From NCBI GenBank assembly GCA_027064425.1, contig JAMOPO010000027.1, positions 1 through 64,000 of the forward strand: a DNA stretch of 64,000 nucleotides, given 5' to 3'. Below are positions 1 to 64,000 of this stretch, piece after piece. Both the position numbers and the translations under genes were made by a program. The notes beneath the pieces were generated by a model that worked only from the letters and a program-made list of their open reading frames with translations, was not told where the DNA came from and ran no database searches. This DNA is from Methanobacteriota archaeon. GTDB lineage: Archaea > JAADCQ01 > Methanopyri > Methanopyrales > Methanopyraceae. Every line of letters starts with the position of its first letter. Position 1 is the first letter of the stretch.

Positions 1-1520
1 AGGGCAGGGTAGAGATCTGCGGGATCGAGCTGACGCCGGACGCGCCGAAGTCCAGGTTCACCGAGGTGAGGAAGGTCACCGCGATCCACCCGCAGCGAGA
101 GTTCGGTCTGTGGCCTGAAACCGCGGCGGAGAACGTGATGCGGAAGCTGTACTGGAAGCGATCGGGCGTGGAGGAGTTACCGCCCGAGGATACGTCGGAC
201 TACGAGGAGCTGTACGAGGAGGCGCTGGAGTACCTGCGGATCGTGGGGCTGGAGCACAAGGCTGACCACTACGCCCCGGTGCTCTCGGGCGGTGAGAAGC
301 AGCGGCTCCTGCTCGCGAGGCAGCTGGCCAAGGATCCGGAGGTTCTACTCCTGGACGAGCCCGCGGCCATGGCCTGCCCGGGCACGAAGCAGCAGCTGCT
401 GGACGCGATCAAGCGGGCGAACGAGGAGAAAGGGCTGACCGTGATCGTCGTCTCGCACCTGACGGAGGTCATCGAGTACCTGTGCGATTCGGCGACGCTG
501 ATCGAGGATGGGAGGGACGTCCTGCGCGGTTCGCCGAGAGAGGCCGTGGAGCGGCTGACGCGCGGGATGCCCGAGCCGGCGCCGAAGCCGGAGCCGGAGG
601 ACGAGGTCGTCCTGCGAGTCTCCGACCTTGAGAAGCGGTACCAGCTGCTGCGCTGCGGTGAGACCCTGCACATGCGGGACGTGAACCTGGAGGTGCGGCG
701 GGGCGAGGTGCTGGCGGTGGTCGGTCCGAGCGGGGCCGGTAAGACGGTGCTGCTGCGCATGATCGCGGGGGTGGAGCTGCCCGACGACGGGGACATCGAG
801 GTGCTGATCGACGGCGACTGGGTGAGCATGACGGACCTCGGTTACGGCCGGATGAAGGCGCGGCGACGGATCGGGATCGTGCATCAGGAGTTCGGGTACG
901 TGCACCACGCCACGGTCCGGGACCTGCTCGCCGGTCGGCTCGGCGTTAAGAGCGCGAGCGTGCTGGAGCGGGCGCGGGAGCGGGCCAAGGAGCTTGGGAT
1001 CAGTGAAAAGGTGCTGGACGTGCTCTACGCGCTGACGGACCTGCCGCGGGAGGAGGCGGAGGCGCGGCTGGAGGAGCTGGACCTAAGCCCGGAGGTGCTG
1101 GACGAGCTCTTCCCGAAGCTGCCGGCGGAGGAGGTCGAGAAGTTCGCCAAGCCGGTGTTCAAGGCCTTCGACCTGCCCATGGAGGTTCTGGACATGAAGT
1201 TCGGCGAGCTGTCTGGCGGCCAGAAGGTCCGGGTGGCCATCGCGCTGGAGCTGGCCACCGAGCCCGAGATCCTGCTCCTCGACGAGCCGTTCGGGGACCT
1301 GGACCCGGTCACGCTGCGCAGCGTGACGAACTCGCTGAAGCGGTTCGTCAAGGAGCGCGGGATCACGACGATCCTGGTGAGCCACGACGTCCGGTTCGTG
1401 GAGGAGACGGCCACGAGGGCCATCCTGCTGGACGACGGGAAGATCGTGATGGAAGGGGAGCCGGAGGAAGTGTGCCGGGAGTTCGTGGAGCGCAGCGAGG
1501 CGAGGTTCCTTCAGACGTAG
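1..1520 (+). CDS. atwA: Methyl-coenzyme M reductase system component A2 (double ABC ATPase), 5' truncated
   Basis: Component A2 is a cytoplasmic ATPase needed for ATP-dependent reductive activation of methyl-coenzyme M reductase. The reading frame is open from the first full codon at base 3, so the gene begins left of the window and a GTG at 66 is internal. About 505 residues remain. The first ABC half shows a signature LSGGEKQ and a Walker B LLLDEPAA, but its Walker A is cut off. The second half is complete: Walker A GPSGAGKT, signature LSGGQK, Walker B ILLLDEPF, D-loop DLDP and a switch histidine in LVSHD. The helical insert between Walker A and the signature is long (about 130 residues) and acidic. 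Two fused ABC domains without membrane segments, beside other methanogen genes, fit AtwA. ABCE1 is excluded because no N-terminal iron-sulfur domain is seen and a true ABCE1 lies next door. Confidence 0.87.
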   Translation, partial: GRVEICGIELTPDAPKSRFTEVRKVTAIHPQREFGLWPETAAENVMRKLYWKRSGVEELPPEDTSDYEELYEEALEYLRIVGLEHKADHYAPVLSGGEKQRLLLARQLAKDPEVLLLDEPAAMACPGTKQQLLDAIKRANEEKGLTVIVVSHLTEVIEYLCDSATLIEDGRDVLRGSPREAVERLTRGMPEPAPKPEPEDEVVLRVSDLEKRYQLLRCGETLHMRDVNLEVRRGEVLAVVGPSGAGKTVLLRMIAGVELPDDGDIEVLIDGDWVSMTDLGYGRMKARRRIGIVHQEFGYVHHATVRDLLAGRLGVKSASVLERARERAKELGISEKVLDVLYALTDLPREEAEARLEELDLSPEVLDELFPKLPAEEVEKFAKPVFKAFDLPMEVLDMKFGELSGGQKVRVAIALELATEPEILLLDEPFGDLDPVTLRSVTNSLKRFVKERGITTILVSHDVRFVEETATRAILLDDGKIVMEGEPEEVCREFVERSEARFLQT

Positions 1521-1524
1521 CGGG

Positions 1525-1575
1525 TCGGTCGGGCCCCTCCCCTCATCGATCGGCTCTGCGGGACTTCGTCATCCC
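1525..1575 (-). ncRNA. Candidate C/D-box guide RNA (upstream of the atwA/rli1 convergent border)
   Basis: Read on the minus strand: box C-like GGGATGA (1575-1569), a 15-base spacer, CCGA (1553-1550) as D', directly followed by TCGATGA (1549-1543) as C', then CCGA at 1528-1525 after 14 bases (an alternative CCGA lies at 1532-1529). The order C-D'-C'-D is that of archaeal 2'-O-methylation guides. It is in tandem with a second candidate at 1613-1667, both in the 140-base gap between the convergent genes atwA and rli1. The boxes deviate from the RUGAUGA and CUGA consensus, and the rRNA/tRNA target is not known, so this is an inference from architecture. Confidence 0.35.
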
Positions 1576-1612
1576 CGCCCGACGACGGGTTCGACGCCTA
1601 TAATCTCAGGGG

Positions 1613-1667
1613 TCAGTCCCGGGTTCTCTCCTCATCCGACCTCGGCTTGGCCGAGCCTCTTCATCCG
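1613..1667 (-). ncRNA. Candidate C/D-box guide RNA overlapping the rli1 stop codon
   Basis: Minus strand: CGGATGA (1667-1661, including the rli1 stop TGA), a 15-base spacer, CCGA (D', 1645-1642), three bases, CGGATGA (C', 1638-1632), a 15-base spacer, and a perfect CTGA (D, 1616-1613). Both spacers are the same length, as expected of a symmetric archaeal C/D guide. The ten bases next to box D (GAACCCGGGA) are an exact complement of TCCCGGGTTC in the T-arm of the tRNA-Ile gene in this window, and nine bases match the other three tRNAs. Caveat: the D' spacer also contains a self-complementary CTCGGC-TTG-GCCGAG hairpin, so a terminator of rli1 is an alternative. Confidence 0.42.
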
Positions 1668-3463
1668 GACTCGTAGAAGTACTCGCCCCGCCTCTTCTGC
1701 TCGCGGTCCCGGTGACTACCCGGCTTGTTGGCCCTGGGGCGTCGCGTCTCCGGATCGCGTCGGTACGTGACGTCCAGCTCGGACAGGAACCTGTTCATGG
1801 CTTTACGCTTACCCTCCGGCGGGTTCGCTCGACCCTCCCGCCCCGGCTCACCGTCGAAGACCATCATCCGGTCGCTGATGTAGTCCAGGAGCAGCAGGTC
1901 GTGGTCCACCACGATCGCTGCCGCCTTCCGAGCCTCGATCACCCGTCGGATCACCCGGGCCACGTTGATCCGCTCCTCCACGTCCAGGTAGGCGCTGGGC
2001 TCGTCGAGCAGGTACAGGTCCGCGTCCCGGGACAGCGCCGCCGCCACGGCCACCCGCTGCAGCTCGCCGCCGCTGAGCTCGTTGAGCGGTCGGTCCAGCA
2101 GGTACTCCAGATCGAGCGGTTCCAGGATGTTGGACCGGTACCAGCTCGAGCCCCACTCGTCCCCGGCCGCTCGCTTCAGAACGACCTGCACGGGCTCCTC
2201 GGAGTCCACCTCCAGGTACTGAGGCTTGTACGACACCTTGACGTCCACGTCCAGCTCGCCCTCCGTCGGCTCCAACACCCCGGCCAGCAGCTTGACGAAG
2301 GTGGTCTTACCGATCGCGTTGGGGCCCAGCGCGCCCACGATCTCACCCTCACGGATCTCTCCGGGCTCGACGATCAGCCGGAACTCCCCGTCGTACTCCT
2401 TCACCAGCCGCCCGTACTCCACCAGCGTCTCTCGCTCGCCCGCCTCCGCGTCCGCCGGCTTCTCGGGCAGGACCACCTCCTCGTCCCGGAACTTGACGTT
2501 CTCCGCCTCCAGGTACCCCTTCAGGTACGCGTTGATGCCCTTGCCGACCCCCATCGGCTTGGAGACGATACCGTAGGCACCGCGCTTGCCGTAGAGCACG
2601 TGGACGACGTCCGCGATGTAGTCCAGCGTCGCCAGGTCGTGCTCGATCACGAGCATGGGGATCTCCCGCTCCTCCACGATATCTCGCAGGAGCCTCGCCA
2701 GCGTGAGCCGCTCCCGCACGTCCAGGTAGCTGCACGGTTCATCCAGCACGACGAAGTCCGCCTCCCGGGACAGGGCCGCGATGATCGCCACGCGCTGCAG
2801 CTCGCCGCCGCTCAGGTCCGAGACGTCCTTGTTCAACGCCCCGTCCAGCCCCAGCCGCTGCGCGAGCTCGTCCGCGACACCGAGCTCGTCCACGTCTTCG
2901 AGAACCTCCCGGACCCTCCCCTTTACCACCTTGGGGAGGGCCTCGACGTACTGCGGCTTGAGGACGGCGCGGAGCTCGCCGTCCGCGAGCCGGCGGAAGT
3001 GCTCCTGCAGCTCGGTGCCGGAGAACGCCTGAATGACGTCGTCCCAGTCGGGGTCGGCCTCCGGATCGCCGAGGTTGGGCTTGAGCTCGCCCGTGAGGAT
3101 CTTGGCGGACGTTGTCTTGCCGATCGCGTTCCGACCGACGAGCCCCGTCACCTTGCCCGGCTTGGGCACGGGCAGCCGGTACAGCCGGAAGCCGCCCTCT
3201 TCGTACCGGTGCACGCACTCCTCCTCCAGCTCCTCCGGGAGTCGGACGATCTTGATGGCGTCGAACGGACACTTCTGCGCGCAGATGCCGCAGCCGCTGC
3301 AGAGCTCCTCGGAGATCACCGGCTTGCCCGAGTCCTCGCCGATCTGGATGGTCTCCTTGCCCGTTTTAACGCCCGGGCAGTACCGCTGGCAGACGTAGTC
3401 GCACTTCGACCCTCCCTTGCACCGCTCGCGGTCAACGATCGCGACCCTATCGATGGCGACCAC
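1661..3463 (-). CDS. rli1: Ribosome recycling ATPase ABCE1 / Rli1
   Basis: ABCE1 splits post-termination ribosomes into subunits using two ABC ATPase heads and an N-terminal iron-sulfur domain. All parts are visible in 600 residues, the family's usual size. Residues 1-70 carry eight cysteines of a two-cluster ferredoxin-like domain (for example CSGCGICAQKCPFDAI at 55-70). Walker A GRNAIGKT lies at 110-117, signature LSGGELQ near 217, Walker B VVLDEPCSYLD near 238. The second half has Walker A GPNAIGKT at 380-387, a second LSGGELQ, and LLDEPSAYLDVEER. The GTG start at 3463 follows TAGGGG and is 3 bases past the stop of the small membrane gene, so the two are probably co-transcribed. The gene converges on atwA. 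Identity is secure. Confidence 0.96.
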   Translation of the reverse strand: MVAIDRVAIVDRERCKGGSKCDYVCQRYCPGVKTGKETIQIGEDSGKPVISEELCSGCGICAQKCPFDAIKIVRLPEELEEECVHRYEEGGFRLYRLPVPKPGKVTGLVGRNAIGKTTSAKILTGELKPNLGDPEADPDWDDVIQAFSGTELQEHFRRLADGELRAVLKPQYVEALPKVVKGRVREVLEDVDELGVADELAQRLGLDGALNKDVSDLSGGELQRVAIIAALSREADFVVLDEPCSYLDVRERLTLARLLRDIVEEREIPMLVIEHDLATLDYIADVVHVLYGKRGAYGIVSKPMGVGKGINAYLKGYLEAENVKFRDEEVVLPEKPADAEAGERETLVEYGRLVKEYDGEFRLIVEPGEIREGEIVGALGPNAIGKTTFVKLLAGVLEPTEGELDVDVKVSYKPQYLEVDSEEPVQVVLKRAAGDEWGSSWYRSNILEPLDLEYLLDRPLNELSGGELQRVAVAAALSRDADLYLLDEPSAYLDVEERINVARVIRRVIEARKAAAIVVDHDLLLLDYISDRMMVFDGEPGREGRANPPEGKRKAMNRFLSELDVTYRRDPETRRPRANKPGSHRDREQKRRGEYFYESG

Positions 3464-3466
3464 CCC

Positions 3467-3703
3467 CTACGTGGGGTAGTTGTAGAAGTACGTCCACGCC
3501 AGGAGCCAGGCCGCGAGGTACGCGCCCAGGCCGTAGGCCAGCCAGCCCTTAGCACCACCGATCCGCTCGGGCTCCAGCCTCATCTCCAGGACTCGGCCCA
3601 GCAGGAACGGCAGCGCGAGGAGCAGCACTCCGAGGATCGCGCCACCGTGAGTGGCCATCAGGTACCCCGCCAGGACCCCGAGGCCCTCGTGCAGCAGGGC
3701 CAT
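3467..3703 (-). CDS. Small integral membrane protein, unknown function
   Basis: A 78-residue protein starting at ATG 3703. It has two hydrophobic stretches, roughly residues 6-37 (LGVLAGYLMATHGGAILGVL onward) and 57-72 (AYGLGAYLAAWLLAW), separated by a charged loop EMRLEPERIGGAKG. I recognise no family. The gene runs straight into rli1 (3-base gap), so the two are likely one operon. An alternative in-frame GTG at 3757 would add 18 hydrophilic residues with cysteine and glycine; no clear ribosome-binding site decides between the starts. The 140 bases upstream are shared with the divergent CBS gene and must hold both promoters. Confidence 0.6.
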   Translation of the reverse strand: MALLHEGLGVLAGYLMATHGGAILGVLLLALPFLLGRVLEMRLEPERIGGAKGWLAYGLGAYLAAWLLAWTYFYNYPT

Positions 3704-3844
3704 CGCCAGCTTGTACTCGGGTTCCCCGCTCAAGCTCTCGCCCTCCCCGCAGGCCACTTCCGGCGGGCGCGTCGCCGGTACCGATTTCTTTTTTGCCGTG
3801 AGGTGAGACCGGTGGCTCCGGAGCCCGCGGCAGGGGGTCGTGAG

Positions 3845-5026
3845 TTGAAGGTTTTCGAGCAGCCCGTGGAGGAGATCATGACGCCCGCCGACGAGGTCAT
3901 CACGGCGGACCCGGACGAGCCGGTCTCGAAGATCTTCTCGAAGATGGAGCGGCACGGCGTGAAGGAGATCCCGCTCGTTCGGGACGGCGAGGTGGTGGGG
4001 ATCGTCTCGTACTACGACGTGGTCGACGCGCACGTCGTGGCGGACCCCTCCTCGGTTAAATCGGAAACGGTGAGAATCAAACCGGAAACGATCACCCCGG
4101 ACACGCTCATCGTCGAGGCGATCACGGAGATGCTGGACTCGGGCCTCCGCGCGCTCCCCGTGGTCGAGGACGGCGAGTTCGTGGGTCTGGTCACCGAGTA
4201 CGATATTCTCGACGTGGCGCGCGAGTCGGACAAGCTGGCCGAGATCGACGCGCGCGAGGTCATGAGCTCTCCACCGATCACGATCCACGAGGACGAGACG
4301 ATCGCAAAGGCTCGGGCGCTGATGCGCGACCATGGCGTGAGCCGGCTTCCCGTGGTCGACGATGAGAGCAGGCTGCGCGGCATCGTGACCACCACGGACA
4401 TCATCCGGGAGGTGATCAAGCCGATCACGCGCCTGGGCAAGACGGACCGGAAGGGCGAGAAGGTGCCCGCCTTCGGGCACCCCGTGAAGAACATCATGAG
4501 CTCCCCGTGCATCCGGGCGGAGCCGGACGAGACCCTCGTCGACCTGTGCGAGAAGATCGTCGAGCACGGGATCCGCGGGATGCCGATCGTCAATCAGCTC
4601 GAGGAGCCCATCGGCGTCGTGACCCGCCGCGACATCCTGCAGAAGATCCCGGAGCTGATGCGCAAGCGGGGCGTGTTCGTCTCGCTCAAGGGCGTCGAGG
4701 ACGTGGACGACTTCACCCTGGTCGTCCTGCGCAAGTCGATCGCGACGGCGATCCAGAAGCTCGCCTCGATGCGCCCGAGCATCGAGGCGGCGGAGGTGCA
4801 CATCAAGCGGTACCACGAGGAGGGTAACCGGCACAAGTACTCGGTCCGCATCCACGTGAAGGACGCCCGGAACGTGATCTCGGTCAAGGCGCACGACTGG
4901 GACCTCATCACCGCGCTGAAGAAGGCCATCCGGCACCTAATGCGCGAGACGCTCGGCGAGGAGGAGAAGGAGGAGACCGTCCAGCGGAAGGAGGCGCTGA
5001 AGGCCAAGCTGCAGCGGGGGGACTAG
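3845..5026 (+). CDS. Four-CBS-domain protein with C-terminal HPF/RaiA-like ribosome-binding domain
   Basis: A 393-residue soluble protein. The N-terminal two thirds hold four CBS motifs, each beginning with a IMTP/VMSS/IMSS-type segment (EEIMTPADEV, REVMSSPPIT, KNIMSSPCIR, the second more divergent), which usually bind adenine nucleotides as two Bateman modules. The last about 115 residues (after MRKRGVFVSLKG) look like the beta-alpha-beta fold of hibernation factor HPF/RaiA, with the typical late segment AHDWDLITALKKAIRHLMRE. I infer an energy-sensing ribosome-associated factor; no direct evidence for this exists in the sequence. The TTG at 3845 follows GGGGGT at the right distance and gives the usual short lead into the first CBS domain. 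A GTG at 3812 with AGGTGAG upstream is an alternative that would add 11 residues. Neighbours rli1 and NFACT are also ribosome factors. Confidence 0.8.
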   Translation: MKVFEQPVEEIMTPADEVITADPDEPVSKIFSKMERHGVKEIPLVRDGEVVGIVSYYDVVDAHVVADPSSVKSETVRIKPETITPDTLIVEAITEMLDSGLRALPVVEDGEFVGLVTEYDILDVARESDKLAEIDAREVMSSPPITIHEDETIAKARALMRDHGVSRLPVVDDESRLRGIVTTTDIIREVIKPITRLGKTDRKGEKVPAFGHPVKNIMSSPCIRAEPDETLVDLCEKIVEHGIRGMPIVNQLEEPIGVVTRRDILQKIPELMRKRGVFVSLKGVEDVDDFTLVVLRKSIATAIQKLASMRPSIEAAEVHIKRYHEEGNRHKYSVRIHVKDARNVISVKAHDWDLITALKKAIRHLMRETLGEEEKEETVQRKEALKAKLQRGD

Positions 5027-5077
5027 CTCCCTCCCCCTCCCTCCTTAGAGCTCAGGGCGCGCGAGGGGTCGCACCGG

Positions 5078-7093
5078 GTGCAGGCCTGGGCCAAGGACGC
5101 GATGACCTCCTTCGACGTCCGGGCCACCGCCCGCGAGCTCGACTCCTTCCTTGAGGGCGCCCTCATCGACAAGGTCTACCAGGTGGACGAGGGCGAGCTC
5201 AAGATCAAGATCCACGTTCCCGGGCTCGGCTCGCACTATCTGGCCGTTGAGCCTGGCCGTCGGGTGCACCTGACCTGGCGCCCGAAGCCCAGCCCCGAGC
5301 GCCCCTCCACCGTCTCCCAGGCCCTGCGGAAGGTCCTCAGCGGGGACCGGATCGAGTCCGTCTCCCAGGTCGGATTCGACCGCATCCTCCGGTTCGACCT
5401 CCGCTCCGGCAACCGGTTGTACGTCGAGCTCCTGCCGAAGGGCACCCTAGCCGTTGTCAACGAGGATGGCGTGATCGAGCAGGCCTTCCCCACCCGGCGC
5501 TTCCGGGACCGCGCGGTCGTCCCGGGCGAGGAGTACAGGACGCCCGAGAGCCCTCCCAACCCCTACGAGCTGGACGAGGATGCGCTCATGAAGCTGCTCC
5601 TCGAGTCCGAGCGGGACGTGGTCCGAACCCTAGCCGTCGAGGTGGGGCTGGGCGGTCTCTACGCTGAGGAGGTGCTCCTGCGGGCCGGTCTCTTCGAGGA
5701 TCGGGAGAAGCACGCGTCCGAGCTCGAGGAGGAGGACCTGCGGGAGCTGTACGAGACCCTGCGCGATTTGTTGGAGCAGATCTCGGAGGGGGACCTCCGA
5801 CCGACCCTTTACAAGGTGGAGGGTGGGTACGCGGACGCGACCCCCATCCCGCTGGAGCGCTACCGGGAAAAGGGCGTCGAGCTGGTGGAGAAGGAGACGT
5901 TCCAGCGGGCCCTGGACGAGTACTACGTGCGCGAGTTCCTGGCCCGGGAGGAGGAGAAGGCGAGGGAGGAGTGGGAGCGGGAGAGGAAGCGGCTCGAGCG
6001 CACGATTGAGCGGCAGCGTGAGAGCGTGAAGCAGCTGGAGGCGAAGGCCCGGCGGCTCCGGGAGCGCGCGAACGCGCTTTACATGAACTATCAGCTGGTT
6101 GACGGAATCCTCCGAGAGCTGCGGCGGGCGGAGGAAAAGGGGTACTCTTTGGAGGAGATCAAGCGGAGGATCATGGAGGCGAAGGGGTCCGGGATCGAGG
6201 AGGTCGAGCGGATCGTGGACGTGGATGTCGACAACCGGCGCGTGATCCTGAAGCTGGAGGGGGAGGACGGCGAGGTCACCGTCCCCGTGCCGCTGGACGA
6301 GGACGTGCACTCCGTCGCCTCCGAGATGTTCGACAGGGCGAAGGAGCTGGAGCGGAAGGCCGAGCGGGCGCGGGAGGTGCTCGAGGAGAAGGAGCGCGAG
6401 CTGGAGCGGCTGTTGGAGGAGGGGCCGCCCGAGGTCAAGCTGGAGGAGCTGACCGTCCAGCTGACGAAGCGGCGGAAAAAGGCGTGGTACGAGCGCTTCC
6501 GCTGGTTCATCTCCTCGGACGGGTTCGTCGTCATCGGCGGCTCGGACGCGCACACGAACGAGCTCATCCTCCGCCGTTATCTTGAGGACCGGGACATCCT
6601 GGTGCACGCGCACGTGCACGGTGCGCCGCACGTCGTGATTAAGACGGAGGGGAAGGAGGTGCCGGAGCGCACGCTGGAGGAGGCGGCCGTGTTCGCGGCC
6701 TCGTACTCGCGGGCGTGGAGGTGGGGCTTGAAGGCCGCGGACGTGTACTGGGTCCCGGCCGAGCAGGTGGACAAGTCGGCCGAGGCCCCGCACGGTGGAG
6801 CGATCATCCGCGGGGAGCGGAACTGGTTCCGGCGCGTGGAGCTGGAGGTGGCCGTCGGTATCCAGGAGGTCGAGGGTGGCTACCGGGTGATGGGTGGGCC
6901 CGTGTCCGCGGTGAAGGAGCACTGCTTAACCTACGGCGTTCTGGTCCCCGGAGAGGAGAAGAAGTCGAGCGTGGCCAAGCGCCTGTTCGAGGCGTTCAAG
7001 GAGGAGGTGGAGAACCTGCGGCGCTACGTGACCGTGGACGACATCATGCGGGCGATGCCGCCGGGTAAGGCCCGGCTGGTAAAGACGTGCTAA
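5078..7093 (+). CDS. rqcH: NFACT family protein (RqcH/Tae2/NEMF homologue), ribosome quality control
   Basis: NFACT proteins bind large ribosomal subunits obstructed by peptidyl-tRNA and, in bacteria and eukaryotes, add C-terminal tails to the stalled chain. The 671 residues show the order NFACT-N (FDVRATARELDSFLEGALID near the start), a helix-hairpin-helix region, a long charged coiled coil (about residues 285-340, EEEKAREEWERERKRLERTI onward), and NFACT-R (DUF814) with RWFISSDGFVVIGGSDAHTNELILRRYL and HVHGAPHVVIK. It lies 51 bases after the CBS-HPF gene in the same direction. GTG 5078 is kept because family members usually have 5-10 residues before the first FDV-like segment; ATG 5102 is the alternative. 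The stop codon overlaps the stop of convergent purO by four bases. The archaeal protein's tailing activity is not established by sequence. Confidence 0.88.
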   Translation: MQAWAKDAMTSFDVRATARELDSFLEGALIDKVYQVDEGELKIKIHVPGLGSHYLAVEPGRRVHLTWRPKPSPERPSTVSQALRKVLSGDRIESVSQVGFDRILRFDLRSGNRLYVELLPKGTLAVVNEDGVIEQAFPTRRFRDRAVVPGEEYRTPESPPNPYELDEDALMKLLLESERDVVRTLAVEVGLGGLYAEEVLLRAGLFEDREKHASELEEEDLRELYETLRDLLEQISEGDLRPTLYKVEGGYADATPIPLERYREKGVELVEKETFQRALDEYYVREFLAREEEKAREEWERERKRLERTIERQRESVKQLEAKARRLRERANALYMNYQLVDGILRELRRAEEKGYSLEEIKRRIMEAKGSGIEEVERIVDVDVDNRRVILKLEGEDGEVTVPVPLDEDVHSVASEMFDRAKELERKAERAREVLEEKERELERLLEEGPPEVKLEELTVQLTKRRKKAWYERFRWFISSDGFVVIGGSDAHTNELILRRYLEDRDILVHAHVHGAPHVVIKTEGKEVPERTLEEAAVFAASYSRAWRWGLKAADVYWVPAEQVDKSAEAPHGGAIIRGERNWFRRVELEVAVGIQEVEGGYRVMGGPVSAVKEHCLTYGVLVPGEEKKSSVAKRLFEAFKEEVENLRRYVTVDDIMRAMPPGKARLVKTC

Positions 7094-7689
7094 TTCCGCG
7101 CCTCGAGCCGCCACTCGTCCTCGGTGCGCCGGGCCACGACCGCGCAGACGAAGTGGTCGAAGGAGGCGACCGGCTCGACCGACAGCGGGTCGTCGCCGGA
7201 CAGCACCACGTTCGGTTCGCGAGGGACGTCGGAGTACTCGCCGTAGACGGATAGCAGGTACCCCTCGCCGTCCCCCGGCTCAACCCGGACGAAGGTCACC
7301 TCATCCCTCGCCGCCTTGCCCAGCCACGCGCTCTCTCCGTCGGTGACCAGCGATATCCGCGGCGTCCCGTACTCGTCGTGCTCGTAGTCCATCGCGAAGG
7401 TAACGGAGATCAGGGCCTCGCGCGGGGGCACGCCGTCCTCCAGCTTATCGGCGATAGGGACCGTCTGCGCCCCGTTCGTCAGGACCAGGTGATCATCCAC
7501 CACCCGGGCGCACGTGTAGGCGATGTACGGGTTTTCGATCACGTCCTCGGGGTCCTCGGGCACGATGTGAGCCGTGTCGCCCGACACCTTCGCCCTCCGA
7601 TCGGGAAAGCTGCGGCTGCAGACCCCGTACACCGCGACCGACTCTCCCTCCTCCGTCCGACCGAAGAGCAGGAACCGGCCTACGTACAC
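7090..7689 (-). CDS. purO: IMP cyclohydrolase, archaeal type PurO
   Basis: PurO closes the second purine ring, converting FAICAR to IMP, the last step of de novo IMP synthesis in many archaea. The protein has 199 residues with the family's usual start MYVGRFLLFGRT, and contains conserved segments NPYIAYTCARVV, LTNGAQTVPI and ALISVTFAMDYEHDEYGTPRI. GTG 7689 was chosen because it gives the family N-terminus and has GGTGAG five bases upstream; GTG 7698 would overlap the fumB stop and add three residues. It is the last gene of the por-fum run and converges on the NFACT gene. Another purine gene, purB, is in the window but 46 kb away. Confidence 0.85.
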   Translation of the reverse strand: MYVGRFLLFGRTEEGESVAVYGVCSRSFPDRRAKVSGDTAHIVPEDPEDVIENPYIAYTCARVVDDHLVLTNGAQTVPIADKLEDGVPPREALISVTFAMDYEHDEYGTPRISLVTDGESAWLGKAARDEVTFVRVEPGDGEGYLLSVYGEYSDVPREPNVVLSGDDPLSVEPVASFDHFVCAVVARRTEDEWRLEARN

Positions 7690-7690
7690 C

Positions 7691-8239
7691 TCACTCACCC
7701 GCCGAGAGCTCGTTCCCGTGAGCGTCGACCGTGACGATGAGCGGGCCGAACTCGCTGACCTCCAGCACCCACATGGCCTCCGGGATGCCCAGGTCGAGCC
7801 AGTGGACGTCCCGAATCCGCTTAACGCGCTCCGCCAACAGCGCCGCGCACCCACCGGGGGCCGTCAGGTAAACAGCCCGACCCTCCATCAGCTCCGGAGC
7901 CTTAGCCCCCATCCCACCCTTGCCCACGATCACCCGCACGCCCGCCTCCAGCGCGTCCTCGAGGTACTTGGCCATGCGAGTGCTGGTGGTGGGGCCCACG
8001 ACGACGAGCTCGTAGTCGCCGTCCACCTCGCGGACGACGGGACCGGCGTGGAAGATCGCGGCGCCCTTCAGGTCGACGGGCGGCTCGCGCCCCTCCTCGA
8101 ACATGCGCTGGTGGGCCTTATCTCGGGCGGTGATCAGCGTCCCGTCCAAGTAAACGATGTCTCCGGCCTTCAATCCCAGCAGCTCGTCCGGGTCCTTTAC
8201 GGGGACGGTCAGCCGGTGCTTGCTCACGTCCTCGCTCAC
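7691..8239 (-). CDS. fumB: Fumarate hydratase class I, beta subunit
   Basis: This is the C-terminal half of the two-subunit iron-sulfur fumarase, which interconverts fumarate and malate in the incomplete reductive TCA pathway of methanogens. The 182-residue protein shows the class I beta motifs: AGDIVYLDGTLITARDKAHQR near the start, HAGPVV, VVGPTTSTRM, VGKGGMG and a C-terminal FGPLIVTVDAHGN. It starts at GTG 8239, overlapping the fumA stop (GTGA), so translation is coupled. Separate alpha and beta chains are normal for archaea. In the organism malate/fumarate would feed 2-oxoglutarate synthesis. Confidence 0.92.
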   Translation of the reverse strand: MSEDVSKHRLTVPVKDPDELLGLKAGDIVYLDGTLITARDKAHQRMFEEGREPPVDLKGAAIFHAGPVVREVDGDYELVVVGPTTSTRMAKYLEDALEAGVRVIVGKGGMGAKAPELMEGRAVYLTAPGGCAALLAERVKRIRDVHWLDLGIPEAMWVLEVSEFGPLIVTVDAHGNELSAGE

Positions 8240-9159
8240 TCGACCTCGCCCCTCGGGTAATCGTCCTGGACGATCTCGTAGAACCCGTCCGGGTAGATGA
8301 TGGCCGTGGCCCGCCGGTTCGCCCAGCACTGGATGTTGACCGCTACGGGCAGGCCGGCCGTGTGAGTGTACGCCATCTCGATGTTCACGGCCAGCGCGGT
8401 CGTGTCACCTCCGAGCCCCATGGGACCTATCCCCAGCTCGTTCACGGCCTCGAGGAGCCGGTCCTCCAGGTCGGCGAGCGCGGGGTCAGGGTTGCGGACG
8501 TTGAGCGGTCGAAAGAGCGCGAGCTTGGCGAGGAACGCCGCCTCCTCGATGGTGCCGCCGACGCCTACCCCGAGCACGATGGGCGGGCACGGCATTCCGC
8601 CGGCCTTCTTCACGGTCTCGAGGACGAAGTCCCAGATCCCGTCGAGGCCCTCGGTGGGCAGGAGCCGGGTCACCGCGCTGGAGTTCTCCGAGCCGAACCC
8701 CTTCGGCATGAAGTGCAGTCGGAGCTCCTCGCCCTTCGTCGGGACGAACCGGATCACGGGAGCCCGGCGACCGGTGTTGTCGCCGGTGTTCTCCCGGGTG
8801 ATGGGGTGGACTACGTTGGGCCGCAGCGGGACCTCCTTCGTGGCGCGCTGGACGCCCCGCTTGACTCCCTCTTGGATGGTCTCGGCGAGCCGGATCGGGA
8901 AGCGGCGCCCGACCTCGGCGATCACCGTGATCAGCCCCGTGTCCTGGCACATCGGGAGGCCCTTCTCCTCCGCGATCCTGACGTTCTCGAGGATGGCGTC
9001 GAGGATCATTCGGGCCCGCTCGTTGCTCTCGCTCTCGCGGGCGCTCTCCAGCGACTCCTTCACGTCGTCCGGGAGCCTCGTCTCAGCCACCTTGAGCGCC
9101 TTGACGGTGGCCTCGGCGATGCTCTCGACGAGCTCCTCTTCCGCCTCCTCTTCCGCCAC
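8236..9159 (-). CDS. fumA: Fumarate hydratase class I, alpha subunit
   Basis: The catalytic [4Fe-4S] subunit of heterodimeric fumarase, 307 residues. Cysteines expected to hold the cluster are seen in LPMCQDTG (about residue 71), MPCPPIVLGVG (about 193) and IQCWANRR (about 284). Other family segments are HPITRENTGDNTG, MPKGFGSENSSAV and GIGPMGLGGDTTALAV. The GTG start at 9159 lies inside the upstream polyferredoxin gene, whose stop is at 9083, a 77-base overlap; the fumarase N-terminus is acidic and variable, so a shorter N-terminus is possible. A fumarase gene directly behind por genes is a known arrangement in methanogens and fits a shared role in carbon assimilation. Confidence 0.92.
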   Translation of the reverse strand: MAEEEAEEELVESIAEATVKALKVAETRLPDDVKESLESARESESNERARMILDAILENVRIAEEKGLPMCQDTGLITVIAEVGRRFPIRLAETIQEGVKRGVQRATKEVPLRPNVVHPITRENTGDNTGRRAPVIRFVPTKGEELRLHFMPKGFGSENSSAVTRLLPTEGLDGIWDFVLETVKKAGGMPCPPIVLGVGVGGTIEEAAFLAKLALFRPLNVRNPDPALADLEDRLLEAVNELGIGPMGLGGDTTALAVNIEMAYTHTAGLPVAVNIQCWANRRATAIIYPDGFYEIVQDDYPRGEVE

Positions 9160-9613
9160 CCCGACTCCCCCTCAGCCGGGCGAGGGTGCGCGCGGCCCGG
9201 TACCGGGACCATCGGACGCGGTCGGACACCCGGGCGATCGTGGCCGCATCGGGGACCGGGCAGGCCTCGACGCAGGGTGGCATCTCTCGGTCCGGGCAGT
9301 TGTCGCACTTGACGGCGCGGTCGTCTCGAAGAAAAATGCCGCCGACCGGACAGGCCTCGGCACACCGACCGCAGGCCGTGCACCGATCCGCGTCGACGTG
9401 CAAGACGTCGCCGGTGGGGACGATGGCGCCCCGGGGGCATGCCTCAGCGCAGGCGGCCCGATCCGGGTGGCAGTGGACGCACCGGACGGCGCGTCCCGCC
9501 TCGATGCGGACGGCGTCCTTGGGGCAGGCCTCGGCGCACAGGCCACACCCTACGCACTCGGGAAGGCCGACCCAGGACCTTACTTCTCGGCGAGTTTCTC
9601 GAGCTCTTCCCAC
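9083..9613 (-). CDS. Por-associated polyferredoxin (4 x [4Fe-4S])
   Basis: An electron-transfer protein of the porE/porF kind that accompanies pyruvate:ferredoxin oxidoreductase in methanogens. Ferredoxin motifs seen in 176 residues are [40 protein letters not shown] and [17 protein letters not shown], giving room for about four clusters. The C-terminal 40 residues are Arg/Gly rich ([21 protein letters not shown]) and are encoded in the overlap with fumA, so this tail may be a by-product of the overlap. The GTG start at 9613 overlaps the porB end by 34 bases; no ATG/GTG/TTG exists between the porB stop and the first cysteine motif, so the start is uncertain. M. thermautotrophicus has two such genes; only one is seen here. 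Confidence 0.82.
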
Positions 9614-10479
9614 TGCTCGTCCACCATCCTTTGGATCTCTTCGATCTCGTCCTCGGTCAGGTGCTGAAAGCGCTTCTGCCGCTTGAGATACTCCTCGACC
9701 GGCTTCCGCTCCTTGGGCCGGTAAGTCAGACGGAACTCGCCGTCCTCAACCTCGTACAGGACCCACATGCCGGTCTCCACGGCCAGCTCACCGATCTCGA
9801 TGGTCTCGGAGGAATCGTAACCCCAGCCGGGTGGGCACGGGCAGAGCACGTGGACGTAGGCGGGCCCGTCGACCTTCTTGGCCTTCTTCACCTTCTTGAT
9901 AAGGTCCTGCGGGAAGGACACGCAGGCGGTGGCGACGTAGGGTACGCCGTGGTCGACCATGATCCTCGGCACGTCTTTCTTGGGCCTCATCTCACCGCGC
10001 CAGACTTTGCCCGCGGGCGTGGTGGTCGTGGCCGCGTAAGGCGGGGTGGCGCCGCTCCGCTGCACGCCCGTGTTCATGTACGCCTCGTTATCATAACATA
10101 TGTACACGACGTTATGGCCGCGCTCCACCATGCCGGACAGCGCCTGGAAGCCGATGTCGACGGTGCCGCCGTCGCCCGCGAAGACGGCGACGGTCACGTC
10201 GTCCTTACCCAGGGCTTTGAGGGCGCGCTCGACGCCGGAGGCGACGGCGGCCGCGTTCTCGAAGGCGACGTGGATCCATGGGACCTTCCACGCGGTCTCG
10301 GGGTACGGCGTCGTGGTCACCTCAATGCAGCCGGTGGAGGTGACGACGATGGTGTTCTTACCGAGCGCCTTCAGGCACAGGCGGACGCAGAGGGCGGACC
10401 CGCACCCGGCGCAGGCGCGGTGTCCCGGGGCCAGGAGCTCCTCCTCGGGAATGGGCAGCCGGGGCTTCCGCCCGCCCAA
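9580..10479 (-). CDS. porB: Pyruvate:ferredoxin oxidoreductase beta subunit
   Basis: The thiamine-diphosphate subunit of the four-subunit enzyme that in methanogens reductively carboxylates acetyl-CoA to pyruvate. In 299 residues it has the N-terminal cluster cysteines [12 protein letters not shown], the TPP motif [15 protein letters not shown] with [10 protein letters not shown], and the substrate-side segment TPAGKVW. TTG 10479 was chosen: it follows GGGGTCCCGGG, lies 11 bases after the porA stop, and gives [14 protein letters not shown], a normal lead into the first cysteine pair. The longer open frame upstream overlaps porA and is a shadow. Operon order is porG-D-A-B-polyferredoxin-fumA-fumB-purO. 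Confidence 0.94.
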
Positions 10480-10490
10480 CCCGGGACCCC

Positions 10491-11648
10491 CTACGCGTTC
10501 ACGTTGATCCAGACGGGCTCGTCCGTTCCCTTCCCCTTCTCCGCGACCTCGATGGCCTTGAGCACGTCTTCCGGTCGGATGTCTCGGCCACCGAGCCCGG
10601 CGATGGTGGAGGAGATCTCGACGTCGGGGGCGTGCGCCTTCACGTCGGTCCATAGGGGCGGCATGGCTCCGTACGAGTGAGCCCGGTCGATCGTGACCAC
10701 GCCCTCTCGATCTTGGATGATCTCGGCGATCTGCTCGCCCGGGAAGGGGCGGTAGGATTTGACCCGGATGAGTCCGACGTCGGGTCGCTCCTCGTCGATC
10801 ACGTGCTTGACGGTCCCGCAGACTGAGCCCATCGCGATCACGATGTAGTCGGCGTCCTCGGTGTTATACTCCTCAACAAGCCCGTTGCCGTACGAGCGAC
10901 CGAACTCGTCCGCGAACTCACGGTTAACCTCCCCGATGACCCTCTCGGCCTCCTTCATCGCCTCGTCCTGCATCTTCTTGAACTCCATGTAGCAGTCCGG
11001 ACCGCCGACGGGGCCCAGCGTCATGGGTTCCTCCGGGTCGAGACGGCAGTGCGTGGGCTCGAACTCACCGACGAACTCCTGCACCTTCTCCTTCGGCGGG
11101 ATCTCCACGGGCTCAAGCGTGTGGGACAGGGTGAACCCGTCGAAGCAGACCATCACGGGCAGGAGCACGTCCTCGTGCTCGGCGATTCGATAAGCCTGGA
11201 TGATCGTGTCGAGGATCTCCTGGTTGGACTCACAGTACAGCTGGATCCAGCAGGCGTCGCGCTGCGCCATGGCGTCCGAGTGGTCGCACCAGATGTTGAT
11301 CGGCGCGGAGAGGGCGCGGTTGGCCACGGCCATGACGATGGGTAGCCGCATGCCGGAGGCAATGAACAGAACCTCGTGCATCAGTGCCAGGCCCTGCGAG
11401 GCGGTGGCCGTGAACACGCGCACGCCGGTCGCTGAGGCCCCGATGACCGCGCTGATGGCGCTGTGCTCGGACTCGACGTGGATGAACTCCGCGTCGAGCT
11501 CCCCGTTGGCGATGAACTCGGAGAGGTACTCCACGACGGGCGTTTGAGGCGTGATGGGGTACGCGGCGATGACGTCAACGTCGACCAGCCTCACCGCCTC
11601 CGCCGCCGCGTAGTTTCCATTTATCACGCGCACCTCGGACTCCGACAA
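10491..11648 (-). CDS. porA: Pyruvate:ferredoxin oxidoreductase alpha subunit
   Basis: The 385-residue subunit that forms the pyruvate and TPP pyrimidine side of the active site. Typical segments are [69 protein letters not shown] and the late domain [16 protein letters not shown] / [12 protein letters not shown]. It starts at TTG 11648, 13 bases past the porD stop. The YPITPQTP and ESEHSA motifs separate it from the VOR and KOR alpha chains only partly, so specificity for pyruvate rests mainly on the complete G-D-A-B set plus polyferredoxin and fumarase downstream. Confidence 0.93.
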
Positions 11649-11661
11649 CGCGGGCGTCCCC

Positions 11662-11937
11662 TCACTCCGCCTCCTCTTCCATTACCATCTCAATGGCGTC
11701 GGTCGGGCAGACCTTCGAGCAAATTCCGCACCCTTTGCAGTAATCGTAATCGATCTCGAACCCGTCCTCCGTGGGCCTGATGCACCCGTCCGGGCAGAAC
11801 ATGAAGCACTTGGCGCAGCCGACGCACTTCTCCTCGTCCAGGACGGGCCGGAAGACCCTCCACCGGCCGGTCTTGTTTCGACGCGTGCTCCCGGGCTCCC
11901 TGACGACCGCCCCGATCGTGTACTCCGTCTCACCCAA
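11662..11937 (-). CDS. porD: Pyruvate:ferredoxin oxidoreductase delta subunit (2[4Fe-4S] ferredoxin)
   Basis: A 91-residue ferredoxin-like subunit carrying electrons between the TPP site and external ferredoxin. Two classic motifs are seen, CVGCAKCFMFCPDGC and CKGCGICSKVCPTDA, after an N-terminal RRNKTGRWRVFRPV segment that is typical of PorD. TTG start at 11937, overlapping the porG end by eight bases. The last residues EMVMEEEAE are a normal acidic tail. Confidence 0.93.
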   Translation of the reverse strand: MGETEYTIGAVVREPGSTRRNKTGRWRVFRPVLDEEKCVGCAKCFMFCPDGCIRPTEDGFEIDYDYCKGCGICSKVCPTDAIEMVMEEEAE

Positions 11938-12481
11938 CCCTCTCCACCTCCTCGTACGCGCGTCTCACGGCCCGGATGTTCTTCTCCGCTACCTGGCCGG
12001 AGAATCGGACCCGGATGGCCTCCTCCACGGCCTCCAACGACAGGACGCCCGAGGCTCGGAGGTACGCTCCTACCATCGCGGTGTTCACGATCGGCACTCC
12101 GAGCTCGTCGAGCGCGATCTCGGTGGCGTCGACCGCGTAAACCTCGTAGTCCTCCAGCTCCTCGGAGACGTCGTCCCAGTTGCCCTCTTGGGCGTTGATT
12201 ACGACGAGACCATCCTCGCGCAGGCCCTCGGTCACGTCGACCACGCTCATTAGGCTCGGGTCCAGGACGATGACGTGGTCAGGCTCGTAGATTTGACACC
12301 GCACCTTGATGAACTCGTCCGAGATCCGCGCGAAGGCGGTCACGGGCGCGCCCCGCCGCTCCACGCCGAAGAACGGGAACGCCTGCGAGTACTTCCCGTC
12401 CTCCTTCGCGGCGATCGCCAGGATCTCGGCAGCGGTTACGGCCCCCTGGCCGCCCCGACCGTGGATCCGGATCTCGATCAC
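11930..12481 (-). CDS. porG: Pyruvate:ferredoxin oxidoreductase gamma subunit
   Basis: The 183-residue gamma subunit has the family opening IEIRIHGRGGQGAVTAAEIL, then YSQAFPFFGVERRGAPV and VPIVNTAMVGAYLRA. It is the first por gene and starts at GTG 12481, 12 bases after the pheA stop, so the por operon may be read from a promoter further upstream together with pheA. The overlap with porD suggests translational coupling. Function within the complex: CoA-binding side and assembly, known from the family. Confidence 0.93.
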   Translation of the reverse strand: MIEIRIHGRGGQGAVTAAEILAIAAKEDGKYSQAFPFFGVERRGAPVTAFARISDEFIKVRCQIYEPDHVIVLDPSLMSVVDVTEGLREDGLVVINAQEGNWDDVSEELEDYEVYAVDATEIALDELGVPIVNTAMVGAYLRASGVLSLEAVEEAIRVRFSGQVAEKNIRAVRRAYEEVERVG

Positions 12482-12493
12482 GCGGCCTCCCCC

Positions 12494-13297
12494 TCACGGG
12501 AACTCCTTCGGGTACGAACCCAGCACCTTGGAGAAGGGAGTCCTCTCGCGGAGCTCGGAGAGTGCCTCACTCCCGGGGTAGAGCATTCGGTGACCCTCGA
12601 AGTCCAGGAAGAACACGTAGTCGCCCAGCCCGCTCTTCGCGGGCCTGGACTCGATCTTGGTGAGGTTTATCCCGCGGTCCGCGAAGATTCCGAGGACCTC
12701 TCTCAGCGCGCCCGGACGGTCCGTGACCGAGAACACCACCGAGGTCTTGTCCTCACGCGTGGGAGCCCGGTCCCGAGTCGAGAGGACCGCGAACCGGGTC
12801 TCGTTGTTCTCCAGGCGGATCTCCTCCACCACGTCGAGGTCGAAACGCTCGGCCAGCCGGGGTGGGCCCAGCGCGTAGCCGCCTTCCTTCGCGGCCTTCT
12901 TCGCCGCTTCGGCCGTGCTGGAGGTAGGGACGAACTCGTGGTCACCCAGCACGTCTCGGAGGATGTCTCGCGCCTGCTCGTACGCGTGCGGGTGCGAGTA
13001 CACGACGTCACGCTCCTCTTCTCCCACCATCAGCGCGTGGACGATCGGGAGCACGAGCTCCCCGAACACCTTCACGTCCTTCCGTAGGAAGTTGTCCAGG
13101 GTCTCTCCGACCGAGCCCTCCAGCGAGTTCTCCCACGGAACGATCCCGAACTCCGCGTTCCCGCGCTCGACCTGGGAGAAGACCTCGGTGATCGTGCTGA
13201 CCGGGCGGAACTCCACGTCGTCCCGGCCCAGGTCCTTCGCGAACTTCCGCGCAGCCTCCTCCGTGAACGTGCCCGGCGGGCCCAAGTAGGCGATCAC
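12494..13297 (-). CDS. pheA: Prephenate dehydratase
   Basis: Converts prephenate to phenylpyruvate in phenylalanine synthesis. The 267-residue protein is monofunctional: no chorismate mutase domain precedes it. The catalytic part opens with IAYLGPPGTFTEEAARKF and contains GIVPWENSLEGSVGETLDNF and a TRFAVLS segment (the TRF motif of the active site). A C-terminal ACT domain follows (VVFSVTDRPGALREVLGIFADRGINLTKIESRP), where phenylalanine feedback is expected through the ESRP motif. GTG 13297 overlaps the stop of the marker-12 gene (GTGA). Its position ahead of porG ties aromatic synthesis to pyruvate supply only by operon neighbourhood. Confidence 0.94.
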   Translation of the reverse strand: MIAYLGPPGTFTEEAARKFAKDLGRDDVEFRPVSTITEVFSQVERGNAEFGIVPWENSLEGSVGETLDNFLRKDVKVFGELVLPIVHALMVGEEERDVVYSHPHAYEQARDILRDVLGDHEFVPTSSTAEAAKKAAKEGGYALGPPRLAERFDLDVVEEIRLENNETRFAVLSTRDRAPTREDKTSVVFSVTDRPGALREVLGIFADRGINLTKIESRPAKSGLGDYVFFLDFEGHRMLYPGSEALSELRERTPFSKVLGSYPKEFP

Positions 13298-14280
13298 TGG
13301 CGAGAAATTCGCACCCCCATGACCTCGCGGGCTCCGGATGCGATGTCCGCCGCGATCAGCGCTAAGCCTCTCGAAGCCGGCTCGGGCGGCAGCACTCCGA
13401 CGGTGTTAAAAGTCTTACCCAGGAGGCCGCGGAGCGCGCTCATGAAGTCCTCATCCTCCGCGAGCCCGCCCCCGATCCACGCCTCGTCGCACTCGTAGAC
13501 GACCCCCAGCCCCGCGACCTCCCACGCCACCAGCTTCGCCAGCGCCTCCTTCCACTCCCGGCCGCACCGCTCGATGAACTCGTTCACGGCGTCCGTCACG
13601 TCCTCGCTGACGCAGTCCGCCACCTTCACCACGCCGCCCCGGGAGAAGGCCTCGTTCGCCGAGCATTTCCCGGAATCCACCGCCCTGATAGCCTCCAGGT
13701 CCAGCGGGCCCTGGAGCACCCCCGGGGCACCCAGGCACGCGTCGATGCCGCCGACGATCCTCCCGTCCTTAACCACCACGGAGACCGTGTTCGAGCTCGT
13801 ATCGCAGACGACCAGGTCCTCGCTGTCCGCGAGCTCCAGCGCCATCCTTGCGGTCCCGATCTTCTCCCCACTCCCCACGTGGGAGAAGATGCGGAAGGCG
13901 CGATCGAGGCCGGGCGTGTCCCGGTGAAGGCCGGGGGCGAGGTAGGCCTCCACGTCCAGCTTCAGCAGCTCCTCGACCATCCTCCGACCCGCGCCGAACT
14001 CCGGGCCCGCCCCACCGGTGTCCTTCAGTCCGAAGCCTACGCCGATCTCCTCCGCCTCCTCCAGCGGGACGAACTCGGTCAGCGCGTCCCCCATCCCGTA
14101 GTTCAGGCACACGCACTCTGCCTCGCGCAGGGCCTCCGCCGCGGGCTCGGGCAGGGCCTCCAGCAGTCCCCGGCGCGCCACCTCGGGTCGGGGCGCCTTA
14201 CCCAGGAACTCCGGATCGCCCTCCCCGTCGTACGCGGCGACCTTCATCCCCGTCGTACCGTGATCGAGCCCGACGTACAT
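13294..14280 (-). CDS. Methanogenesis marker protein 12 (ASKHA/actin-like ATPase fold)
   Basis: A 328-residue protein beginning MYVGLDHGTTGMKVAAYDG, the phosphate-1 loop of the acetate kinase/sugar kinase/Hsp70/actin fold. A second loop VVCDTSSNTVSVVVKDGRIVGG and a late AWIGGGLAEDEDF (adenosine motif) complete the ATPase core. Length and start match methanogenesis marker 12, a protein found in methanogens and of unknown biochemical role. It sits one base after the Clp1-like gene and overlaps pheA. A relation to DUF1464 kinases is the main alternative name. Confidence 0.68.
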   Translation of the reverse strand: MYVGLDHGTTGMKVAAYDGEGDPEFLGKAPRPEVARRGLLEALPEPAAEALREAECVCLNYGMGDALTEFVPLEEAEEIGVGFGLKDTGGAGPEFGAGRRMVEELLKLDVEAYLAPGLHRDTPGLDRAFRIFSHVGSGEKIGTARMALELADSEDLVVCDTSSNTVSVVVKDGRIVGGIDACLGAPGVLQGPLDLEAIRAVDSGKCSANEAFSRGGVVKVADCVSEDVTDAVNEFIERCGREWKEALAKLVAWEVAGLGVVYECDEAWIGGGLAEDEDFMSALRGLLGKTFNTVGVLPPEPASRGLALIAADIASGAREVMGVRISRQ

Positions 14281-14281
14281 G

Positions 14282-15619
14282 CTACATCCTCACCCTCATG
14301 GGCTCGTGCTCGCCCGTCTCGGGGTCGACCTTGAGCGATCCGAACTGCACGACCTTCACCGCGCGATCGTGGATCAGTCGGCCCTCCACGACCATGCGCC
14401 CGTCCTCGAAGTCCAGCTCCTGGATCACGCCGATGCCGAGCAGGTCGCCCACACCGTCGCACAACCCCACCAGGAGACCCTCCAGCTCGTCCTCGTTGAC
14501 CACCACCAGCTCCCGCACCCCGAGCAGCTTCTTCAGCTCCTTGGCGTGTCGGCCGCCCTTTCCGACGATCCGGCCCGCCTCGTCCTTGACGATGAGAACC
14601 AGCGCGTCGGGGGAGCGCTCGAAGTGAACGATCTCCGGCTCCACGTCCGACACGGCCTTGATCAATGAGATCAGCTCGTCCTCGGGCTCCTCCGGCTCCC
14701 CGGTGCCCAGGAACGAGCGCTGGATGGAGATCTCGTCCAGGTCCAGCTCGACCTCCTCCCGATCCTCGAAAAACTCCCGAAGGATGCGCTCTCGGCGGCG
14801 GATCCTGTCCGCCCGCTCCACCTCCTTCACGGCGTCCGGTACGGTCAGGTCGTGCACCTTGACGTAGTCCAGCGATCGCACCATCCGCTTGATGTGGGAG
14901 ACCTGTCCCTCCTTGTCCAGGAAGGCGACGTGGGTCGGCCGGATCACGTCGATCTTGTGCAGCTTCAGCGCGCGGGCGGGGCCGCCGTGGACCATACCCG
15001 AAGTGTCGATGAGCACTGCGTCCACGTTCTCGGCCAGCGCGAGGTCTACCATCCGGCGGGTTCCGACGGTGGTCTGAAGCAGGTGGCCCGACGGCGTGAT
15101 CGACCCGACGAAGTATCCGTGCCGCATTTCGACCTCGGAGAGCTCGTGCACGGGTTCCTCCATGATCCCCAGCGAGACGACCGCGGGCGGTCCAACGTCC
15201 GACTGCCCGATGTCGGCGTCCACGATCCCGACCCTCAGCCCCCGGTCCACGAGCTCGTTGGCCAGGAAGGTGGCGAGGGTGGTCTTCCCGGAGTCCTGCG
15301 GGCCGATGATCATGCAGACGGGCGTGCCCGAGTACTCCGCCAGCTCCTCCGCCAGGTCGACCCAGTCCGAGGGTGTTTCGAGGCCCTCCTCTTCTTCGAC
15401 CGTCGAGTACTTGGCACCGGTGCCCAGGATCAGCTCCAGCTCCGCTCCATCCTCCTCCGGCGTGATCGTGATCCGGTCCCCGCGCCGGACGACGACCTCG
15501 TCGCCCGACCCCAGCTCGCTCCCCCGGCTGGTCTTGACCTGCCCCTCCACGACCCGGACCTTGGCGGGACCATCCACGCGGACCGAGCCCGAGTCCAGCT
15601 CGACACGCTCCTTTCGCAC
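14282..15619 (-). CDS. Clp1/Nol9-type polynucleotide 5'-kinase with an inserted KH-like domain
   Basis: Archaeal Clp1 homologues phosphorylate 5'-hydroxyl ends of RNA. In 445 residues I see a beta-rich N-terminal domain (1-90), Walker A GPQDSGKT (106-113) with downstream VDADIGQSDVGPPA (the Clp1 lid/Walker B region), and the sugar/base-site loop IDTSGMVHGGPARALK. Unusual is residues about 320-375, where VKDEAGRIVGKGGRHAKELK carries a GKGG loop at 353-356 and looks like a KH RNA-binding domain. The C-terminal part (EDGRMVVEGRLIHD) returns to the Clp1 C-terminal domain. GTG 15619; one base from the marker-12 start. Likely roles are tRNA exon or guide-RNA end repair, an inference. Confidence 0.8.
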   Translation of the reverse strand: MRKERVELDSGSVRVDGPAKVRVVEGQVKTSRGSELGSGDEVVVRRGDRITITPEEDGAELELILGTGAKYSTVEEEEGLETPSDWVDLAEELAEYSGTPVCMIIGPQDSGKTTLATFLANELVDRGLRVGIVDADIGQSDVGPPAVVSLGIMEEPVHELSEVEMRHGYFVGSITPSGHLLQTTVGTRRMVDLALAENVDAVLIDTSGMVHGGPARALKLHKIDVIRPTHVAFLDKEGQVSHIKRMVRSLDYVKVHDLTVPDAVKEVERADRIRRRERILREFFEDREEVELDLDEISIQRSFLGTGEPEEPEDELISLIKAVSDVEPEIVHFERSPDALVLIVKDEAGRIVGKGGRHAKELKKLLGVRELVVVNEDELEGLLVGLCDGVGDLLGIGVIQELDFEDGRMVVEGRLIHDRAVKVVQFGSLKVDPETGEHEPMRVRM

Positions 15620-15622
15620 GCC

Positions 15623-16444
15623 TCACTCCCCCTGTACGACCATCAGCGAGACCAGCTTCCCTTGAGTCACCTCCTCGAGCAGCTTCTTCGCATCGTCCTC
15701 GTCCAGGACCAGAACGACCCGGTCGTCGACCCGCTTCCAGACCTCCGCCTCTCCCAGCTCGCGCCCGTCCACGAAGACCCTCACCCGATCCCCCTCGCCG
15801 ATATGGATGGCACCGCCCATCGGCTCGACGGAGACCGCCACCTTTCCGGGCGGGAGAGTGTGCGAGACCGGCGGCTTGGAGCCGGCGAGCAGGACCTCGA
15901 CCTTCCCATCCTCCGACACCCTCACGATCGCCCGGCCGACGCCCTCCTCCCGCTCGAGGTCTCGCTTGATCACCCGCTCCACCTCCTCGCGCGAGACGCC
16001 CCGCGGGAACTCGTACTTCCGGCCCGCGACCCGCTCCTTCACGTCCTTGGGGGCGGGCGGCTCGCCGGGGATGTCCCGGATCTCGTCCGGGTCCTCCGGT
16101 AGCTGGTACACCTTCGTCCTGGGGTTCACGGCGGCGCGCAGTCGGGTCTGCAGGATCTTATCCCCGATCACGTCCCCGTACGTGCGGCCCGGGATCGAGA
16201 ACAGGGCCGCGATCGCCCACGCCAGCATCTCCACGTTAGGGTGCTGGTAAGTCATCGCCGTCAGCTCTCGAGGGCCGGCCGCGAACCCGGCCGTGAGCAG
16301 GCCCATGAAGGCGCAGGCGGTCATTCGAATCCGCTCCTCGGCCACGTACCGGTACAGGGCGGCTGCCACGAACGAGCCGGCGAAGACGTAGAACCCCCGC
16401 ACAACGCCCAGCACGATGGCCCACGACAGGCTCGACAGATCCAT
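15623..16444 (-). CDS. Membrane-anchored protein of unknown function
   Basis: A 273-residue protein starting at ATG 16444, which overlaps the TGA of the preceding gene (TGATG). The first about 95 residues hold three or four hydrophobic segments (for example WAIVLGVVRGFYVFAGSFVA, ACAFMGLLTAGFAAG, MLAWAIAALFSIPG). The remaining two thirds are soluble, charged and beta-rich, with GDVIGDKIL and GGAIHIGEGDRVRVFVDG. I do not recognise the family. Position between a Clp1-like kinase and another unassigned soluble gene gives no clear job. The C-terminal segment with alternating hydrophobic residues and a GEGD turn could be a small-molecule-binding barrel, a guess only. Confidence 0.62.
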   Translation of the reverse strand: MDLSSLSWAIVLGVVRGFYVFAGSFVAAALYRYVAEERIRMTACAFMGLLTAGFAAGPRELTAMTYQHPNVEMLAWAIAALFSIPGRTYGDVIGDKILQTRLRAAVNPRTKVYQLPEDPDEIRDIPGEPPAPKDVKERVAGRKYEFPRGVSREEVERVIKRDLEREEGVGRAIVRVSEDGKVEVLLAGSKPPVSHTLPPGKVAVSVEPMGGAIHIGEGDRVRVFVDGRELGEAEVWKRVDDRVVLVLDEDDAKKLLEEVTQGKLVSLMVVQGE

Positions 16445-17379
16445 CAACGCGCGATCACCTCCTGACCGATGCTGATCACGCCCCCTTCCGCAACCCGCCA
16501 CCGACCACCATCCCGCACCAACCGGACCTCCCCAATCTCCAGCTCCTCGGCCTCCGGCAGCTCGCTGAGGCAGACCTCAGCGCTCGGGTCCACGCCCAGC
16601 CGCACCTCCTGCCCCTCCTCGACTCGCATCGCCCCCCGCATCCGCCAGCCCGAGTTCAGGGAGCAGACGCGGCATCCGGGCCGGGAGGAGGCGGCGAGGA
16701 AGATGTCGGTCGGGTGCACGGAGGTGGAGAGGCCGGGCCGATCCAGGGACACCCGGGCCGGGCACGTGCCGGCGAGCATCGCTACATCGGCCGCGACGTC
16801 CAGGGCGGCGTGCTCCGGGGTCTTGTTGCTCACGTTCCCCCTCAGCACGGTGCGCTCGTCCAGCGGGACCCGCTCGCCGTCTACCATCACGGTGAACTCC
16901 TCGTCCGGCTCGATCGCGCCCCGCACGTTCCTGACCCGAGACGGGGCCTCGCCCTCCCGGATGAAAACCCTCTTAGCCGCCCTCTCAAAGCCCCCCTCGG
17001 GCGGATCGGCGGGGCCGCCCAGCTCCTCGACCAGCTCGCGAACGTAGCAGTCCGCCCTCCACACGTGGTCCGCGTACCCGGGTCGACCCCGGATCTCGAC
17101 CTCGGCCCCCGGGCACCCGGACACGAACAGGGCGGCGAGCACGTGCTCCGGAACGATCACGGAGGGGTTGTCCGGGCCAGGCTCGCGGGTCGGGTCCGCG
17201 TGCAGGGTGATCGTGTCCTCCACCATCCGCAGATGCCGGAGGTCCGCGGGCACCTTACCCTCGGGCGTCACGAATACTACCCCGGGCTTCTCCCGGGTCC
17301 TGATCCGGAGGACGTCCTCCTCGGACATCGGCTCGTGTCCTCGGTCGCGCCCGTACTTCCGGCGCACCTCCACGCGCAA
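16444..17379 (-). CDS. Conserved-looking soluble protein, unknown function
   Basis: A 311-residue soluble protein. TTG 17379 is preceded by GGGGTGAGCGAC and gives MRVEVRRKYGRDRG; GTG 17388 is the alternative. Features: cysteines in VSGCPGAEV, ADCYVREL and the pair CRVCSLNSGWRM, and a central DERTVLRGNVSNKTPEHAALDVAADVAM read as a helix-rich block. No known motif was recognised. It may belong to the methanogen-restricted marker families given its neighbours, but I could not match it to one. It is divergent from the TatD-like gene; the 90 bases between the starts also hold a candidate C/D guide RNA. Confidence 0.62.
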   Translation of the reverse strand: MRVEVRRKYGRDRGHEPMSEEDVLRIRTREKPGVVFVTPEGKVPADLRHLRMVEDTITLHADPTREPGPDNPSVIVPEHVLAALFVSGCPGAEVEIRGRPGYADHVWRADCYVRELVEELGGPADPPEGGFERAAKRVFIREGEAPSRVRNVRGAIEPDEEFTVMVDGERVPLDERTVLRGNVSNKTPEHAALDVAADVAMLAGTCPARVSLDRPGLSTSVHPTDIFLAASSRPGCRVCSLNSGWRMRGAMRVEEGQEVRLGVDPSAEVCLSELPEAEELEIGEVRLVRDGGRWRVAEGGVISIGQEVIAR

Positions 17380-17397
17380 GTCGCTCACCCCGCTCCG

Positions 17398-17455
17398 GCG
17401 ATGAGGAGGGCCACCACTCGGGACGAGCGCTGATGATCGGCCGGGATGACGCCGA
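17398..17455 (+). ncRNA. Candidate C/D-box guide RNA in a divergent intergenic region
   Basis: Plus strand: GCGATGA (17398-17404), a 15-base spacer, GGGA in the D' position (poor match), six bases, CTGATGA (17430-17436, the best box C in the window), a 15-base spacer, CCGA (17452-17455). The second half, C'-N15-D, is convincing; the D' box is degenerate. It sits between the divergent starts at 17379 and 17470 and must overlap their promoter region. Spacer lengths equal those of the candidates at 1613-1667 and 39642-39693. Confidence 0.38.
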
Positions 17456-17469
17456 GCCGGGGTGGTGAA

Positions 17470-18312
17470 ATGCGGGCCGCCACGGACGTGCACCTACACT
17501 TCAACCCCGTGCGAGGCGAGGGCTACTGCGTGTTCGAGCGGTTCCATCGGGCCGGCGGCACCGGGTTCGTCTCCCCCGTCCTCACGCTGGAGAGCTACGG
17601 GATCAAAGGATACGACCGAGAGGCGTTCGAGCGGGCTTTCCGCCTGCACCTAGAGGGCGTGCGGTTCGGGAGGACCGAGTACCCGCTGCGGGGGTACGCG
17701 AGCCTGGGGTGGCACCCCGCGGAGGTCGCCCGGCTCGCCGAGCGCGACCCCGACCGGGTGATGAAAGTGGCGGAGACGGTCTGCGACCTGATCGAGCGGT
17801 TTCACGCGGAGTACGAGGAGGTCGTGGCCGTCGGCGAGGTGGGCCACCCTCACTTTCCCGTCCCGGACGGGGTCGAGCGGCTCTGTCACCGGGTCTTCCT
17901 GAGGTTCTTGGAGCTGGCGAAGGACCTGGACCTGGCCGTCATTTACCATGGACCGGAAGCCTCCAGGGAGCACTACGCGAGGCTGCGTGAGTGGCTGAAC
18001 GAGGCCGGGTTCGACGCCGAGCGGTTCGTGCGGCACCGGGCCTCACCCGACGTTGAGACGGCCCGGGAGGTTGGCGTGTGGCCGTCCGTTCCGGCCTCCA
18101 GGCGCGGCGTTCGCGAGGCGGCTGAGTCGGGCGAGGAGTTCCTGCTGGAGAGTGACTACCTGGACGATCCCGACCGACCGAACGCGGCGCTGCCCGTCCG
18201 GGCCGTCCCCAGGGCCGCAAGGCTGCTAAGGTTGGTGGACGAGGACCTCGTTCAGCGGGTTATGGTGGAGAACCCGGAGCGGGTGTTCGGGGTGGAGTTC
18301 GAGCCGGTGTAG
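17470..18312 (+). CDS. TatD-related metal-dependent hydrolase
   Basis: A 280-residue amidohydrolase-superfamily protein. It has the N-terminal metal motif TDVHLHFNP (HxH), EVGHPHF (Glu plus His), YHGPEAS, and a late LESDYLDDP in place of the usual TDSP/ETDAP segment. These are the TatD-like metal ligands. ATG 17470 follows GGGGTGGTGAA; the upstream ATG 17446 lacks a site. TatD relatives act as nucleases or deacylases; substrate cannot be told here. The gene leads into nadA with a 13-base gap, suggesting one transcript. Confidence 0.72.
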   Translation: MRAATDVHLHFNPVRGEGYCVFERFHRAGGTGFVSPVLTLESYGIKGYDREAFERAFRLHLEGVRFGRTEYPLRGYASLGWHPAEVARLAERDPDRVMKVAETVCDLIERFHAEYEEVVAVGEVGHPHFPVPDGVERLCHRVFLRFLELAKDLDLAVIYHGPEASREHYARLREWLNEAGFDAERFVRHRASPDVETAREVGVWPSVPASRRGVREAAESGEEFLLESDYLDDPDRPNAALPVRAVPRAARLLRLVDEDLVQRVMVENPERVFGVEFEPV

Positions 18313-18325
18313 CGGGGGATCGGGG

Positions 18326-19204
18326 ATGATCGAGACGGTGGTGTTGGTGCACAATTACCAGCGACCGGAGGTGCAGCTGCTCGCCGACTTCCTGGGAGAC
18401 TCGCTGGAGCTGGCGATGAAGGCCAGGGAGGTGGATGCGGACCGGATCGTGATGTGCGGCGTGGACTTCATGGCGGAGGTGGTGAAGATCCTGAACCCGG
18501 ACCGGGAGGTGGTGATCCCTGACCACCGGGCCATGTGCGGCATGGCCATGCGGCTTCGGGCCGAGGACCTGCGGGAGTTCCGCCGAGAACATCCGGACGC
18601 GGCCGTGGTCGCGTACGTGAACACGACCGCGGAGGTCAAGGCCGAGGCCGACGTGATGTGCACCAGCGCCAACGCGGTGGAGGTCGTGTCCAAGCTCCCG
18701 GAGGATGAGGTCATCTTCGTCCCGGACAACAACCTGGCGGCCTGGGTGGACGCCAACGTCGAGGACAAGGAGGTCATCCCGTTCCCCGGGCGAGGGTGCT
18801 GCCCGGTGCACCACGCGATCACCCTCTCCGACCTTCGGGAGCTGGTCGCCCGGCACCCGGACGCGGACGTGCTCGTGCACCCGGAGTGCCCGCTGGAGGT
18901 CTGCCGCGCCGCGGATCACGTCGGATCAACGTCACAGATCTACGAGTACTGTAAGGAGCGTCAGCCGGAGAAGATCATCATGGGAACCGAGGTCGGCCTG
19001 GGGTTTCGGATCGAGCGGGAGCTGGGCGTCGAGGTCATCGCCCCGGACCACGCCGTGTGCCCGGACATGAAGGTGATCACCGGGGAGAAGGTCGAGCGGG
19101 TCCTGGACGGGAGGGTGCCGGAGCCCCTTCGGGTCGAGCTTGACCGAGACCTGATCGTGGACGCCGAGGAGACCGTGGAAGAGATGTTTAGGATCACCGG
19201 GTAA
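18326..19204 (+). CDS. nadA: Quinolinate synthase A
   Basis: NadA condenses iminoaspartate with dihydroxyacetone phosphate to quinolinate for NAD synthesis, using one [4Fe-4S] cluster. The 292-residue protein has the three expected cysteines: MCGVDFMAE (about 48), MCTSANAVE (about 112) and the C-terminal DHAVCPDMK (about 248), along with family segments HNYQRPEVQ, DHRAMCGMA, VPDNNLAAW and HPECPLEV. ATG 18326 follows GGGGATCGGGG. Neither nadB (or aspartate dehydrogenase) nor nadC is next to it. Confidence 0.95.
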   Translation: MIETVVLVHNYQRPEVQLLADFLGDSLELAMKAREVDADRIVMCGVDFMAEVVKILNPDREVVIPDHRAMCGMAMRLRAEDLREFRREHPDAAVVAYVNTTAEVKAEADVMCTSANAVEVVSKLPEDEVIFVPDNNLAAWVDANVEDKEVIPFPGRGCCPVHHAITLSDLRELVARHPDADVLVHPECPLEVCRAADHVGSTSQIYEYCKERQPEKIIMGTEVGLGFRIERELGVEVIAPDHAVCPDMKVITGEKVERVLDGRVPEPLRVELDRDLIVDAEETVEEMFRITG

Positions 19205-19221
19205 CGGAAGGGCGAGGAGGC

Positions 19222-20331
19222 ATGCTCCGCCGCATTTTCCGAAGACCACGCCGGGCCGCCCGGAGCCGCCTCCGCTCGATTAAAAAGCAGGTGGGTACCG
19301 TAGACCCCGAGGCGGTGGCCAAGACCGTGGGAGGGCCGATGGAGGAGGAGGGTCGCCCGGCGCGAGTTCAGCCGGAGCGGACTGAAGAGCGGGAGGAGGG
19401 CGAGGTGGACCGGGAGAAGTTCGACTCGTTCATTCGGACCTACTCGGGAAGGACGAGGACGGAGATGGTCACCGCCTACCCGGTGTACGAGGCCATTCGC
19501 CTGCTCTCCTCGATGGACGGCCGCAGGATCAGGAAGACGCTCCACGACGTCGCCGCGATGCGCCTCCCGCTGCTGCTCGCCTCCCACAATGCGGTCGGTC
19601 CAACGACCAATCTGACGGAGGGACTCCCGCCCGAGTCCAACGAGTACGTTGTGGCCTCCCCGTATTACAGGCAGAGCCTGAGGCCGCTCTACCCGGACTC
19701 GCTTCGAGTAGCCAAGTTGGAGGAGGGAAACATCGTCAAGCGCCGCTGGAAGCGGCTGCCCGAGGTGTGCTCCTGGGGTGTTGAGGCGGCCATCGTCCAG
19801 GAGCTGTGGGAGAGCTCCCCCGTGGTCGTCCTGACCACGGACTCCGTGTCGTCGCTGTACGGGGTCTACCTGTCCTCGATGCTGGACGCCCCCGTCATGG
19901 ACGTATCCTACCTGTGGTTATACACCAAGGGTAAGCCGCTGTGGAGGGATGAGCGGGGCAGGAAGCGCGCGCTCCACTGGTGCCAGGCGGAGGTGCTCCG
20001 CTCCCTGAAGCCAGACTACATCGTGATCCTAGGGAGCATCAAGCGCCGGAAGTTCAAGCGCGTCCGCCGCGCGATCAGGTCGGAGGTGCGCAGTTCCACG
20101 CTCGTCCCCATTATTGCCAGGGATCATCGGTCCCTGGGCGAGAAGCTCCTGAAGAGCATCGAGAGCGAGGTTCCGCTGGCCGGGGAGCCTGTTCACAAGG
20201 TCTTCCAGCCGGATCCGCGCGTGTCCCGACTGATCAAGGAGCGAACGCTGGTCCCGCTTCCCGTCTCGGCTTACAATGAGGTGAAGTCCCTGCGGTTCCG
20301 GCCGCTGACGCTCGAAATCGAAATTGAGTAA
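19222..20331 (+). CDS. Hypothetical protein with basic N-terminus, unknown function
   Basis: A 369-residue protein from ATG 19222 with GGCGAGGAGG upstream. The first 25 residues are very basic (RRIFRRPRRAARSRLRSIKK) and residues 30-70 are charged and probably disordered. The rest is a mixed alpha/beta domain with VVVLTTDSVSSLYGVYLSSML, DYIVILGSIKRRKFKRVRRA and VPIIARDHRSLGEKLL. These beta-strand/loop patterns suggest a nucleotide- or nucleic-acid-related Rossmann-like fold, but no motif is diagnostic. The GC content and codon use match the neighbours. It converges on the larE-like gene (2-base gap). Confidence 0.62.
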   Translation: MLRRIFRRPRRAARSRLRSIKKQVGTVDPEAVAKTVGGPMEEEGRPARVQPERTEEREEGEVDREKFDSFIRTYSGRTRTEMVTAYPVYEAIRLLSSMDGRRIRKTLHDVAAMRLPLLLASHNAVGPTTNLTEGLPPESNEYVVASPYYRQSLRPLYPDSLRVAKLEEGNIVKRRWKRLPEVCSWGVEAAIVQELWESSPVVVLTTDSVSSLYGVYLSSMLDAPVMDVSYLWLYTKGKPLWRDERGRKRALHWCQAEVLRSLKPDYIVILGSIKRRKFKRVRRAIRSEVRSSTLVPIIARDHRSLGEKLLKSIESEVPLAGEPVHKVFQPDPRVSRLIKERTLVPLPVSAYNEVKSLRFRPLTLEIEIE

Positions 20332-20333
20332 CG

Positions 20334-21101
20334 TCAGACCACCCAGCACCTCCGGAAGCACTCGGCCACGGCCTCCGTTACCGGCCCCTTGAGCACGCGC
20401 ACCCGGGTCGAGTTATCCTCCTTCACACATTCGAACCGCTCTCCCCTCTCCTCCGGCAGCGGTGCGTGAACGAGGACGTTGAAGCACTCCGAAAGCCGCC
20501 ATCCGCGCGACTCGTCCTCACGCTCGGCGGACCTAGACCGAGCGTTGGCCTCGCCCGGGTCCACCCCTTTCACCTGCGGCCACTCCGGTAGGAGGGTCAG
20601 CGAGCAGGCTCCGGGTCGAGCCTTCAGCCCGAGCCGGGCCGCCAGCCAGGCGGTGGACTGGTCTCCGAGACCGCACTTCAGTAACGGCACGTCCACCTCC
20701 AGCTCGTACAGGGCCCGGAGCCCGGGTCGACCCCGGATCAGCTCGGAGACGTTCGTCCCGTCCAGCACGGCATCGACGCCGTCAACGGCCTCGGTTATGG
20801 CCGAGTAGATCTCGAGCTTGCACGCGTAGCACGGGTGGTCGTCGGCACCGGACAGGACCTCTTCCACGCTCGGCCGGACGATGATCTGATCGACGTCCAG
20901 CGGCGGTTTCGGGGTGAGGTCGGGCCGGTAGGGCAGGGCGGCCGTGCACGCGACGACGTTTTCCCTCCCCAAAGCTTTAACCGCGGCCTGGAGCAGGACG
21001 GAGCTGTCGCGGCCGCCCGAGTAAGCCACCGCCACGCGCTCGTACGACGATTCAAGGTAGTTCCTCAGCCGCCGGTACAGTCTCAGCGGAAACGACGGCA
21101 C
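20334..21101 (-). CDS. larE: LarE-like ATP-dependent sacrificial sulfur transferase (PP-loop)
   Basis: LarE donates sulfur to the nickel-pincer nucleotide (NPN) cofactor of lactate racemase and relatives. The 255-residue protein shows the PP-loop VAYSGGRDSSVLLQA, the cysteine pair segment HPCYACKLEIYSAI, DGTNVSELIRGRPGLRAL, and VPLLKCGLGDQSTAWLAARL followed by RPGACSLTLL, matching LarE order with a cysteine at the sacrificial position. GTG 21101 follows GGGGGAGGGCCC. A larC gene lies at 41.7-42.9 kb, so the organism probably makes NPN cofactor. larB is not seen. A generic tRNA-thiolation PP-loop enzyme is less likely because of the DGTN..RPGLRA block. Confidence 0.75.
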   Translation of the reverse strand: MPSFPLRLYRRLRNYLESSYERVAVAYSGGRDSSVLLQAAVKALGRENVVACTAALPYRPDLTPKPPLDVDQIIVRPSVEEVLSGADDHPCYACKLEIYSAITEAVDGVDAVLDGTNVSELIRGRPGLRALYELEVDVPLLKCGLGDQSTAWLAARLGLKARPGACSLTLLPEWPQVKGVDPGEANARSRSAEREDESRGWRLSECFNVLVHAPLPEERGERFECVKEDNSTRVRVLKGPVTEAVAECFRRCWVV

Positions 21102-21143
21102 GGGCCCTCCCCCACCGAGGCGGTGTAAACCGGGGGTTGAGGG

Positions 21144-23417
21144 TTGGAGGAGGTGTTGATTGAAGGGTTCGGGCCCGGAGACACGCCCAAGGACGTCCTC
21201 AACCGGCTCCGCGATCACCGCGTCAACCCCTCGGAGGTCGGTAAGATTTGGCTGGCCAACGGGGCCGCCCTGTGTGAGGTCCGGCCCGGCGCGGCAAGGA
21301 GGCTGCTGCGCAGCGGGTCCGCACGTCGGCCGGGTGAGGACGAGGCCCGGGAGATAAAGGCCGTGGACGAGTACGTCCGGCGGTTTCAGCGGCTGGTTCA
21401 GCTCGAGCGGGAGGCGGAGATGAAGGCCATGGAGGAGGAGATCAAGCGGCTCTCGGGCCGCGAGCGCGAGGAGAAGGGGCGGGCCGTGCTCAACCTCCGG
21501 GGAACCCGAGCGGGGCGCGAGGTCGGCGGTTACTACCTGGTCAAGTACGGGAGGCGGGAGGAGATCGACACCCAAATCTCGGTGGGAGACCTCGTCCTGG
21601 TGAGTCGCGGCGACCCGCTGAAGAGCGATTTAACCGGGACCGTCGTGGAGAAGACGCGGCGCTCGATCACCGTCGCGTTCGAGAACCCGCCGCCCAAGTG
21701 GGCCCTTGGGAAGGGGATCCGGCTCGACCTGTACGCCAACGACGTCACGTTCCAGCGCATGATGGAGGCGCTGGAGAGGATCCGGCACGCCGAGGGTCGA
21801 CTTCGGGAGCTGCGGAACGCGATCATCGGGCTCAGGGAACCGAAGGAGGCGAGCCCCGAGGACGTCGACTTCGTGGACCGCGAGCTGAACCGCTCGCAGA
21901 AGGAGGCGGTCCGGTACTCCCTGGGCGCACCCGACTTCTTCCTAATCCACGGTCCGCCGGGCACGGGCAAGACACGGACGCTGACCGAGGTGATCGTGCA
22001 GGAGGTGAGGCGAGGAAACAAGGTGCTCGCCACGGCCGAGTCGAACGTGGCGGCGGACAACCTGCTCGAGAACCTGCTGGAGCGGGGCGTGAACGCGGTC
22101 CGGGTCGGACACCCCGCCCGGGTCTCGAAGCGGCTGAAGGAGCGCACGCTCAGCGCGCTGGTGGAGGAGCACCCGCTCTACGAGAAGGCGGAGCGGCTCC
22201 GGGAGAAGGCGCGGAAGCTGATGAAGGAACGGGACCGGTACCAGCGTCCCGTGCCCAGGTGGCGTCGCGGCATGTCGGACGAGATGATCCTGCGGCTCGC
22301 CAAGCAGGGAAGAGGAGCGCGCGGGGTACCGCCCCGGATCATCAAGAGCATGGCCCAGTGGATCAGGCTGAACCGGAAGGTGGAGAAGCTCTTTGAGAAG
22401 GCCGAGGAGCTGGAGGAGAAGGCGGTCCGAGAGATCCTGGAGGAGGCCGAGGTAGTGGTCACGACCAACGCGAGCGCGGGCCTCGAGTTCCTGGACGGGA
22501 TCGAGTTCGATGTGGCCGTGATCGACGAGGGCTCCCAGGCGACCGAGCCCTCCGTCCTGATCCCAATCACCCGGGCCAAGCGGTTCGTTATCGCGGGCGA
22601 CCACAAGCAGCTTCCCCCGACGATCCTCAGCGAGGAGGCGGAGCCGGAGCTCTCCAGGACCCTGTTCGAGCGTTTGATCGAGGAGCACCCGAGGCTGTCC
22701 CGCATGCTGCGCGTCCAGTACCGCATGCACGAGGACATCATGGAGTTTCCGAACCGGGAGTTCTACGAGGGCAAGCTGGAGGCGCACGAGAGCGTCCGGC
22801 ACCACACGCTGGCCGACCTCGGGGTGGCCGAGCCCGACGCGGAGGAGCCGTGGTCGCGGGTGTTGGACCCGGAGGAGCCGCTCGGCTTCGTCGACACTTC
22901 GGGGCTGCCCGAGAGGGTGCGGCGGGAGCGGAGGCGACCGGGCTCTAAGTCCCGGGAGAACCCGCTGGAGGCGGCTATCAGCGTCTTCCTGGTGGAGCGG
23001 CTGGTCGAGCAGGGGCTCCCGGCGGACGACGTGGCCATCATCACCCCGTACGATGACCAGGTGGACCTCATCAGCCGCCTGCTGCGCGAGCGGGACCTTG
23101 AGGACGTGGAGGTGAACTCGGTGGACGGGTTCCAGGGAAGGGAGAAGGAGGCCATCATCGTGTCGTTCGTGCGCAGCAACCCGGAGGGCCGAGTGGGCTT
23201 CCTGGAGGACCTCCGTCGGCTCAACGTGGCCATCACCCGGCCGCGGCGGAAGCTCGTCTGCGTGGGAGACGCCGAGACGCTGTCCAGCCACCCCACCTAC
23301 CGGCGCTTCATCGACCACGTCCGGGAGCGCGGAGTCCTAATAAAGCCGACCTCCCTGCGCCCCCTGGCGCCGCTCCTGGACGCGGCCAGGGCGGTCCCCA
23401 GCGGTGGTAGGGGGTGA
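21144..23417 (+). CDS. Superfamily 1B RNA/DNA helicase (Upf1/IGHMBP2-like)
   Basis: A 757-residue helicase. A 210-residue N-terminal part contains a beta-barrel-like region (VGDLVLVSRGDPLKSDLTGTV). Then come motif I IHGPPGTGKTRTL, motif Ia ATAESNVAADNLLENL, a long helical insert (residues about 345-430, rich in Arg/Lys/Glu), motif II VIDEGSQATEP (DEGS replacing DEAA), motif III IAGDHKQLPPT, motif IV VQYRMHEDIMEFPN, motif V VDGFQGREKEAI and motif VI LNVAITRPRRK. These are the marks of Upf1-type helicases. TTG 21144 after GGGGGTTGAGGG is kept; nearby TTG 21156 is possible. It overlaps the next small gene by GTGA. Confidence 0.9.
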   Translation: MEEVLIEGFGPGDTPKDVLNRLRDHRVNPSEVGKIWLANGAALCEVRPGAARRLLRSGSARRPGEDEAREIKAVDEYVRRFQRLVQLEREAEMKAMEEEIKRLSGREREEKGRAVLNLRGTRAGREVGGYYLVKYGRREEIDTQISVGDLVLVSRGDPLKSDLTGTVVEKTRRSITVAFENPPPKWALGKGIRLDLYANDVTFQRMMEALERIRHAEGRLRELRNAIIGLREPKEASPEDVDFVDRELNRSQKEAVRYSLGAPDFFLIHGPPGTGKTRTLTEVIVQEVRRGNKVLATAESNVAADNLLENLLERGVNAVRVGHPARVSKRLKERTLSALVEEHPLYEKAERLREKARKLMKERDRYQRPVPRWRRGMSDEMILRLAKQGRGARGVPPRIIKSMAQWIRLNRKVEKLFEKAEELEEKAVREILEEAEVVVTTNASAGLEFLDGIEFDVAVIDEGSQATEPSVLIPITRAKRFVIAGDHKQLPPTILSEEAEPELSRTLFERLIEEHPRLSRMLRVQYRMHEDIMEFPNREFYEGKLEAHESVRHHTLADLGVAEPDAEEPWSRVLDPEEPLGFVDTSGLPERVRRERRRPGSKSRENPLEAAISVFLVERLVEQGLPADDVAIITPYDDQVDLISRLLRERDLEDVEVNSVDGFQGREKEAIIVSFVRSNPEGRVGFLEDLRRLNVAITRPRRKLVCVGDAETLSSHPTYRRFIDHVRERGVLIKPTSLRPLAPLLDAARAVPSGGRG

Positions 23418-23689
23418 GAAAGTTCACCCCCATGATCGTCGAGACGATCGCCGGCGGCGAGGTCTTCCTGGGAATGGGCGAGTACTCGCAGCGTATCCAC
23501 CTGGACGAGCTGGTCCTGTGGTTTGGGGTACTCCTGGACGATGAGCACGTGATCGACGAGGACCGTCGCGTCGAAGAAAAGGTGGACAAGCTCCTGAAAA
23601 CGCTGTACTACGGCACCGTCGGCTACGTGGTTGAGAAGCACACGGACGAGGGTGACAACGCCTGGATCTATGCCCGCGCGCACACGTGA
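23414..23689 (+). CDS. Small conserved-looking protein, unknown function
   Basis: A 91-residue acidic protein translated from GTG 23414, which overlaps the helicase stop (GTGA), so it is translationally coupled. Sequence features: VETIAGGEVFLGMGEYSQRI, a hydrophobic strand ELVLWFGVLLDDEHVI, and a helical EEKVDKLLKTLYYG. No family recognised; no signal peptide or metal motif. It may act with the helicase. Confidence 0.6.
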   Translation: MRKFTPMIVETIAGGEVFLGMGEYSQRIHLDELVLWFGVLLDDEHVIDEDRRVEEKVDKLLKTLYYGTVGYVVEKHTDEGDNAWIYARAHT

Positions 23690-23747
23690 ACCGCAACGGA
23701 TATTACATGCACTGGTCGGCGTGCTACCGCGGTGGGGGAGGCGGGCG

Positions 23748-24359
23748 GTGCGGTGGCAGGCCGCGGCGGCACTGGCGATAGCGCTGACGCTCTCGCCGCT
23801 CCCGCTGCGAGGGGTGTTCGACGAGAAGTACTCCCAGTACCTCCACGCCGTCCGGCTCCAGGCCGCGGTCTCGGACCTGGACAAGGCGTGCAAGGACCTC
23901 ACGGCGGTGCTCGCCTCACTGGACTACTTGTCGTACAAGGCCGCGTTGTACGATAACACCGTGAGGCTGGGCCAAGACCCCGGCCGCGACCGGCTGGAGC
24001 TGCTGAAGACCGTCCGCGGGGCCGAGCGCCGCCTTAACGCTGCCCGCCACCGACTGCTGAACGCGGAGAAAAAAGGGGTGAAGGTGCACGGGTCCCTGCG
24101 GCGAGTGTCCGCGGCCCTGCGCGCGCTGGACGAGGTGCGGCGACTAGTCGAGGAGGGACGACCCGGTGCCTCTGACCGGCTAAGGCCGGTGGCCAAGCTC
24201 GCGCGGGTGGTGAACGGGCTGGAGGCGAAGAAGCAGGAACTGATGCAGCGCATGGTGGCGACCATGGTGAGGACGAAGTACTACGAGCTCGTTGAGAACG
24301 TGCTGTTCCTGCCCCCCTTCAACGCGGTGTTCGCACTGGCCACCGCCGCCGGGCCGTAG
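23748..24359 (+). CDS. Exported or membrane-anchored helical protein, unknown function
   Basis: GTG 23748 has an excellent site (GGGGGAGG, six bases) and gives MRWQAAAALAIALTLSPLPL, a signal-peptide-like N-terminus, for a 203-residue product. After the signal, residues 25-185 are helical and coiled-coil-like (LQAAVSDLDKACKDLTAVL, LLKTVRGAERRLNAARHRLL, ALRALDEVRRLVEEG). A hydrophobic end VENVLFLPPFNAVFALATAA may be a C-terminal anchor. The gene begins the membrane cluster with DUF2162, ExbB and DUF2149 and is probably one operon with them, so an extracytoplasmic partner of the ion-driven complex is a reasonable inference. Confidence 0.62.
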   Translation: MRWQAAAALAIALTLSPLPLRGVFDEKYSQYLHAVRLQAAVSDLDKACKDLTAVLASLDYLSYKAALYDNTVRLGQDPGRDRLELLKTVRGAERRLNAARHRLLNAEKKGVKVHGSLRRVSAALRALDEVRRLVEEGRPGASDRLRPVAKLARVVNGLEAKKQELMQRMVATMVRTKYYELVENVLFLPPFNAVFALATAAGP

Positions 24360-24371
24360 GGGGCCGGGGTC

Positions 24372-25580
24372 TTGAGGTTCGCCCCGGCGCTGACCTTCCT
24401 CGCGTACGCGGTCGCCAGCACCCTCGTCCTGGTCAGGTACCACCCCATGACACCGTCGGACGCTCTCGCTTACGGCCTGGTGTACGGTCTCGCGGCCTCG
24501 GCTCTGGCCGTGGGAACCGGAGCCCTGCTGGACAGGATGCTGCGGCTGGGTGAGATCAGGAAGCTCGTGCGAAGCGTGTCGGAGGGGTTCGCCCTCTCCG
24601 GGGCGGCTTTGACGGCGGGCCTGGCGGATCCGGTCCTTGGGGCCAGCCTGGCCTCGCTGACCGCGCTCCTGACCTCAGGATACCTAATCTCGAGGCGCGC
24701 CGAGGTACCGCTGTCCAAGAGCGTCGCGGGCGTCGCGGCCGCCGCGTCGGTGGTGTTCGCGGCGCTCACCTCCTGGATGGTCGTCCCGTTCTTCGCGGAC
24801 AACCCGATTTACGCGCTTGCGATCGCGTTCTTCGTCTTCATTGTCGGCCTGAAAACGGGACTGGGTATCGGGTTCGCGGGGTTCAGCCTGCCCCGCGCCG
24901 CGCTAGTCGTCCTCCTGCTATCCGCGCTGATGGTGCCGGCGATCCTGGGGCTGGGCCACCTGGTGAGCGAGTTCATGTCTGCGGCCCTGGCGACTCAGCG
25001 GTACGCGCTCCTCGGGCACGCGATCCTTGGAGGCCTGCTGATGGGAATCGGGGCCTTCATCGCTCGCAGGTGGCACGTGGAGCGGTCCGCCGAGGACGTG
25101 GCCCGGCTGGGCGCCTTCGTCGTGGCCGTACCGTGCCCGATCTGCCTGATCGGCGTCGCGCTGTCCGTGGCACTGTACTCCAAGATCGGCTCGCTCAGCC
25201 TGACGCAGTCCGCGCTCGTTCTCTGGGCCTGCTACGCGTCCACGGCGTTCGCCAGCCTGATCACGGCCGAGTCCCTGCTTCGAGCCCTCCGGGTGTCGCC
25301 CGCGGTGGCCCTTAGCGGCTTGGAGAACGCCGTCGGCCTGCTGTTCGTGCTCACCGGGCTTATCGCCTGGCTGTACCCGCTGTGGAAGAAGGCCCCGAAG
25401 GTCAGGATCCCGGTGCCACCGGCGCGCGAGCTGTGTCCAGTGCTGCTTACACTCCTCGGACTAGCGGCCCTCGGTTACTACTGGGCCGTGCGGCGGGAGG
25501 AGCGTGGCGAGTACCCGCCCTCCAACCCCATCGACGACGCGCTGAGGGTGGTGATAAGGTGGCTAGCGTCGCGACGGTGA
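24372..25580 (+). CDS. Polytopic membrane protein, DUF2162-like predicted transporter
   Basis: A 402-residue protein with about ten hydrophobic segments (for example ALTFLAYAVASTLVLVRY, ALAIAFFVFIVGLKTGLGIG, AALVVLLLSALMVPAILGLG, LTLLGLAALGYYWAV). A membrane-embedded CxxC (VPCPICLIGVA, about residue 255) is notable. The size, GLKTGLG segment and adjacency to ExbB and DUF2149 genes match the DUF2162 family, which travels with these genes in methanogens. TTG 24372 after GGGGCC. The 3' end overlaps the ExbB start by 22 bases. What is transported is unknown; a metal or tetrapyrrole link is suggested in other methanogens by neighbouring CobN-like genes, absent here. Confidence 0.66.
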   Translation: MRFAPALTFLAYAVASTLVLVRYHPMTPSDALAYGLVYGLAASALAVGTGALLDRMLRLGEIRKLVRSVSEGFALSGAALTAGLADPVLGASLASLTALLTSGYLISRRAEVPLSKSVAGVAAAASVVFAALTSWMVVPFFADNPIYALAIAFFVFIVGLKTGLGIGFAGFSLPRAALVVLLLSALMVPAILGLGHLVSEFMSAALATQRYALLGHAILGGLLMGIGAFIARRWHVERSAEDVARLGAFVVAVPCPICLIGVALSVALYSKIGSLSLTQSALVLWACYASTAFASLITAESLLRALRVSPAVALSGLENAVGLLFVLTGLIAWLYPLWKKAPKVRIPVPPARELCPVLLTLLGLAALGYYWAVRREERGEYPPSNPIDDALRVVIRWLASRR

Positions 25581-26173
25581 TCAACCAGGTGCTGTACGTC
25601 GTGATGGAGGCCCTGTTCTACCCGACGGTGATTTTCCTGCTGCTCTTCTTCGGGTACTCCATCGTCGAGCTGGGCATGTTTCTCCGAGAAGTCATCCTCC
25701 GCCCGCACTTCACGCGTCGGGACCTGGAGGAGGTGGCGGAGAAGTTCCCCGACGTCGGCGACGTCCCGCTGCCGCCGCACTTCCGAGAGTATCTGCGCCG
25801 GTTGAAGCAGATCATTCAGAACTCGGGCGATCCGGAGGAGGCGGGGCTCCGGGCCGAGAAGGAGCTGGAAAACCTGGAGAACTACCTGGCCAGGAAGCTC
25901 GGCAGAACCAGGATCGTCGTCAGGCTGGGTCCGATGCTGGGGCTGATGGGCACGCTGATCCCGCTGGGCCCGGGCCTCGAGCAGATGGCGAAGGGCAACA
26001 TCGCCGGGCTCGCCACGGCCCTCATCACGGCCTTCGCGACCACCGTCGTCGGGCTGGCCTCCGCCGGCGTCTGCTACGTGATCACCCTCTTCCGCTCCCG
26101 CTGGTACGAAAAGGACGTCTCCGACCTCGAGTTCCTGGCGGAGACCATCATCAGCCGCGAGCTCGGGGGATAG
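25559..26173 (+). CDS. MotA/TolQ/ExbB proton-channel family protein
   Basis: Such proteins form pentameric channels that use ion flow to drive a partner. In 204 residues there is one N-terminal membrane segment (ALFYPTVIFLLLFFGYSIVE), a cytoplasmic charged loop (about 40-115), then the conserved MotA/ExbB block RLGPMLGLMGTLIPLGPGLE and ATALITAFATTVVGLASAGV with two membrane helices. GTG 25559 after GGTGGTGAT; it overlaps the DUF2162 stop. The following DUF2149 gene, with one membrane segment, resembles the ExbD/TolR-type partner in layout. Confidence 0.87.
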   Translation: MASVATVINQVLYVVMEALFYPTVIFLLLFFGYSIVELGMFLREVILRPHFTRRDLEEVAEKFPDVGDVPLPPHFREYLRRLKQIIQNSGDPEEAGLRAEKELENLENYLARKLGRTRIVVRLGPMLGLMGTLIPLGPGLEQMAKGNIAGLATALITAFATTVVGLASAGVCYVITLFRSRWYEKDVSDLEFLAETIISRELGG

Positions 26174-26176
26174 ACC

Positions 26177-26551
26177 GTGCCCCGGTACCTCCGCCGCCGA
26201 CGCCGACGGCGGTTCCTGAACCCGGACGAGGATGACGACCCGCTCACGGGCGTCGCCAACCTCTTCGACGCCGCGATGGTCTTCGCGCTGGCCTTTATCA
26301 TCACGATGTCCGCCAGCTACGGGCTGACGAAGGTGCTGAACCCGAAGGTGTCGGAGGCGACCATTATCACCAAGACAACCTCCGGCAAGGTGGTCGTGAC
26401 CAAGGTTTACCGGACTCCGTCCGGCGTCAAGGTCGAGCGGTTCAAGGAGGTAACCCGGGCCAAGCGCGGCGGCGCGCAGCTGGGCCAGATGAAGAAGGTG
26501 GGCGGAACGGTGTACAAGGTGGGCAAGAAGTACGTGTGGGTGCCGGGCTAG
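26177..26551 (+). CDS. DUF2149-like single-pass membrane protein, probable ExbB partner
   Basis: A 124-residue protein with a basic N-terminus (RRRRRRRF), the motif DDDPLTGVANLFDAAMVFALAF leading into one membrane helix, and a basic outer domain (KVYRTPSGVKVERFKEVTRA). The DPLTGVANLFD block is the hallmark I associate with DUF2149. The layout (short basic cytoplasmic tail, acidic residue next to one helix, periplasm-like domain) copies ExbD/TolR/MotB partners, so a role as the stator partner of the preceding ExbB is inferred. GTG 26177, three bases after the ExbB stop; its stop overlaps that of the convergent gene by four bases. Confidence 0.72.
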   Translation: MPRYLRRRRRRRFLNPDEDDDPLTGVANLFDAAMVFALAFIITMSASYGLTKVLNPKVSEATIITKTTSGKVVVTKVYRTPSGVKVERFKEVTRAKRGGAQLGQMKKVGGTVYKVGKKYVWVPG

Positions 26552-27390
26552 CGCCGCCGGACCGGCGGAATCACCGGAATCACCACCCACTCGGTGCCGG
26601 CCTGAGCCCCACCGCCCTCGGTTCCGCCCCCTCTTTTCGGTTGAGGCTGCGGTCGGTGCACCGTCACCTGCGGGTTGAACCGGGCCATCCACGCCAGGAG
26701 CTCCTCCGGGTCCGCCGTGATCCTGACGCCCTGGATGGTGATGTACGTCGGCGGATTCTCGTCGTATCCGTACCTGTCCCAGAACCACCTGACCCAGTCC
26801 ACCAGGTGCAGGTTCGGGTCCCCGAAGTACGCCCTTGAGATGTTCTTCAGGTACGCCCCGCGGACGTAGTCGCCCATCAGTCGCTCCGCGACCTCACAGG
26901 CCCGCTCCACGTACCTCCAGAACGCCTCCTCGCCGCCCAAGGTGGCCACCGCGTTGCCCAGCGCCCACCTGGCGAACGGACCCACCCACCTGTCCCACGG
27001 TCGGTAAAAGTCGCGGAGGACGGTGGTGATCCCGGCCCGCTCCCGCCACTCCCTCAGCGGCGACGTGCGCACGTGCGTGTAGACGTCCAGGAACAGGTGG
27101 CTGGCGATTCCAACCTCCGCGCACCAGATCGTCTGTAACCGGTCCAGCTGGAGGGCCGGCAGCACCGTCCTGTCCGCGATGATCTCGGCGTACTCGTGGA
27201 CGTGCCCGGGCCAGTGAGCCCACCGGTAGTCAACGTACCGGAGGTCTGGGTACCGGTCGTGGTAGGCCGCAGTCGCGAAATCCGGCGCCAGCGACGAGTA
27301 CAGGATTACGCCACCGTAATCGGGGTTCCCCGGGTAAGCCATTGTGGCTAGGACCAGCCCGTAGATCAGGTGGACCGGGCCCGAGGGCAT
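26548..27390 (-). CDS. Helical His/Asp-rich protein, possibly zinc-dependent phospholipase C-like
   Basis: A 280-residue protein from ATG 27390 (GGGGTG upstream). The N-terminus MPSGPVHLIYG, then SSLAPDF, AAYHDRYPD, YRWAHWPGHVHEYAE and ASHLFLDVYTHVR place His and Asp residues along helices as in the zinc-dependent phospholipase C/S1-P1 nuclease group. No signal peptide is obvious, which argues for a cytoplasmic or divergent relative. The C-terminus is low complexity (PKRGGGTEGGGAQAG) and ends IPVIPPVRRR, resembling the tail of the barrel protein at 39710-40801. Function not established. Confidence 0.5.
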   Translation of the reverse strand: MPSGPVHLIYGLVLATMAYPGNPDYGGVILYSSLAPDFATAAYHDRYPDLRYVDYRWAHWPGHVHEYAEIIADRTVLPALQLDRLQTIWCAEVGIASHLFLDVYTHVRTSPLREWRERAGITTVLRDFYRPWDRWVGPFARWALGNAVATLGGEEAFWRYVERACEVAERLMGDYVRGAYLKNISRAYFGDPNLHLVDWVRWFWDRYGYDENPPTYITIQGVRITADPEELLAWMARFNPQVTVHRPQPQPKRGGGTEGGGAQAGTEWVVIPVIPPVRRR

Positions 27391-27412
27391 ACGCGCACCC
27401 CCCGGGGAGCGG

Positions 27413-27589
27413 GTGAGGTTGCCCAGGCATGTTATCTGCGCCAACTGCGGTAGGAGGGTCGGCAGGAAAAGGGTCCCGGCCGAGTGCCCGTTCTGCGGTG
27501 GAAGGACCTTCGTGCGCATGGATCCTAGGGAGCGCTCTCGGGACCTGCCCTGGTGGGTTCGGGAGCAGCTGAGGGAGGAGGCGGGTTGA
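27413..27589 (+). CDS. Small zinc-ribbon protein, Rpo12 (RpoP)-like
   Basis: A 58-residue frame that is easily missed because of its length. After MRLPRHV comes ICANCGRR, twelve residues, CPFCGGRTFVRM: a CxxC...CxxC zinc ribbon whose spacing and GGRTFVRM end resemble RNA polymerase subunit Rpo12. A helical tail RERSRDLPWWVREQLREEAG follows, which standard Rpo12 lacks. GTG 27413 or TTG 27419 may start it; a GGGGAG site precedes. Its TGA overlaps the TTG of the METTL5-like gene (TTGA), proving it belongs to the operon with csl4 and rpoL, a context that fits a polymerase or RNA-processing role. It could instead be an unrelated ribbon protein. Confidence 0.62.
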   Translation: MRLPRHVICANCGRRVGRKRVPAECPFCGGRTFVRMDPRERSRDLPWWVREQLREEAG

Positions 27590-28200
27590 TCGACAAGCGG
27601 GTTGCGATGGTGCTTGACCGGCTCCGGGGGTTCGAGCGGCCGAAGCTGCGGTTGGAGCAGTACGAGACTCCGGGGGAGCTGGTTCAGGCCCTGCTGTCCG
27701 TCGCTGAGGCGGAGGTGGGGTTGGAGGGCGCGCGGGTCCTGGACCTGGGGGCGGGGACGGGGAAGATCGGGATCGGGGCGGTGCTGGCCGGGGCGCGCCG
27801 GGCGACGCTGGTGGACGTGGACGAGGAGGCGCTGGAGGTGGCCAGGGAGAACGCGGAGCGGGCGGGCGTCCTGGATCGGGTGGAGCTGGTCTGCTGTGAC
27901 GTGCGGGAGTTCGAGGGCGGGGAGTTCGACGTCACGGTGATGAACCCACCGTTCGGCGTGCAGCGCCGGGGCGCGGACCGGCCGTTCGTGCGGGTAGGGC
28001 TGGAGCACTCGCCCGTGGTCGTTTCTCTGCACCGGGCGGGTACGGAGGACTTCTGGCGGGCGCGGGCGCGGGAGCTGGGGGCGGAGTGCGAGGTGGTTGG
28101 GAGGGCGCGGTTCCCCATCCCCGCGATGTACAAGCATCACCGGAGTAGGGTTAAACATGTGGAGGCGGTCGTGCTCGTGTTCCGGAGGAGGGAGGGGTAA
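27586..28200 (+). CDS. METTL5-like N6-adenine methyltransferase
   Basis: A 204-residue class I SAM methyltransferase. Seen: RLEQYETPGELV (the lead segment of METTL5), motif I VLDLGAGTGKIGIGAVLAGA, motif II LVDVDEEALEVA and the catalytic NPPFGVQRRGAD, the NPPF motif of N6-adenine methyltransferases. The C-terminal VGRARFPIPAMYKHHRSRVK, with a basic patch, matches the family. METTL5 and archaeal relatives methylate one adenine in small-subunit rRNA (known in eukaryotes); the archaeal target is inferred. TTG 27586 after GGGAGGAGGCGGG. Confidence 0.85.
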   Translation: MIDKRVAMVLDRLRGFERPKLRLEQYETPGELVQALLSVAEAEVGLEGARVLDLGAGTGKIGIGAVLAGARRATLVDVDEEALEVARENAERAGVLDRVELVCCDVREFEGGEFDVTVMNPPFGVQRRGADRPFVRVGLEHSPVVVSLHRAGTEDFWRARARELGAECEVVGRARFPIPAMYKHHRSRVKHVEAVVLVFRRREG

Positions 28201-28212
28201 AGGGGGAACACC

Positions 28213-29235
28213 TTGGAGGATCCCGTCGAGAAGGTGAGGAACGCGCTGGTCCCGCACCTGGAGGAGCTGGACGAGGAGCGCGTGGCGGTGGTTGCGGACA
28301 TCGACGTGGATGGGTTGGCGAGCGCGGCGATACTGGGCCACGTGTTGGAGGGGCTGGAGCTGGACTTCGTGCTGTACTTCTCCCCGCCCGCGAACTTCGA
28401 GGAGGTCGTTTCCGGGATCGCGCCGGAGTGCGACGTGCTGATCGCGGCGGACCTGGGCTCCACGGCGAGGGACGCGGTGCAGGACGCTAAGTCCGAGGGC
28501 TGCAAGGTCTTCATCGTGGACCATCACCAGGTGCTCGAGGACGTGCGCCCGGACGTGTTCGTGCACGACACGCGGCTGTGCGCGGCGGAGCTGTGCTACT
28601 GGGCCACCCTGGATCTGCACGAGCGGGATCTGAAGCTGCTGGCGGCTTACGCGGCGTTCACGGACTACGCGGAGGAGCACTCACGCGTGCTGCGAGAGGT
28701 GCTCAAGGAGTACGATCGGCGCAAGGTTTACACAGAAGCCAGCCTGCTCGACTACGCGCTGGTGAAGATGGATGGTGACGACCGGCGCGAGCTCGCGCTC
28801 AAGCTCCCGGAAACCCCCGTTCCCGAGTTGGAGGAGGTCTACGAGCTGGCGCGGGAGGCCATGGAGGAGGAACACGAAGCACTTCAGCGCGCTCGGGAGG
28901 TGGCCGAATGCCTGGAAGAGGTCGTGGCGTACGCGATCATGAACGACATTCATCCCGCGATGACCGGCAGGGTCGCGTCTCACGTGGCGGGCGTGATGGG
29001 GACTCCCGTCGGGGTGTGCGTGAGAAGAGGGAAGGTCAGCGCCAGGGTCGTGGGCGAGGAAAGGGTCGACGTGGCCCGGGCGATCAGAAAGGCCGCGAAG
29101 GAGGTGGGAGGAAAGGGCGGAGGTCACGCTCCGGCGGCCGGCGGGGTCGTCCCCGAGAGTCGGGTGGAGGAGTTCCTGAAGCTGTTCGCGGAGGAGGTGA
29201 AGAAGCAGATACAGAACCGGACGAAGAGGTCCTGA
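28213..29235 (+). CDS. DHH/DHHA1 phosphoesterase (archaeal RecJ-like nuclease)
   Basis: A 340-residue DHH-family protein. Motif I DIDVDGLASAAI (about 29-40), motif II AADLGS, motif III VDHHQV (about 108-113), and a DHHA1 domain ending in GGKGGGHAPAAGG, the substrate-binding glycine motif. Archaeal members include single-strand nucleases and the GINS-associated GAN nuclease; this one is shorter than GAN, and its neighbours csl4 and rpoL suggest RNA turnover instead. TTG 28213 after AAGGGGGAACACC. The 3' end lies eight bases before csl4. Confidence 0.85.
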   Translation: MEDPVEKVRNALVPHLEELDEERVAVVADIDVDGLASAAILGHVLEGLELDFVLYFSPPANFEEVVSGIAPECDVLIAADLGSTARDAVQDAKSEGCKVFIVDHHQVLEDVRPDVFVHDTRLCAAELCYWATLDLHERDLKLLAAYAAFTDYAEEHSRVLREVLKEYDRRKVYTEASLLDYALVKMDGDDRRELALKLPETPVPELEEVYELAREAMEEEHEALQRAREVAECLEEVVAYAIMNDIHPAMTGRVASHVAGVMGTPVGVCVRRGKVSARVVGEERVDVARAIRKAAKEVGGKGGGHAPAAGGVVPESRVEEFLKLFAEEVKKQIQNRTKRS

Positions 29236-29243
29236 GGAAGTAC

Positions 29244-29810
29244 GTGGAACCGGGCAAGTTCGTGCTGCCCGGTGACAAGATCACGCTGGCCGAGGCGTTC
29301 TACCCGGGCCCGGGAACGTACGAGGACAACGGCATCGTGCGGGCCGCCGTGACCGGGGTCGTGGAGGTCGACCTGGAGAACCGCGAGGTGCGCGTCAAGC
29401 CCACCGTGGACACCCCACCGAAGCTCCGCGAGGGCGTCCCCATCATCGGACGCGTGCAGACGGTGAAGGATCAGGTCGTCCTCGTCCGGATCGACTTCGC
29501 CCACGACCGCACGGACCGCGAGCCCGCGGCCTCGGGCGTCGGCGGCATCCACATCTCGCGCGTCAGGGACGCCTACGTCGAGGATCTTGCGGACGAGTTC
29601 CAGCCCGGAGACATCGTCCGCGCCAAGGTGATCAGCGTCAAGACGCCGATCCAGCTCTCCACGATGGGCGAGGAGTACGGGGTCATCCTGGCCTACTGCA
29701 GCCGGTGCCGCAGCGAGCTCGAGCGGATCAAAGGTAGAAAACTGAGGTGCCCCGCCTGCGGTCACACGGAGACCAGGAAGGTCGCGGCGGGGTACCTGAG
29801 GGAGGCCTGA
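29244..29810 (+). CDS. csl4: Exosome RNA-binding subunit Csl4
   Basis: Csl4 is a cap protein of the archaeal exosome. In 188 residues: N-terminal domain MEPGKFVLPGDKITLAEAF, an S1-like central domain (SGVGGIHISRVRDAYVEDLADEFQPGDIVRAKVIS), and a C-terminal zinc ribbon CSRCRSELERIKGRKLRCPACG. GTG 29244 gives the usual short start and is preceded by TGAGGAAG; the longer open frame upstream overlaps the DHH gene. The order Csl4 - RpoL nearby is common in archaea. Confidence 0.93.
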   Translation: MEPGKFVLPGDKITLAEAFYPGPGTYEDNGIVRAAVTGVVEVDLENREVRVKPTVDTPPKLREGVPIIGRVQTVKDQVVLVRIDFAHDRTDREPAASGVGGIHISRVRDAYVEDLADEFQPGDIVRAKVISVKTPIQLSTMGEEYGVILAYCSRCRSELERIKGRKLRCPACGHTETRKVAAGYLREA

Positions 29811-29828
29811 CCGAGGGAGGCCCGAGCC

Positions 29829-30509
29829 TTGACCCGGATGGAGAAACGCGAGGTCACCTTCTCCTTCCCCGACCAGGACACCGTGCACAAGTTCATCCGG
29901 GCGGTCGAGAACGAGCGGACCCGGGGCGTCGACGCCTTCCTCGAGGCGAAGGGGAACCGGGTCAAGGTCAAGGTGTTCGGCCCGCACACGGCCGTAGACG
30001 CCTACATCCAGCGGCTCAGCGAGCTGCGCAAGACCGTCTTGACGGAATCCGAGGACGAGAAAACCGTCCGACTGCATTTGAGCACGATCTGCCGGGAGGC
30101 CGAGGCACCCAAGGTGCCGGCCGAGCTCCTGGCCCAGGCCCTCGAGCGGCGCGGCTACAGGGCCGAGGCGCGCGGTCCCTGGCTCACCACTGATGCCCCC
30201 ATGCACGAGATCAAGGAGCTCGCCCGCGAGCTGTCCGAGGTGTACAAGGAGGCCCGATTTTACGCCGCCTCGGAGCCCGTCCGGCGCATTTTAGCCCTCG
30301 TTTGTCACGAGCACGACCTGGATCCTATGGACCTAGCCTACGAGGCTCTCGACCGGGGCCTCCTCCGGGAGAGTGAGGACGGCCGCTGCGAGCTGAGGAA
30401 GGATCCAGAAGAGACCCTAAAGGAGCTCGAGAAGCTCGCGTCCGAGCTCACGAGCGAGGAGGGTGAGCGCGGCCGGACCCTGGAGGAGATCTTCGAAGAG
30501 CGGCTGTAG
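29829..30509 (+). CDS. DUF2067 family protein
   Basis: A 226-residue soluble protein. The N-terminus KREVTFSFPDQDTVHKFIRA and EAKGNRVKVKVFGPHTAVDAY match the archaeal DUF2067 pattern, which is found next to csl4/rpoL. The C-terminal half is a helical domain. Two small alpha/beta repeats (12-80 and 85-160) may be RNA-binding ferredoxin-like folds, an inference. TTG 29829 lies eight bases after GGGAGG; ATG 29838 is an alternative. Confidence 0.65.
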   Translation: MTRMEKREVTFSFPDQDTVHKFIRAVENERTRGVDAFLEAKGNRVKVKVFGPHTAVDAYIQRLSELRKTVLTESEDEKTVRLHLSTICREAEAPKVPAELLAQALERRGYRAEARGPWLTTDAPMHEIKELARELSEVYKEARFYAASEPVRRILALVCHEHDLDPMDLAYEALDRGLLRESEDGRCELRKDPEETLKELEKLASELTSEEGERGRTLEEIFEERL

Positions 30510-30522
30510 GGGGTCGGGCCTC

Positions 30523-30864
30523 GTGCGGCTTCCCGATGTGGAGGTGAAGGTGAAGAAGTACGAGCGGGAGGAGGTCCTCCTCGAGCTGCCGGGCGAGGAC
30601 CACACGCTCTGCAACCTGCTGAAGTGGGCGCTCAACCAGAAGGATGGCATCGTCGCCACCTACCGGATCGAGCACCCCATCCTGGGCAAGCGGCACAAGG
30701 TCGAGGAGGAAGAGGAGCACGTGCCGCCCAAGGTGAGGATCCGCGCCATGGAGGAGGACGCGGACGCTCGGGAGGCGTTGAAGGAGGCCATCGACGAGCT
30801 GCTGGAGCTCATCGAGGAAGCCCGGGAGGAGTTTCAGGGGGCCCTGGAGGAGGTCGAGAGTTGA
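30523..30864 (+). CDS. rpoL: RNA polymerase subunit L (Rpo11)
   Basis: Rpo11 pairs with Rpo3 in the polymerase assembly platform. In 113 residues: EVKVKKYEREEVLLELPGED, then HTLCNLLKWALNQKDGIVAT and YRIEHPILGK, all typical. An extra acidic insertion (KVEEEEEHVPPKVRI) and acidic C-terminal helix follow. GTG 30523 was chosen over the longer frame at 30463, which overlaps DUF2067. The stop TGA overlaps the DUF99 TTG start. Confidence 0.94.
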   Translation: MRLPDVEVKVKKYEREEVLLELPGEDHTLCNLLKWALNQKDGIVATYRIEHPILGKRHKVEEEEEHVPPKVRIRAMEEDADAREALKEAIDELLELIEEAREEFQGALEEVES

Positions 30865-31454
30865 AGCTCAGGGAGGTCAAACCGGAGATCCGGGTCCTGG
30901 GCGTCGACGACGGTCACTACGGCCCGGAGGACGACCGCACGCTGGTCGTCGGCGTCGTGATGCGAGGCGGCAAGTGGATCGACGGCGTCATGTGCACCGA
31001 GGTCACCGTGGACGGTCTCGACGCCACGGACAGGATCGCCGAGATGATCAATCGGTCCAAGCACAAGCCCCAGCTCCGCGTGGTGCTCACGGACGGAGTA
31101 ACCTTCGCGGGCTTCAACATCCTCGACATCCAGCGCCTTCACGAGGAGACCGGGCTTCCGGTGGTCGCCGTGATCAAGCACGAGCCCGATCTCTCCTCCA
31201 TCATCTCCGCGCTGGAGAACCTGGACAGGACCGAGGAGCGCCGGAAGATGGTGCTCCGCGCGGGCCCCGTGTACGAGGCCACCACTAAACCGGGGGAACC
31301 GCCCGTATACTTCCAGTGCGCCGGGATCAGCCCGCGCGTTGCCGAGCTCGTCCTGAAGCGAACCGCCACGCGGCACCGGCTCCCCGAGCCCATCCGCGTC
31401 GCCCACTTCATTGCCACGGGGATCACCAAGGGGGAGTCCTCCAGTGGGGCCTAG
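30861..31454 (+). CDS. DUF99 (UPF0215) family protein, endonuclease V-like fold
   Basis: A 197-residue protein with the DUF99 pattern: EIRVLGVDDGHY at the start, LVVGVVMRGGKWIDGV, LRVVLTDGVTFAGFNILD (a conserved DG), and LPVVAVIKHEPD. The family is related in fold to endonuclease V and occurs widely in archaea; function not established. TTG 30861 overlaps the rpoL stop (TTGA). Its end overlaps the DUF531 start by 11 bases, so the whole block 27.4-32.0 kb is one tight operon. Confidence 0.82.
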   Translation: MKLREVKPEIRVLGVDDGHYGPEDDRTLVVGVVMRGGKWIDGVMCTEVTVDGLDATDRIAEMINRSKHKPQLRVVLTDGVTFAGFNILDIQRLHEETGLPVVAVIKHEPDLSSIISALENLDRTEERRKMVLRAGPVYEATTKPGEPPVYFQCAGISPRVAELVLKRTATRHRLPEPIRVAHFIATGITKGESSSGA

Positions 31455-32028
31455 GCGCGTCGGCCGCGTTACCATCGCCCTGTACAACTCGTACGACCCG
31501 AGCCGGTACCATGAGATCCACACCCGGATGATCGCCCGAGCAGCCCCACTGTGCGTGGCGTACGACTTCAAGCTCGCGCTGCTCGGCTTCCCCCTGGACG
31601 ACGTCGGCGTGGAGACGCCGCGGGAGCTGGCGGAGCTCGTCGCCGAGGAGACGACCATCGGCGCCTCCGGCAGGGAGGTCCTGGAGCTCGCCGAGCGCAA
31701 CCACCTGGAGATTTACGACTACCCGGACCCCGGGTTCCCACCGCAGCTGGGGACTATCGTCGCCACGACCTGCCGCCCCGACCCCCGGAAGTCGATCGAG
31801 CCGGAGGACGTGGTGGAGCTCGTCCTGAAACCCCGGTCTGTGACCCTGGTGTTTGGACTGGGCCGACGCGGACTGCCGGACGAGGTGCTGGAGCAGGCCG
31901 AGTACCACCTGGACATCACCGGGCGGGGGATCTCGCTGGAGACGTCGACCGCGATCGGCGCCGTGACGGCCGTCGTCGGCCACCTGCTGAAGAGGAGGCT
32001 GGAGCCCGACCCGGCTAAACGTTATTGA
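31444..32028 (+). CDS. DUF531 family protein
   Basis: A 194-residue archaeal protein with segments VTIALYNSYDPSRYHEIHTR, ETTIGASGREVLELAERN and PPQLGTIVATTCRPDPRK, and a SPOUT-like glycine-rich stretch VTLVFGLGRRGLPDEVLE followed by DITGRGISLETSTAIGAVTA. That last arrangement recalls the knotted methyltransferase fold, an inference. GTG 31444 after GGGGGAG. The stop codon lies within an inverted repeat of the family seen beside the tRNA genes. Confidence 0.75.
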   Translation: MGPRRVGRVTIALYNSYDPSRYHEIHTRMIARAAPLCVAYDFKLALLGFPLDDVGVETPRELAELVAEETTIGASGREVLELAERNHLEIYDYPDPGFPPQLGTIVATTCRPDPRKSIEPEDVVELVLKPRSVTLVFGLGRRGLPDEVLEQAEYHLDITGRGISLETSTAIGAVTAVVGHLLKRRLEPDPAKRY

Positions 32029-32041
32029 ACTCGAAACGATT
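32020..32041. repeat. tRNA-flanking inverted repeat, copy 1 (degenerate)
   Basis: CGTTATTGA - ACT region - CGAAACGATT. Compared with the other copies the left arm has one extra base, so the stem is imperfect. It lies six bases beyond the encoded CCA of tRNA-Trp (which reads leftward) and includes the last codon/stop of the DUF531 gene. Confidence 0.5.
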
Positions 32042-32046
32042 CGGGC

Positions 32047-32202
32047 TGGTGGGCCCGCCGGGATTTGAACCCGGGTCACGGGGTGTCTTCGACCCGCCTC
32101 ATCGCTCCAAGGGGCTCCACACCAGAGCCCCGGCACACCCCATGCCAGTCATCGGCGGGCCCCTGGAGCCCCGCATGATAGACCAGGCTACACCGCGGGC
32201 CC
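32047..32202 (-). tRNA. tRNA-Trp (CCA) with a 78-base intron, C at position 8, CCA encoded
   Basis: Minus strand. Acceptor GGGCCCG pairs with CGGGCCC; discriminator A, CCA encoded at 32049-32047. Position 8 is C (32195), G9, A14, G15, G18, G19 and A21 in place. Anticodon stem CGGGG/CCCCG, loop C-T-CCA-G | A. The T-arm is CCGGG TTCAAAT CCCGG. The intron (32162-32085) falls after base 37. Bulge-helix-bulge signs: inner helix GGCCCGCC with GGCGGGTC (8 pairs including one G-T) and a central CTCC/GAAG with one mismatch. The intron holds two GATGA motifs (CCGATGA, GCGATGA) and TGGAGCCCC, an exact complement of exon GGGGCTCCA, as in C/D-guide introns of other archaeal tRNA-Trp genes. C8 is expected to be edited to U. 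Confidence 0.93.
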
Positions 32203-32230
32203 GACACCCAGGCCGGGGCGACCCCAGCCG

Positions 32231-32240
32231 AATACTTAAG
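32231..32240 (-). promoter_or_regulatory. Probable TATA box of tRNA-Trp
   Basis: CTTAAGTATT on the minus strand, 29-38 bases upstream of the mature 5' end, the normal distance for archaeal tRNA promoters. The other tRNA genes here carry similar CTTAA/CTTTAT boxes. Confidence 0.6.
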
Positions 32241-32255
32241 CGTTGCCCCGACCTA

Positions 32256-32274
32256 CGTTACGAGGCTCGCAACG
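32256..32274. repeat. tRNA-flanking inverted repeat, copy 2
   Basis: CGTTACGA - GGC - TCGCAACG, seven of eight pairs, followed by AT. It is upstream of tRNA-Trp, not downstream. If these hairpins mark RNA 3' ends, this copy would belong to an RNA read leftward from about 32.5 kb. Confidence 0.65.
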
Positions 32275-32281
32275 ATACGCG

Positions 32282-32500
32282 GCGGGGCGATGAACCCTGA
32301 CGTCGCCAGTCGGCACGCTTCGGGCGTCCCGGGAGTCCTGGAGGCCCCGTGATACACACTTCAACCAGACTCATCGGGTGCGCCGTGGTTCCCCTCCCGC
32401 GAGCCCGCCGGAGTCGGTTCCCCCGCGGCTCCGCTGGCGACTGGCCCCCGGCCGGGACGTCCCCCTGCGGCCCCGTCGGGCCGGGACCGTTCTGGGCGTC
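32282..32500 (-). ncRNA. Possible unannotated structured RNA (no protein gene fits)
   Basis: About 280 bases between tRNA-Trp and taw1 have no credible protein frame. The stretch is very GC-rich with many short self-complementary segments. On the minus strand, CTAAATT (about 32527-32521) could be a TATA box, and inverted-repeat copy 2 lies a few bases beyond 32282, the place it occupies relative to the four tRNAs. I checked for SRP RNA, RNase P RNA, 5S rRNA and C/D features and found none that convince. Boundaries are guesses. Confidence 0.25.
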
Positions 32501-32564
32501 GCAACGATGCGCCCAGGCCCAATTTAGTCGACGGTTCGAGGGATCCATCCGGGGGGAGGCCGGG

Positions 32565-33482
32565 ATGCTCCACGGTCGCGTGGAAGAGGTGCTCCGGAAG
32601 CAGGGTTACGGTCTCGTGGGCAAGCATTCGGCCGTGAAGCCCTGCCACTGGTGCCGGGAGGCGATCAAGAACGGGCGGCACTGCTACAAGGCCAAGTTCT
32701 ACGGGGTGGAGAGCCATCGCTGCCTTCAGATGACGCCCACGGTCGCGTGGTGTCAGCAGCGGTGCGTGTACTGCTGGAGGCCCGTCGAGCTAACGGAGGG
32801 GACCGACGACGTTCCGGACCCGGACGACCCGGATCTGATCGTGGAGAGAAGCGTCGAGGAGCAGCGGCGCTTCCTGCAGGGCTACGGTCATCTGGAGGGT
32901 GAGGCGCGGAGGCGGTGGAAGGAGGCGATGGAGCCGCGGCACGCGGCGATCAGCCTGGCGGGCGAGCCCACGCTGTACCCGCGCATCGGGGAGCTCATCG
33001 ACGCGTTCCACTCGCACGGATTCAAGACGACTTTCCTGGTCACTAACGGCCTGCGGCCCGACCGGATCGAGTCGTTAGAGCGCGAACCCACCCAGCTGTA
33101 CGTGTCCCTGGACGCGCCCAACGAGGACCTGCATCGCCGGATTAACCGGCCGATGGTGCCGGACTCCTGGGAGCGGATCCGCCAGACCCTGGAGCTGCTG
33201 AGCTCCCTCAGCTGTCGTACCGTAATTCGGATCACCGCGATCAAGGGGTGGAACATGGACGGGACGGCGGAGGAGTTCGGCCGGCTGCTGGCCGAGGTGG
33301 AGCCGGACTACGTCGAGGTCAAGGGGTTCATGTGCGTGGGATGGGCGGCGTTCCGGATGACGCCGGACAACATGCCCAGCCACGAGGAGGTGAAGGAGTT
33401 CGCCGCCGAGATCGCCGAGCACGCCGGGTTCGAGCTCGTGGACGAGTCGCCACCCAGCCGCGTCGCCCTCCTGTCCTCCTAG
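32565..33482 (+). CDS. taw1: tRNA 4-demethylwyosine synthase Taw1 (TYW1)
   Basis: A radical-SAM enzyme that condenses N1-methylguanosine-37 of tRNA-Phe with pyruvate to form the tricyclic wyosine base. In 305 residues: KPCHWCREAIKNGRHCYKAKF with the cysteines of the second cluster, the radical-SAM motif WCQQRCVYCWRP (CxxxCxxC), AISLAGEPTLYPRI, LVTNGLRPDRI and VKGFMCVGWAAFRM. ATG 32565 after GGGGGGAGGCCGGG; the longer upstream frame is GC-rich noise. A TATA-like AATTTAG lies at 32521-32527. Fits a methanogen that modifies tRNA-Phe. Confidence 0.93.
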   Translation: MLHGRVEEVLRKQGYGLVGKHSAVKPCHWCREAIKNGRHCYKAKFYGVESHRCLQMTPTVAWCQQRCVYCWRPVELTEGTDDVPDPDDPDLIVERSVEEQRRFLQGYGHLEGEARRRWKEAMEPRHAAISLAGEPTLYPRIGELIDAFHSHGFKTTFLVTNGLRPDRIESLEREPTQLYVSLDAPNEDLHRRINRPMVPDSWERIRQTLELLSSLSCRTVIRITAIKGWNMDGTAEEFGRLLAEVEPDYVEVKGFMCVGWAAFRMTPDNMPSHEEVKEFAAEIAEHAGFELVDESPPSRVALLSS

Positions 33483-33846
33483 GCGCGTACTCACCCCGGG
33501 CGACTCCGCGGCAATGAGTTTAGGGCGCGCTACCCTCGCCCCGGACTCGACTCTGATGGCCAGTGCTAGGCGGGTCGAGCGCCCGGCGCGCTAACGACGC
33601 GGCGGTCAGGCTCGGGGCATCGGGCCGGCCGAGGTCGGTGTGCACGCGTCTGGCACCGTGTCCGCGGCTGCGGGCGCGCCGATCCGGCTGTCGCCGGAGC
33701 CGCGGGCGCCGCCGGGCTACCCCCCCGCGCCAAGGGGCTCGTCACCGCAGAATCGGGAGGATCGAGCCCGGGAGGACTCCGCTGCGAACTGCCGCGTGGC
33801 TTACCCGGTTCTTGATGTTCCGGAAACACCTTTGGAGGGAAGTCGG
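33483..33846. other. 364-base region without a recognisable gene
   Basis: Between taw1 and the next membrane gene. It begins with a TATA-like GAGTTTAGGG (about 33516-33525) that could start either a long leader or an RNA. A long-range stem GGGCTCG/CGAGCCC (about 33735-33772) is visible. The open frame across it has no coding character beyond high GC. No tRNA, C/D guide or known RNA was recognised. Confidence 0.5.
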
Positions 33847-34770
33847 ATGATCGTCCGGCTGGCCTGGGCGGTGATGGACTTCCTGGTGACGGTGCTGAAG
33901 GTGGCTCCGATGGTCTTCCTGGGCTTCTTCGCGGCCTCGCTGATGACGGGGTTGAGGGTACACGAGAGGATGGGTAGGCTGCTGGGAGACCGGCTGGCGG
34001 GCTGGGGACTCACCCCGGAGGCCGCCTCGGCGCTGGCGGCCTCACTGGTGAGTCCAAGCGCCAGCTACCCGATGCTCGCGGAGCTTCAGCGGGATGGGCG
34101 GCTGGACGATCGGGACGTGGTGCTGCTGGTCGTGGCGACGACGCTCCCGACGACGGTCGGCGAGATGCTCCTCAAGGGACCCCTCTTCGCGGCCCTGGCG
34201 ATCCTGGGCCCGAAGCTCGGCCTGGAGTACGTGGGCGCGCTCCTGCTCTCGGCCTCGATTCAGACCGTGCCGGCCCTGTTGGTCTACGGTCGACGAAGGT
34301 CCCGCGCGGGTGGTTCACCCGACGTGCCGGTCGGTCCCGGAGCCGCCCAGCCGGTGAGGGAGGTCGTGAGGAGTGCGCTGCGAAGGGCGGCGCGGCGCAT
34401 GGCTCACGTGCTCCCGCGGATGATCGGGGTGGGCGCGCTGACCGTGGTGTTGGCCGAGCTCGTCCGGTGGCACGTTCGAGGCGGGTTCGGCCCGGTGCTG
34501 GCCACGGTGCTGGCCAACCTGAGCCACTACACCGTTGGGTACGCGACGGTGGCCGAGTTCGTCCGCCGGGGAATGCTCTCGGAGCGGGAGGCGGTCGCGG
34601 CGCTGCTGATCGCCGGCTGTGCGAACGTGCTGGCGATCTTCCTGCGCGCGTCGCTGGCCACGTACGTGTCGATCTTTGGGGGTCGGCTGGGAGTTAAGGT
34701 GTGGGCGGCGAACCTGGGGACGAGTATCGGGGCGAGGTTGCTGGTGGCCGGACTGCTGCTGCTGGCGTGA
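33847..34770 (+). CDS. Polytopic membrane protein with nucleoside-recognition (Gate)-like repeats
   Basis: A 307-residue protein with about eight hydrophobic segments in two similar halves. The first half has PMVFLGFFAASLMTGLRVHE, then LVSPSASYPMLAELQRDG; the second has RMIGVGALTVVLAELVRW and AALLIAGCANVLAIFLRAS. Half-repeats with a re-entrant LVSPSASYP-type loop resemble the Gate/nucleoside-recognition and MJ0871-type families. Transport or regulatory role unknown. ATG 33847 follows GGAGGGAAGTCGG; a basic cytoplasmic loop (RRRSRAGGSP) separates the halves. Confidence 0.6.
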   Translation: MIVRLAWAVMDFLVTVLKVAPMVFLGFFAASLMTGLRVHERMGRLLGDRLAGWGLTPEAASALAASLVSPSASYPMLAELQRDGRLDDRDVVLLVVATTLPTTVGEMLLKGPLFAALAILGPKLGLEYVGALLLSASIQTVPALLVYGRRRSRAGGSPDVPVGPGAAQPVREVVRSALRRAARRMAHVLPRMIGVGALTVVLAELVRWHVRGGFGPVLATVLANLSHYTVGYATVAEFVRRGMLSEREAVAALLIAGCANVLAIFLRASLATYVSIFGGRLGVKVWAANLGTSIGARLLVAGLLLLA

Positions 34771-34782
34771 TCGAGGGGTGAA

Positions 34783-34790
34783 CTTTATAG
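34783..34790 (+). promoter_or_regulatory. TATA box of alba
   Basis: CTTTATAG with purine-rich GGGGTGAA just before it (BRE position). Transcription would begin near 34814, leaving a 35-base leader with GAGGGGTGG before the ATG at 34850. Confidence 0.65.
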
Positions 34791-34849
34791 CGTCCGCTCA
34801 GGGCGCGAAACCGCGCTAAAGGCGCAAAGCGGCGCGAGGGGTGGTTTCG

Positions 34850-35134
34850 ATGGCGGAAGAGGAGAACGTCATCTACGTCGGCAACAAGCCCGTGACCAAC
34901 TACGTGCTCGCCGTGATGACGCAGTTCAGTGAGGGCGCCGACGAGGTCAAGCTGGTGGCCAGGGGCCGGGCCATCAGCCGGGCCGTCGACGTCGCCGAGT
35001 TCATCAGGAACAACGTCATGCCGGAGGTGGAAGTGAAGGACATTGAGATCGGCACCGAGGAGATCGAAACGGAGGAAGGAGACACGATCAGCGTGTCCAC
35101 GATCGCCATTACGCTGGTTAAGCCCTCGGAGTAA
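34850..35134 (+). CDS. albA: Chromatin protein Alba
   Basis: Alba dimers coat DNA and also bind RNA. In 94 residues: [41 protein letters not shown] and [13 protein letters not shown], all conserved; the glycine after ARGR and a K/N pair in the N-terminal loop are the nucleic-acid contacts. ATG 34850 with GAGGGGTGG upstream; the GTG at 34841 lies inside that site. M. kandleri also has histones, so Alba is one of several chromatin proteins. Confidence 0.95.
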
Positions 35135-35175
35135 GCCCCTCCTTCCTCCCACGCCCCCTTACGAGGGTGCCCTTC

Positions 35176-35982
35176 TTGTCGCTTAAAGTTGAGGACGTGA
35201 TGACGGAAGACCCGGTCACGGTCGACGCGGACCAGTCCCTCAAGTTCGCCCTCCGCACGATGGAACGCGAGCGGGTCAACCGGCTCCTCGTGACCGAGCG
35301 CGTCTCTGAGGGTCGGAAGGAGCTAGTTGGGATCATCACCGTCCTCGACGCCGCGCTCGCGGTTGCCGACGCGCGCTTCGGTGACGTCCCGCCGTCGCGG
35401 ATTAAGGTCTCCGAGGTCATGACCTCGCCCGTCGTGACCATTTCCCCGGACGCGACCGTGGACCAGGCGATCAAGACGATGCTCTCCCACGGGATCTCCG
35501 GCCTGCCCGTCCTGGACGGGGACCGGCTCGTCGGCATCGTCACCAAGACCGACCTGCTCGACCTGGTCGAGTCCGAGGACTACGTCGCCCTGCACATGAC
35601 CAAAAACCCCGTTACGGTGTCCGCGGGGGCCAGCCTGCTCCACGCTCGCCGGCTGATGTTCGAGGAGGGCGCGAAGGTCCTTCCCGTCGTGGAGCGTGAG
35701 CGCCTGTCGGGCCTCCTCACAGATAGGACTTTGGCCGTGGAACTGGCGCGGCTGAGGGAGAAAACGCCCAAGGGTAAGTTCAAGTCGAGGCTGAAGCGGG
35801 TGCTCGTGGACGACGTCATGCGCCCACCGGTGGCGGTTAGGACGGACTTCGGCCTGGTGGACGCGGCGGAGCTGATCGCGCGGAAGCGCGTGCCGGGCCT
35901 GCCCGTGGTTAACTACCGGGATGAGGTGGTCGGGGTGATCACCAAGACGGACCTCCTCCGGACCCTGGTGGAGGGAACCTAG
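35176..35982 (+). CDS. Four-CBS-domain protein
   Basis: A 268-residue protein made of four CBS motifs in two pairs: LKVEDVMTEDPVTV, IKVSEVMTSPVVTI, VALHMTKNPVTV and LVDDVMRPPVAV, each followed by the usual GIxT-type strand (LVGIVTKTDLLDL, VVGVITKTDLLRT). No fused catalytic domain. Such proteins bind adenosine nucleotides or SAM and regulate partners. TTG 35176 gives MSLKVEDVMT and follows GAGGGTG at good spacing; GTG 35167 would overlap that site. Its stop is directly followed by the TTG of the hyuA-like gene, so both are co-transcribed; regulation of the hydantoinase-like protein is possible. Confidence 0.82.
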   Translation: MSLKVEDVMTEDPVTVDADQSLKFALRTMERERVNRLLVTERVSEGRKELVGIITVLDAALAVADARFGDVPPSRIKVSEVMTSPVVTISPDATVDQAIKTMLSHGISGLPVLDGDRLVGIVTKTDLLDLVESEDYVALHMTKNPVTVSAGASLLHARRLMFEEGAKVLPVVERERLSGLLTDRTLAVELARLREKTPKGKFKSRLKRVLVDDVMRPPVAVRTDFGLVDAAELIARKRVPGLPVVNYRDEVVGVITKTDLLRTLVEGT

Positions 35983-38019
35983 TTGTCACTCGTCGGGATC
36001 GACATCGGCGGCACTTTCACCGACCTCGTCGAGTACGACGGCCGGCGCCTCCGGGTCAAAAAGGTGCCCTCTTCACCCCGGCGGCCCGAGCGGGCCTTCA
36101 AGCGCGCCCTGTCGGAGGTGAAAGGGTCACCGGACGCCGTCCTTCACGCGACCACGATCGGCACGAACGCGTTCCTGGGGCAGCGCGGGCTCGAGCTTCC
36201 GAAGGTCGCCCTAATCACCACGCTCGGCTTCCGGGACCTCATCGAGATCGGTCGCCAGGTCCGGCCCCAAATGTACACCCTGGAGCCCAGGAAGCCCGAG
36301 CCGCTGGTCCCGCGCAGCCTGAGATTCGAGGTCAAGGAGCGGGTGTCCCCGGACGGCGAGGTGATCGTCCCGGTGGACGAGGACGGGCTCCGGGAGATCG
36401 CTCGAGAACTGCGCTCGAGGAACGTTCGCGTGGTCGTCATCTCCTTCCTGCACGCGTACGCGAACCCCGAGAACGAGAAGCGGGCGAAAGAAGTGCTGAG
36501 AAAGGAGCTCGGCGATGAGGTGGAGATCGTCTGCTCCCACGAGGTGTGCCGGGAGTACCGGGAGTACGAGCGCACGTCCACGGCGTTGGTGAACGCGGTC
36601 CTGCGCCCGCTGGTGAGCGAGTACGTGGAGCGAACGCGCGAGGCCGTCCGGAAGGCGGGCGCCTCGGATTACCTCCTGATGCAGTCTGACGGGTACGCGG
36701 TGCCGGCGGAGCGTGTCATACACACTCCGGCCAAGCTGATCGAGTCGGGACCGGCCGCCGGGGTGGTGGCGACGCGGGTCGTGGGCGAGTGGCTGGGCGA
36801 GTCCCGGCTTATATCGTTCGACATGGGCGGGACGACGGCGAAGGCGGGGACGGTCGTTGACGGGCGCTACGAGGTGACTAAGGAGTACGAGGTGGGCGGC
36901 GAGACTCACCGCGGTCGGCGCATCCGGGGCTCCGGGTACCCGGTGCTGCACCGGTTCGTCGACCTGACCGAGTGCAGCGCGGGCGGCGGGACGATCGTCT
37001 GGGTGGACGAGGCCGGCGCGCTGCGCGTCGGGCCCATCAGCGCCGGTGCGGATCCCGGCCCGGTGTGTTACGGGAAGGGCGGCGCTGACCCGACGATCAC
37101 TGACGCCAACGTGACGCTGGGCCGGCTGAACCGGAAGGCGTTGTTAGGAGGCGAGATGCCCATCGACGCGGGGGCGGCGGACCGAGCGTTCAAAGGTCTA
37201 GCGGAGGCCGTGGGCGACGAGCCCGAGGAGGTGGCCTACCAGGCCATTCGGCTCGCGGTGGAGGAGATGGCGCGCATCGTCCGCATCGTCACCGTGGAGC
37301 GGGGGCACGATCCTCGGGACTTCTCCCTGGTGGCCTTCGGCGGGGCGGGCCCACTCCACGCGGCCGAGCTGGCGGAGGTGCTGGGCGTCCAGCGCGTGAT
37401 CGTGCCGCAGCACCCCGGCGTCTTCTCGGCGTTCGGGCTGCTGGCCGCTGAGACGGCCTGGGAGCACGTGGTCCCGGTGCTGAAGTCCACGGGGGAGCTG
37501 GAGGACGAGGAGCTGGAGCGCGCGATAAGCGAGGCCGTGTCGCGCGCCTCGAAGGTACTGCCCGGCGAGCCGGACGAGGTGCGAGTTATCGTCGAGGCCC
37601 GGTATCAGGGCCAGGCTCACGAGCTGGACGTCGACGTGGAACCCAAGACCTCGGTGAAGGACGTGGAGGAGGCGTTCCACGCCCGCCACGAGGCCGTGCA
37701 CGGGTTCCGTCTGGACGCTCCGGTTGAGATCGTGAACGTGCGGGCCGTGGCCGTCGCCCGCCGGGAGCCCCCGAGGCCGGAGCCGCTGAAGGAAGGGGGA
37801 GAGGAGAACCCGGACCGGGCGGTGAACGAGCGCCGGGAGGTTTACTTCGAGGACGAGGGGTTCGTGGAGGCCCCCGTCTTCGACCGAGGGCGGCTCCGGG
37901 CGGGGGATGAGATCGAGGGGCCCGCGGTCATTGAGGAGTACGACTCCACGACGCTCGTTCCGCCGGGGTGGAGGGCGCGCGTCCACGAGTTAGGCGCCCT
38001 GATTCTGACCCGGGAGTGA
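35983..38019 (+). CDS. Hydantoinase/oxoprolinase family protein, HyuA type
   Basis: HyuA proteins carry out ATP-dependent opening of hydantoins, oxoproline or related rings, or acetone carboxylation, normally with HyuB. The 678-residue protein is full length: LVGIDIGGTFTDLVEYDG at the N-terminus (phosphate loop), HATTIGTNAFLGQRG, IESGPAAGVV, LISFDMGGTTAK, and VAFGGAGPLHAAELAEVL in the C-terminal half. No hyuB gene is next to it in this window. TTG 35983 immediately after the CBS gene stop. Substrate not deducible. Confidence 0.88.
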   Translation: MSLVGIDIGGTFTDLVEYDGRRLRVKKVPSSPRRPERAFKRALSEVKGSPDAVLHATTIGTNAFLGQRGLELPKVALITTLGFRDLIEIGRQVRPQMYTLEPRKPEPLVPRSLRFEVKERVSPDGEVIVPVDEDGLREIARELRSRNVRVVVISFLHAYANPENEKRAKEVLRKELGDEVEIVCSHEVCREYREYERTSTALVNAVLRPLVSEYVERTREAVRKAGASDYLLMQSDGYAVPAERVIHTPAKLIESGPAAGVVATRVVGEWLGESRLISFDMGGTTAKAGTVVDGRYEVTKEYEVGGETHRGRRIRGSGYPVLHRFVDLTECSAGGGTIVWVDEAGALRVGPISAGADPGPVCYGKGGADPTITDANVTLGRLNRKALLGGEMPIDAGAADRAFKGLAEAVGDEPEEVAYQAIRLAVEEMARIVRIVTVERGHDPRDFSLVAFGGAGPLHAAELAEVLGVQRVIVPQHPGVFSAFGLLAAETAWEHVVPVLKSTGELEDEELERAISEAVSRASKVLPGEPDEVRVIVEARYQGQAHELDVDVEPKTSVKDVEEAFHARHEAVHGFRLDAPVEIVNVRAVAVARREPPRPEPLKEGGEENPDRAVNERREVYFEDEGFVEAPVFDRGRLRAGDEIEGPAVIEEYDSTTLVPPGWRARVHELGALILTRE

Positions 38020-38034
38020 TCCGCCCAGGCGCCG

Positions 38035-38057
38035 ATCGTTTTGATAATCAGAACGAT
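38035..38057. repeat. tRNA-flanking inverted repeat, copy 3
   Basis: ATCGTTTTGA - TAA - TCAGAACGAT, nine of ten pairs. It lies between the hyuA-like stop (38019) and the CCA end of the leftward tRNA-Cys (38064), six bases past that end. Confidence 0.75.
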
Positions 38058-38063
38058 TCCCGG

Positions 38064-38139
38064 TGGAGCCGCGGCCGGGATTTGAACCCGGGTTACGGGA
38101 TCTGCAGTCCCGCGCCCCGCCAGGCTAGGCTGCCGCGGC
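38064..38139 (-). tRNA. tRNA-Cys (GCA), C at position 8, CCA encoded
   Basis: Minus strand. Acceptor GCCGCGG/CCGCGGC, discriminator T, CCA encoded at 38066-38064. Position 8 is C (38132) and 9 is A. D-stem GCCT/GGGC, anticodon stem CGGGA/TCCCG, loop CT-GCA-GA, T-arm CCGGG TTCAAAT CCCGG. No intron. The C8 is not compatible with the standard U8-A14 pair unless edited. Confidence 0.96.
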
Positions 38140-38173
38140 CTCGGTGGGGCCGTGCGTGCGCACCCGGCCCCCA

Positions 38174-38181
38174 GTTTTAAG
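38174..38181 (-). promoter_or_regulatory. Probable TATA box of tRNA-Cys
   Basis: CTTAAAAC on the minus strand, 35-42 bases upstream of the tRNA 5' end, in an otherwise GC-rich context. Confidence 0.6.
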
Positions 38182-38189
38182 TCTTTCCC

Positions 38190-39629
38190 CTACGGCGGCT
38201 CCACCCCGGGCCGCTCGTACAGCCACACCTCCGCCCACTGACCCACGCGGACCCCACCGCGCACGATCTCGAACGCCCTCACCGACACCTCGTCGGGCTC
38301 GAACCCCGCGACCTCAGACGCCAGCTCGACGAGCTCCTCCTCATCGTACACCCTGCCCTTCTCCACCTCGAACCGCTCGCCCGCCGGGACCACGTGCCCG
38401 TAGCCGCGCTCCGTGTGCACGTACACCGTCGCCTCTCGCGCCCTCTTCGCGACCGCGCACCCGACGGCGTTGCACACCGGGTGGTGCGGGACCACCTCGC
38501 CCACGCCAGTGAGCTCCCGGTACTCCTCCGCCAGCCCTCCCGCCCAGAGGACCTTCTCGCCTTCCAAGCGCTCCCTCAGCTCCCGGCGGACCTCGACCAG
38601 GACCCGCTCGGCCACCTCCTCGGGATCTCCGAGCTCCCTCAGCGCCCGCCGGGACTCGCGCGGGTCGCCGTCCGGCTCCGGGTCATGGTACCCGGCGACC
38701 ACCAGCGCGTCCGTGATCGTCGGCTTCGAGCCCCCGTAGCACGCGGGCAGGGACGTCTCCTCAGTGACCCCATCCTCGGAGAGGACCGCGTTACCGCCCA
38801 GGGGGAGCGACCTTACCTTGGCCGCGAGCACCGAGGTCGGGTGCCCGAACAGGGTGGCGTTCCGCTCCACCATCGGGGCCCCGTCCCGCGCCCGCACGAG
38901 GTCCACGGTCGATCCTCCCACGTCGGCCAGCAGGAAGTCGCGCTCTCCCGACAGGTACGCGGCACCCAGCACGCCCGCCGCCGGGCCGGAGTGCAGGACG
39001 TTTACCGGGACGCGCAGCGCCTCCCGGGGCGTTTGAAGCCCGCCGTCTCCGCGCAAGACTCCGTCAACGTCGCCTATGGATCGGAGGAACCTGCGCGTCA
39101 CCCGCTTCACCCGGGCGCTGAGCACGGCCGTGGCGACGCGGCGGGGGAAGCTGCCCCGAGGGACGTGGTGGCCCGGGACCACGGCGAGCGCCTCATCCCT
39201 GACGGCCTCGGCGATCTTCGCCTCCAGCTCCGAGTTCCGCTGCGAGAACTTCGAGACGACGGCGACGGCGTGCTCCGCGGGCGCGGTGACGGAGTCCGGG
39301 TCCACGTCCTCGACCACGTCCCCCTTGTGGTCCACGTACCCCTCCACCACCTCCATGCTGTCGGCGAGCTCCCCGAGCGGGCTCGGGTCGAGCCCGGGGC
39401 CCGGGATCACGACCAGGTGGACTGGGTCGCCCCGGTCCCGGACGAGCGCGTTGATGGGGAGGGTCGTGCTGACGCGGCGCTCGTCCGCCTCCAGCTCCCT
39501 CAGAGCCTTTTTCGTGGGCTCGACGAGCCTCCCATCGCGAAGGACCTTAACGCTCTCGACGACCTCCCCGTCCTCCAGGACCACCGCGTCCACGTGCGTG
39601 CTGCCCGTGTCCAGGCCGAGCACGCGCAC
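38190..39629 (-). CDS. Second hydantoinase/oxoprolinase-like protein (short, divergent HyuA)
   Basis: A 479-residue protein from GTG 39629. It opens with MRVLGLDTGSTHVDAVVLED (actin-like phosphate loop), STTLPINALV, HSGPAAGVLGAAYLSGERDF, LLADVGGSTVDLVRA, and ends with a GGLAEEYREL adenosine motif. It lacks the about 200-residue C-terminal part of the neighbouring HyuA. The family is seen in methanogens alone or beside HyuA; substrate unknown. A glycine-rich PHHPVCNAVGCAVAK is the likely C-terminal ATP site. The two hyuA-like genes flank tRNA-Cys and converge on it. Confidence 0.75.
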   Translation of the reverse strand: MRVLGLDTGSTHVDAVVLEDGEVVESVKVLRDGRLVEPTKKALRELEADERRVSTTLPINALVRDRGDPVHLVVIPGPGLDPSPLGELADSMEVVEGYVDHKGDVVEDVDPDSVTAPAEHAVAVVSKFSQRNSELEAKIAEAVRDEALAVVPGHHVPRGSFPRRVATAVLSARVKRVTRRFLRSIGDVDGVLRGDGGLQTPREALRVPVNVLHSGPAAGVLGAAYLSGERDFLLADVGGSTVDLVRARDGAPMVERNATLFGHPTSVLAAKVRSLPLGGNAVLSEDGVTEETSLPACYGGSKPTITDALVVAGYHDPEPDGDPRESRRALRELGDPEEVAERVLVEVRRELRERLEGEKVLWAGGLAEEYRELTGVGEVVPHHPVCNAVGCAVAKRAREATVYVHTERGYGHVVPAGERFEVEKGRVYDEEELVELASEVAGFEPDEVSVRAFEIVRGGVRVGQWAEVWLYERPGVEPP

Positions 39630-39641
39630 CGGCGGTCCCCC

Positions 39642-39693
39642 TCAGTAATAAGGGACCTCCTCATCGGTCGGCAAGCCGGCCTCTCCTCATCGG
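39642..39693 (-). ncRNA. Candidate C/D-box guide RNA between divergent genes
   Basis: Minus strand: CCGATGA (39693-39687), 15 bases, CCGA (39671-39668), directly CCGATGA (39667-39661), 15 bases, CTGA (39645-39642). Box C and C' are identical, both spacers are 15 bases and D is a perfect CTGA. It ends 13 bases before the GTG of the hyuA-like gene. An alternative reading is that TTATTA (about 39646-39651) is a promoter element for that gene. Confidence 0.42.
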
Positions 39694-39709
39694 GGGGTCC
39701 GCGAGGTTG

Positions 39710-40801
39710 ATGGAACTGAAGGTCCTGGCGGCGACCGCGCTGTGGGTGGTGGTCGAGAGGGACTACCCGTTCGCCACTTATTACCAGAACGTGGACCTGC
39801 AGCGGCTGATTCAGGTTCACCCGCGGACGGTCTGCGTCGACCCCTACTCCGGGCCCGGAGGAGACCCGTGGACTCTGGAGGAGCTGGGCCGGTTAAGGAG
39901 GGCGGGGATACGGCCGGTTGCGTACCTGACCCTCGGGGTCGTGCCGAGATTCCATCCGGACCTGTTCCAGCGGGCCCGGGAACTGGGACTGCTGGGCCCC
40001 GAAGACCCGAGGTGGAAGGGGGACTACGCGGTCGAGTTCTGGGACCCTCGGTGGCAGGAGGTCCTGGCCGAGAAGCTCGCGAGCCTGCGTGAGCTAGGCT
40101 TCGAGGGCGTTCTCTTCGACGTCATCGACGTGTGGACGAGCAGGTGGTACGTCCGGTGGTTCGAGGACGTGACGGGGAGATCGCCGGACGAGCTCCGGGA
40201 GCTCGTGTACCGAACCCTGGCCAGGCTCGCCGACGTGGCCCACTCCCTGGGGATGGAGGTCTACGTGTGCGCCGGGGCGGCCATCTACGACAGGGAGTTC
40301 GGCGCGTTCGTGGAGAGGCACGGTATCAAAGTGGTGACCGAGAACGTGATCGCCACGGACAATGGCACGCTGCAGCCCGCCGAGGCGTTCATGGACGCGC
40401 TCGAGGTGCTGATGACTTTGAGCCGGATCACGGACGTTTACGACGTGGAGTACGGGCTGGACCTGGAGGACGAGGAGGTGAAGCGTCGGCTGACACTCCT
40501 CCTCGGCTCGACCAGGGTTCGGGAGGTGTACGTGACCTCCCCGGCGCACGATCGGCTGGGCGTGGCCGTGGTGCCGGCGGGTCGGTCCGGGCGGGTCGGG
40601 ACCGCCGAGGCGAGGACCGGGAGGGGCGAGAGCTCGACCGCGGGTTCCCAGCGCCCGCACCGCGGGGTACCGTTGATCCCGGTGGTTCCCGTGGGGAGGA
40701 GGGGGAAGCTCCGCCCTGCCCAGTCCGTTCATCCCCGGGCGGGTCGGCGTTACAACCCCTCTTCACGGCCGGCGTGCGGGGAGGTGCCGGCGCGGGGATA
40801 A
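39710..40801 (+). CDS. TM1410/GH114-like TIM-barrel protein (COG2342 type)
   Basis: A 363-residue protein. Residues 1-285 follow the TM1410 pattern: VCVDPYSGPGGDPWTLEELGRLRRAG, IRPVAYLTLGVVPRF, KGDYAVEFWDPRWQEVL, ELGFEGVLFDVIDVW. The strand-end acidic residues (FDVIDVW) are expected catalytic residues of the GH114/GH166-like barrel, the fold also used by the hydrolase half of PelA. No signal peptide. The last about 80 residues are Arg/Gly/Pro rich and end PLIPVVPVGRRGK..., probably disordered. ATG 39710, or TTG one codon earlier. Polysaccharide substrate is inferred; see the PelF/PelG pair at 57-60 kb. Confidence 0.66.
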   Translation: MELKVLAATALWVVVERDYPFATYYQNVDLQRLIQVHPRTVCVDPYSGPGGDPWTLEELGRLRRAGIRPVAYLTLGVVPRFHPDLFQRARELGLLGPEDPRWKGDYAVEFWDPRWQEVLAEKLASLRELGFEGVLFDVIDVWTSRWYVRWFEDVTGRSPDELRELVYRTLARLADVAHSLGMEVYVCAGAAIYDREFGAFVERHGIKVVTENVIATDNGTLQPAEAFMDALEVLMTLSRITDVYDVEYGLDLEDEEVKRRLTLLLGSTRVREVYVTSPAHDRLGVAVVPAGRSGRVGTAEARTGRGESSTAGSQRPHRGVPLIPVVPVGRRGKLRPAQSVHPRAGRRYNPSSRPACGEVPARG

Positions 40802-40825
40802 GGGTCCTTCGGGGCGGCGAGGGGC

Positions 40826-41743
40826 TTGAGGTGCCGTCGGTGCGGTGAGCGGCGGGGTGAGTACGAGCGTCCCTACGCGGGCGACGTAGTGTGCGGCCGG
40901 TGCCTGGTCGAGCTGGTCAGAGACCGGGTGTTCCGGGAGGTCCGCCGCTGGAGGTGGTTTGAGCCGGGGCAGCGGGTAGTCGTGGCGCTCTCGGGTGGAA
41001 AGGACAGCGCGGTCGCGCTCCGGCTCATCCTCGAGTATTTGGAGCCGCTGCCTGAGGTCGAGGTGATCGCGCTCACGGTCGACGAGGGGATCTCGGGGTT
41101 CCGGGACAGGTGCCTGCGTCAGGCTGAGAGGCTGGTGGAGGAGCTCGAGGTGGAGTGGGAGGTGGTGTCGTTCGAGGAGGAGTACGGGTTTAGGCTCGAG
41201 GACGTCGTGGAGGACACCGAGTACCCGGCGTGCACCGTCTGCGGGGTGCTGAGGCGGCGGCTGATAAACGCCAAGGCCCGGGAGCTGAACGCCGACGTCG
41301 TGGTGACGGGGCATAACCTAGACGACGAGGCGCAGGCCGTGCTGATGAACTTCGTGAAGGCGGACCTGGCTCAGCTCTCCAAGCTGCATCCGGAGGTTAA
41401 GCCCGAGTCCGAGTCGGTGGTGCCGAGGGTTAAGCCGCTGCGGCGGGTCCCGGAGCGGGAGGTCCGGTGGGTTGCTGACGAGCTGAACCTGCCGTATCAC
41501 CCGGACCCCTGCCCGTTCGCCGAGTCCTCCGTCCGGTCGTTCTTCCGGCGACTGCTGGACGAGCTGGAGGAGGAGCTCCCGAACGCGAAGTTCGGGATCC
41601 TGCAGGCCCTCGACCGGGCCGGTCCGCTCCTGGCCGAAGAGTTCCTCCAGGGCGAGGTTAGAGCGTGCGAGCGCTGCGGGGAGCCGGCCTCCGGGGAGCT
41701 CTGCAAGGCCTGCGAGATCTTGGAGGCGCTCGATCAGCGCTGA
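40826..41743 (+). CDS. TtuA/Ncs6-type tRNA 2-thiolation enzyme
   Basis: A PP-loop thiolase that puts sulfur on U34 or U54 of tRNA. In 305 residues: N-terminal zinc site CRRCGERRGEY..VCGRC, PP-loop VVALSGGKDSAVAL, catalytic/cluster cysteines YPACTVCGVLRRRLIN and DPCPFAESSVRSFFRRLL, and C-terminal zinc site CERCGEPASGELCKAC. This cysteine set is the TtuA/Ncs6 signature. For a hyperthermophile, 2-thiolation of position 54 is the likely job. TTG 40826 after GGGGCGGCGAGGGGC; the 3' end overlaps convergent larC by ten bases. Confidence 0.88.
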   Translation: MRCRRCGERRGEYERPYAGDVVCGRCLVELVRDRVFREVRRWRWFEPGQRVVVALSGGKDSAVALRLILEYLEPLPEVEVIALTVDEGISGFRDRCLRQAERLVEELEVEWEVVSFEEEYGFRLEDVVEDTEYPACTVCGVLRRRLINAKARELNADVVVTGHNLDDEAQAVLMNFVKADLAQLSKLHPEVKPESESVVPRVKPLRRVPEREVRWVADELNLPYHPDPCPFAESSVRSFFRRLLDELEEELPNAKFGILQALDRAGPLLAEEFLQGEVRACERCGEPASGELCKACEILEALDQR

Positions 41744-42897
41744 TCGCGGGTCCTGCGCAGCAGCTCCGCCCGGACGAGCAGGGACGAGTGGTTTTCAACG
41801 CGCTCGCGGACGTCGTCCCACTCCGGCTTGGCGTGCTCGACGTCATTGAACCGCGACAGCTTGACCCGAACGCCGTCCACCTCGACGATCTCCCGCTCCG
41901 CCATCACCCGCTCGCACCGGTAAACCCGGGCGCCCAAGGACCCCGTCCAGCGGAAGATCTCGCGGAAAACCTCCTCCTCCACACCGGGCCGGTCCTCCGC
42001 GATCACGCGCAGGATGAACCTGGGCCGGTTTTTCTTCCCCAGCCCGTGCAGCACCTCTACGTCCCGCACGCCGTTCAGCTCGAGCAGCCGGGTGATGGCC
42101 TCCCCGATCATCTCCCCGTCCGCGTCGTCCACCGACGTTTCCACGATCTTCACGAACCCTCCACCCGCACCGGGCTCGCAGACTAGAGCCCGGAGGACGT
42201 TCGGCCGGTCGTCCAGCTCGCGGGACCCGGCCCCGAATCCTTGCCTGACCACCCTCCAGGGTGGCTCCGCATCCTCCGTGAGCTCGTCAATCGCCCTCAG
42301 CAGCGCCGCGCCCGTCGGCGTGAGCAGCTCACCCTCGCCGCTCGCGTGGAACTCGCGCCCCCAACCTGATAGGATCTCGGCGACCGCGGGCGCCGGCACG
42401 GGGAGCTCACCGTGCTCGGTCCTCACGGTGCCGGAGCCCACGTTCGGTGGGAGCACGGCGACCCGCGCTGGGTCGAGATCCTGGAGGAGGGCGGCGCACC
42501 CCACCAGATCCACGACGGTGTCCACGGCGCCCAGCTCGTGGAGGTGGTCGAGCTCCCCGTGCACCTTCTCCTCCGCCTCAAAGAGCAGCTTCAGCGCCCT
42601 CTCCGGTAGCCTCGACCAGGGCTCCTTCGCCAGCACCTCCCGGGAGACGTCCTCAACGAGGCTCTCCAGCTCTTCGGGGTCCCGGACCTCCCCGTCGGCC
42701 TCCACCGCGACCCGAACCGCCCGGAACCCTTTGACCGTCACCCAGTTCCAGTCGATGTCCACCCGGTACCCCCGCTCTCGGAGGACCCGCACCACGCGGT
42801 CGAGGTTCTCGCCGCTCGCGCCCACGGCCAGCAGGCAGCCAAGGAGCATGTCGCCCGAGGCGCCGGCCACCTGCGGGTCGAGGACCAGCAGCTCCAC
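41734..42897 (-). CDS. larC: Nickel insertion protein LarC (NPN cofactor chelatase)
   Basis: LarC loads nickel into the pincer nucleotide cofactor in a CTP-dependent reaction. The 387-residue protein shows LDPQVAGASGDMLLGCLLAVG at the start, HLHELGAVDTVVDLVGCA, ELPVPAPAVAEIL, GELLTPTGAALL and a ferredoxin-like C-terminal half (VVETSVDDADGEMIGEAI). GTG 42897 follows GGGGGAGGATCG; the longer frame lacks a site. Together with the larE-like gene at 20-21 kb this implies an NPN-dependent enzyme elsewhere in the genome. It is divergent from the P-II-like gene, with TTAA boxes in the 68-base gap. Confidence 0.9.
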   Translation of the reverse strand: MELLVLDPQVAGASGDMLLGCLLAVGASGENLDRVVRVLRERGYRVDIDWNWVTVKGFRAVRVAVEADGEVRDPEELESLVEDVSREVLAKEPWSRLPERALKLLFEAEEKVHGELDHLHELGAVDTVVDLVGCAALLQDLDPARVAVLPPNVGSGTVRTEHGELPVPAPAVAEILSGWGREFHASGEGELLTPTGAALLRAIDELTEDAEPPWRVVRQGFGAGSRELDDRPNVLRALVCEPGAGGGFVKIVETSVDDADGEMIGEAITRLLELNGVRDVEVLHGLGKKNRPRFILRVIAEDRPGVEEEVFREIFRWTGSLGARVYRCERVMAEREIVEVDGVRVKLSRFNDVEHAKPEWDDVRERVENHSSLLVRAELLRRTRDQR

Positions 42898-42965
42898 CGA
42901 TCCTCCCCCGGGCGAGTTCGGGGGTCTCTTAACCCCTCTCGCCACCCAGGGACCCGGGGATAAGG

Positions 42966-43292
42966 TTGGGTCTGGTTGAGGTGCGGGTCTTCGTGGACCC
43001 CGAGAACGTCGGCAAGCTGATGAACGCGATGGCGGACGCCGGCGTGACCGGGTTCTACGCGGTGGAGTATCGGGGCGTGGCCCCGGATCGTTGGGAAGGG
43101 TTCGAGATCGACGAGGATCCGGAGCAGGCGATCAAGGCCATGAACGACCTCTCGGAGCGCGCGGTCATGGTGGTGACGGTGATCCCGGAGGACCGGCTGG
43201 ACGACCTGAAAAAGGCCGTGAGGGAGCGTCTGTCGGGCGACAGGTACACGATCATGGTGGCTGAGGTGAGGGAAGTCGAGGTGAGGGGCTAG
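42966..43292 (+). CDS. MJ1244-family P-II-like protein
   Basis: A 108-residue protein with the ferredoxin-like beta-alpha-beta plan of the P-II superfamily: VEVRVFVDPENVGKLMNAMADA, TGFYAVEYRGVAPDRWEGFE, DDLKKAVRERLSGDRYTIMVAE. Family members such as MJ1244 lack the long T-loop of GlnB. Role probably ligand sensing; unknown ligand. TTG 42966 after CCGGGGATAAGG. Its end overlaps the convergent V4R gene by four bases. Confidence 0.75.
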   Translation: MGLVEVRVFVDPENVGKLMNAMADAGVTGFYAVEYRGVAPDRWEGFEIDEDPEQAIKAMNDLSERAVMVVTVIPEDRLDDLKKAVRERLSGDRYTIMVAEVREVEVRG

Positions 43293-44350
43293 CGGAACGC
43301 CCGCCGCACGGCGTCCGCCACCTTCTTCACCTTCCACGCGATTCCCTCGATGCGGACCTCGCACGAGCCAACGACGGCGTCCTTGGTGGCCGAGCATTCC
43401 ACCTCCACGACCCGCTTGAACGGGATTCCGTAGTGCTCCAGCAGCATCGACAGGGCGCCGCGCACCGCGTGGCAGACGGGCTCGTCGGACTCCATCCCGG
43501 CGCACTCCAGGCACTTCTCCACGCGGAACCGGTCGCCCTCGAGCTCGTAGCTGGACCCGCTGATCTCCTCCACCCTGGCCACCAGCTCCTCCGGATCCTC
43601 CGGATCGAACGCATCGATGAACGCCTCGGCGTACAGCCGGCCCGCCCGAAAGAACATGGGCCGGGCCGCGTCGCCGAAGACCTCCCGCAGCAGGCTCTCC
43701 GAGGCGATCTTAAAGGCCGCCACCTCCTCCGGGTCGCGGCTCGCGCTGAGCATCTCCTCGAACTCCGACTCGGTGAAGTCGCGAAGCTCCGGGATGTGGG
43801 GCTCCCCGTTGCCGCCCTTGCTCTCGTCCCCGATCACGAATACGCATCGACCATCACCCGCTCCCTCGCACTCCGTCTGGACGACCTTGACCGGTTCTCC
43901 CGTCACCTCCTTCACGACGCCCGCGATGAACCCTCGGATGAAGTTGCAGGCGGGGCCGTTGAGGCGCGGGTAGCCGGCGCACTCGGGGCAGTTTCGGACG
44001 ATCACAACTCCGTCCTTCTCATCCACCTCGCAGTCGGCACCTACCATGTCAAGGAACTCAGTTAGCGGCTCCTCGAGATCGTCACCCTTGAACCACCTGG
44101 CCAACATCGAGCCCGCATTGACCAGCGCCCCGCAGCACTTGTCGCCGACCAGCGTGTACAGCGCCAGCACGACCATCTTGTTGGTCGCCTGAAGCTCCCC
44201 GGCCGTGAACTCGGACCCTACCTCCTCCGCCACCTGTCGGAGCTTGTCGGGGGACATCTCAAGTCCCCCGCTGAGCGCCACATTCACGGTGCCGGGCTTC
44301 TCATTACCGGCGGACGTCGGCGCGGGCACCGTAGCGAACCCAGTCGTCAT
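43289..44350 (-). CDS. Protein with two V4R (vinyl-4-reductase-type) sensor domains
   Basis: A 353-residue protein in which two copies of a V4R domain follow one another. Copy one ends RNCPECAGYPRLNGPACNFIRGFIAGV then EPVKVVQTECEGAGDGRCVFVI; copy two ends EKCLECAGMESDEPVCHAVRGALSML then KRVVEVECSATKDAVVGSCEVRI. Each keeps the CxxC and the C-terminal cysteine pattern that may bind metal or a small molecule. V4R proteins in methanogens are often linked to methyltransferase regulation; that link is inferred. ATG 44350 overlaps the stop of the MCM-like gene (ATGA), so both are co-translated. Confidence 0.8.
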   Translation of the reverse strand: MTTGFATVPAPTSAGNEKPGTVNVALSGGLEMSPDKLRQVAEEVGSEFTAGELQATNKMVVLALYTLVGDKCCGALVNAGSMLARWFKGDDLEEPLTEFLDMVGADCEVDEKDGVVIVRNCPECAGYPRLNGPACNFIRGFIAGVVKEVTGEPVKVVQTECEGAGDGRCVFVIGDESKGGNGEPHIPELRDFTESEFEEMLSASRDPEEVAAFKIASESLLREVFGDAARPMFFRAGRLYAEAFIDAFDPEDPEELVARVEEISGSSYELEGDRFRVEKCLECAGMESDEPVCHAVRGALSMLLEHYGIPFKRVVEVECSATKDAVVGSCEVRIEGIAWKVKKVADAVRRAFR

Positions 44351-45579
44351 TGGGATACGAAGATGCTTTCGATAGGGGCGTTGATGCGCTCGATCCACCT
44401 GGACATCAGCTCGGACACCCTGCGTACGTCCTCCTCCTCGACCCTGTCAGACAGCCTCAGACGGGCGTGGGCCCGGGCCAGCAGCAGCATGGTCCGCTCT
44501 ATCCTCCTCTTGGACGGGCCCCAGCTGGAGGCCCTGGACAGCTCCGAGGCCCGAGACGACACCATCCTCACGACGCTCGACGAACACCTCGGCCCCTCGA
44601 CCCGAGAGGCACACTTCAGCAGCGCCCTGACGTCCTCCTCCCTGATTCGTCTCCCGCTGACCCTCTCCGGGTAAGGATCCGGCCACAGGATCAGGTCCAC
44701 GCTCCTCAGCGCGGCTCCGGGGATCTTCAGGCAGGTGAGGGCGGGGTGCTCGTCTGGTGAGGACTCCAGCGCGCAGATGACGGAGCATCGGACCCCGAAC
44801 CGGACGCCGGAGACCGGGATCACGCCACGCCGGGTTAGGGAGAGCAGCTCCAGGAGTTTGGGATCGTGCGGATCGACGCCGTCGGCGATCAGCAGGCCGT
44901 CGTTGGCCAGCATCGGAACACCGGCCTCGAACCTCCACCCGGTCTCGGTAACCGTCAAGTCCCCTCGGAGGTTCCGGGAGCTGGCGGACCTCAGGTTTAC
45001 CTTGTGGGCCTGGGGCGAGAGCCGCCGGATCCGCTCCGTGACCGCACGCGCGACCCGCGGAGGGGCCAGGAAGAGCGCGCTCGCAGCCGCGCCGCCCACC
45101 GGGGTGACCATCAGCAGTGCCAAGAGCTCATAGCATGGCTCCGGCCTCCTCCGAGGCGAGAGAACGCTCGCGCACGCCTCGAGCGGGTCGTCATCCGAGA
45201 GCTCCTGGGCCGCAACCATCTCCTCAGGTGAGGGGGAGGGGTCCGACTCGACGGGTCTGACGTCGATGGCCACAACCTCGCCGCGGTCGTTGCGCCCGCC
45301 CAGCACCAGAACCTCACGACCGGGCCGCAGGAGGTCCGGGGCCACCCTGACCGACGGCCTCACGGGGACCGTCTCGCCCTCCTCCGTTAGCAGCTTGAAC
45401 CCGCGGACGTGTTCCACCCCCTCCACGGACTTGACGCGGCCGCGCACGACGACCGGCGCCAAATTCCTCAGCTCGAGTGAGCTGGGGGCTGAATCCTCGG
45501 GAACGCTGTCCTGAGGGACGTCCAGCTCGGACAGCCGCCGCAGCGCGTCAGCCGTCAGGTCCTCGTCCGCGTCCTCCAT
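44347..45579 (-). CDS. MCM-like protein with lost ATPase motifs
   Basis: A 410-residue relative of replicative helicase MCM. Residues about 45-110 look like an OB fold (VVRGRVKSVEGVEHVRGFKL). Residues 150-395 follow the MCM AAA core: KVNLRSASSRNLRGDLTV and GWRFEAGVPMLANDGLL correspond to the MCM block before Walker B, and ARAHARLRLSDRVEEEDVRR to its C-terminal lid. Walker A is gone (ALFLAPPRVARAV, 168-180) and the Walker B DEFDK is replaced by LLIADGVD (229-236). It is about 250 residues shorter than normal MCM and has no zinc motif. ATPase activity is therefore unlikely; an adaptor or inhibitor role in replication is inferred. ATG 45579 after GGAGAG. Confidence 0.75.
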   Translation of the reverse strand: MEDADEDLTADALRRLSELDVPQDSVPEDSAPSSLELRNLAPVVVRGRVKSVEGVEHVRGFKLLTEEGETVPVRPSVRVAPDLLRPGREVLVLGGRNDRGEVVAIDVRPVESDPSPSPEEMVAAQELSDDDPLEACASVLSPRRRPEPCYELLALLMVTPVGGAAASALFLAPPRVARAVTERIRRLSPQAHKVNLRSASSRNLRGDLTVTETGWRFEAGVPMLANDGLLIADGVDPHDPKLLELLSLTRRGVIPVSGVRFGVRCSVICALESSPDEHPALTCLKIPGAALRSVDLILWPDPYPERVSGRRIREEDVRALLKCASRVEGPRCSSSVVRMVSSRASELSRASSWGPSKRRIERTMLLLARAHARLRLSDRVEEEDVRRVSELMSRWIERINAPIESIFVSQ

Positions 45580-45694
45580 ACTCTCCTTGACCTTCCTCGC
45601 GCGGGCGCCGACGGGCGAGTCTCGCCAGGGTGGCTTAATCCCCTCGTCACCCCCTTGACGGGCCCGGTTTCCGAAACGCGCGCCCCGGATTTCA

Positions 45695-45708
45695 GTTAAT
45701 CAATTAAC
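45695..45708. repeat. AT-rich perfect palindrome between two minus-strand genes
   Basis: GTTAAT-CA-ATTAAC, a 14-base palindrome with perfect six-base arms in very GC-rich surroundings. It lies two bases past the stop of the exported-protein gene and about 120 bases upstream of the MCM-like start. It could be an operator, a TATA-like element or a terminator; the sequence does not decide. Confidence 0.5.
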
Positions 45709-45709
45709 C

Positions 45710-46942
45710 TCACGATCCTCCGCACTCCGACGCCGGAACGAGGCCGCGACGAGACCGCAGCGCCGCGGGCAGTGGGAGCGGGACCGTGGGTAGCGGGGGC
45801 AGCCGCCTCTTCCGTTCAGCCCCACCCCCTCCCTTGACGGCAACGCCGCTCGGTGCCACGATCACGGTGACCGGGTTGCTGAACGCTGGAGCCATGAGCG
45901 GTCCCCCCTGGAACATGGCCACGTAGACGAACCGACCGGACTTCTTCGGAGTGACCCTCAGGGGCGGGGTCTTACCGTCCGGACCGGTGACCCAGCCCGC
46001 AAGGGCCGAGGCGCTCACTATCGCCCCGTTTTCCAGCAGGAAGATCCTGGCGTTCGGGACCGGGCGGCCCCTGTAATCCGTGAGCACGGCCCGGAGCTCG
46101 AACGCCCTACCACCGTCGACGGCCTTGGCGAGGAGCCTCAGCCTGACCCGCTCCCGGAACGTGCACACGGTTCTCCAGGTGGCGGGCTCGTAGAGGGGAC
46201 CGCCCGCGTACCGGACCTCGATGGCGAGGATCCCGGGCTTCTTGGGCCTGACCCACAGCTGGAACCCGCCGGCTCGGTCCGGCCGCGCGGTGATCGTCTC
46301 GCTCAGCCCGCACCCCTGAACGACCACCGTGATCGGCGCGGGGATCGGCACCCCGAACACCCCGTCCCGCAGCTCTCCCCGGATCATCACGCGCTGTCCG
46401 ATCAGGCCAACCCGTGGGAGGACCGCGACCCGCAGGCTCACCGGGAGCCTCGTTAGGAACTTCGTCAGCGGGTGGATGACGCAGTCCGGGACCCTGGCCA
46501 CCGGTCTCGAGGTTGCTCCACGGAGCTCCAACAGCAGCAGCTCGGGCCTGGTCAGGTTGTTCGGGCCGGTAATTAGCAGTCCGTAGAGGCGCAGGTACCG
46601 GCCGGTAAGACCCACGTAAGCTCGGGCCTTAATCGCGGACGACCGGGTTTTAAGCGCGCGGGCGGTGACCTCGATCCACCCTCTGGTCTCGTCGCCCACG
46701 CGGACGCGGGTGATCCATCTGACCCCGCCGTTCTCCGCGAGGACCAACCTACACCACGGCTTACCGTTCACCAGCAGGTCCACGGCCCAGCCCACTCTCG
46801 GGTCCAGCCGCAGCAGCGGGTAGTACTTCAGACCGATCGCGTAGACCGCTGCGTGGCCGGTCGCTGGAGCCGTGAACGCCGCTAACAGCACCACCGCGAG
46901 CGTCAGAGCGGTCCGAAGTATTACCCCCGAGGCGGCCGGCAC
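45710..46942 (-). CDS. Exported protein with Ig-like beta domains, unknown function
   Basis: A 410-residue protein. The N-terminus ILRTALTLAVVLLAAFTAPA is a clear signal peptide ending in ATGHA. The body is beta-rich with repeated Ig/bacterial-Ig-type patterns (MIRGELRDGVFGVPIPAPITV, FELRAVLTDYRGRPVPNARIFLL, VTPKKSGRFVYVAMFQGG). The C-terminus is Pro/Arg/Gly rich (RRLPPLPTVPLPLPAAL) with no membrane anchor. GTG 46942 is the only start before the signal, though its ribosome site is weak. Divergent from the large S-layer-like gene; both use the 94-base intergenic region. A surface or secreted role is likely. Confidence 0.66.
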   Translation of the reverse strand: MPAASGVILRTALTLAVVLLAAFTAPATGHAAVYAIGLKYYPLLRLDPRVGWAVDLLVNGKPWCRLVLAENGGVRWITRVRVGDETRGWIEVTARALKTRSSAIKARAYVGLTGRYLRLYGLLITGPNNLTRPELLLLELRGATSRPVARVPDCVIHPLTKFLTRLPVSLRVAVLPRVGLIGQRVMIRGELRDGVFGVPIPAPITVVVQGCGLSETITARPDRAGGFQLWVRPKKPGILAIEVRYAGGPLYEPATWRTVCTFRERVRLRLLAKAVDGGRAFELRAVLTDYRGRPVPNARIFLLENGAIVSASALAGWVTGPDGKTPPLRVTPKKSGRFVYVAMFQGGPLMAPAFSNPVTVIVAPSGVAVKGGGGAERKRRLPPLPTVPLPLPAALRSRRGLVPASECGGS

Positions 46943-46976
46943 TCCCCGACGGACCCTCCACTGGGTAAACGGAAGG

Positions 46977-46984
46977 CATATAAG
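46977..46984 (+). promoter_or_regulatory. Strong TATA box of the S-layer-like gene
   Basis: CATATAAG preceded by purine-rich ACGGAAGG (BRE). Transcription would begin near 47008. The leader contains a very good ribosome site, AGGGGGTGAG (47021-47030), six bases before GTG 47037. This is the best promoter/leader combination in the window and fits a highly expressed gene. Confidence 0.7.
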
Positions 46985-47036
46985 TGTCTCTTCGGTCGGT
47001 CAAGTATGAGGCCGGTCGGAAGGGGGTGAGAACCCA

Positions 47037-49715
47037 GTGGCCCGCGTGGGGCCGGTAATCCTCGCGGCGTTGGCCGCTTTGTTGGCGCTCACGGGCGCCT
47101 CGGCGGCGGCGCCGCTGTCGGTTAGCCAGTCGGACGTGGTCAGGGGAGTCGTCGAGTGGGAGCTCAGCAAGGGTGTCTTCACGCCGGTGTACAGGCAGCT
47201 GGAGATCACCTCAGAGGCCGCCGTATCCAACCCGTCGACCAACCAGAAGACCTACGATGTGGTCCCTGTGGCGCGGTCGCCGTCGCTGACGGGTTTCCAG
47301 ATGCTACAGGACCCGAACGCGCAGGTGCAGGTAGCGCAGCTCAGCGACAAGGTGGTCGGTGAAACTTACGTTAAGCTGTCGCCCGGAAGCCAGGCGGCGG
47401 TCGGCTACCGGCTGGTTTGCGTCAGCCCGACCGAGGGTGAGTGGGGTCGGGTCGCTCCGGTAGTGAAGTACGACATCATGGTCAACGGAGCCCCGTGGTT
47501 CCAAACGCAGGTGTCGGGCGCCGACACCATCGCGGAGGTGATCGAGATCGCCAACCACGGCGTCCAGGTGTGGGTCGACGACGAGCAGGGAGGCACGCAG
47601 CAGGCCGGTTCGCTCTACAACCTGATGGTGCTGGTCCCGGTTGATCAGCTCTACCAGCTCAGGCAGGCCCTCGGAGTCGACTACGAGGTCACACTGTCCG
47701 TGGCCGAGAACCCGTTGAACGGGACGATCCCGAGCAATCTGCAGCCGACGGCTAGGGTCACCGTGGACGCGAACGGGAACCCGACCATCACCTTCGACCT
47801 GGACGGTGACGGCGCCTCGGACTCGTGCCTGATGATCTACACCCTGAATGGCGTTCAGTACCTGACGATCGGTGTCGACACGAACGGTGACGGTGCGGTG
47901 GACGAGCCCGCGAAGTACGCGGTGGACCCGGACTCGAAGCTCGGCGTTCGGGTGATGTACCAGCTGTCCTCGGCGCCCTCGCAGGCCGCGACGGCGCTGC
48001 TGCCGGACGTGTACCTCGAGTACGAGTACGCGTACAAGGACTCCTCAGGCAACTACGTAACGAGCGGGGTCACCGTCACCCCACCGTGGTACGTGGCCGT
48101 GCGGCCCGACGAGCTGATCGAGGTCTCGTGGGTCGGTGAGCCGCTGCAGGTGCCGTCGAACGGTGATTGGGGCAGCGTGGACTGGCAGGTCGTGCCGAGG
48201 GTGCGGAACCTGGCGGAGTTCGGGGTCTACCTGCAGCAGGTCAACGTTTACGGACTGTCGAGCGCGGACCTAGTCAACGGGTGGACGCTGGTGCAGTCGT
48301 TCTCGTTCAACCCGCCGAGCGACGGGCTGATCCCGGCCGGTGGTGAGTGGGTCGGGGAGGCCGTAACGATCAGCCCGGCGTCGAGCCCGATCTACGGCAG
48401 CGCGGTGTACTGGAAGATCGAGGTGCAGCTGGGCAACCCGCTGCTGGGTCAGGAGGTGGAGCTGGACAAGACCCGGGCGGCCACCGGTGAGGTCGTGGTG
48501 AAGGGTGTGGCACTACCGGTCGTGCCGCAGGGCGTCCCGGCGGTCTTCGGGCTCTCGGCGTACACCGAGCCGACGAGCGTGCAGCCGGGCACGCGGACGG
48601 TGACGTTCCACTTCAAGTTGGGCGTGGACGGGTCCGCACTGACGTCCGACTCGGTGACCGTCTCGATCTCGATCCCAACCCAGACGGCCCTGGGCGGTTC
48701 GGCCAGCTACGTCGCCGGGAGCGTGAGGGTGTACGTGTACAAGGCCGTGCAGCACTCGAACGGCACGGTGAGTCTGGTGAGGGAGGACGTCACGGGCCAG
48801 GCCAGCATCACGGAGCCGTCGAGCACGAGCAACACGCTGACGATCACGCTCGGTCCGAGCCAGGACCTGGCGTCGGTGCGGTACATCGAGGTCGTGTTCC
48901 AGGTGAACGCCGACTTCCAGTCGGGTGACGCGTACACGATCTCGGACGCCACGGTGCAGATCGGTAGCGTGAGCTACGCGTTCCCGGAGGTTCGGGTAAC
49001 GTCAACCTACGTGCCCGACGTCCCGGTGATCTCGGGTGAGAAGACGAGCTCGGGCTTCGTGGTTGAGGCGAACGGGTTCGTGAGCCCGAAGACCGGTGAC
49101 TTCGGCATGCCGATGGTGGTCGTGGATTACGTGCCGATGGCCGACGTGAAGGACACTGATGGTGACGGGCAGCCGGACATCAACGCGTTCCTGCAGAACC
49201 TGAGCGTCACCGGCCGGTGGGGTCAGACGGACATCGCGTCAGCGGAGTACGTCGGGCAGGCGTCGACGGGAGAGTACATCCTGGCGCTGAAGGACGCGAG
49301 CGGGAACGTGCTGGCGTACCTCGCGGTGAAGGTGCTGGGCACGGTAACCATCGGCAACGTTGACTACTACGCCATCCTGCTGTACAGCGTGAGCTACGAC
49401 CCGAGCTCCGGCACGATCACCGGCGTCCGGAACATGCTGCCGAACACGCAGATTCAGGTGACCTACCCGAGCACGTACTACGACCCGAACGGCGTGCCGG
49501 TGCGGTACTGGGACGAGATCCGGCTGCTGATCGCCGTGGACCCATCGTCCATCCCGATGACCCACTCGGCCGGTGGACCAACGCTGAAGGTCAGGCTGCC
49601 AACGACGGAGGGCGCGCACCAGTACAGCATCACCAAGAAGGGCAAGCGGGCGGTGCCGGTGGCCATCGCGCTGCTGGGCGCGCTGATCCCGCTGATCGCC
49701 CGCCGGCGCTTCTAA
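47037..49715 (+). CDS. Large surface protein, S-layer candidate
   Basis: An 892-residue protein. Residues 1-24 are a signal peptide (VILAALAALLALTGASAAA). The body is beta-rich, polar, with Ser/Thr/Asn/Gln content far above the neighbours and several N-x-S/T sites. Three calcium-type DxDxDG loops are seen: DLDGDGASD (about 255), DTNGDGAVD (about 281) and DTDGDGQPD (about 706). The C-terminus is one hydrophobic helix followed by RRR (VPVAIALLGALIPLIARRRF), a membrane anchor. Codon use is more uniform than in the neighbours, and the promoter, leader and downstream hairpin all suggest high expression. An S-layer or adhesin role is inferred; no family motif was recognised. Confidence 0.75.
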   Translation: MARVGPVILAALAALLALTGASAAAPLSVSQSDVVRGVVEWELSKGVFTPVYRQLEITSEAAVSNPSTNQKTYDVVPVARSPSLTGFQMLQDPNAQVQVAQLSDKVVGETYVKLSPGSQAAVGYRLVCVSPTEGEWGRVAPVVKYDIMVNGAPWFQTQVSGADTIAEVIEIANHGVQVWVDDEQGGTQQAGSLYNLMVLVPVDQLYQLRQALGVDYEVTLSVAENPLNGTIPSNLQPTARVTVDANGNPTITFDLDGDGASDSCLMIYTLNGVQYLTIGVDTNGDGAVDEPAKYAVDPDSKLGVRVMYQLSSAPSQAATALLPDVYLEYEYAYKDSSGNYVTSGVTVTPPWYVAVRPDELIEVSWVGEPLQVPSNGDWGSVDWQVVPRVRNLAEFGVYLQQVNVYGLSSADLVNGWTLVQSFSFNPPSDGLIPAGGEWVGEAVTISPASSPIYGSAVYWKIEVQLGNPLLGQEVELDKTRAATGEVVVKGVALPVVPQGVPAVFGLSAYTEPTSVQPGTRTVTFHFKLGVDGSALTSDSVTVSISIPTQTALGGSASYVAGSVRVYVYKAVQHSNGTVSLVREDVTGQASITEPSSTSNTLTITLGPSQDLASVRYIEVVFQVNADFQSGDAYTISDATVQIGSVSYAFPEVRVTSTYVPDVPVISGEKTSSGFVVEANGFVSPKTGDFGMPMVVVDYVPMADVKDTDGDGQPDINAFLQNLSVTGRWGQTDIASAEYVGQASTGEYILALKDASGNVLAYLAVKVLGTVTIGNVDYYAILLYSVSYDPSSGTITGVRNMLPNTQIQVTYPSTYYDPNGVPVRYWDEIRLLIAVDPSSIPMTHSAGGPTLKVRLPTTEGAHQYSITKKGKRAVPVAIALLGALIPLIARRRF

Positions 49716-49738
49716 ACCCCTCCCTTCTTATTTCCGGA

Positions 49739-49761
49739 ATCGTTACGAACCTCGTAACGGG
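49739..49761. repeat. tRNA-flanking-type inverted repeat, copy 4 (after the S-layer-like gene)
   Basis: ATCGTTACGA - ACC - TCGTAACGGG; the inner eight bases pair perfectly. It lies 23 bases past the stop of the S-layer-like gene and 12 bases before the next start, preceded by a pyrimidine run CCCTCCCTTCTTATTTCC that could itself aid termination. Confidence 0.78.
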
Positions 49762-49773
49762 GGAGCCCGGCCC

Positions 49774-50964
49774 TTGCCGCCCGCAGCCCTCGCCTTCCTC
49801 ACGGCCTTGATCGCGCTCTCCTCTCCGGTCTCGGCGTCAACGCCCCAGAAGGTGGACATCGTCGTTGACTCGGGGAGTGGCCAGCTCCCGGACCCGCGCT
49901 ACCTGAACTCCTACCCCAACACTCCCTCGTACGACTCCCGGATCATCGTCACCACCAAATCCGGGTCCGTCGTCTGGCGGTACTCCATCTACCTCGGCAT
50001 CGTGGACGGGCGGGGGGCGACCGCCCCGGCCCCGATGATCGTGGCCCGGGTGGACGAGGGTGCGGACGGGACCTGGGACGTCGTCCTGTTCGAGGGCAGC
50101 CCGCCGAACCCGACCGTGACGCTCCCTTACACGGCCGAGTACACCGTGCCGGTCGCCCTGGAGGTCCGGGCGGACGACAACGAGGGGGATGGCGACTACG
50201 ACGACGTGGACGTGATCCTCAAGATCACCGGCACCGGGATCACGGTGGAGTGGGTGAGCGTATCCTCGGGGGTCACCCCGTGGCTGGAGGTGAAGCCCCT
50301 CACCGTCAACGCCTCTTGGGACCCCGCGGGCGGGACGCTGAGCGTTGGCACGCCGCCCGCCTACCGGTTCTCACGGTCGACCGTGAGCGTCTCGTTCCGG
50401 GACGATGGAACGGTGGTCGGCGTGGACGCGCAGGGGAACCCCTCGTACTATGACGATCCCAACGTCAGCGGGGTGGCCCCGCCGTACCTCTCGAACTTCA
50501 AGGCGCTCGTGCTGATCCCCGCCCCGGAGAACGCGGCCTCCGTGGAGCTTCAGGGATCCTTCGTCGTAACGCGGACCATCAACGACGGGTCACAGACGTT
50601 GGATGAGGGAACGTTCGACGTGACCCTGCAGCCCGGTAGCTCGGTTCAGGTCACCGGCACCAACCAGGCGGCTCAGCTGACCTTCCAGCTGGAGGCGTTC
50701 TCGTCGGGCTACGCCATCCTGCTGATCACCATGTCCGCCGACTCGGGCGGCTCGGCGGTGTTCAGCTCGGGCGACAGGTACGAGCTGACGTTCTCCAGGG
50801 TAGTCGTCTACGACTCCTCGGGCAACGCCGTGGAGATCCCACCGGACCGGGTGCTAACGCTGGCTGTGATCTTCGGCGGCGCGCCCGGAGACCGGGCGAG
50901 CGTGCTACCGTTCTCGGTCGTCGGCCTCCTCGCCCTCGCACGCCTTCTTCAGCGATCGCCATAG
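49774..50964 (+). CDS. Second exported surface protein with C-terminal anchor
   Basis: A 396-residue protein from TTG 49774 (GGGGGAG upstream). Signal peptide PAALAFLTALIALSSPVSA; beta-rich body with DDNEGDGDYDDVD (a calcium-like acidic loop, about 132-144), SRSTVSVSFRDDGTVVGVDA and DGSQTLDEGTFDVTLQPG; C-terminal hydrophobic LPFSVVGLLALARLLQRSP anchor. The composition is like the upstream 892-residue protein, with which it may form an envelope layer. The last 60 bases overlap the 3' end of the convergent PP-loop gene. No family recognised. Confidence 0.7.
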   Translation: MPPAALAFLTALIALSSPVSASTPQKVDIVVDSGSGQLPDPRYLNSYPNTPSYDSRIIVTTKSGSVVWRYSIYLGIVDGRGATAPAPMIVARVDEGADGTWDVVLFEGSPPNPTVTLPYTAEYTVPVALEVRADDNEGDGDYDDVDVILKITGTGITVEWVSVSSGVTPWLEVKPLTVNASWDPAGGTLSVGTPPAYRFSRSTVSVSFRDDGTVVGVDAQGNPSYYDDPNVSGVAPPYLSNFKALVLIPAPENAASVELQGSFVVTRTINDGSQTLDEGTFDVTLQPGSSVQVTGTNQAAQLTFQLEAFSSGYAILLITMSADSGGSAVFSSGDRYELTFSRVVVYDSSGNAVEIPPDRVLTLAVIFGGAPGDRASVLPFSVVGLLALARLLQRSP

Positions 50965-51855
50965 GCGGTCGAGGAGCTCGACGCGGTCCATGGACAGCTC
51001 CAGCCTCAGCCACTCGAGCCCGTGGGCGACCTTGCCGCGCAAGGTTGCGGCGTAGGGCTTCGAGTACGGGCAGTCCGCGTTGAACGGCTCGAGCCCGGTC
51101 TCCTCCGGGACGCGGGCGGTCCACTCCTCCGGGACCCGGACGATGGGTCGCACGATCGTCGTGGGAGGGAACTCGTAGTTGACGTACCTCGAGACCATCC
51201 CTTCGAGCCGCTCCTTCGGGGGCAGGAGCTTCACTCCCTCCCCCTTCACGGCCGTCGCGAGGGCGGTGATCACCGCGTCGTCCAGCGTGTGAGCCAGAAC
51301 GATCTTCTCCGAGCGCTCCCGGAGCTCGCGCCGGCGGATCAGCGAGCAGATCAGGCAGGGGGACTCGTCGTGCTCCTCGGCCAGCTCTCCCACGTCCTCG
51401 CGCGGTCGGACGTACTCCAGCTCCAGGCCTAGGCGCCGGCAGAGCTCCTCGCAGTGCCGCCGCCCCTCGCTCCCCCAGACCTCCTCGCCGTGAAGCCTGA
51501 CGTCGATCAGGACGGGGCGGAGCCGGAGGCCCAGCCGGCGGGTGAGGGGCTCCAGCACGAGCAGGCAGGTCAGGCTGTCCTTGCCGCCGCTGAACCCGAC
51601 GGCGACTTCCTCCCGAGGCTCGAAAAGCTCATACCTGGTTATAACGCGATGGGCCCGGACCGAGGCGCGCTCGAGGGTCTTGGACCGGACGATCGTTAGC
51701 CCCGCTCGCTCCAGCCTCCGGCGCCGGCGCTCCGTGAGCTTAGCCCGGCGGGGGTTTAGCGGCACTATCACGCCCTCCTCCAGCACCGCGACGTACCGGG
51801 CGTCCACTCCCACGTCCCGGAGCTCCTCGAGCACCTCCTCGCGCCGCAACGCCAC
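50905..51855 (-). CDS. PP-loop ATPase of the TtcA/TtuA superfamily (tRNA thiolation-like)
   Basis: A 316-residue protein. The first about 85 residues are basic and probably RNA-binding (RRAKLTERRRRRLERAGL). Then come the PP-loop VAVGFSGGKDSLTCLLVLEP, ESPCLICSLIRRREL (CxxC), LAHTLDDAVITAL and ADCPYSKPYAATLRGKV. These follow the TtcA/TtuA layout without the zinc ribbons of the gene at 40.8 kb. Target base unknown. GTG 51855; the divergent rhomboid gene starts only nine bases away, so each promoter must lie inside the other gene unless one start is further in. Confidence 0.75.
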   Translation of the reverse strand: MALRREEVLEELRDVGVDARYVAVLEEGVIVPLNPRRAKLTERRRRRLERAGLTIVRSKTLERASVRAHRVITRYELFEPREEVAVGFSGGKDSLTCLLVLEPLTRRLGLRLRPVLIDVRLHGEEVWGSEGRRHCEELCRRLGLELEYVRPREDVGELAEEHDESPCLICSLIRRRELRERSEKIVLAHTLDDAVITALATAVKGEGVKLLPPKERLEGMVSRYVNYEFPPTTIVRPIVRVPEEWTARVPEETGLEPFNADCPYSKPYAATLRGKVAHGLEWLRLELSMDRVELLDRLWRSLKKACEGEEADDRER

Positions 51856-51864
51856 GACCCCGGG

Positions 51865-52506
51865 GTGATCGTCTCGCTAACGATGCTACTGATGGCCGCG
51901 AACGTGGCCGCCTACGTGGTGACGATCGGGCCGGACGGGACCATCCGACCGGACGTCGCATGGGCCTACGGGCTGTACGCCGCGAACCTGATCTACCACC
52001 CGGAGTGCCTGATAACCCACATGTTCCTGCACGCCGGACCGCTTCACCTCCTGTTCAACATGCTGGGGCTGCTCACCTTCGGTCTGCAGCTTGAGCGGAT
52101 GCTCTCCCGGGGCGAGTACCTGTTCCTGTACCTCGCCTCCGGGGTCGCGGGCGGGCTGCTCCAGGTGGTGGTGACTCCGAACATCCCCACCATCGGCGCC
52201 TCGTCGGCCGTCTTCGGCCTGGTCGGGTGCCTGACGATGCTGCGGCCGATGAGCATGATCATGTTCTTCTTCGTCCCCATGCCGCTGGTCCTGTTCTCGG
52301 TCCTGTACGCGCTGGCGGCCGTGTTCGTGATCGAGTCGGGAGCGTTCACGCACGTGGCGCACGCCGGGCACCTCGGAGGCATGCTTGCGGGCGGGGCGCT
52401 GGCCCTGCTCTACCGGCCGCGGGAGGCGCTGAAGGGGCTCGCGGCCGTGTCGGTGGTGGTCCTCCTGCTCCTGGTCGGGTACTGGATGCTGGTGGGTGGA
52501 CCGTAG
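51865..52506 (+). CDS. Rhomboid family intramembrane serine protease
   Basis: A 213-residue protein with six hydrophobic segments. Catalytic serine in TIGASSAVFGLVG (GxSx, about residue 113) and histidine in AHAGHLGGMLAGGAL (about 170). The early THMFLHAGPLHLLFNMLGL block, with its HxxxN, is typical. Cleaves membrane proteins within the bilayer; substrates unknown, but it lies next to the anchored surface proteins. GTG 51865 follows CCCCGGG; ATG 51883 is an alternative start. Confidence 0.92.
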   Translation: MIVSLTMLLMAANVAAYVVTIGPDGTIRPDVAWAYGLYAANLIYHPECLITHMFLHAGPLHLLFNMLGLLTFGLQLERMLSRGEYLFLYLASGVAGGLLQVVVTPNIPTIGASSAVFGLVGCLTMLRPMSMIMFFFVPMPLVLFSVLYALAAVFVIESGAFTHVAHAGHLGGMLAGGALALLYRPREALKGLAAVSVVVLLLLVGYWMLVGGP

Positions 52507-52514
52507 GGCGAAAT

Positions 52515-52520
52515 CTTTAT
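52515..52520 (+). promoter_or_regulatory. Probable TATA box of tRNA-Ala
   Basis: CTTTAT within AAATCTTTATGC, about 35 bases before the tRNA 5' end and just past the rhomboid stop. Confidence 0.6.
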
Positions 52521-52551
52521 GCTGGTCCACGCCCGGGTGCCGCCTGGAGGA

Positions 52552-52628
52552 GGGCCCGCAGCTCAGCCTGGTAGAGCGCGGCCCTGGCGCGGCCGTGGCC
52601 CCGGGTTCAAATCCCGGCGGGTCCACCA
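52552..52628 (+). tRNA. tRNA-Ala (GGC), C at position 8, CCA encoded
   Basis: Acceptor GGGCCCG with CGGGTCC (one G-T pair), discriminator A, CCA at 52626-52628. Position 8 is C (52559). D-stem GCTC/GAGC, anticodon stem CGGCC/GGCCG, loop CT-GGC-GC, T-arm CCGGG TTCAAAT CCCGG. No intron. Confidence 0.95.
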
Positions 52629-52636
52629 AGCCGCGA

Positions 52637-52659
52637 ATCGTTATGAATCTCAAAACGAT
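52637..52659. repeat. tRNA-flanking inverted repeat, copy 5
   Basis: ATCGTTATGA - ATC - TCAAAACGAT, nine of ten pairs. Eight bases past the CCA end of tRNA-Ala, between it and the promoter of tRNA-Ile. Confidence 0.78.
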
Positions 52660-52672
52660 CCGGGGCGAAAGA

Positions 52673-52680
52673 CTTAATAA
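52673..52680 (+). promoter_or_regulatory. Probable TATA box of tRNA-Ile
   Basis: CTTAATAA about 36-43 bases before the tRNA-Ile 5' end. Its presence shows tRNA-Ala and tRNA-Ile are separate transcription units, with the hairpin copy 5 between them. Confidence 0.6.
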
Positions 52681-52715
52681 TTGGATCCGAGAGCGGGCCG
52701 CATGGAGCCGCGGCA

Positions 52716-52793
52716 GGGCCCGCAGCTCAGCCAGGTCAGAGCGCGGGGCTGATAACCCCGAGGTCCCGGGTTCAAATCCCGGCGGGCCCACCA
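52716..52793 (+). tRNA. tRNA-Ile (GAT), C at position 8, CCA encoded
   Basis: Acceptor GGGCCCG/CGGGCCC, discriminator A, CCA at 52791-52793. Position 8 is C (52723). D-stem GCTC/GAGC, anticodon stem CGGGG/CCCCG, loop CT-GAT-AA, T-arm CCGGG TTCAAAT CCCGG. No intron. The T-arm start TCCCGGGTTC (52764-52773) exactly matches the guide of the candidate C/D RNA at 1613-1667. Confidence 0.95.
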
Positions 52794-52799
52794 GCTCGG

Positions 52800-52822
52800 A
52801 TCGTTACGAGAATCGTAACGTT
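52800..52822. repeat. tRNA-flanking inverted repeat, copy 6
   Basis: ATCGTTACGA - GAA - TCGTAACGTT; the eight inner pairs CGTTACGA/TCGTAACG are perfect. Six bases past the CCA of tRNA-Ile and 12 bases before the start of the radical-SAM gene. Confidence 0.8.
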
Positions 52823-52834
52823 CGGGTGATCCCC

Positions 52835-54007
52835 GTGTCCCGGCGGGTCGAGCTGGAAGGGTGTCGGACGTGTGGGTACTGCTCGCAGGTTGTGGACTGC
52901 CCCGCCGGGGATCCGCTCTGGAGCCGGGAGGAGTGCTACGGGTGCGGGGCCTGCGTACCCGCCTGCCCCCACGAGGCCCGGAAGCTCGTTGAGGTGGAGC
53001 GCGAGCCCATCGAGATCGTGGTGGACGGGGAGCGGGTCGAGGTGGAGGCCCGGTCGGTGGAGGAGGCGCTGCGGGAGCTGGGCAAGGAGGTGGACGCCCC
53101 GTGCGGCGTGGGCGGCTGCTACGCGTGCGCGGTGGAGGTGAACGGGGAGCTGCGTCCCGCCTGCAACACTGGGCTGGGGGAGGGTGACGAGATCCGGACG
53201 GAGGGTGTGCGCCGGGACGTGCGCGTGGTGAGCGGCTTCCAGCCGCACGGGGTGGGCGGCGTCGGCACGCCCGTGGAGCTCAAGGATCGCCCGGGCCCGG
53301 TGGAGGCGGCCTGCTTCGCCCACGGCTGCAACCTGCGGTGCCCGCAGTGTCAGAACCACGCGATCGCCTTCGGGGCGGCGTCCGGGGCTCGGATGACCGC
53401 GGAGGAGGCCGCGAGGCTGGTGGTGGGCACGGCCCGGGAGCACGGGCTGGATCGGGTGGCGATCTCGGGCGGTGAGCCGACGCTGAACCCGGACTTCCTG
53501 GTGGAGTTCGTGCGGAGGTGCCGGGAGCTGGAGCCGAACGTGCGGGTGCACGTGGACACGAACGGCACGGTTCTGACCCCGGAGTACGTGGACCGGTTGG
53601 TTGAGGCGGGGATGACGGACATCGGGATCGACATCAAGGGGTTCCGGCCGGAGACGTTCGCCCGGATCGCGGGCGTGGACGAGGAGCGGGCGGCGGAGTA
53701 CCTGGACAACGTGCTGCGGATCCTGGAGTACCTGGCGGACGAGTACCTGGGCGAGGGGCTGTTCGTGGGCGTGGGGATCCCGTACAACCCGAAGCTCGTG
53801 GACAAGGAGGAGGTCTTCGCGCTCACGGACTGGCTGCACGCTCACGTGGGCGAGGAGCTGCAGGTCTGCTATCTGGACTACCGGCCGGAGTTCCGGCGTC
53901 GGGATCTCCCGCTGCCCAGGTATGAGGACATGGTGGAGCTGGAGGAGTACGCGCGCTCGCTGGGGTTCAAGCGGGTTCACGCGCAGAAGGTCTCGGTGCG
54001 AAGGTAG
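52835..54007 (+). CDS. Radical-SAM protein with N-terminal ferredoxin-like iron-sulfur domains
   Basis: A 390-residue protein. Residues 8-50 hold CRTCGYC..DCPAGDP and CYGCGACVPACP, a [4Fe-4S]-type ferredoxin segment. Residues 60-125 look like a plant-type [2Fe-2S] fold with CGVGGCYACAVEVNGELRPAC. Then a radical-SAM domain: CFAHGCNLRCPQCQN (CxxxxCxxxCxxC-like core), SGGEPTLNPDFL, VDTNGTVL and a late HAQKVSVRR. The activase-like layout (pyruvate-formate-lyase-activating type) is clear, the substrate is not. GTG 52835 after GGTGAT; GTG 52826 is possible. The promoter must overlap the inverted repeat or tRNA-Ile, or the gene is read through from the tRNA. Confidence 0.8.
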   Translation: MSRRVELEGCRTCGYCSQVVDCPAGDPLWSREECYGCGACVPACPHEARKLVEVEREPIEIVVDGERVEVEARSVEEALRELGKEVDAPCGVGGCYACAVEVNGELRPACNTGLGEGDEIRTEGVRRDVRVVSGFQPHGVGGVGTPVELKDRPGPVEAACFAHGCNLRCPQCQNHAIAFGAASGARMTAEEAARLVVGTAREHGLDRVAISGGEPTLNPDFLVEFVRRCRELEPNVRVHVDTNGTVLTPEYVDRLVEAGMTDIGIDIKGFRPETFARIAGVDEERAAEYLDNVLRILEYLADEYLGEGLFVGVGIPYNPKLVDKEEVFALTDWLHAHVGEELQVCYLDYRPEFRRRDLPLPRYEDMVELEEYARSLGFKRVHAQKVSVRR

Positions 54008-54106
54008 CGGGGGCGAGGCCTCCATAGACCCCCGATGACGAAAGGGTAGGTTGCCGTAGCCGGCCCAGCGATGCGGAGAGCCGTCCCGACCAGAGGGGGT
54101 CCCCGG

Positions 54107-55516
54107 TTGCCCGTTCACCCCATCGAGTCCCGGTACGGGTCGGACGAGCTGCGCGAGGTCTTCTCGGAGGAGAACAAGGTGGCGAAGATGCTCGAGGTTG
54201 AGGCGGCGCTGGTCCGGGCGCTCTCCGAGAGCTTCGACTTCGTTCCGGAGGAGGCGGCGGACGAGGTCGAGCGCGTGGTGGAGGAGATCACGGGGGACGA
54301 GGAGGAGCTGCGGCGGTTCGTGGAGCGGGTGAAGGAGATCGAGGCGGAGATCAAGCACGACGTGATGGCCCTGGTTCGGGCGCTCTCCGAGCGGTGCGAG
54401 GTCGCGGGCGACTACATTCACCTCGGTGCCACCAGCAACGACATCATCGACACCGCGCACGCGCTGATCCTCCGGGATGCGATCCGGATCGTCTACCGGA
54501 AGCTGCGGAGGCTGGCGGAGCTGCTCGCGGACCGGGCGGAGGAGTACGCGGATCTGCCGATCGTGGGCCGAACGCACGGCCAGCACGCGGTCCCGACGAC
54601 GCTGGGGATGAAGTTCGCGATCTGGGCGAGGGAGGTCGTCCGCCACCTTAGGCGGCTTCGGGAGTGCGCCGAGCGGGTCCTGGTCGGCCAGCTCTCCGGC
54701 GCGGTGGGAACGATGGCCGCGCTGGGTGAGAAGGGGCCCGAGGTGGAGCGTCGGGTGATGGAGCTCCTGGGCCTGCGCCCGGTGACGGTCTCCAACCAGG
54801 TCATTCAGCGGGACCGGTACGCCGAGCTGATCTCGCTCCTGGCGCTGATCGGGAGCACGCTGGACAAGATCGCCCGGGAGATCCGGCACCTGCAGCGCAC
54901 GGAGATCCGGGAGCTGGAGGAGCCGTTCGACCCGGAGAAGCAGGTCGGATCCTCCACCATGCCTCACAAGCGCAACCCCATCCGCTCCGAGCGGGTGTGC
55001 AGCCTGGCCAAGGTCCTCCGGTCCAACGTGCAGGTGGCGCTCGAGAACGTGCCGCTGGAGCACGAGCGGGACCTCACGAACTCCGCCAGCGAGCGGGTGC
55101 TGTTCCCGGAGCAGTTCCTGCTCCTGGATGAGATGCTGGACCTGACGATCACCAACCTGGAGGGCCTCCGCGTCAACGAGGAGAACATCCGCCGCAACCT
55201 GCGCCTGACCAAGGGGCTCAACATGGCGGAGGCGCTGATGGTCGAGCTGGTCAAGCGCGGCATGGGCCGGCAGGAGGCGCACGAGCTCGTCCGGCGGCTC
55301 GCCATGAGGGCCTGGGAGGAGGACCGCGAGTTCCTGGAGGTCGTCCGCGAGGAGGAGCGCGTCCTGGAGCTGATCCCGGAGGACGAGCTGACCGAGATCC
55401 TGGACCCGGAGCGCTACCTAGGAGTGGCCCCGGAGCTGGCGCGGGAGGCGGCGGAGAGGACCCGCCGGGACCTGGAGCGGCTGGAGGAGGAGTTCGACGA
55501 TGTCCTCGGCGCCTGA
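54107..55516 (+). CDS. purB: Adenylosuccinate lyase
   Basis: Catalyses two fumarate-releasing steps in purine synthesis (SAICAR to AICAR, and adenylosuccinate to AMP). The 469-residue protein has MPVHPIESRYGSDELREVF, LGATSNDIIDTAHAL, the catalytic His segment GRTHGQHAVPTT, and the flexible signature loop VGSSTMPHKRNPIRSE with the catalytic serine. TTG 54107 follows GAGGGGGT and gives the usual N-terminus; longer frames upstream are unsupported. The fumarate it releases is a substrate of the fumarase encoded here. Overlaps arcS by 17 bases. Confidence 0.95.
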   Translation: MPVHPIESRYGSDELREVFSEENKVAKMLEVEAALVRALSESFDFVPEEAADEVERVVEEITGDEEELRRFVERVKEIEAEIKHDVMALVRALSERCEVAGDYIHLGATSNDIIDTAHALILRDAIRIVYRKLRRLAELLADRAEEYADLPIVGRTHGQHAVPTTLGMKFAIWAREVVRHLRRLRECAERVLVGQLSGAVGTMAALGEKGPEVERRVMELLGLRPVTVSNQVIQRDRYAELISLLALIGSTLDKIAREIRHLQRTEIRELEEPFDPEKQVGSSTMPHKRNPIRSERVCSLAKVLRSNVQVALENVPLEHERDLTNSASERVLFPEQFLLLDEMLDLTITNLEGLRVNEENIRRNLRLTKGLNMAEALMVELVKRGMGRQEAHELVRRLAMRAWEEDREFLEVVREEERVLELIPEDELTEILDPERYLGVAPELAREAAERTRRDLERLEEEFDDVLGA

Positions 55517-57038
55517 GGTCCGGGTGCGCCGGTGCGACTGCGCGCGCGTGCTGGAGCTCGACGGCACGACCACCCCCGCCCCCTTCCTCCACCTACCCCG
55601 GCTCGAGTCGCTCTCCCGGCTGGAACCCGAGGCGGGGGAGCTGGCGACCGAGCTCCTCGAGCTGGCGGGGTCCGAGTGCGTCCGGCTTCGCCCCTCCCCG
55701 CCCGGGAACTGGGCCCCCAGTAGACCGGCTCGGGACGGTCCGATAGTCCATTACTCGTTGGAGCGCACGCCCGATCCGGAGGAGCTCGTCGGGCTCGTGC
55801 GCGAGGTCCGGGAGTCCGGGAGCGTCCGCGCGGTCACCGTTCTGGACCCGGAGTGGATCCCGCTGTTGTACTACCTGGGGTTCGACCTGTTCGACGCGCT
55901 CGTGTGCGTGCACCTCTCCCTGAGGGGCGAGGTTCTGCTGGAGGATTTCGCGACGGAGGAGCGCGAGGATGAGCCGTCGGAGCTTCTCCGGGAGAATTGG
56001 CACCGGTTCCAGGTCGCGCTGGAGCGGCTCGAGCGGCTGCTGCGATCGGGCGAGCTTCGCGAGTTCGTCGAGTCGGTGGCGGCCCGAAACCCGCGGGTCG
56101 CGGAGGTCTTGCGAGTGTGTGACCGGGAGCGGGCGCTCACGAGGCACGTGAACATGGCCCGGGACTCGGAGATCAGGTGTTCCACCGACCTCTCCTTCGA
56201 TCGACCCGAGGTCTCGGAGTGGGTGCGCAGGGTGACCCGGTACCGGCCCCCGGAGTGGGCCGAGGCGTTCGTCCTGCTCCCGTGCACGGCCCGGAAGCCG
56301 TACTCTCAATCCCCTATGCACCGACGCGTTTCCCGGATAACTAGGGAGTTTCCCGTGGACGAGCTGATCATCACGAGCCCGCTAGGGATCGTACCGAGGG
56401 CGCTCGAGCGCACCTTCCCGGCGGCGCACTACGACGTGAGGGTGACCGGGGAGTGGTCCGAGGAGGAGGTCGAGCGGGTGGCGAACCTCGTCGAGAGGAT
56501 CGTGCCGGAGTCCGCGGTGCTCGTGTGCCACGCGCACGGCGGGTATAGACTGGCGGGCGAGGAGCTGAGCGAGCGGGGGTTCGAGGTGGAGTTCACCTGC
56601 GACCGGGATGAGAACCCCGCGTCCCGGAGGGCCCTGGCCAGGCTGGAGGAGACGCTGGGGGAGCTGCTGGACCGGGACGGTGGGAACCTTTGGGATCACG
56701 TGCCCCGGGCGGTCTCAACGTTCCAGTTCGGCGTCGACGTGCTGGAGGGGGTCGAGTACCGGTTCGACGGGCAGCACGTGCGGTCGAGCGACGGTGAGCG
56801 GCTGCTCACCGTCCCACCCACGACCGGGCTCTTAGCCCTGTCGGAGCCCGGCGCGCGCGTCTGCCTACGGGCCGGCGTGGACCCCGTCCGGGTGGAAGAG
56901 GGAGATGTGGAGGTGCCGGAGGAGGCTCGCCCGGGCTTCCAGTGGCCGGCGGTGGTGGAGGGAGAAGTGAAGGTCTGCCGTCTGCTCGTTAGGCCCGAGG
57001 ATGTTCCGCCGGGAGCTCAGGTCATTGAGCTTAGGTGA
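55500..57038 (+). CDS. arcS: Archaeosine synthase ArcS
   Basis: ArcS, related to tRNA-guanine transglycosylase, amidates or lysinylates preQ0 at position 15 of archaeal tRNAs on the way to archaeosine. The 512-residue protein keeps the ArcS motif LLPCTARKPYSQSPMHRRV (PC-x3-KPYS-x-S-x2-H, about residue 262), ELIITSPLGIVPRALE, and a C-terminal PUA domain (about 430-512, AVVEGEVKVCRLLVRPEDVPPG). The first part is a degenerate TGT-like domain. ATG 55500 lies inside the purB end. A G15 base is present in all four tRNAs here, as the target requires. Confidence 0.9.
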   Translation: MSSAPEVRVRRCDCARVLELDGTTTPAPFLHLPRLESLSRLEPEAGELATELLELAGSECVRLRPSPPGNWAPSRPARDGPIVHYSLERTPDPEELVGLVREVRESGSVRAVTVLDPEWIPLLYYLGFDLFDALVCVHLSLRGEVLLEDFATEEREDEPSELLRENWHRFQVALERLERLLRSGELREFVESVAARNPRVAEVLRVCDRERALTRHVNMARDSEIRCSTDLSFDRPEVSEWVRRVTRYRPPEWAEAFVLLPCTARKPYSQSPMHRRVSRITREFPVDELIITSPLGIVPRALERTFPAAHYDVRVTGEWSEEEVERVANLVERIVPESAVLVCHAHGGYRLAGEELSERGFEVEFTCDRDENPASRRALARLEETLGELLDRDGGNLWDHVPRAVSTFQFGVDVLEGVEYRFDGQHVRSSDGERLLTVPPTTGLLALSEPGARVCLRAGVDPVRVEEGDVEVPEEARPGFQWPAVVEGEVKVCRLLVRPEDVPPGAQVIELR

Positions 57039-57066
57039 AGCCCGAGTGGCGCTCGCGGAGAGAACG

Positions 57067-57074
57067 TTTATTAT
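57067..57074 (+). promoter_or_regulatory. TATA box of the pelF-like gene
   Basis: TTTATTAT. Transcription would begin near 57096, so the ATG at 57086 would lie upstream of the RNA and the TTG at 57107, with GAGGGGCGGGA before it, is the better start. Confidence 0.6.
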
Positions 57075-57106
57075 CTGAAAGTCCGATGAGTTACCGAGGG
57101 GCGGGA

Positions 57107-58570
57107 TTGGGCAAACCTGAGGTCACGATAGTGACGGAGGGAACCTACCCCATCACGCTGGGAGGAGTTACGACCTGGGTGCAGAGGCTGATCAAGTATT
57201 CGCCTGACGTGAAATTTAACGTCCTGTGTCTGGCCCCGCCGGACAGGAAGAAGCCCGCGGTGGACATTCCGGATAACGTGCGGAAGGTGGTCATCCGGGA
57301 GCTGGTCCCGCGCCGACTGAGCAAGTACAGATGGGTGGCCCGGATCCTGCCCGTTCACCGGATCAGGTGGCTGCTCGGTCGGAGGTTGGACCGTGCCCCT
57401 CGGGGCTACCGGGTCCTGGAGCGAACGTTTGAGCTGATGCTGGAGGGTGAGCCGCTCGAGGAGGAGATGCTGGAGCGGCTGTACCGGGTTTCGAAGGAGC
57501 CCGTGAGGGTTCTCGAGGGGCCCGTCATGTACGCGTTGACCGAGTTCGTGGAGGATCAGATGGGGGCGGACGAGCGGTTCAGCGACCTTTACTGGGCCGT
57601 GGTGAACGTGTGCTCGTTCGTTCTGGGGGCAGCCTCTGGCGCCCGGAGCATGCCCAGGTGTGATGTGGCGCACCCGCAGAACTGCGGGGTCTGTGGGTTC
57701 CTGTGCGCGGTCAAAAAGGTGGTAGAGGGCACCCCGTACATCATCACCGAGCACGGGATCCTGACTCGAGAGCTCGAGTCCAGGCTGGAGGGGATGGGCG
57801 AGGTCGCGCGGGAGCTGTACCGGCGCTGCTTCGAGTCGATGATCAGGACCTCGTACCAGTACTGCGACGAGATCCTGGCGATATCCGATTACCACCGGGA
57901 GCACTCCGTGAGACAGGGGGCGCCGGAGGACAGAATCGACGTGATCTACTCGGGGATAGAGACCTGGAAGTTCCCGCCACCATCGGACATGGAAAGGAAG
58001 TTTCGCGAGGCTGACCGGCTGCACGTGGGGACGGTCGCGCGGGTGGAACCCATCAAGGGCATCGACGTTTTCGTCCGCATGGCGGCCGAGGTCGTCGAGG
58101 AGGTAGGGCACGATAGGGTCCGATTTCACGTCGTCGGGCCCATAGACGACCAGGATCACTACGAGGAGTGCAAGGAGATATTGAGGCAGCATGAGCTGGA
58201 GCGGGTCGTAAAGTTCCACGGGCCGCAGCCTCCGGACGAGATCCTGAAGTTTTATCACAAGTTCCACGTGTTCGTGCTGTCGAGCCGGTCGGAGGGCCTG
58301 CCGATGGCCCTGCTGGAGGCGATGAGCGCCGGATGTCCCGTGGTGGCGTCCGAGGTGGGTGCTGTCCCGTACATCGTGACTGAGGAGATCGGTAGGACGT
58401 TCCCAGTGGAGGATCACGAGGCGGGGGCCAGGGCCCTCCTGGAGCTGCTTCGGGACCGAGAGATGCTTCTGGAGATGGCTCACGCGGCCACGAGGACGGC
58501 CGAGAAGTTCGACATCACCAGGATGTGTGAGGAGTACACCCGACGGTACTCCGACTACGCCCGATTCTGA
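57107..58570 (+). CDS. GT4-family glycosyltransferase, PelF type
   Basis: PelF polymerises the Pel exopolysaccharide from UDP-sugars in bacteria. The 487-residue protein opens with KPEVTIVTEGTYPITLGGV (the PelF-type first strand and glycine loop), carries DVAHPQNCGVCGFLCAV and TPYIITEHGILTRE in the N-domain, and VIYSGIETWKFPPP, VARVEPIKGIDVFVRMA, and the GT4 donor site SSRSEGLPMALLEAMSAGCP in the C-domain. These segments match PelF, including EHGILTRE. TTG 57107 is chosen from the TATA position. It is followed 14 bases later by the PelG-like gene. Product structure in this organism is not known. Confidence 0.85.
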   Translation: MGKPEVTIVTEGTYPITLGGVTTWVQRLIKYSPDVKFNVLCLAPPDRKKPAVDIPDNVRKVVIRELVPRRLSKYRWVARILPVHRIRWLLGRRLDRAPRGYRVLERTFELMLEGEPLEEEMLERLYRVSKEPVRVLEGPVMYALTEFVEDQMGADERFSDLYWAVVNVCSFVLGAASGARSMPRCDVAHPQNCGVCGFLCAVKKVVEGTPYIITEHGILTRELESRLEGMGEVARELYRRCFESMIRTSYQYCDEILAISDYHREHSVRQGAPEDRIDVIYSGIETWKFPPPSDMERKFREADRLHVGTVARVEPIKGIDVFVRMAAEVVEEVGHDRVRFHVVGPIDDQDHYEECKEILRQHELERVVKFHGPQPPDEILKFYHKFHVFVLSSRSEGLPMALLEAMSAGCPVVASEVGAVPYIVTEEIGRTFPVEDHEAGARALLELLRDREMLLEMAHAATRTAEKFDITRMCEEYTRRYSDYARF

Positions 58571-58584
58571 CTGGGTGAACGTTA

Positions 58585-60096
58585 ATGGGGTTCATCTCCG
58601 AGGCCGTCTCCGAGGCGCTGCGAGGTCTCAAGCGCGGACCCAGCGTGCGGTCGGCGGTCCGGTCGGCGCTGCTGCTGTCGCCCGTCTGGAGCGTGATCGC
58701 GCTCACGGCGGTGATCCAGTCGGCGTCGCTGGAGAGGGTGTCCGAGCTGAGCTTCGGCCTGATCGCGGGAGTCCTCGCGTCGGCGCCGTTCCAGACGCTG
58801 GGGTCCAGAGTGGTTTCGGACGCCCGGTACCTGGGCGTTCTGTCGCCCTTTTTGGGCACGGTGGTCCTGACGACGCTCGCGTACCCGCCCGCCGCCTACC
58901 TCCTCGGCAAGCATCTGGCGCTAATTTTCAGGGTGAAGTTCTCCGAGGACGTCGCCCTGACGACCGAGCTCACGGGGGCCGCGTACACCCTAAGCTGCAT
59001 GGTCGTGGCCAGCTGGGGGGAGCATCAATGGCGGGCCGTCCTCCAGATCGTGCTGGCCTGGGCGCTGTTCTCGGTACTCTTCTCGGCGCTCTTTCTGGTC
59101 ACGTTCGACGTCGTGCGGGCCCTCCTCGTCTCGGCCTCGGTCCTCATCGCTACGCTCTCGGCGTGCCTGTTACTCAACGTCCTGGAGCACGTGGAAGACC
59201 GTCCAAAGCTGACGGCCCGGTACGTGTTCGGGAGCGTGATCGTGGCCGCAGCCGCCGCGCTGGACTACGCGATGACCGCGGTGTCATCCGCGATGTACTA
59301 CGCCATGGTCTTCTTCGACAAGGCGCTCGTGTGGTGGGAGCGCGGCTTCCCCTGCCCACCCCTGGACACGCCAGCCTTCGTGGGGATGATCCCCCTCCTA
59401 GCGGGCACGTTCGCGGCCGGCTTCTTCTGGACGAGCGCGGGGGACGATCTCGATCGAGTGTATGACGCGAGGCGGGAGGAGATGGCCCGCATTCAACGCA
59501 GGGTGTTCCTGCAGTTCCTCCAGGGGATGGGGGCGTCCCTGGCCCTGGCCGGGGTGCTCCTGCTTCTCTTGGTCCTGCTGGTAGGATCCGAGTTCAGGTG
59601 CTGGATTCTCCGGTACGTGGTGCCCCTGCTCGGTCCCGCGCTGGGCGTGCTGTCCGCCCACCTGATCGGTGGAGGGAGGACCAGCATCAAAGCGCTGCTA
59701 CCCTTGTGTATGTCCGCCCTCTCCCTGCTAACCTGGCTGAAGCCGCGGCCGGCCAGCATCAGCGCGGACCTGACGCTGATCTACGCGCTCGGCAGCGTCC
59801 CGGGAGCGCTGGTAGTCTACATATACCCCCAACTGGTCGCACTCCGGAGGGAGATCGAGGCCACGGCGGCGCTGGCCCTGATTCCGACGGCCGAAGCGCT
59901 CGCCTGGCGCTGGTGGGGAGTTGAGTGGGTAGCGCTGGGATACCTGGCCGGGACCGCCGCGTCGGCGGCCGTTCACGCGCTGGTCGCCGCCAGGATGTGG
60001 CGGGACCTGCGCGCAGAGATCTGCCGGGTGCTCTCGTACAACAACTTCGTCTCGTACGTCATAGAGATCCCGAGGTACGGGGGTGAGAGGCTCTGA
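58585..60096 (+). CDS. PelG-like polysaccharide exporter (polytopic membrane protein)
   Basis: A 503-residue protein with about twelve hydrophobic segments. The PelG marks are the central AMVFFDKALVWWERGFPCPP (DK...WW block before an extracytoplasmic loop) and GRRxSD-like early segment (SRVVSDARYLG). It is of the MVF/MATE-like export type, as PelG is thought to pass the growing polymer across the membrane together with PelF. ATG 58585 follows GGGTGAACGTTA. The last codons overlap the CTG start of the methylthiotransferase. PelD/PelE, which link this machine to c-di-GMP in many bacteria, are not seen. Confidence 0.75.
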   Translation: MGFISEAVSEALRGLKRGPSVRSAVRSALLLSPVWSVIALTAVIQSASLERVSELSFGLIAGVLASAPFQTLGSRVVSDARYLGVLSPFLGTVVLTTLAYPPAAYLLGKHLALIFRVKFSEDVALTTELTGAAYTLSCMVVASWGEHQWRAVLQIVLAWALFSVLFSALFLVTFDVVRALLVSASVLIATLSACLLLNVLEHVEDRPKLTARYVFGSVIVAAAAALDYAMTAVSSAMYYAMVFFDKALVWWERGFPCPPLDTPAFVGMIPLLAGTFAAGFFWTSAGDDLDRVYDARREEMARIQRRVFLQFLQGMGASLALAGVLLLLLVLLVGSEFRCWILRYVVPLLGPALGVLSAHLIGGGRTSIKALLPLCMSALSLLTWLKPRPASISADLTLIYALGSVPGALVVYIYPQLVALRREIEATAALALIPTAEALAWRWWGVEWVALGYLAGTAASAAVHALVAARMWRDLRAEICRVLSYNNFVSYVIEIPRYGGERL

Positions 60097-61367
60097 CCGC
60101 CAGGGTCAACGTCGAGGTCTACGGGTGCGCGGCGAACCGGGACGACGGCAGGCTGGTGAAGGCTCTGCTCCGCCGGGCGGGGTTCGAGATCGTCGGCTCC
60201 GAGGACGAGGCCGACGCCACGGTCCTGCTCACCTGCATCGTCCGGGACAGCGTGGACGCGCGGATGGTCAACCGGATGGTGGAGCTGGAGGGTCACCCGA
60301 CGGTGGTAGCGGGCTGCTTCCCGGAGGCCTACCCGGATCGGGTCCGGAAGCTTCGGCCTGACGCCTCCCTCGTCGGCCCTCGCCACCTGGACCGGATCGT
60401 GGAGGCCGTTCGGGCGGTGCTGGAGGGGTCCAGGGTGGAGTTCATCGGCGACCGGGAGGATCTGGATTGGAAGGCCGACGCGCCCAGGGTTCTCCCCGGC
60501 CTGAGCGCTATTGTACCCATCTGCGAGGGGTGCCCGAACCGGTGCGCCTACTGCGCCGTTAAGCTCGCCCGCGGCGACCTGCGCAGCTTCTCGCCGGAGC
60601 GCATCCTGCGGCGGGTGGAGCGGGAGCTGGAGCGGGGCGCGGTTGAGATCCACCTCACGGCCCAGGACACGGCCGCGTACGGTCAGGACCTCGGCGTGGA
60701 CCTGATCGACCTGCTGGAGGACGTGGTCGAGTTGTGCTCGCGGTACGGGGCCCGGGTGCGGCTGGGCATGTTTAACCCTGGCAGCGCGTACCCGATCGCG
60801 GACGAGCTGGCCGACCTGTTCGCCACATGGGATGACGTGCTCTACCGATCCGTGCACATGCCGGTGCAGAGCGGCGACGACGAGGTGCTGCGGCGCATGA
60901 ACCGTAACTACACCGTCGAGGAGGCGCTGGAGATCTACCGGGCCTTCGAGCGGCGGCTCGGGTACTTCGCGTTCATCACGGACGTGATCGTGGGGTTCCC
61001 CGGGGAGACGGAGGAGGCATTCCGTAACACGCTGGAGTTCCTGGAGCGGACCAGGCCTCACATCCTGCACGCCTCCCGGTTCTGCAGGCGCCCCCGCACG
61101 CCGGCCGCCGAGATGGAGGACCAGGTCCCGGAGGAGGTCAAGCTCCGGCGGAGCCGCGTCCTGCACAGGAAGCGGTTGGAGTGGGCGCGCGAGGCCAACC
61201 GGGAGCTGGTCGGTAGGAGGGTTGAGGTAACGGTGCTGGGCGAGGGGTGGGGTCGTGACGAGCACGCCAAGAAGTCGGTGTTCCGGGGCGACGAGCCCGA
61301 GCCGGGCGAGCGGGTGCGGTGTCGGGTCGTGGACGCGTGTCACTCGAGGCTGGTGGTGACGACTTAA
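60093..61367 (+). CDS. tRNA methylthiotransferase (MiaB/CDKAL1-like), CTG start
   Basis: Adds a methylthio group to t6A37 of tRNA. The 424-residue protein has an N-terminal UPF0004 domain starting VEVYGCAANRDDGRLVKALL, cysteines LLTCIV and AGCFPEAY, the radical-SAM motif CPNRCAYCAVK (about 147), and a C-terminal TRAM domain (VGRRVEVTVLGEGWG...). The only start upstream of YGCAANRDD is CTG 60093: an in-frame stop lies at 60084-60086 and no ATG, GTG or TTG follows before the internal GTG at 60156, which would delete the conserved first cysteine. CTG is preceded by GGGGGTGAGAGGCT and overlaps the PelG stop (CTGA). Confidence 0.88.
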   Translation: MTARVNVEVYGCAANRDDGRLVKALLRRAGFEIVGSEDEADATVLLTCIVRDSVDARMVNRMVELEGHPTVVAGCFPEAYPDRVRKLRPDASLVGPRHLDRIVEAVRAVLEGSRVEFIGDREDLDWKADAPRVLPGLSAIVPICEGCPNRCAYCAVKLARGDLRSFSPERILRRVERELERGAVEIHLTAQDTAAYGQDLGVDLIDLLEDVVELCSRYGARVRLGMFNPGSAYPIADELADLFATWDDVLYRSVHMPVQSGDDEVLRRMNRNYTVEEALEIYRAFERRLGYFAFITDVIVGFPGETEEAFRNTLEFLERTRPHILHASRFCRRPRTPAAEMEDQVPEEVKLRRSRVLHRKRLEWAREANRELVGRRVEVTVLGEGWGRDEHAKKSVFRGDEPEPGERVRCRVVDACHSRLVVTT

Positions 61368-61449
61368 GCGTCGGGGCGGTCGGAGAGTACAGCCCTCGTC
61401 ACCAGGTCTCTGCCACGAGCCGGTCGTCATCCCGCGGGGGGTGACCCGA

Positions 61450-61614
61450 ATGTTTCCGATCCTAATAGTGCTGGCGGTCCTGCTCCTGGGGCTGATAGCC
61501 TGTCTGCTCGTGATCGGCGCGATGGTGCTCTTAGGGGTGCGACCGTCCAGGCTACTGAGGCGGCTGGCGGACGTGTTGGAGCGGCTAGAGGAGCGCCTCA
61601 CGTCGGAGAGCTAG
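61450..61614 (+). CDS. Small single-pass membrane protein with amphipathic tail
   Basis: A 54-residue frame, short enough to be missed. ATG 61450 has GGGGGGTGACCCGA before it. Residues 2-31 are a continuous hydrophobic helix (PILIVLAVLLLGLIACLLVI...) with one cysteine, followed by RPSRLLRRLADVLERLEERL, a basic-acidic amphipathic helix. Function unknown. Its stop overlaps that of the convergent MobB-like gene by four bases. A GTG at 61441 would add three residues. Confidence 0.58.
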   Translation: MFPILIVLAVLLLGLIACLLVIGAMVLLGVRPSRLLRRLADVLERLEERLTSES

Positions 61615-62252
61615 AGGCGCACGGCGACCAGCGCGCGCTCCCCTCCACCCCCCTTCAGCGACCGCACCAGTGACCCCACCACGTTTCGAACGAGCCGCGC
61701 GACGAAGGGGTTGAGGTGCAGCGGCCGGTCGTCGACGAGGACCGCGGCGTTCTCCGGCACCCGACAGTCGTCCGGTGACACCTCCCCGCGCGCCACCGCC
61801 CGCCAGAACGCCCGGCAGGAATCGTACCCACACCGCCCGCAGTCGGCCTCAGCCGTGTACTTGACCGCGTACTTGCGGACAATCTCGCCCGGCGACTCCC
61901 CCTCGAGCGGCACGGTCGGCCCTCGCCCGTCCCTCCCCAGATCCACCCTCGTCCCGACCTCGCGCGACCGGAATCCCTCGACCAGCGCGTAGTCCACGCC
62001 CACCAGGGCGAGGAGCGCCAGCGCCCCGTCGAGGTCCAGGTCTAGGAACGCGACCGTCTCCTCCTCCGCCACGCCGACCCTCACGTCCGCGGGCACGCGG
62101 CCCGTATCCCGGCTCTTCAGGTCCAGCCGGCGCTCCCCGACGGACTTCACGTAGCCCACCCGGTAACCCTCCTCGGTCAGCTCCTCGGCCGCCTCCGCGC
62201 AGAACTCGGTCTTGCCCGAACCCTTGGGTCCCACCACCTGAAGGACCCGCAC
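61611..62252 (-). CDS. MobB-like GTPase with an iron-sulfur-type cysteine tail
   Basis: A 213-residue protein from GTG 62252 (GGGGGACCGAAC upstream). Residues 1-130 follow MobB, the GTP-binding helper of molybdopterin-guanine dinucleotide synthesis: VLQVVGPKGSGKTEFCAEAA (Walker A), GYRVGYVKSV, DYALVEGFRSREVG. A second part has DCGRCGYDSCRAFWRAVARG and DDCRVPE, the cysteine layout of the small four-iron-sulfur (CGxCGYxxC) domain found in methanogen proteins. The fusion is uncommon and suggests a cluster-dependent step. Methanogens need MGD-type cofactor for formylmethanofuran dehydrogenase. Confidence 0.78.
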   Translation of the reverse strand: MRVLQVVGPKGSGKTEFCAEAAEELTEEGYRVGYVKSVGERRLDLKSRDTGRVPADVRVGVAEEETVAFLDLDLDGALALLALVGVDYALVEGFRSREVGTRVDLGRDGRGPTVPLEGESPGEIVRKYAVKYTAEADCGRCGYDSCRAFWRAVARGEVSPDDCRVPENAAVLVDDRPLHLNPFVARLVRNVVGSLVRSLKGGGGERALVAVRL

Positions 62253-62311
62253 GTTCGGTCCCCCTAACCTTATCAGGGACCGCGGGAGGGTCACGCGGTC
62301 GGGGGCGCGGA

Positions 62312-62959
62312 TTGTACAAGGTGACCGTGGTGGTCTCGGACGAGCCTCCGCTGGAGGAGGGTCTGAAGTCCGGACCCGGATTCGCGGCGCTGGTCGAGGG
62401 AAGGAGAACGGTGCTCTTCGACACCGGTCCCAGCCCGGACCTGCTGGAGCATAACCTCAAGGAGCTGGGGTACGAGCCGGACGACATCGACTTCGTCGTG
62501 GTGTCTCACAACCACTGGGACCACACGGGAGGGTTGGAGGCCGTCGCCTCCTCGGCCCTGAAAGTGGTCACCCCGGAGGAGCTGGGCGCGCCGAACGAGA
62601 TGGTTCGGGAGGAGTGGCTCGGCATCGACGACATCGTGCTGACCGACGTGCTCGAGGGACCGCCCCGGGAGCGGGCGCTCTTCATCAGCGGCCTCCTGGT
62701 GACCGGGTGCGCCCACCCCGGCATCGACAAGTTCGCGGAGTGGTGCGACCGGCGCGGGTTCAAGGTGACCGCCGTCCTCGGCGGGTTCCATCTGTCGGGC
62801 GCGTCGAAGCGGGAGGTCGAGCGCATCGCCGATCGGTTGGAGGAGCTCGGGGTGGAGATCGCGGGACCGTGCCACTGCTCGGGCGAGGTCGCGAAGGAAG
62901 TGTTCAAGGAGCGGTTCGAGTTCATCGACGTGGGCCCGGGACTCGAGGTGAAGATCTAG
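62312..62959 (+). CDS. MBL-fold metallohydrolase, MJ0888-like
   Basis: A 215-residue metallo-beta-lactamase-fold protein with VLFDTGPSPDLLEHNLKELG, the metal motif VVSHNHWDHTGGL (HxHxDH), TGCAHPGIDK and GGFHLSGAS. The early GFAALVEGRRTVLFDTG and the C-terminal CHCSGEVA match a group that includes the MJ0888 enzyme annotated for dihydropterin ribofuranosyl-aminobenzene phosphate synthesis (methanopterin pathway). That assignment is by resemblance only. TTG 62312 after GGGGGCGCGGA. Confidence 0.75.
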   Translation: MYKVTVVVSDEPPLEEGLKSGPGFAALVEGRRTVLFDTGPSPDLLEHNLKELGYEPDDIDFVVVSHNHWDHTGGLEAVASSALKVVTPEELGAPNEMVREEWLGIDDIVLTDVLEGPPRERALFISGLLVTGCAHPGIDKFAEWCDRRGFKVTAVLGGFHLSGASKREVERIADRLEELGVEIAGPCHCSGEVAKEVFKERFEFIDVGPGLEVKI

Positions 62960-63029
62960 CCGCGCCCGGCGCCGCGACGCCCGGGGAGGCGCCCGGGATG
63001 GTGAGGGACGACCGGGGGCCGGCGCCGGG

Positions 63030-64000
63030 TCACGGATGGTACCCGAACTCTTCCAGTCCCGCCGCTTCCTCGAACCCCATCCGGATGTTCATGTTCTGGA
63101 TAGCCTGACCGGAGGCTCCCTTGGTCAGGTTGTCGATGGCCGAGGCCACGACGATGCGGCCGTCACCCACGGCGAAGACGCCGATGTCGCAGTAGTTGGT
63201 GCCCCGCACCGCCCACAGCCGCGGCGCCTCACCGACCTCGCACAGGCGGATGAACGGCTCATCCTCGTAGTAATCCTCGTAGAGCTCCCGGAGCTCTTGG
63301 GGCTCGATCTCCGCGTCGCCGAGGCAGTGGGCGGTCGTCTCGATGCCGCGGACGAGCGGTGCCAGGTGCGGGGTGAAGTGCACCTCCGCGTCGCCCAGCT
63401 TGCTCAGCTCCTGCCGGATCTCGGGCAGGTGCCGGTGGTCCGTGGGGTTGTACGGGGTGAGGTCCTCCGCGCACTCCGGGTGGTGGGTCGTCTGGGAGGG
63501 CTTGACACCGGCGCCCGAGGTCCCGCTCTTGGAGTCGAAGATGATCACGTCGGCCAGGCCCTCCTCCACGATCGGGGCGGCGGCGAGGATCGCTCCGGTG
63601 GGGTAGCACCCGGGGTTGGCGATGAGATCGGCCTTCCGTATCTCGTCCCGGTGCAGCTCGGGCAGCCCGTACACGGCCTTGTCGTTGAGCTCCGGGGCCT
63701 TGTGTTCGACGCCGTACCAGCGCTCGTACTCCTCGACGTCGTCGAACCGGAAGTCGGCGCTGAGGTCGATCACGACGGCCCCACCGTCGAGCAGCTCGGG
63801 CACGATCTCCATGGCCGCGGTGTGTGGCACGGCCGTGAACACGACGTCGCACTCCTCACCGACCTCCGCCGGGTCTGGGTCCGTGAACCGGAGGTCGGGG
63901 TACTCGTCGCGGAGGTTAGGGTGCACCTTCCAGACGGGTTCTCCCTCCATCTTGCGGGAGGTCGCGTACCGGACCTCCTCAACCTCGGGGTGCCGGGCGA
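63030..64000 (-). CDS. argC: N-acetyl-gamma-glutamyl-phosphate reductase, 5' truncated
   Basis: ArgC reduces N-acetylglutamyl phosphate in arginine synthesis. The frame is open to the window edge, so the N-terminal NADP loop (GxxGYxG) lies outside and an ATG at 63950 is internal. About 322 residues are present: VVFTAVPHTAAMEIVPELL, VIDLSADFRFDD, the catalytic ANPGCYPTGAILAAAP, SKSGTSGAGVKPS, FTPHLAPLVRGIETTAH, and a late YCDIGVFAVGDGRIVVASAI. The last residue is followed by 70 bases of GC-rich sequence up to the MBL gene. Identity is secure. Confidence 0.95.
   Translation of the reverse strand, partial: ARHPEVEEVRYATSRKMEGEPVWKVHPNLRDEYPDLRFTDPDPAEVGEECDVVFTAVPHTAAMEIVPELLDGGAVVIDLSADFRFDDVEEYERWYGVEHKAPELNDKAVYGLPELHRDEIRKADLIANPGCYPTGAILAAAPIVEEGLADVIIFDSKSGTSGAGVKPSQTTHHPECAEDLTPYNPTDHRHLPEIRQELSKLGDAEVHFTPHLAPLVRGIETTAHCLGDAEIEPQELRELYEDYYEDEPFIRLCEVGEAPRLWAVRGTNYCDIGVFAVGDGRIVVASAIDNLTKGASGQAIQNMNIRMGFEEAAGLEEFGYHP

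Follow-up and report, generated by a model that had tools for sequence, protein, structure and literature searches.

Features of the window

The window, a 64-kb stretch of DNA (64,000 nucleotides), belongs to a Methanopyrus-type genome of 1.54 Mb (G000:C27). Protein genes in it and in the other sequence analysed were called on codon bias, with a Pfam check on 27 ORFs, and tRNA genes of the window were located using ARAGORN and Rfam. Both recovered tRNA-Cys (gca; 38064..38139, - strand), tRNA-Ala (ggc; 52552..52628, + strand) and tRNA-Ile (gat; 52716..52793, + strand). tRNA-Trp, with an intron and an encoded CCA (32047..32203, - strand), was read from the sequence by eye; it was missed by ARAGORN and the Rfam tRNA model and gave only weak tmRNA-family matches. 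Its intron is long, with GATGA-type boxes visible. An 892-aa ORF (47037..49715, + strand; gene caller), S-layer-like by the naming of an earlier note on this DNA, was searched for orthologues and none were found.

Two inverted AATCGTTAyGA half-sites with 3 bp between them make up a 23 bp dyad (consensus AATCGTTAYGAnnnTCRTAACGWT). Weight-matrix scanning of the window returned exactly six dyads above 20 bits, all intergenic, and no dyad above 7 bits in shuffled windows (n = 5). The earlier note had listed six copies, and the scan confirmed both their number and their setting: after the four tRNA genes on both strands, 23 bases past the S-layer-like gene, and once with no known gene before it. 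At the four tRNA dyads, 5–7 nt separate CCA from the dyad's first A. The dyad after tRNA-Trp (32018..32040; 30.1 bits) lies 5–6 nt from the CCA (32047-32049, - strand) and covers the stop codon of a + strand ORF (31444-32028), and the dyad after tRNA-Cys (38035..38057; 32.9 bits) also lies 15 bp beyond the stop of a convergent ORF (35983-38019). The copy following the S-layer-like ORF (49739..49761; 24.2 bits) comes 23 bp after the stop codon. Downstream of tRNA-Ala, the dyad (52637..52659; 38.9 bits) precedes a promoter-like box of tRNA-Ile (about cgaaagacttaataattgg; 52665..52684, + strand, coordinates approximate), and tRNA-Ile is itself followed by a dyad (52800..52822; 40.3 bits).

The remaining copy (32254..32276; 24.1 bits) lies where no ORF was called (32203-32565) and may mark the end of an unannotated RNA on the - strand. 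A weak, degenerate dyad was found at 32486..32508 (11.7 bits; all five shuffles below 7 bits). The segment 32273-32514 (- strand) is GC-rich, without an ORF and bounded by a promoter-like box and the dyad, and is a possible unannotated RNA gene; none of the other four Methanopyrus genomes matched it at the DNA level, and its fold was not unusual (z 0.58).

Copies in Methanopyrus and other genomes

The whole genome was searched with the dyad pattern, as the earlier note had proposed, allowing at most one mismatch (65 sites versus 0 for a reversed-pattern control) or at most two (150 versus 14). Four other Methanopyrus genomes held 33–71 sites each with at most one mismatch. Among 84,980 genomes, in a scan that may leave out records near the window's genome, the exact consensus was found in 26 stretches: two Methanopyrus-type MAGs accounted for 25, and the other was in an unrelated Crocinitomicaceae MAG. 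It was found 0 times in IMG/VR. In a small control of only 22 flanks, the tRNA genes of five other archaea gave no score above 14, the lowest in Methanopyrus being 16.

tRNA genes were taken as all matches to the Rfam tRNA model in the five Methanopyrus genomes, two genes having flanks cut by contig ends. A dyad was present 3' of all 142 genes with a readable flank, including 31 of 31 model-found genes in one genome (G002). The first A of the dyad lay 5–8 nt past CCA in 122 of the 127 genes with a CCA-starting flank, and 6–7 nt past the last matched base in the 11 genes without an encoded CCA. Across the five genomes, the 5–8 nt spacers between CCA and dyad were C-rich and then G-rich (approximately CCGGG), a bias that extends beyond the dyad itself.

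The earlier note had held that no such element was described. A palindrome, CGTTA(N)9TAACG, was in fact published in 2017 for M. kandleri AV19, where about half of the tRNA genes had it at a distance of approximately 10 bp on the downstream side; it was regarded as specific to M. kandleri and was speculated to be the target of a 3'-maturation enzyme (PMC5217627). Since every tRNA gene found in the AV19-sized G002 carries a dyad, the lower fraction in that publication is probably a result of how strictly the motif was defined.

Other stable RNAs and protein genes

Stable RNAs other than tRNAs were located with a sequence-only model and Rfam. Dyads were found 11 nt past 5S RNA, 14 nt past 7S RNA, 23 nt past RNase P RNA and 7 nt past tRNA-Sec, and at the longer distances of 82–84 nt past 16S and 133–144 nt past 23S rRNA. 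A canonical C/D-box-like RNA (G000:C2:3050-3099, - strand) has a dyad 28 nt further on, and a second C/D-like RNA sits between the two dyads beyond 16S. Five dyads occur within one 4.6-kb contig (G000:C2:1-4601), two of them with the canonical C/D-box-like RNA in between, and small RNA genes may be clustered there. In G002, 16S (L165:1777-3290) and 23S (L160:1-1371) are unlinked, approximately 70 kb apart, and each has its own dyad downstream. Also in G002 (L163:8630-9922), a dyad precedes a CRISPR array, with approximately 236 bp between it and the first repeat listed.

In the stretches of the window's genome covered by the analysis, 76 dyads scored at least 18 bits. Of these, 38 lie at stable-RNA ends and 25 follow an ORF stop by 8–89 bp, in 6 cases where two genes converge; 11 occupy other intergenic positions and 2 fall inside ORFs. 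The stretches were partly selected for motif content, the window being the unbiased sample, so this split describes the known sites. Two of the 11 lie in divergent intergenic DNA and approximately 9 lie off any called gene end, some of them flanking C/D-box-like RNAs. Most copies away from stable RNAs lie 8–40 bp past an ORF stop: 21 of 36 non-RNA intergenic dyads are within 40 bp of a stop, versus approximately 29% of the window's intergenic positions. At non-tRNA sites no strict polarity was seen, the stronger half not consistently facing the gene.

The dyad follows a minority of protein genes. These include genes for methyl-CoM reductase beta, thermosome, ATP synthase A, ribosomal L32e, anaerobic ribonucleotide reductase, and polyferredoxin-like, rubrerythrin-like and PdxS-like proteins, many of which are usually highly expressed. 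It is kept after the thermosome gene and mcrB in five of five genomes, with diverged spacers; some other protein-gene dyads are not common to all genomes. Such variable copies, and the dozens of copies overall, would suit a REP/MITE-like palindromic repeat that is mobile or spreads passively and lies beside RNA genes by chance, but the element follows every tRNA gene and, in each genome, the same mRNA ends, has little conserved flanking sequence and almost never falls within ORFs. Orthologous tRNA genes showed no empty site, all readable ones being occupied, and such an origin is most improbable.

Layout of transcription units

The order tRNA-Ala, dyad, promoter-like A+T-rich box, tRNA-Ile was found in all five genomes and is clearest in G000-G003. 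In the mcr cluster the order is mcrB, dyad, mcrD, the copy after mcrB being present in all five. The element separates transcription units. At mcrB-mcrD, its position suggests partial termination that would lower expression of the accessory genes. TATA-like boxes were seen in the mcr cluster ahead of the genes in the mcrG and mcrA positions (L018:2960-5250), unlike a single operon.

A bound protein could also protect highly transcribed genes as a boundary of chromatin, replication or insulation, without ending transcription. Dyad symmetry, the many copies, their frequent association with highly expressed genes and their occurrence in both orientations all fit such a role. The copies are, however, almost always close to 3' ends, with hardly any in divergent promoter regions, and the conserved mcrB-mcrD copy lies inside one gene cluster. 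We regard a boundary of this kind as quite unlikely, whether it would block read-in, block replication forks or anchor chromosome loops.

DNA site or RNA stem

The earlier note had described a stem whose arms covary in places. A palindrome acting as an RNA stem would be expected to show covariation between its paired columns and a preference for G.U over A.C, and neither was seen. Over 142 copies, paired cells made up 85.9% of the total versus 85.5% after shuffling, with no excess, so the arms vary independently. Columns 9/17, the pair with the most variation on both sides, gave 68 Watson-Crick pairs versus 64 expected. Over nine pairs, A.C combinations exceeded G.U (117 versus 66, p = 2e-4, which is only indicative because the copies are related sequences). 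Invariant pairs are uninformative on RNA versus DNA, either way. Mean ViennaRNA folding energy was -5.4 kcal/mol at 37 ˚C and approximately 0 at 85–98 ˚C, where tRNAs still fold. Rfam has no family for the element.

The lack of covariation, the excess of A.C over G.U and the lack of folding energy at 98 ˚C point to a protein-binding DNA dyad, read by a putative dimeric protein, rather than to a folded RNA. An RNA hairpin and a cruciform were both rejected on the lack of covariation and of stability at 98 ˚C. The interpretation in the earlier note was thus supported in part: the element marks gene 3' ends and could signal termination or form a boundary bound by a protein, whereas an RNA hairpin with covarying arms was not supported.

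RNA 3' maturation, in which the transcribed dyad would be bound or cut by a processing enzyme in either hairpin or linear form, agrees with the short, constant distance to CCA and with the unusual tRNA maturation of M. kandleri (PMC3695527). It is opposed by the independent variation of the arms, by a stem that would be melted when the organism grows, and by an inverted symmetry that a linear RNA signal leaves unexplained. Dyads also follow 5S, 7S and RNase P RNAs and ORFs, and the 16S and 23S copies, 82–144 nt past the mature ends, are unlike CCA-proximal maturation, which favours a protein-dependent terminator. A maturation signal is accordingly judged unlikely.

Termination signals and factors

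T5 was absent from the 60 nt after the tRNA genes in all 142 flanks, in line with the statement in the earlier note that no T-run follows the element. For P. furiosus RNA polymerase the minimal termination signal is T5, and termination was unaffected by a putative hairpin (PMC2253867). An oligo-dT (T-run) terminator was rejected on the 142 flanks, and a bacterial-type intrinsic terminator on the lack of a stable hairpin, of covariation and of T5. An intrinsic terminator of either archaeal or bacterial kind, with a hairpin and/or T-rich stretch read by RNA polymerase alone, would explain the gene-end position, and one copy did give a hairpin z-score of -3.4 at 37 ˚C. Against it stand the tRNA flanks free of T5, the absence of folding energy at 98 ˚C, the lack of covariation and the P. 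furiosus hairpin result, and we consider it very unlikely.

The transcript-cleavage factor TFS was found in none of the five genomes in a search that detected archaeal positive controls, and its absence has been published for M. kandleri (PMC5715097). Transcript-cleavage factors rescue polymerases at roadblocks (PMC10310618). Deletion of TFS in Thermococcus had little effect (PMC10899632), so a link between TFS loss and termination at the dyad is a weak suggestion. Loss of FttA/aCPSF1 as a companion change was rejected, one full-length gene being present in each of the five genomes (gene presence only), as was loss of the RNA polymerase subunit Rpo4, which is present. In M. kandleri RNA-seq from 2013, 3' processing was given as the first step of tRNA maturation, and trailers were not described in the portion of that work drawn on here (PMC3695527).

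Proposed mechanism

The element probably serves as a terminator of transcription, or as a boundary, that depends on a protein and is specific to Methanopyrus. From the dyad, its universality, its gene-end position, its DNA-level symmetry and the absence of TFS, all observed, we infer the protein, the stall and the release. The dyad would be recognised by a putative Methanopyrus-specific dimeric DNA-binding protein and, once bound, would terminate the transcripts of stable-RNA genes, together with those of selected protein genes that are often highly expressed. The polymerase would first complete the mature RNA (to the CCA end, or to the stop codon plus 8–40 nt), then meet the bound dyad, stall with its active site in or adjoining the dyad, and be released. 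The short trailer would then be trimmed by tRNase Z or another activity. Being nearly symmetric, the dyad could act from both sides, in keeping with its occurrence where genes converge. The protein block may have become effective through the loss of TFS, a factor that rescues polymerases once they have stalled.

RNA polymerase covers approximately 15–18 bp ahead of its active site, so on completing CCA, 5–8 nt short of the dyad, its leading side must already lie within the dyad. A classical head-on roadblock, with a stop at least 10 nt upstream, would truncate the tRNA, which counts against the proposal in that form. With dyads 5–8 nt past CCA and at least approximately 8 nt past stops, the polymerase must enter the dyad, so that RNA ends are predicted in or adjoining the dyad and not 10 nt or more upstream. 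The presence of the general archaeal termination factor FttA/aCPSF1 also speaks against a dyad-dependent terminator, as do the approximately 9 intergenic dyads not near a called gene end. More broadly, Methanopyrales may have replaced T-run terminators at all stable-RNA genes with the dyad and a lineage-specific dimeric protein, as a genome-wide, sequence-specific protein-roadblock system possibly enabled by TFS loss; this is advanced tentatively, with slightly less than even confidence.

The ending of archaeal tRNA and rRNA transcription is poorly known, and the signals described are T-runs plus FttA. If the proposal is right, a symmetric DNA site at all stable-RNA ends of a lineage without TFS would represent a different solution to termination. 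The dyad also provides a simple marker of gene 3' ends and of unannotated RNA genes in Methanopyri.

Comparison with known systems

The AV19 tRNA motif (PMC5217627) is identical in sequence and place to the dyad described here, CGTTA(N)9TAACG being found approximately 10 bp past the tRNA genes. There it was reported for approximately half of the tRNA genes of one genome, as a speculated maturation target; here it follows all checked stable RNAs and selected mRNAs in five genomes, with DNA symmetry inferred and RNA pairing rejected. What is new relative to that report is the universality, the extension to all stable-RNA classes and to mRNAs, the five genomes and the DNA symmetry. The archaeal oligo-dT terminator, which is Pol III-like and was described for P. 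furiosus (PMC2253867), likewise ends short transcripts at gene 3' ends, whereas the Methanopyrus element is a conserved dyad with no T5 in the 60 nt following 142 tRNA genes. Bacterial intrinsic terminators are also inverted repeats placed after genes; the dyad differs in its AT-containing, non-covarying arms, 3-base loop, lack of a U-tract and instability at growth temperature.

Eukaryotic roadblock terminators (Reb1, Nsi1, TTF-I) would, if the proposal is correct, be alike in that a DNA-bound protein at the gene end stops RNA polymerase, and the specific DNA site at gene 3' ends that defines them is present here as the dyad. Reb1 and TTF-I sites are not known to be inverted repeats of this kind. 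The Methanopyrus dyad differs from these systems in being symmetric, in having a putative protein, and in lying 5–8 nt from the mature RNA end, closer than is usual.

Follow-up and report, generated by a model that had tools for sequence, protein, structure and literature searches.

A putatively inactive MCM-like protein of Methanopyrus, probably a divergent relative of MkaMCM2

What could be the role of an MCM-like protein that has lost the residues for ATP turnover, and is it tied to the double-V4R protein encoded next to it? This question is raised by an ORF at 44347-45579 (minus strand) in a 64,000-nt stretch of a Methanopyrus genome, referred to here as the window. An earlier note, made from the DNA letters alone, described its product as a non-catalytic MCM paralogue that is translated together with the V4R protein and possibly links a ligand sensor to replication.

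The MCM-like gene is real. It has 410 intact codons with an ATG start, preceded by the SD-like sequence AAGGAGAGTATG (AAGGAG), a good ribosome-binding site. Its codon-usage score of 0.304 is coding-like (0.25-0.47 in other window genes), while the other two sense frames score -0.06 and -0.35. Another contig of the same genome (G000:C3) codes for a canonical MCM of 657 amino acids, referred to here as MCM1. Upstream of the MCM-like gene are two large putative secreted or surface proteins (45710-46942 and 47037-49715), in which no confident Pfam domain was detected.

Likeness to MCM and loss of motifs

MkaMCM2 (PDB 3F8T), the product of G002:C1:1092367-1093926, is known from an early full-length MCM crystal structure (Bae et al., 2009, as cited in PMC2933578, PMC3972481 and PMC4619765). 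PMC2933578 and PMC3972481 treat it as an inactive MCM homologue from which internal segments are naturally deleted and in which no conserved Walker A motif is present. A description of its biological role was not found in the literature searched. It is the best PDB sequence match of the window protein (phmmer, E=8e-20, residues 47-397), the best active MCM in the same search reaching only E=1e-3. The MCM of the window's own genome matches at E=5e-6 and 8e-4, and BLASTP gives 81 bits with MkaMCM2 (28% identity) and 41 bits with the own-genome MCM. The Pfam MCM_lid model matches at E=6.6e-5, just below its curated cut-off. An AlphaFold2 model has a pLDDT of 69.8, with residues 113-403 mostly at 70-96 and the N-terminal 112 residues unreliable. 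Its first Foldseek match is 3F8T (E=3.6e-20, TM 0.67/0.61; next match 1.4e-16), and all 50 listed matches are MCM or MCM-complex chains, although fold and sequence evidence partly overlap here, since the input alignment of the model includes MkaMCM2 and other MCMs. The MCM homology claimed in the earlier note is borne out by sequence and by predicted fold.

The motifs were compared in an alignment of the window protein, MkaMCM2, five Methanopyrus MCM1 and three other archaeal MCMs. The degenerate Walker A region (ALFLAPPRVARAV, residues 168-180; 45040-45078, minus strand) reads APPRVA-RAV in place of GDPATAKSQ in MCM; the lysine is gone, no GK is left and one residue is deleted, as in MkaMCM2 (YPVVC-SE). 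In the degenerate Walker B region (GLLIADGVD, residues 228-236; 44872-44898, minus strand), the catalytic Glu is replaced by Gly while Asp D233, invariant in the alignment, is kept. The absence of Walker A is therefore confirmed; of Walker B, it is the catalytic residue alone that is absent. The pre-sensor-1 region (TRRGVIPVSGVRFGV, residues ~248-262; 44794-44838, minus strand) has a 4-residue hairpin deletion common to the window protein and MkaMCM2. The sensor-1 Asn, which MkaMCM2 keeps, is lost (LES for ANP). At the arginine finger, SRFD is replaced by LRSVD with Ser opposite Arg, although a one-residue shift would put Arg there; the position is His in MkaMCM2. The sensor-2 Arg, R359, is kept and is invariant in the alignment. 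The best-conserved part is the AAA-lid (residues 341-394; 44398-44559, minus strand), 24/60 (40%) identical to MkaMCM2 and likewise to MCM1. Also missing are the zinc subdomain with its cysteines, the stretch that follows the EPDP motif, and the winged helix at the C-terminus. The lack of a zinc motif and the shortness of the protein, both stated in the earlier note, are confirmed, the length being 410 versus ~660 amino acids. The window protein thus shares with MCM1 the order of the AAA+ core, the lid and the sensor-2 Arg, whereas MCM1 has all the catalytic motifs, the zinc cysteines, the pre-sensor-1 hairpin and the winged helix.

MkaMCM2 likewise lacks the Walker A lysine, the zinc subdomain and the winged helix. 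Five deletions (zinc domain, P-loop, 4-residue pre-sensor-1 loop, post-EPDP segment and winged helix) are limited to MkaMCM2 and the window protein among the aligned proteins, all five Methanopyrus MCM1 being without them. Reduction goes further in the window protein, which has 410 residues versus 520 in MkaMCM2 and has largely lost the helical N-terminal domain; the Pfam models Mcm-like_N (PF22517) and Mcm2-like_OB_arc (PF22471) match MkaMCM2 but not the window protein. It keeps 49 of the 169 AAA+/lid columns invariant among the five MCM1, versus 94 in MkaMCM2.

As the P-loop lysine, the Walker B glutamate, the sensor-1 asparagine and an identifiable arginine finger are missing, MCM-like ATP binding and hydrolysis would not be expected. 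A working subunit of a helicase ring is also unlikely, because the zinc subdomain, the pre-sensor-1 hairpin and the winged helix are missing. What remains would be a probable OB-like stretch (assigned with low confidence), the AAA+ core and the well-kept lid. If the protein has any role, it would most likely be that of a dispensable stoichiometric binding protein contacting DNA or the active MCM via the lid or core, accessory to the normal MCM as is presumed for MkaMCM2.

Distribution in Methanopyrus and possible decay

Among the genomes of five Methanopyrus species, G000 (that of the window) to G004, the MCM2-like gene is found only in G000 and G002, and is therefore dispensable. The three other species without it include G003, the nearest relative of G000 in a tree of MCM1. 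At the corresponding site of G003, both the V4R and the MCM-like gene are missing, and the LarC and PII-like genes are directly followed by a homologue of the window gene 45710-46942. The single-contig genome G001, whose MCM1 is very similar to that of G002 (end branches 0.02 and 0.009), has neither MCM2 nor any DNA match to, or counterpart of, the 7.5-kb neighbourhood of MkaMCM2. A search of the genus with a profile of the window protein and MkaMCM2 gave no further remnant. When 149 archaeal genomes were searched with MkaMCM2, no other similarly reduced copy was noticed among the matches listed, which do not amount to a census.

An accessory protein without catalysis, perhaps slowly decaying, would fit best; a gene under relaxed selection or in slow decay is nearly as likely as one with a binding role. 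The strongest rival, tentative but quite possible, holds that an MCM2 duplicate is decaying under relaxed selection, that its frame is still open by chance or because the event is recent, and that the remnant has no present function; it overlaps the accessory-protein reading in the identity of the protein and differs in its function. The patchy presence of the gene and the few MCM1-invariant residues left in its product would agree with such decay, as would the very long end branch of the protein (4.04 changes per site), its Ser/Arg-rich composition (S 10.0% and R 12.4% versus 4.3% and 8.8% in MCM1) and a frameshifted V4R remnant in G001. However, a long-neutral gene is expected to gain stop codons, so that 410 codons still open despite very deep divergence count against plain decay, as do the conservation of the lid, the normal codon usage and the SD site. 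Decay in sister strains, which the earlier note had named as an argument against its reading, is seen in part, as absence from three of the four other species, the nearest one included, and as the broken V4R gene of G001.

Descent of the window protein

The tree pairs the window protein with MkaMCM2 at a support of 85/90. With 28% identity and so long a branch, this support falls short of the customary cut-off, and the window protein may be drawn to MkaMCM2 by attraction between dead copies. The window protein is probably a divergent relative of MkaMCM2 because of its homology, the shared deletions and the fold, the exact branching being moderately supported. It is unlikely that a separate MCM duplicate outside the MkaMCM2 lineage was inactivated independently and lost the same parts by convergence. 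The modest tree support, the long branches and the failure of the N-terminal Pfam models of MkaMCM2 would allow this, but even the small P-loop and pre-sensor-1 deletions coincide with those of MkaMCM2, which is the best match both by sequence and by fold.

MkaMCM2 shares 45-48% identity with Methanopyrus MCM1, and for other archaeal MCMs among the matches listed the value is mostly lower; the pair therefore looks like an in-genus duplicate of the replicative MCM of Methanopyrus itself that has lost its activity, although constraining MkaMCM2 to group with the MCM1 proteins was neither preferred nor rejected in the tree (p-AU 0.15). The nearest relative of the window protein being an already known dead MCM of the same genus, the gene extends a known oddity rather than encoding a new kind of protein. 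Compared with MkaMCM2, the window protein has been reduced further and evolves fast, and the non-catalytic paralogue that the earlier note had recognized is of a kind already known. A second, more reduced and patchy homologue shows that the MkaMCM2-type gene is dispensable and evolving fast. This speaks against MkaMCM2 being essential for replication. The MCM mechanism should not be over-read from the divergent parts of its structure.

The neighbouring double-V4R gene

The V4R gene (43289-44257, minus strand; Pfam and homologues) is downstream of the MCM-like gene. Its alternative start at 44350 would form an ATGA overlap (44350-44347) with the stop codon of the MCM-like gene, the basis of the claimed joint translation. 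The overlap does exist, but similarity to homologues sets in only near M48 of the long ORF. A start there, at 44257, would lie 90 nt beyond the MCM stop; ATGA is therefore doubtful as a start, and coupling is not established. The neighbour, and not the MCM-like protein, resembles V4R-domain proteins (PF02830), with two V4R domains and a weak match to MsvR, the best-studied methanogen example (PMC3729527), far below the cut-off (62 versus 220 bits).

The order LarC, PII-like, V4R is found at the same site in G002 and G001 without an MCM neighbour, followed by an aldehyde-dehydrogenase-like gene (named by sequence inspection). In G002, MkaMCM2 is 15 kb away from the V4R gene, whereas the window gene directly adjoins it; both share strand and neighbourhood with the V4R gene. 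The MCM/V4R adjacency, found in G000 only of the five species, thus looks recent, and the V4R neighbour was most likely placed there by local rearrangement; conservation of the pair in other Methanopyrus, which had been suggested as a check, is not observed. The V4R gene of G001 (L041:7252-8277; G001:C1 ~1325251-1326276) is frameshifted by a 7-nt deletion and a 1-nt insertion, and is otherwise ~92% identical to the intact G002 copy. In a V4R tree, the window protein groups with the G002 copy, and two G004 copies are beside them.

The MCM-like protein might be a negative regulator or decoy, a dead subunit that poisons or caps active MCM rings or else sequesters a partner such as GINS, the V4R protein serving as sensor. 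This is improbable, slightly more so than independent inactivation, even though the MCM lid and AAA+ core are recognizable, the V4R gene adjoins, an intact V4R gene accompanies the MCM2-like gene in G000 and G002, and in G001 and G003, which lack MCM2, V4R is frameshifted and missing from the site, respectively. The adjacency occurs once in five genomes, G004 has two V4R co-orthologues yet no MCM2, and the protein has neither an arginine finger that can be identified nor the N-terminal collar domains for MCM ring contacts. V4R and MCM2 are concordantly present or lost in four of the five genomes, with V4R broken or missing in two of the three without MCM2; this loose co-occurrence is the sole and weak hint of a link, against which G004 stands. 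A fast-diverging, ATPase-dead regulatory partner of the replicative MCM, tied to the double-V4R sensor and lost together with it, is very improbable, and the sensor-replication link of the earlier note finds little support.

V4R genes seem to be both expanding and decaying across the genus: a second double-V4R gene in G002 (L046:6592-7545) is split by an in-frame TAA into two ORFs of 146 and 171 amino acids. The G002 homologue of the GH114-like window gene 39707-40801 is in two oppositely oriented pieces (L039:360-434 and L040:9257-9999) ~26 kb apart; it looks as though the LarC-PII-V4R-MCM2 stretch had been moved by an inversion, one of whose ends lay within this gene. Near MkaMCM2 in G002 is also a gene for an Hmd-related dehydrogenase (PF03201; L040:6290-7246); the window's genome carries its counterpart on a different contig (G000:C15:233627-234632).

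The window protein has no match at E<=10 to PF00493, the Pfam model of the MCM P-loop domain, and a search with this model across the genome did not pick up the gene; chance similarity or membership of another AAA+ family, which this might suggest, is refuted by the E=8e-20 match to 3F8T together with fold matches that are all MCM. The defence-system search with the window protein and the scan of GTDB genome contigs gave no match and no relative, respectively. In PHROGs, the lid weakly matches a DNA helicase family, and the profile of the window protein and MkaMCM2 finds one distant match (L078, 22% identity) among viral contigs. Elsewhere in the window, 40826-41743 and 50905-51855 are two related PP-loop ATPase-type genes no more than 10 kb apart.
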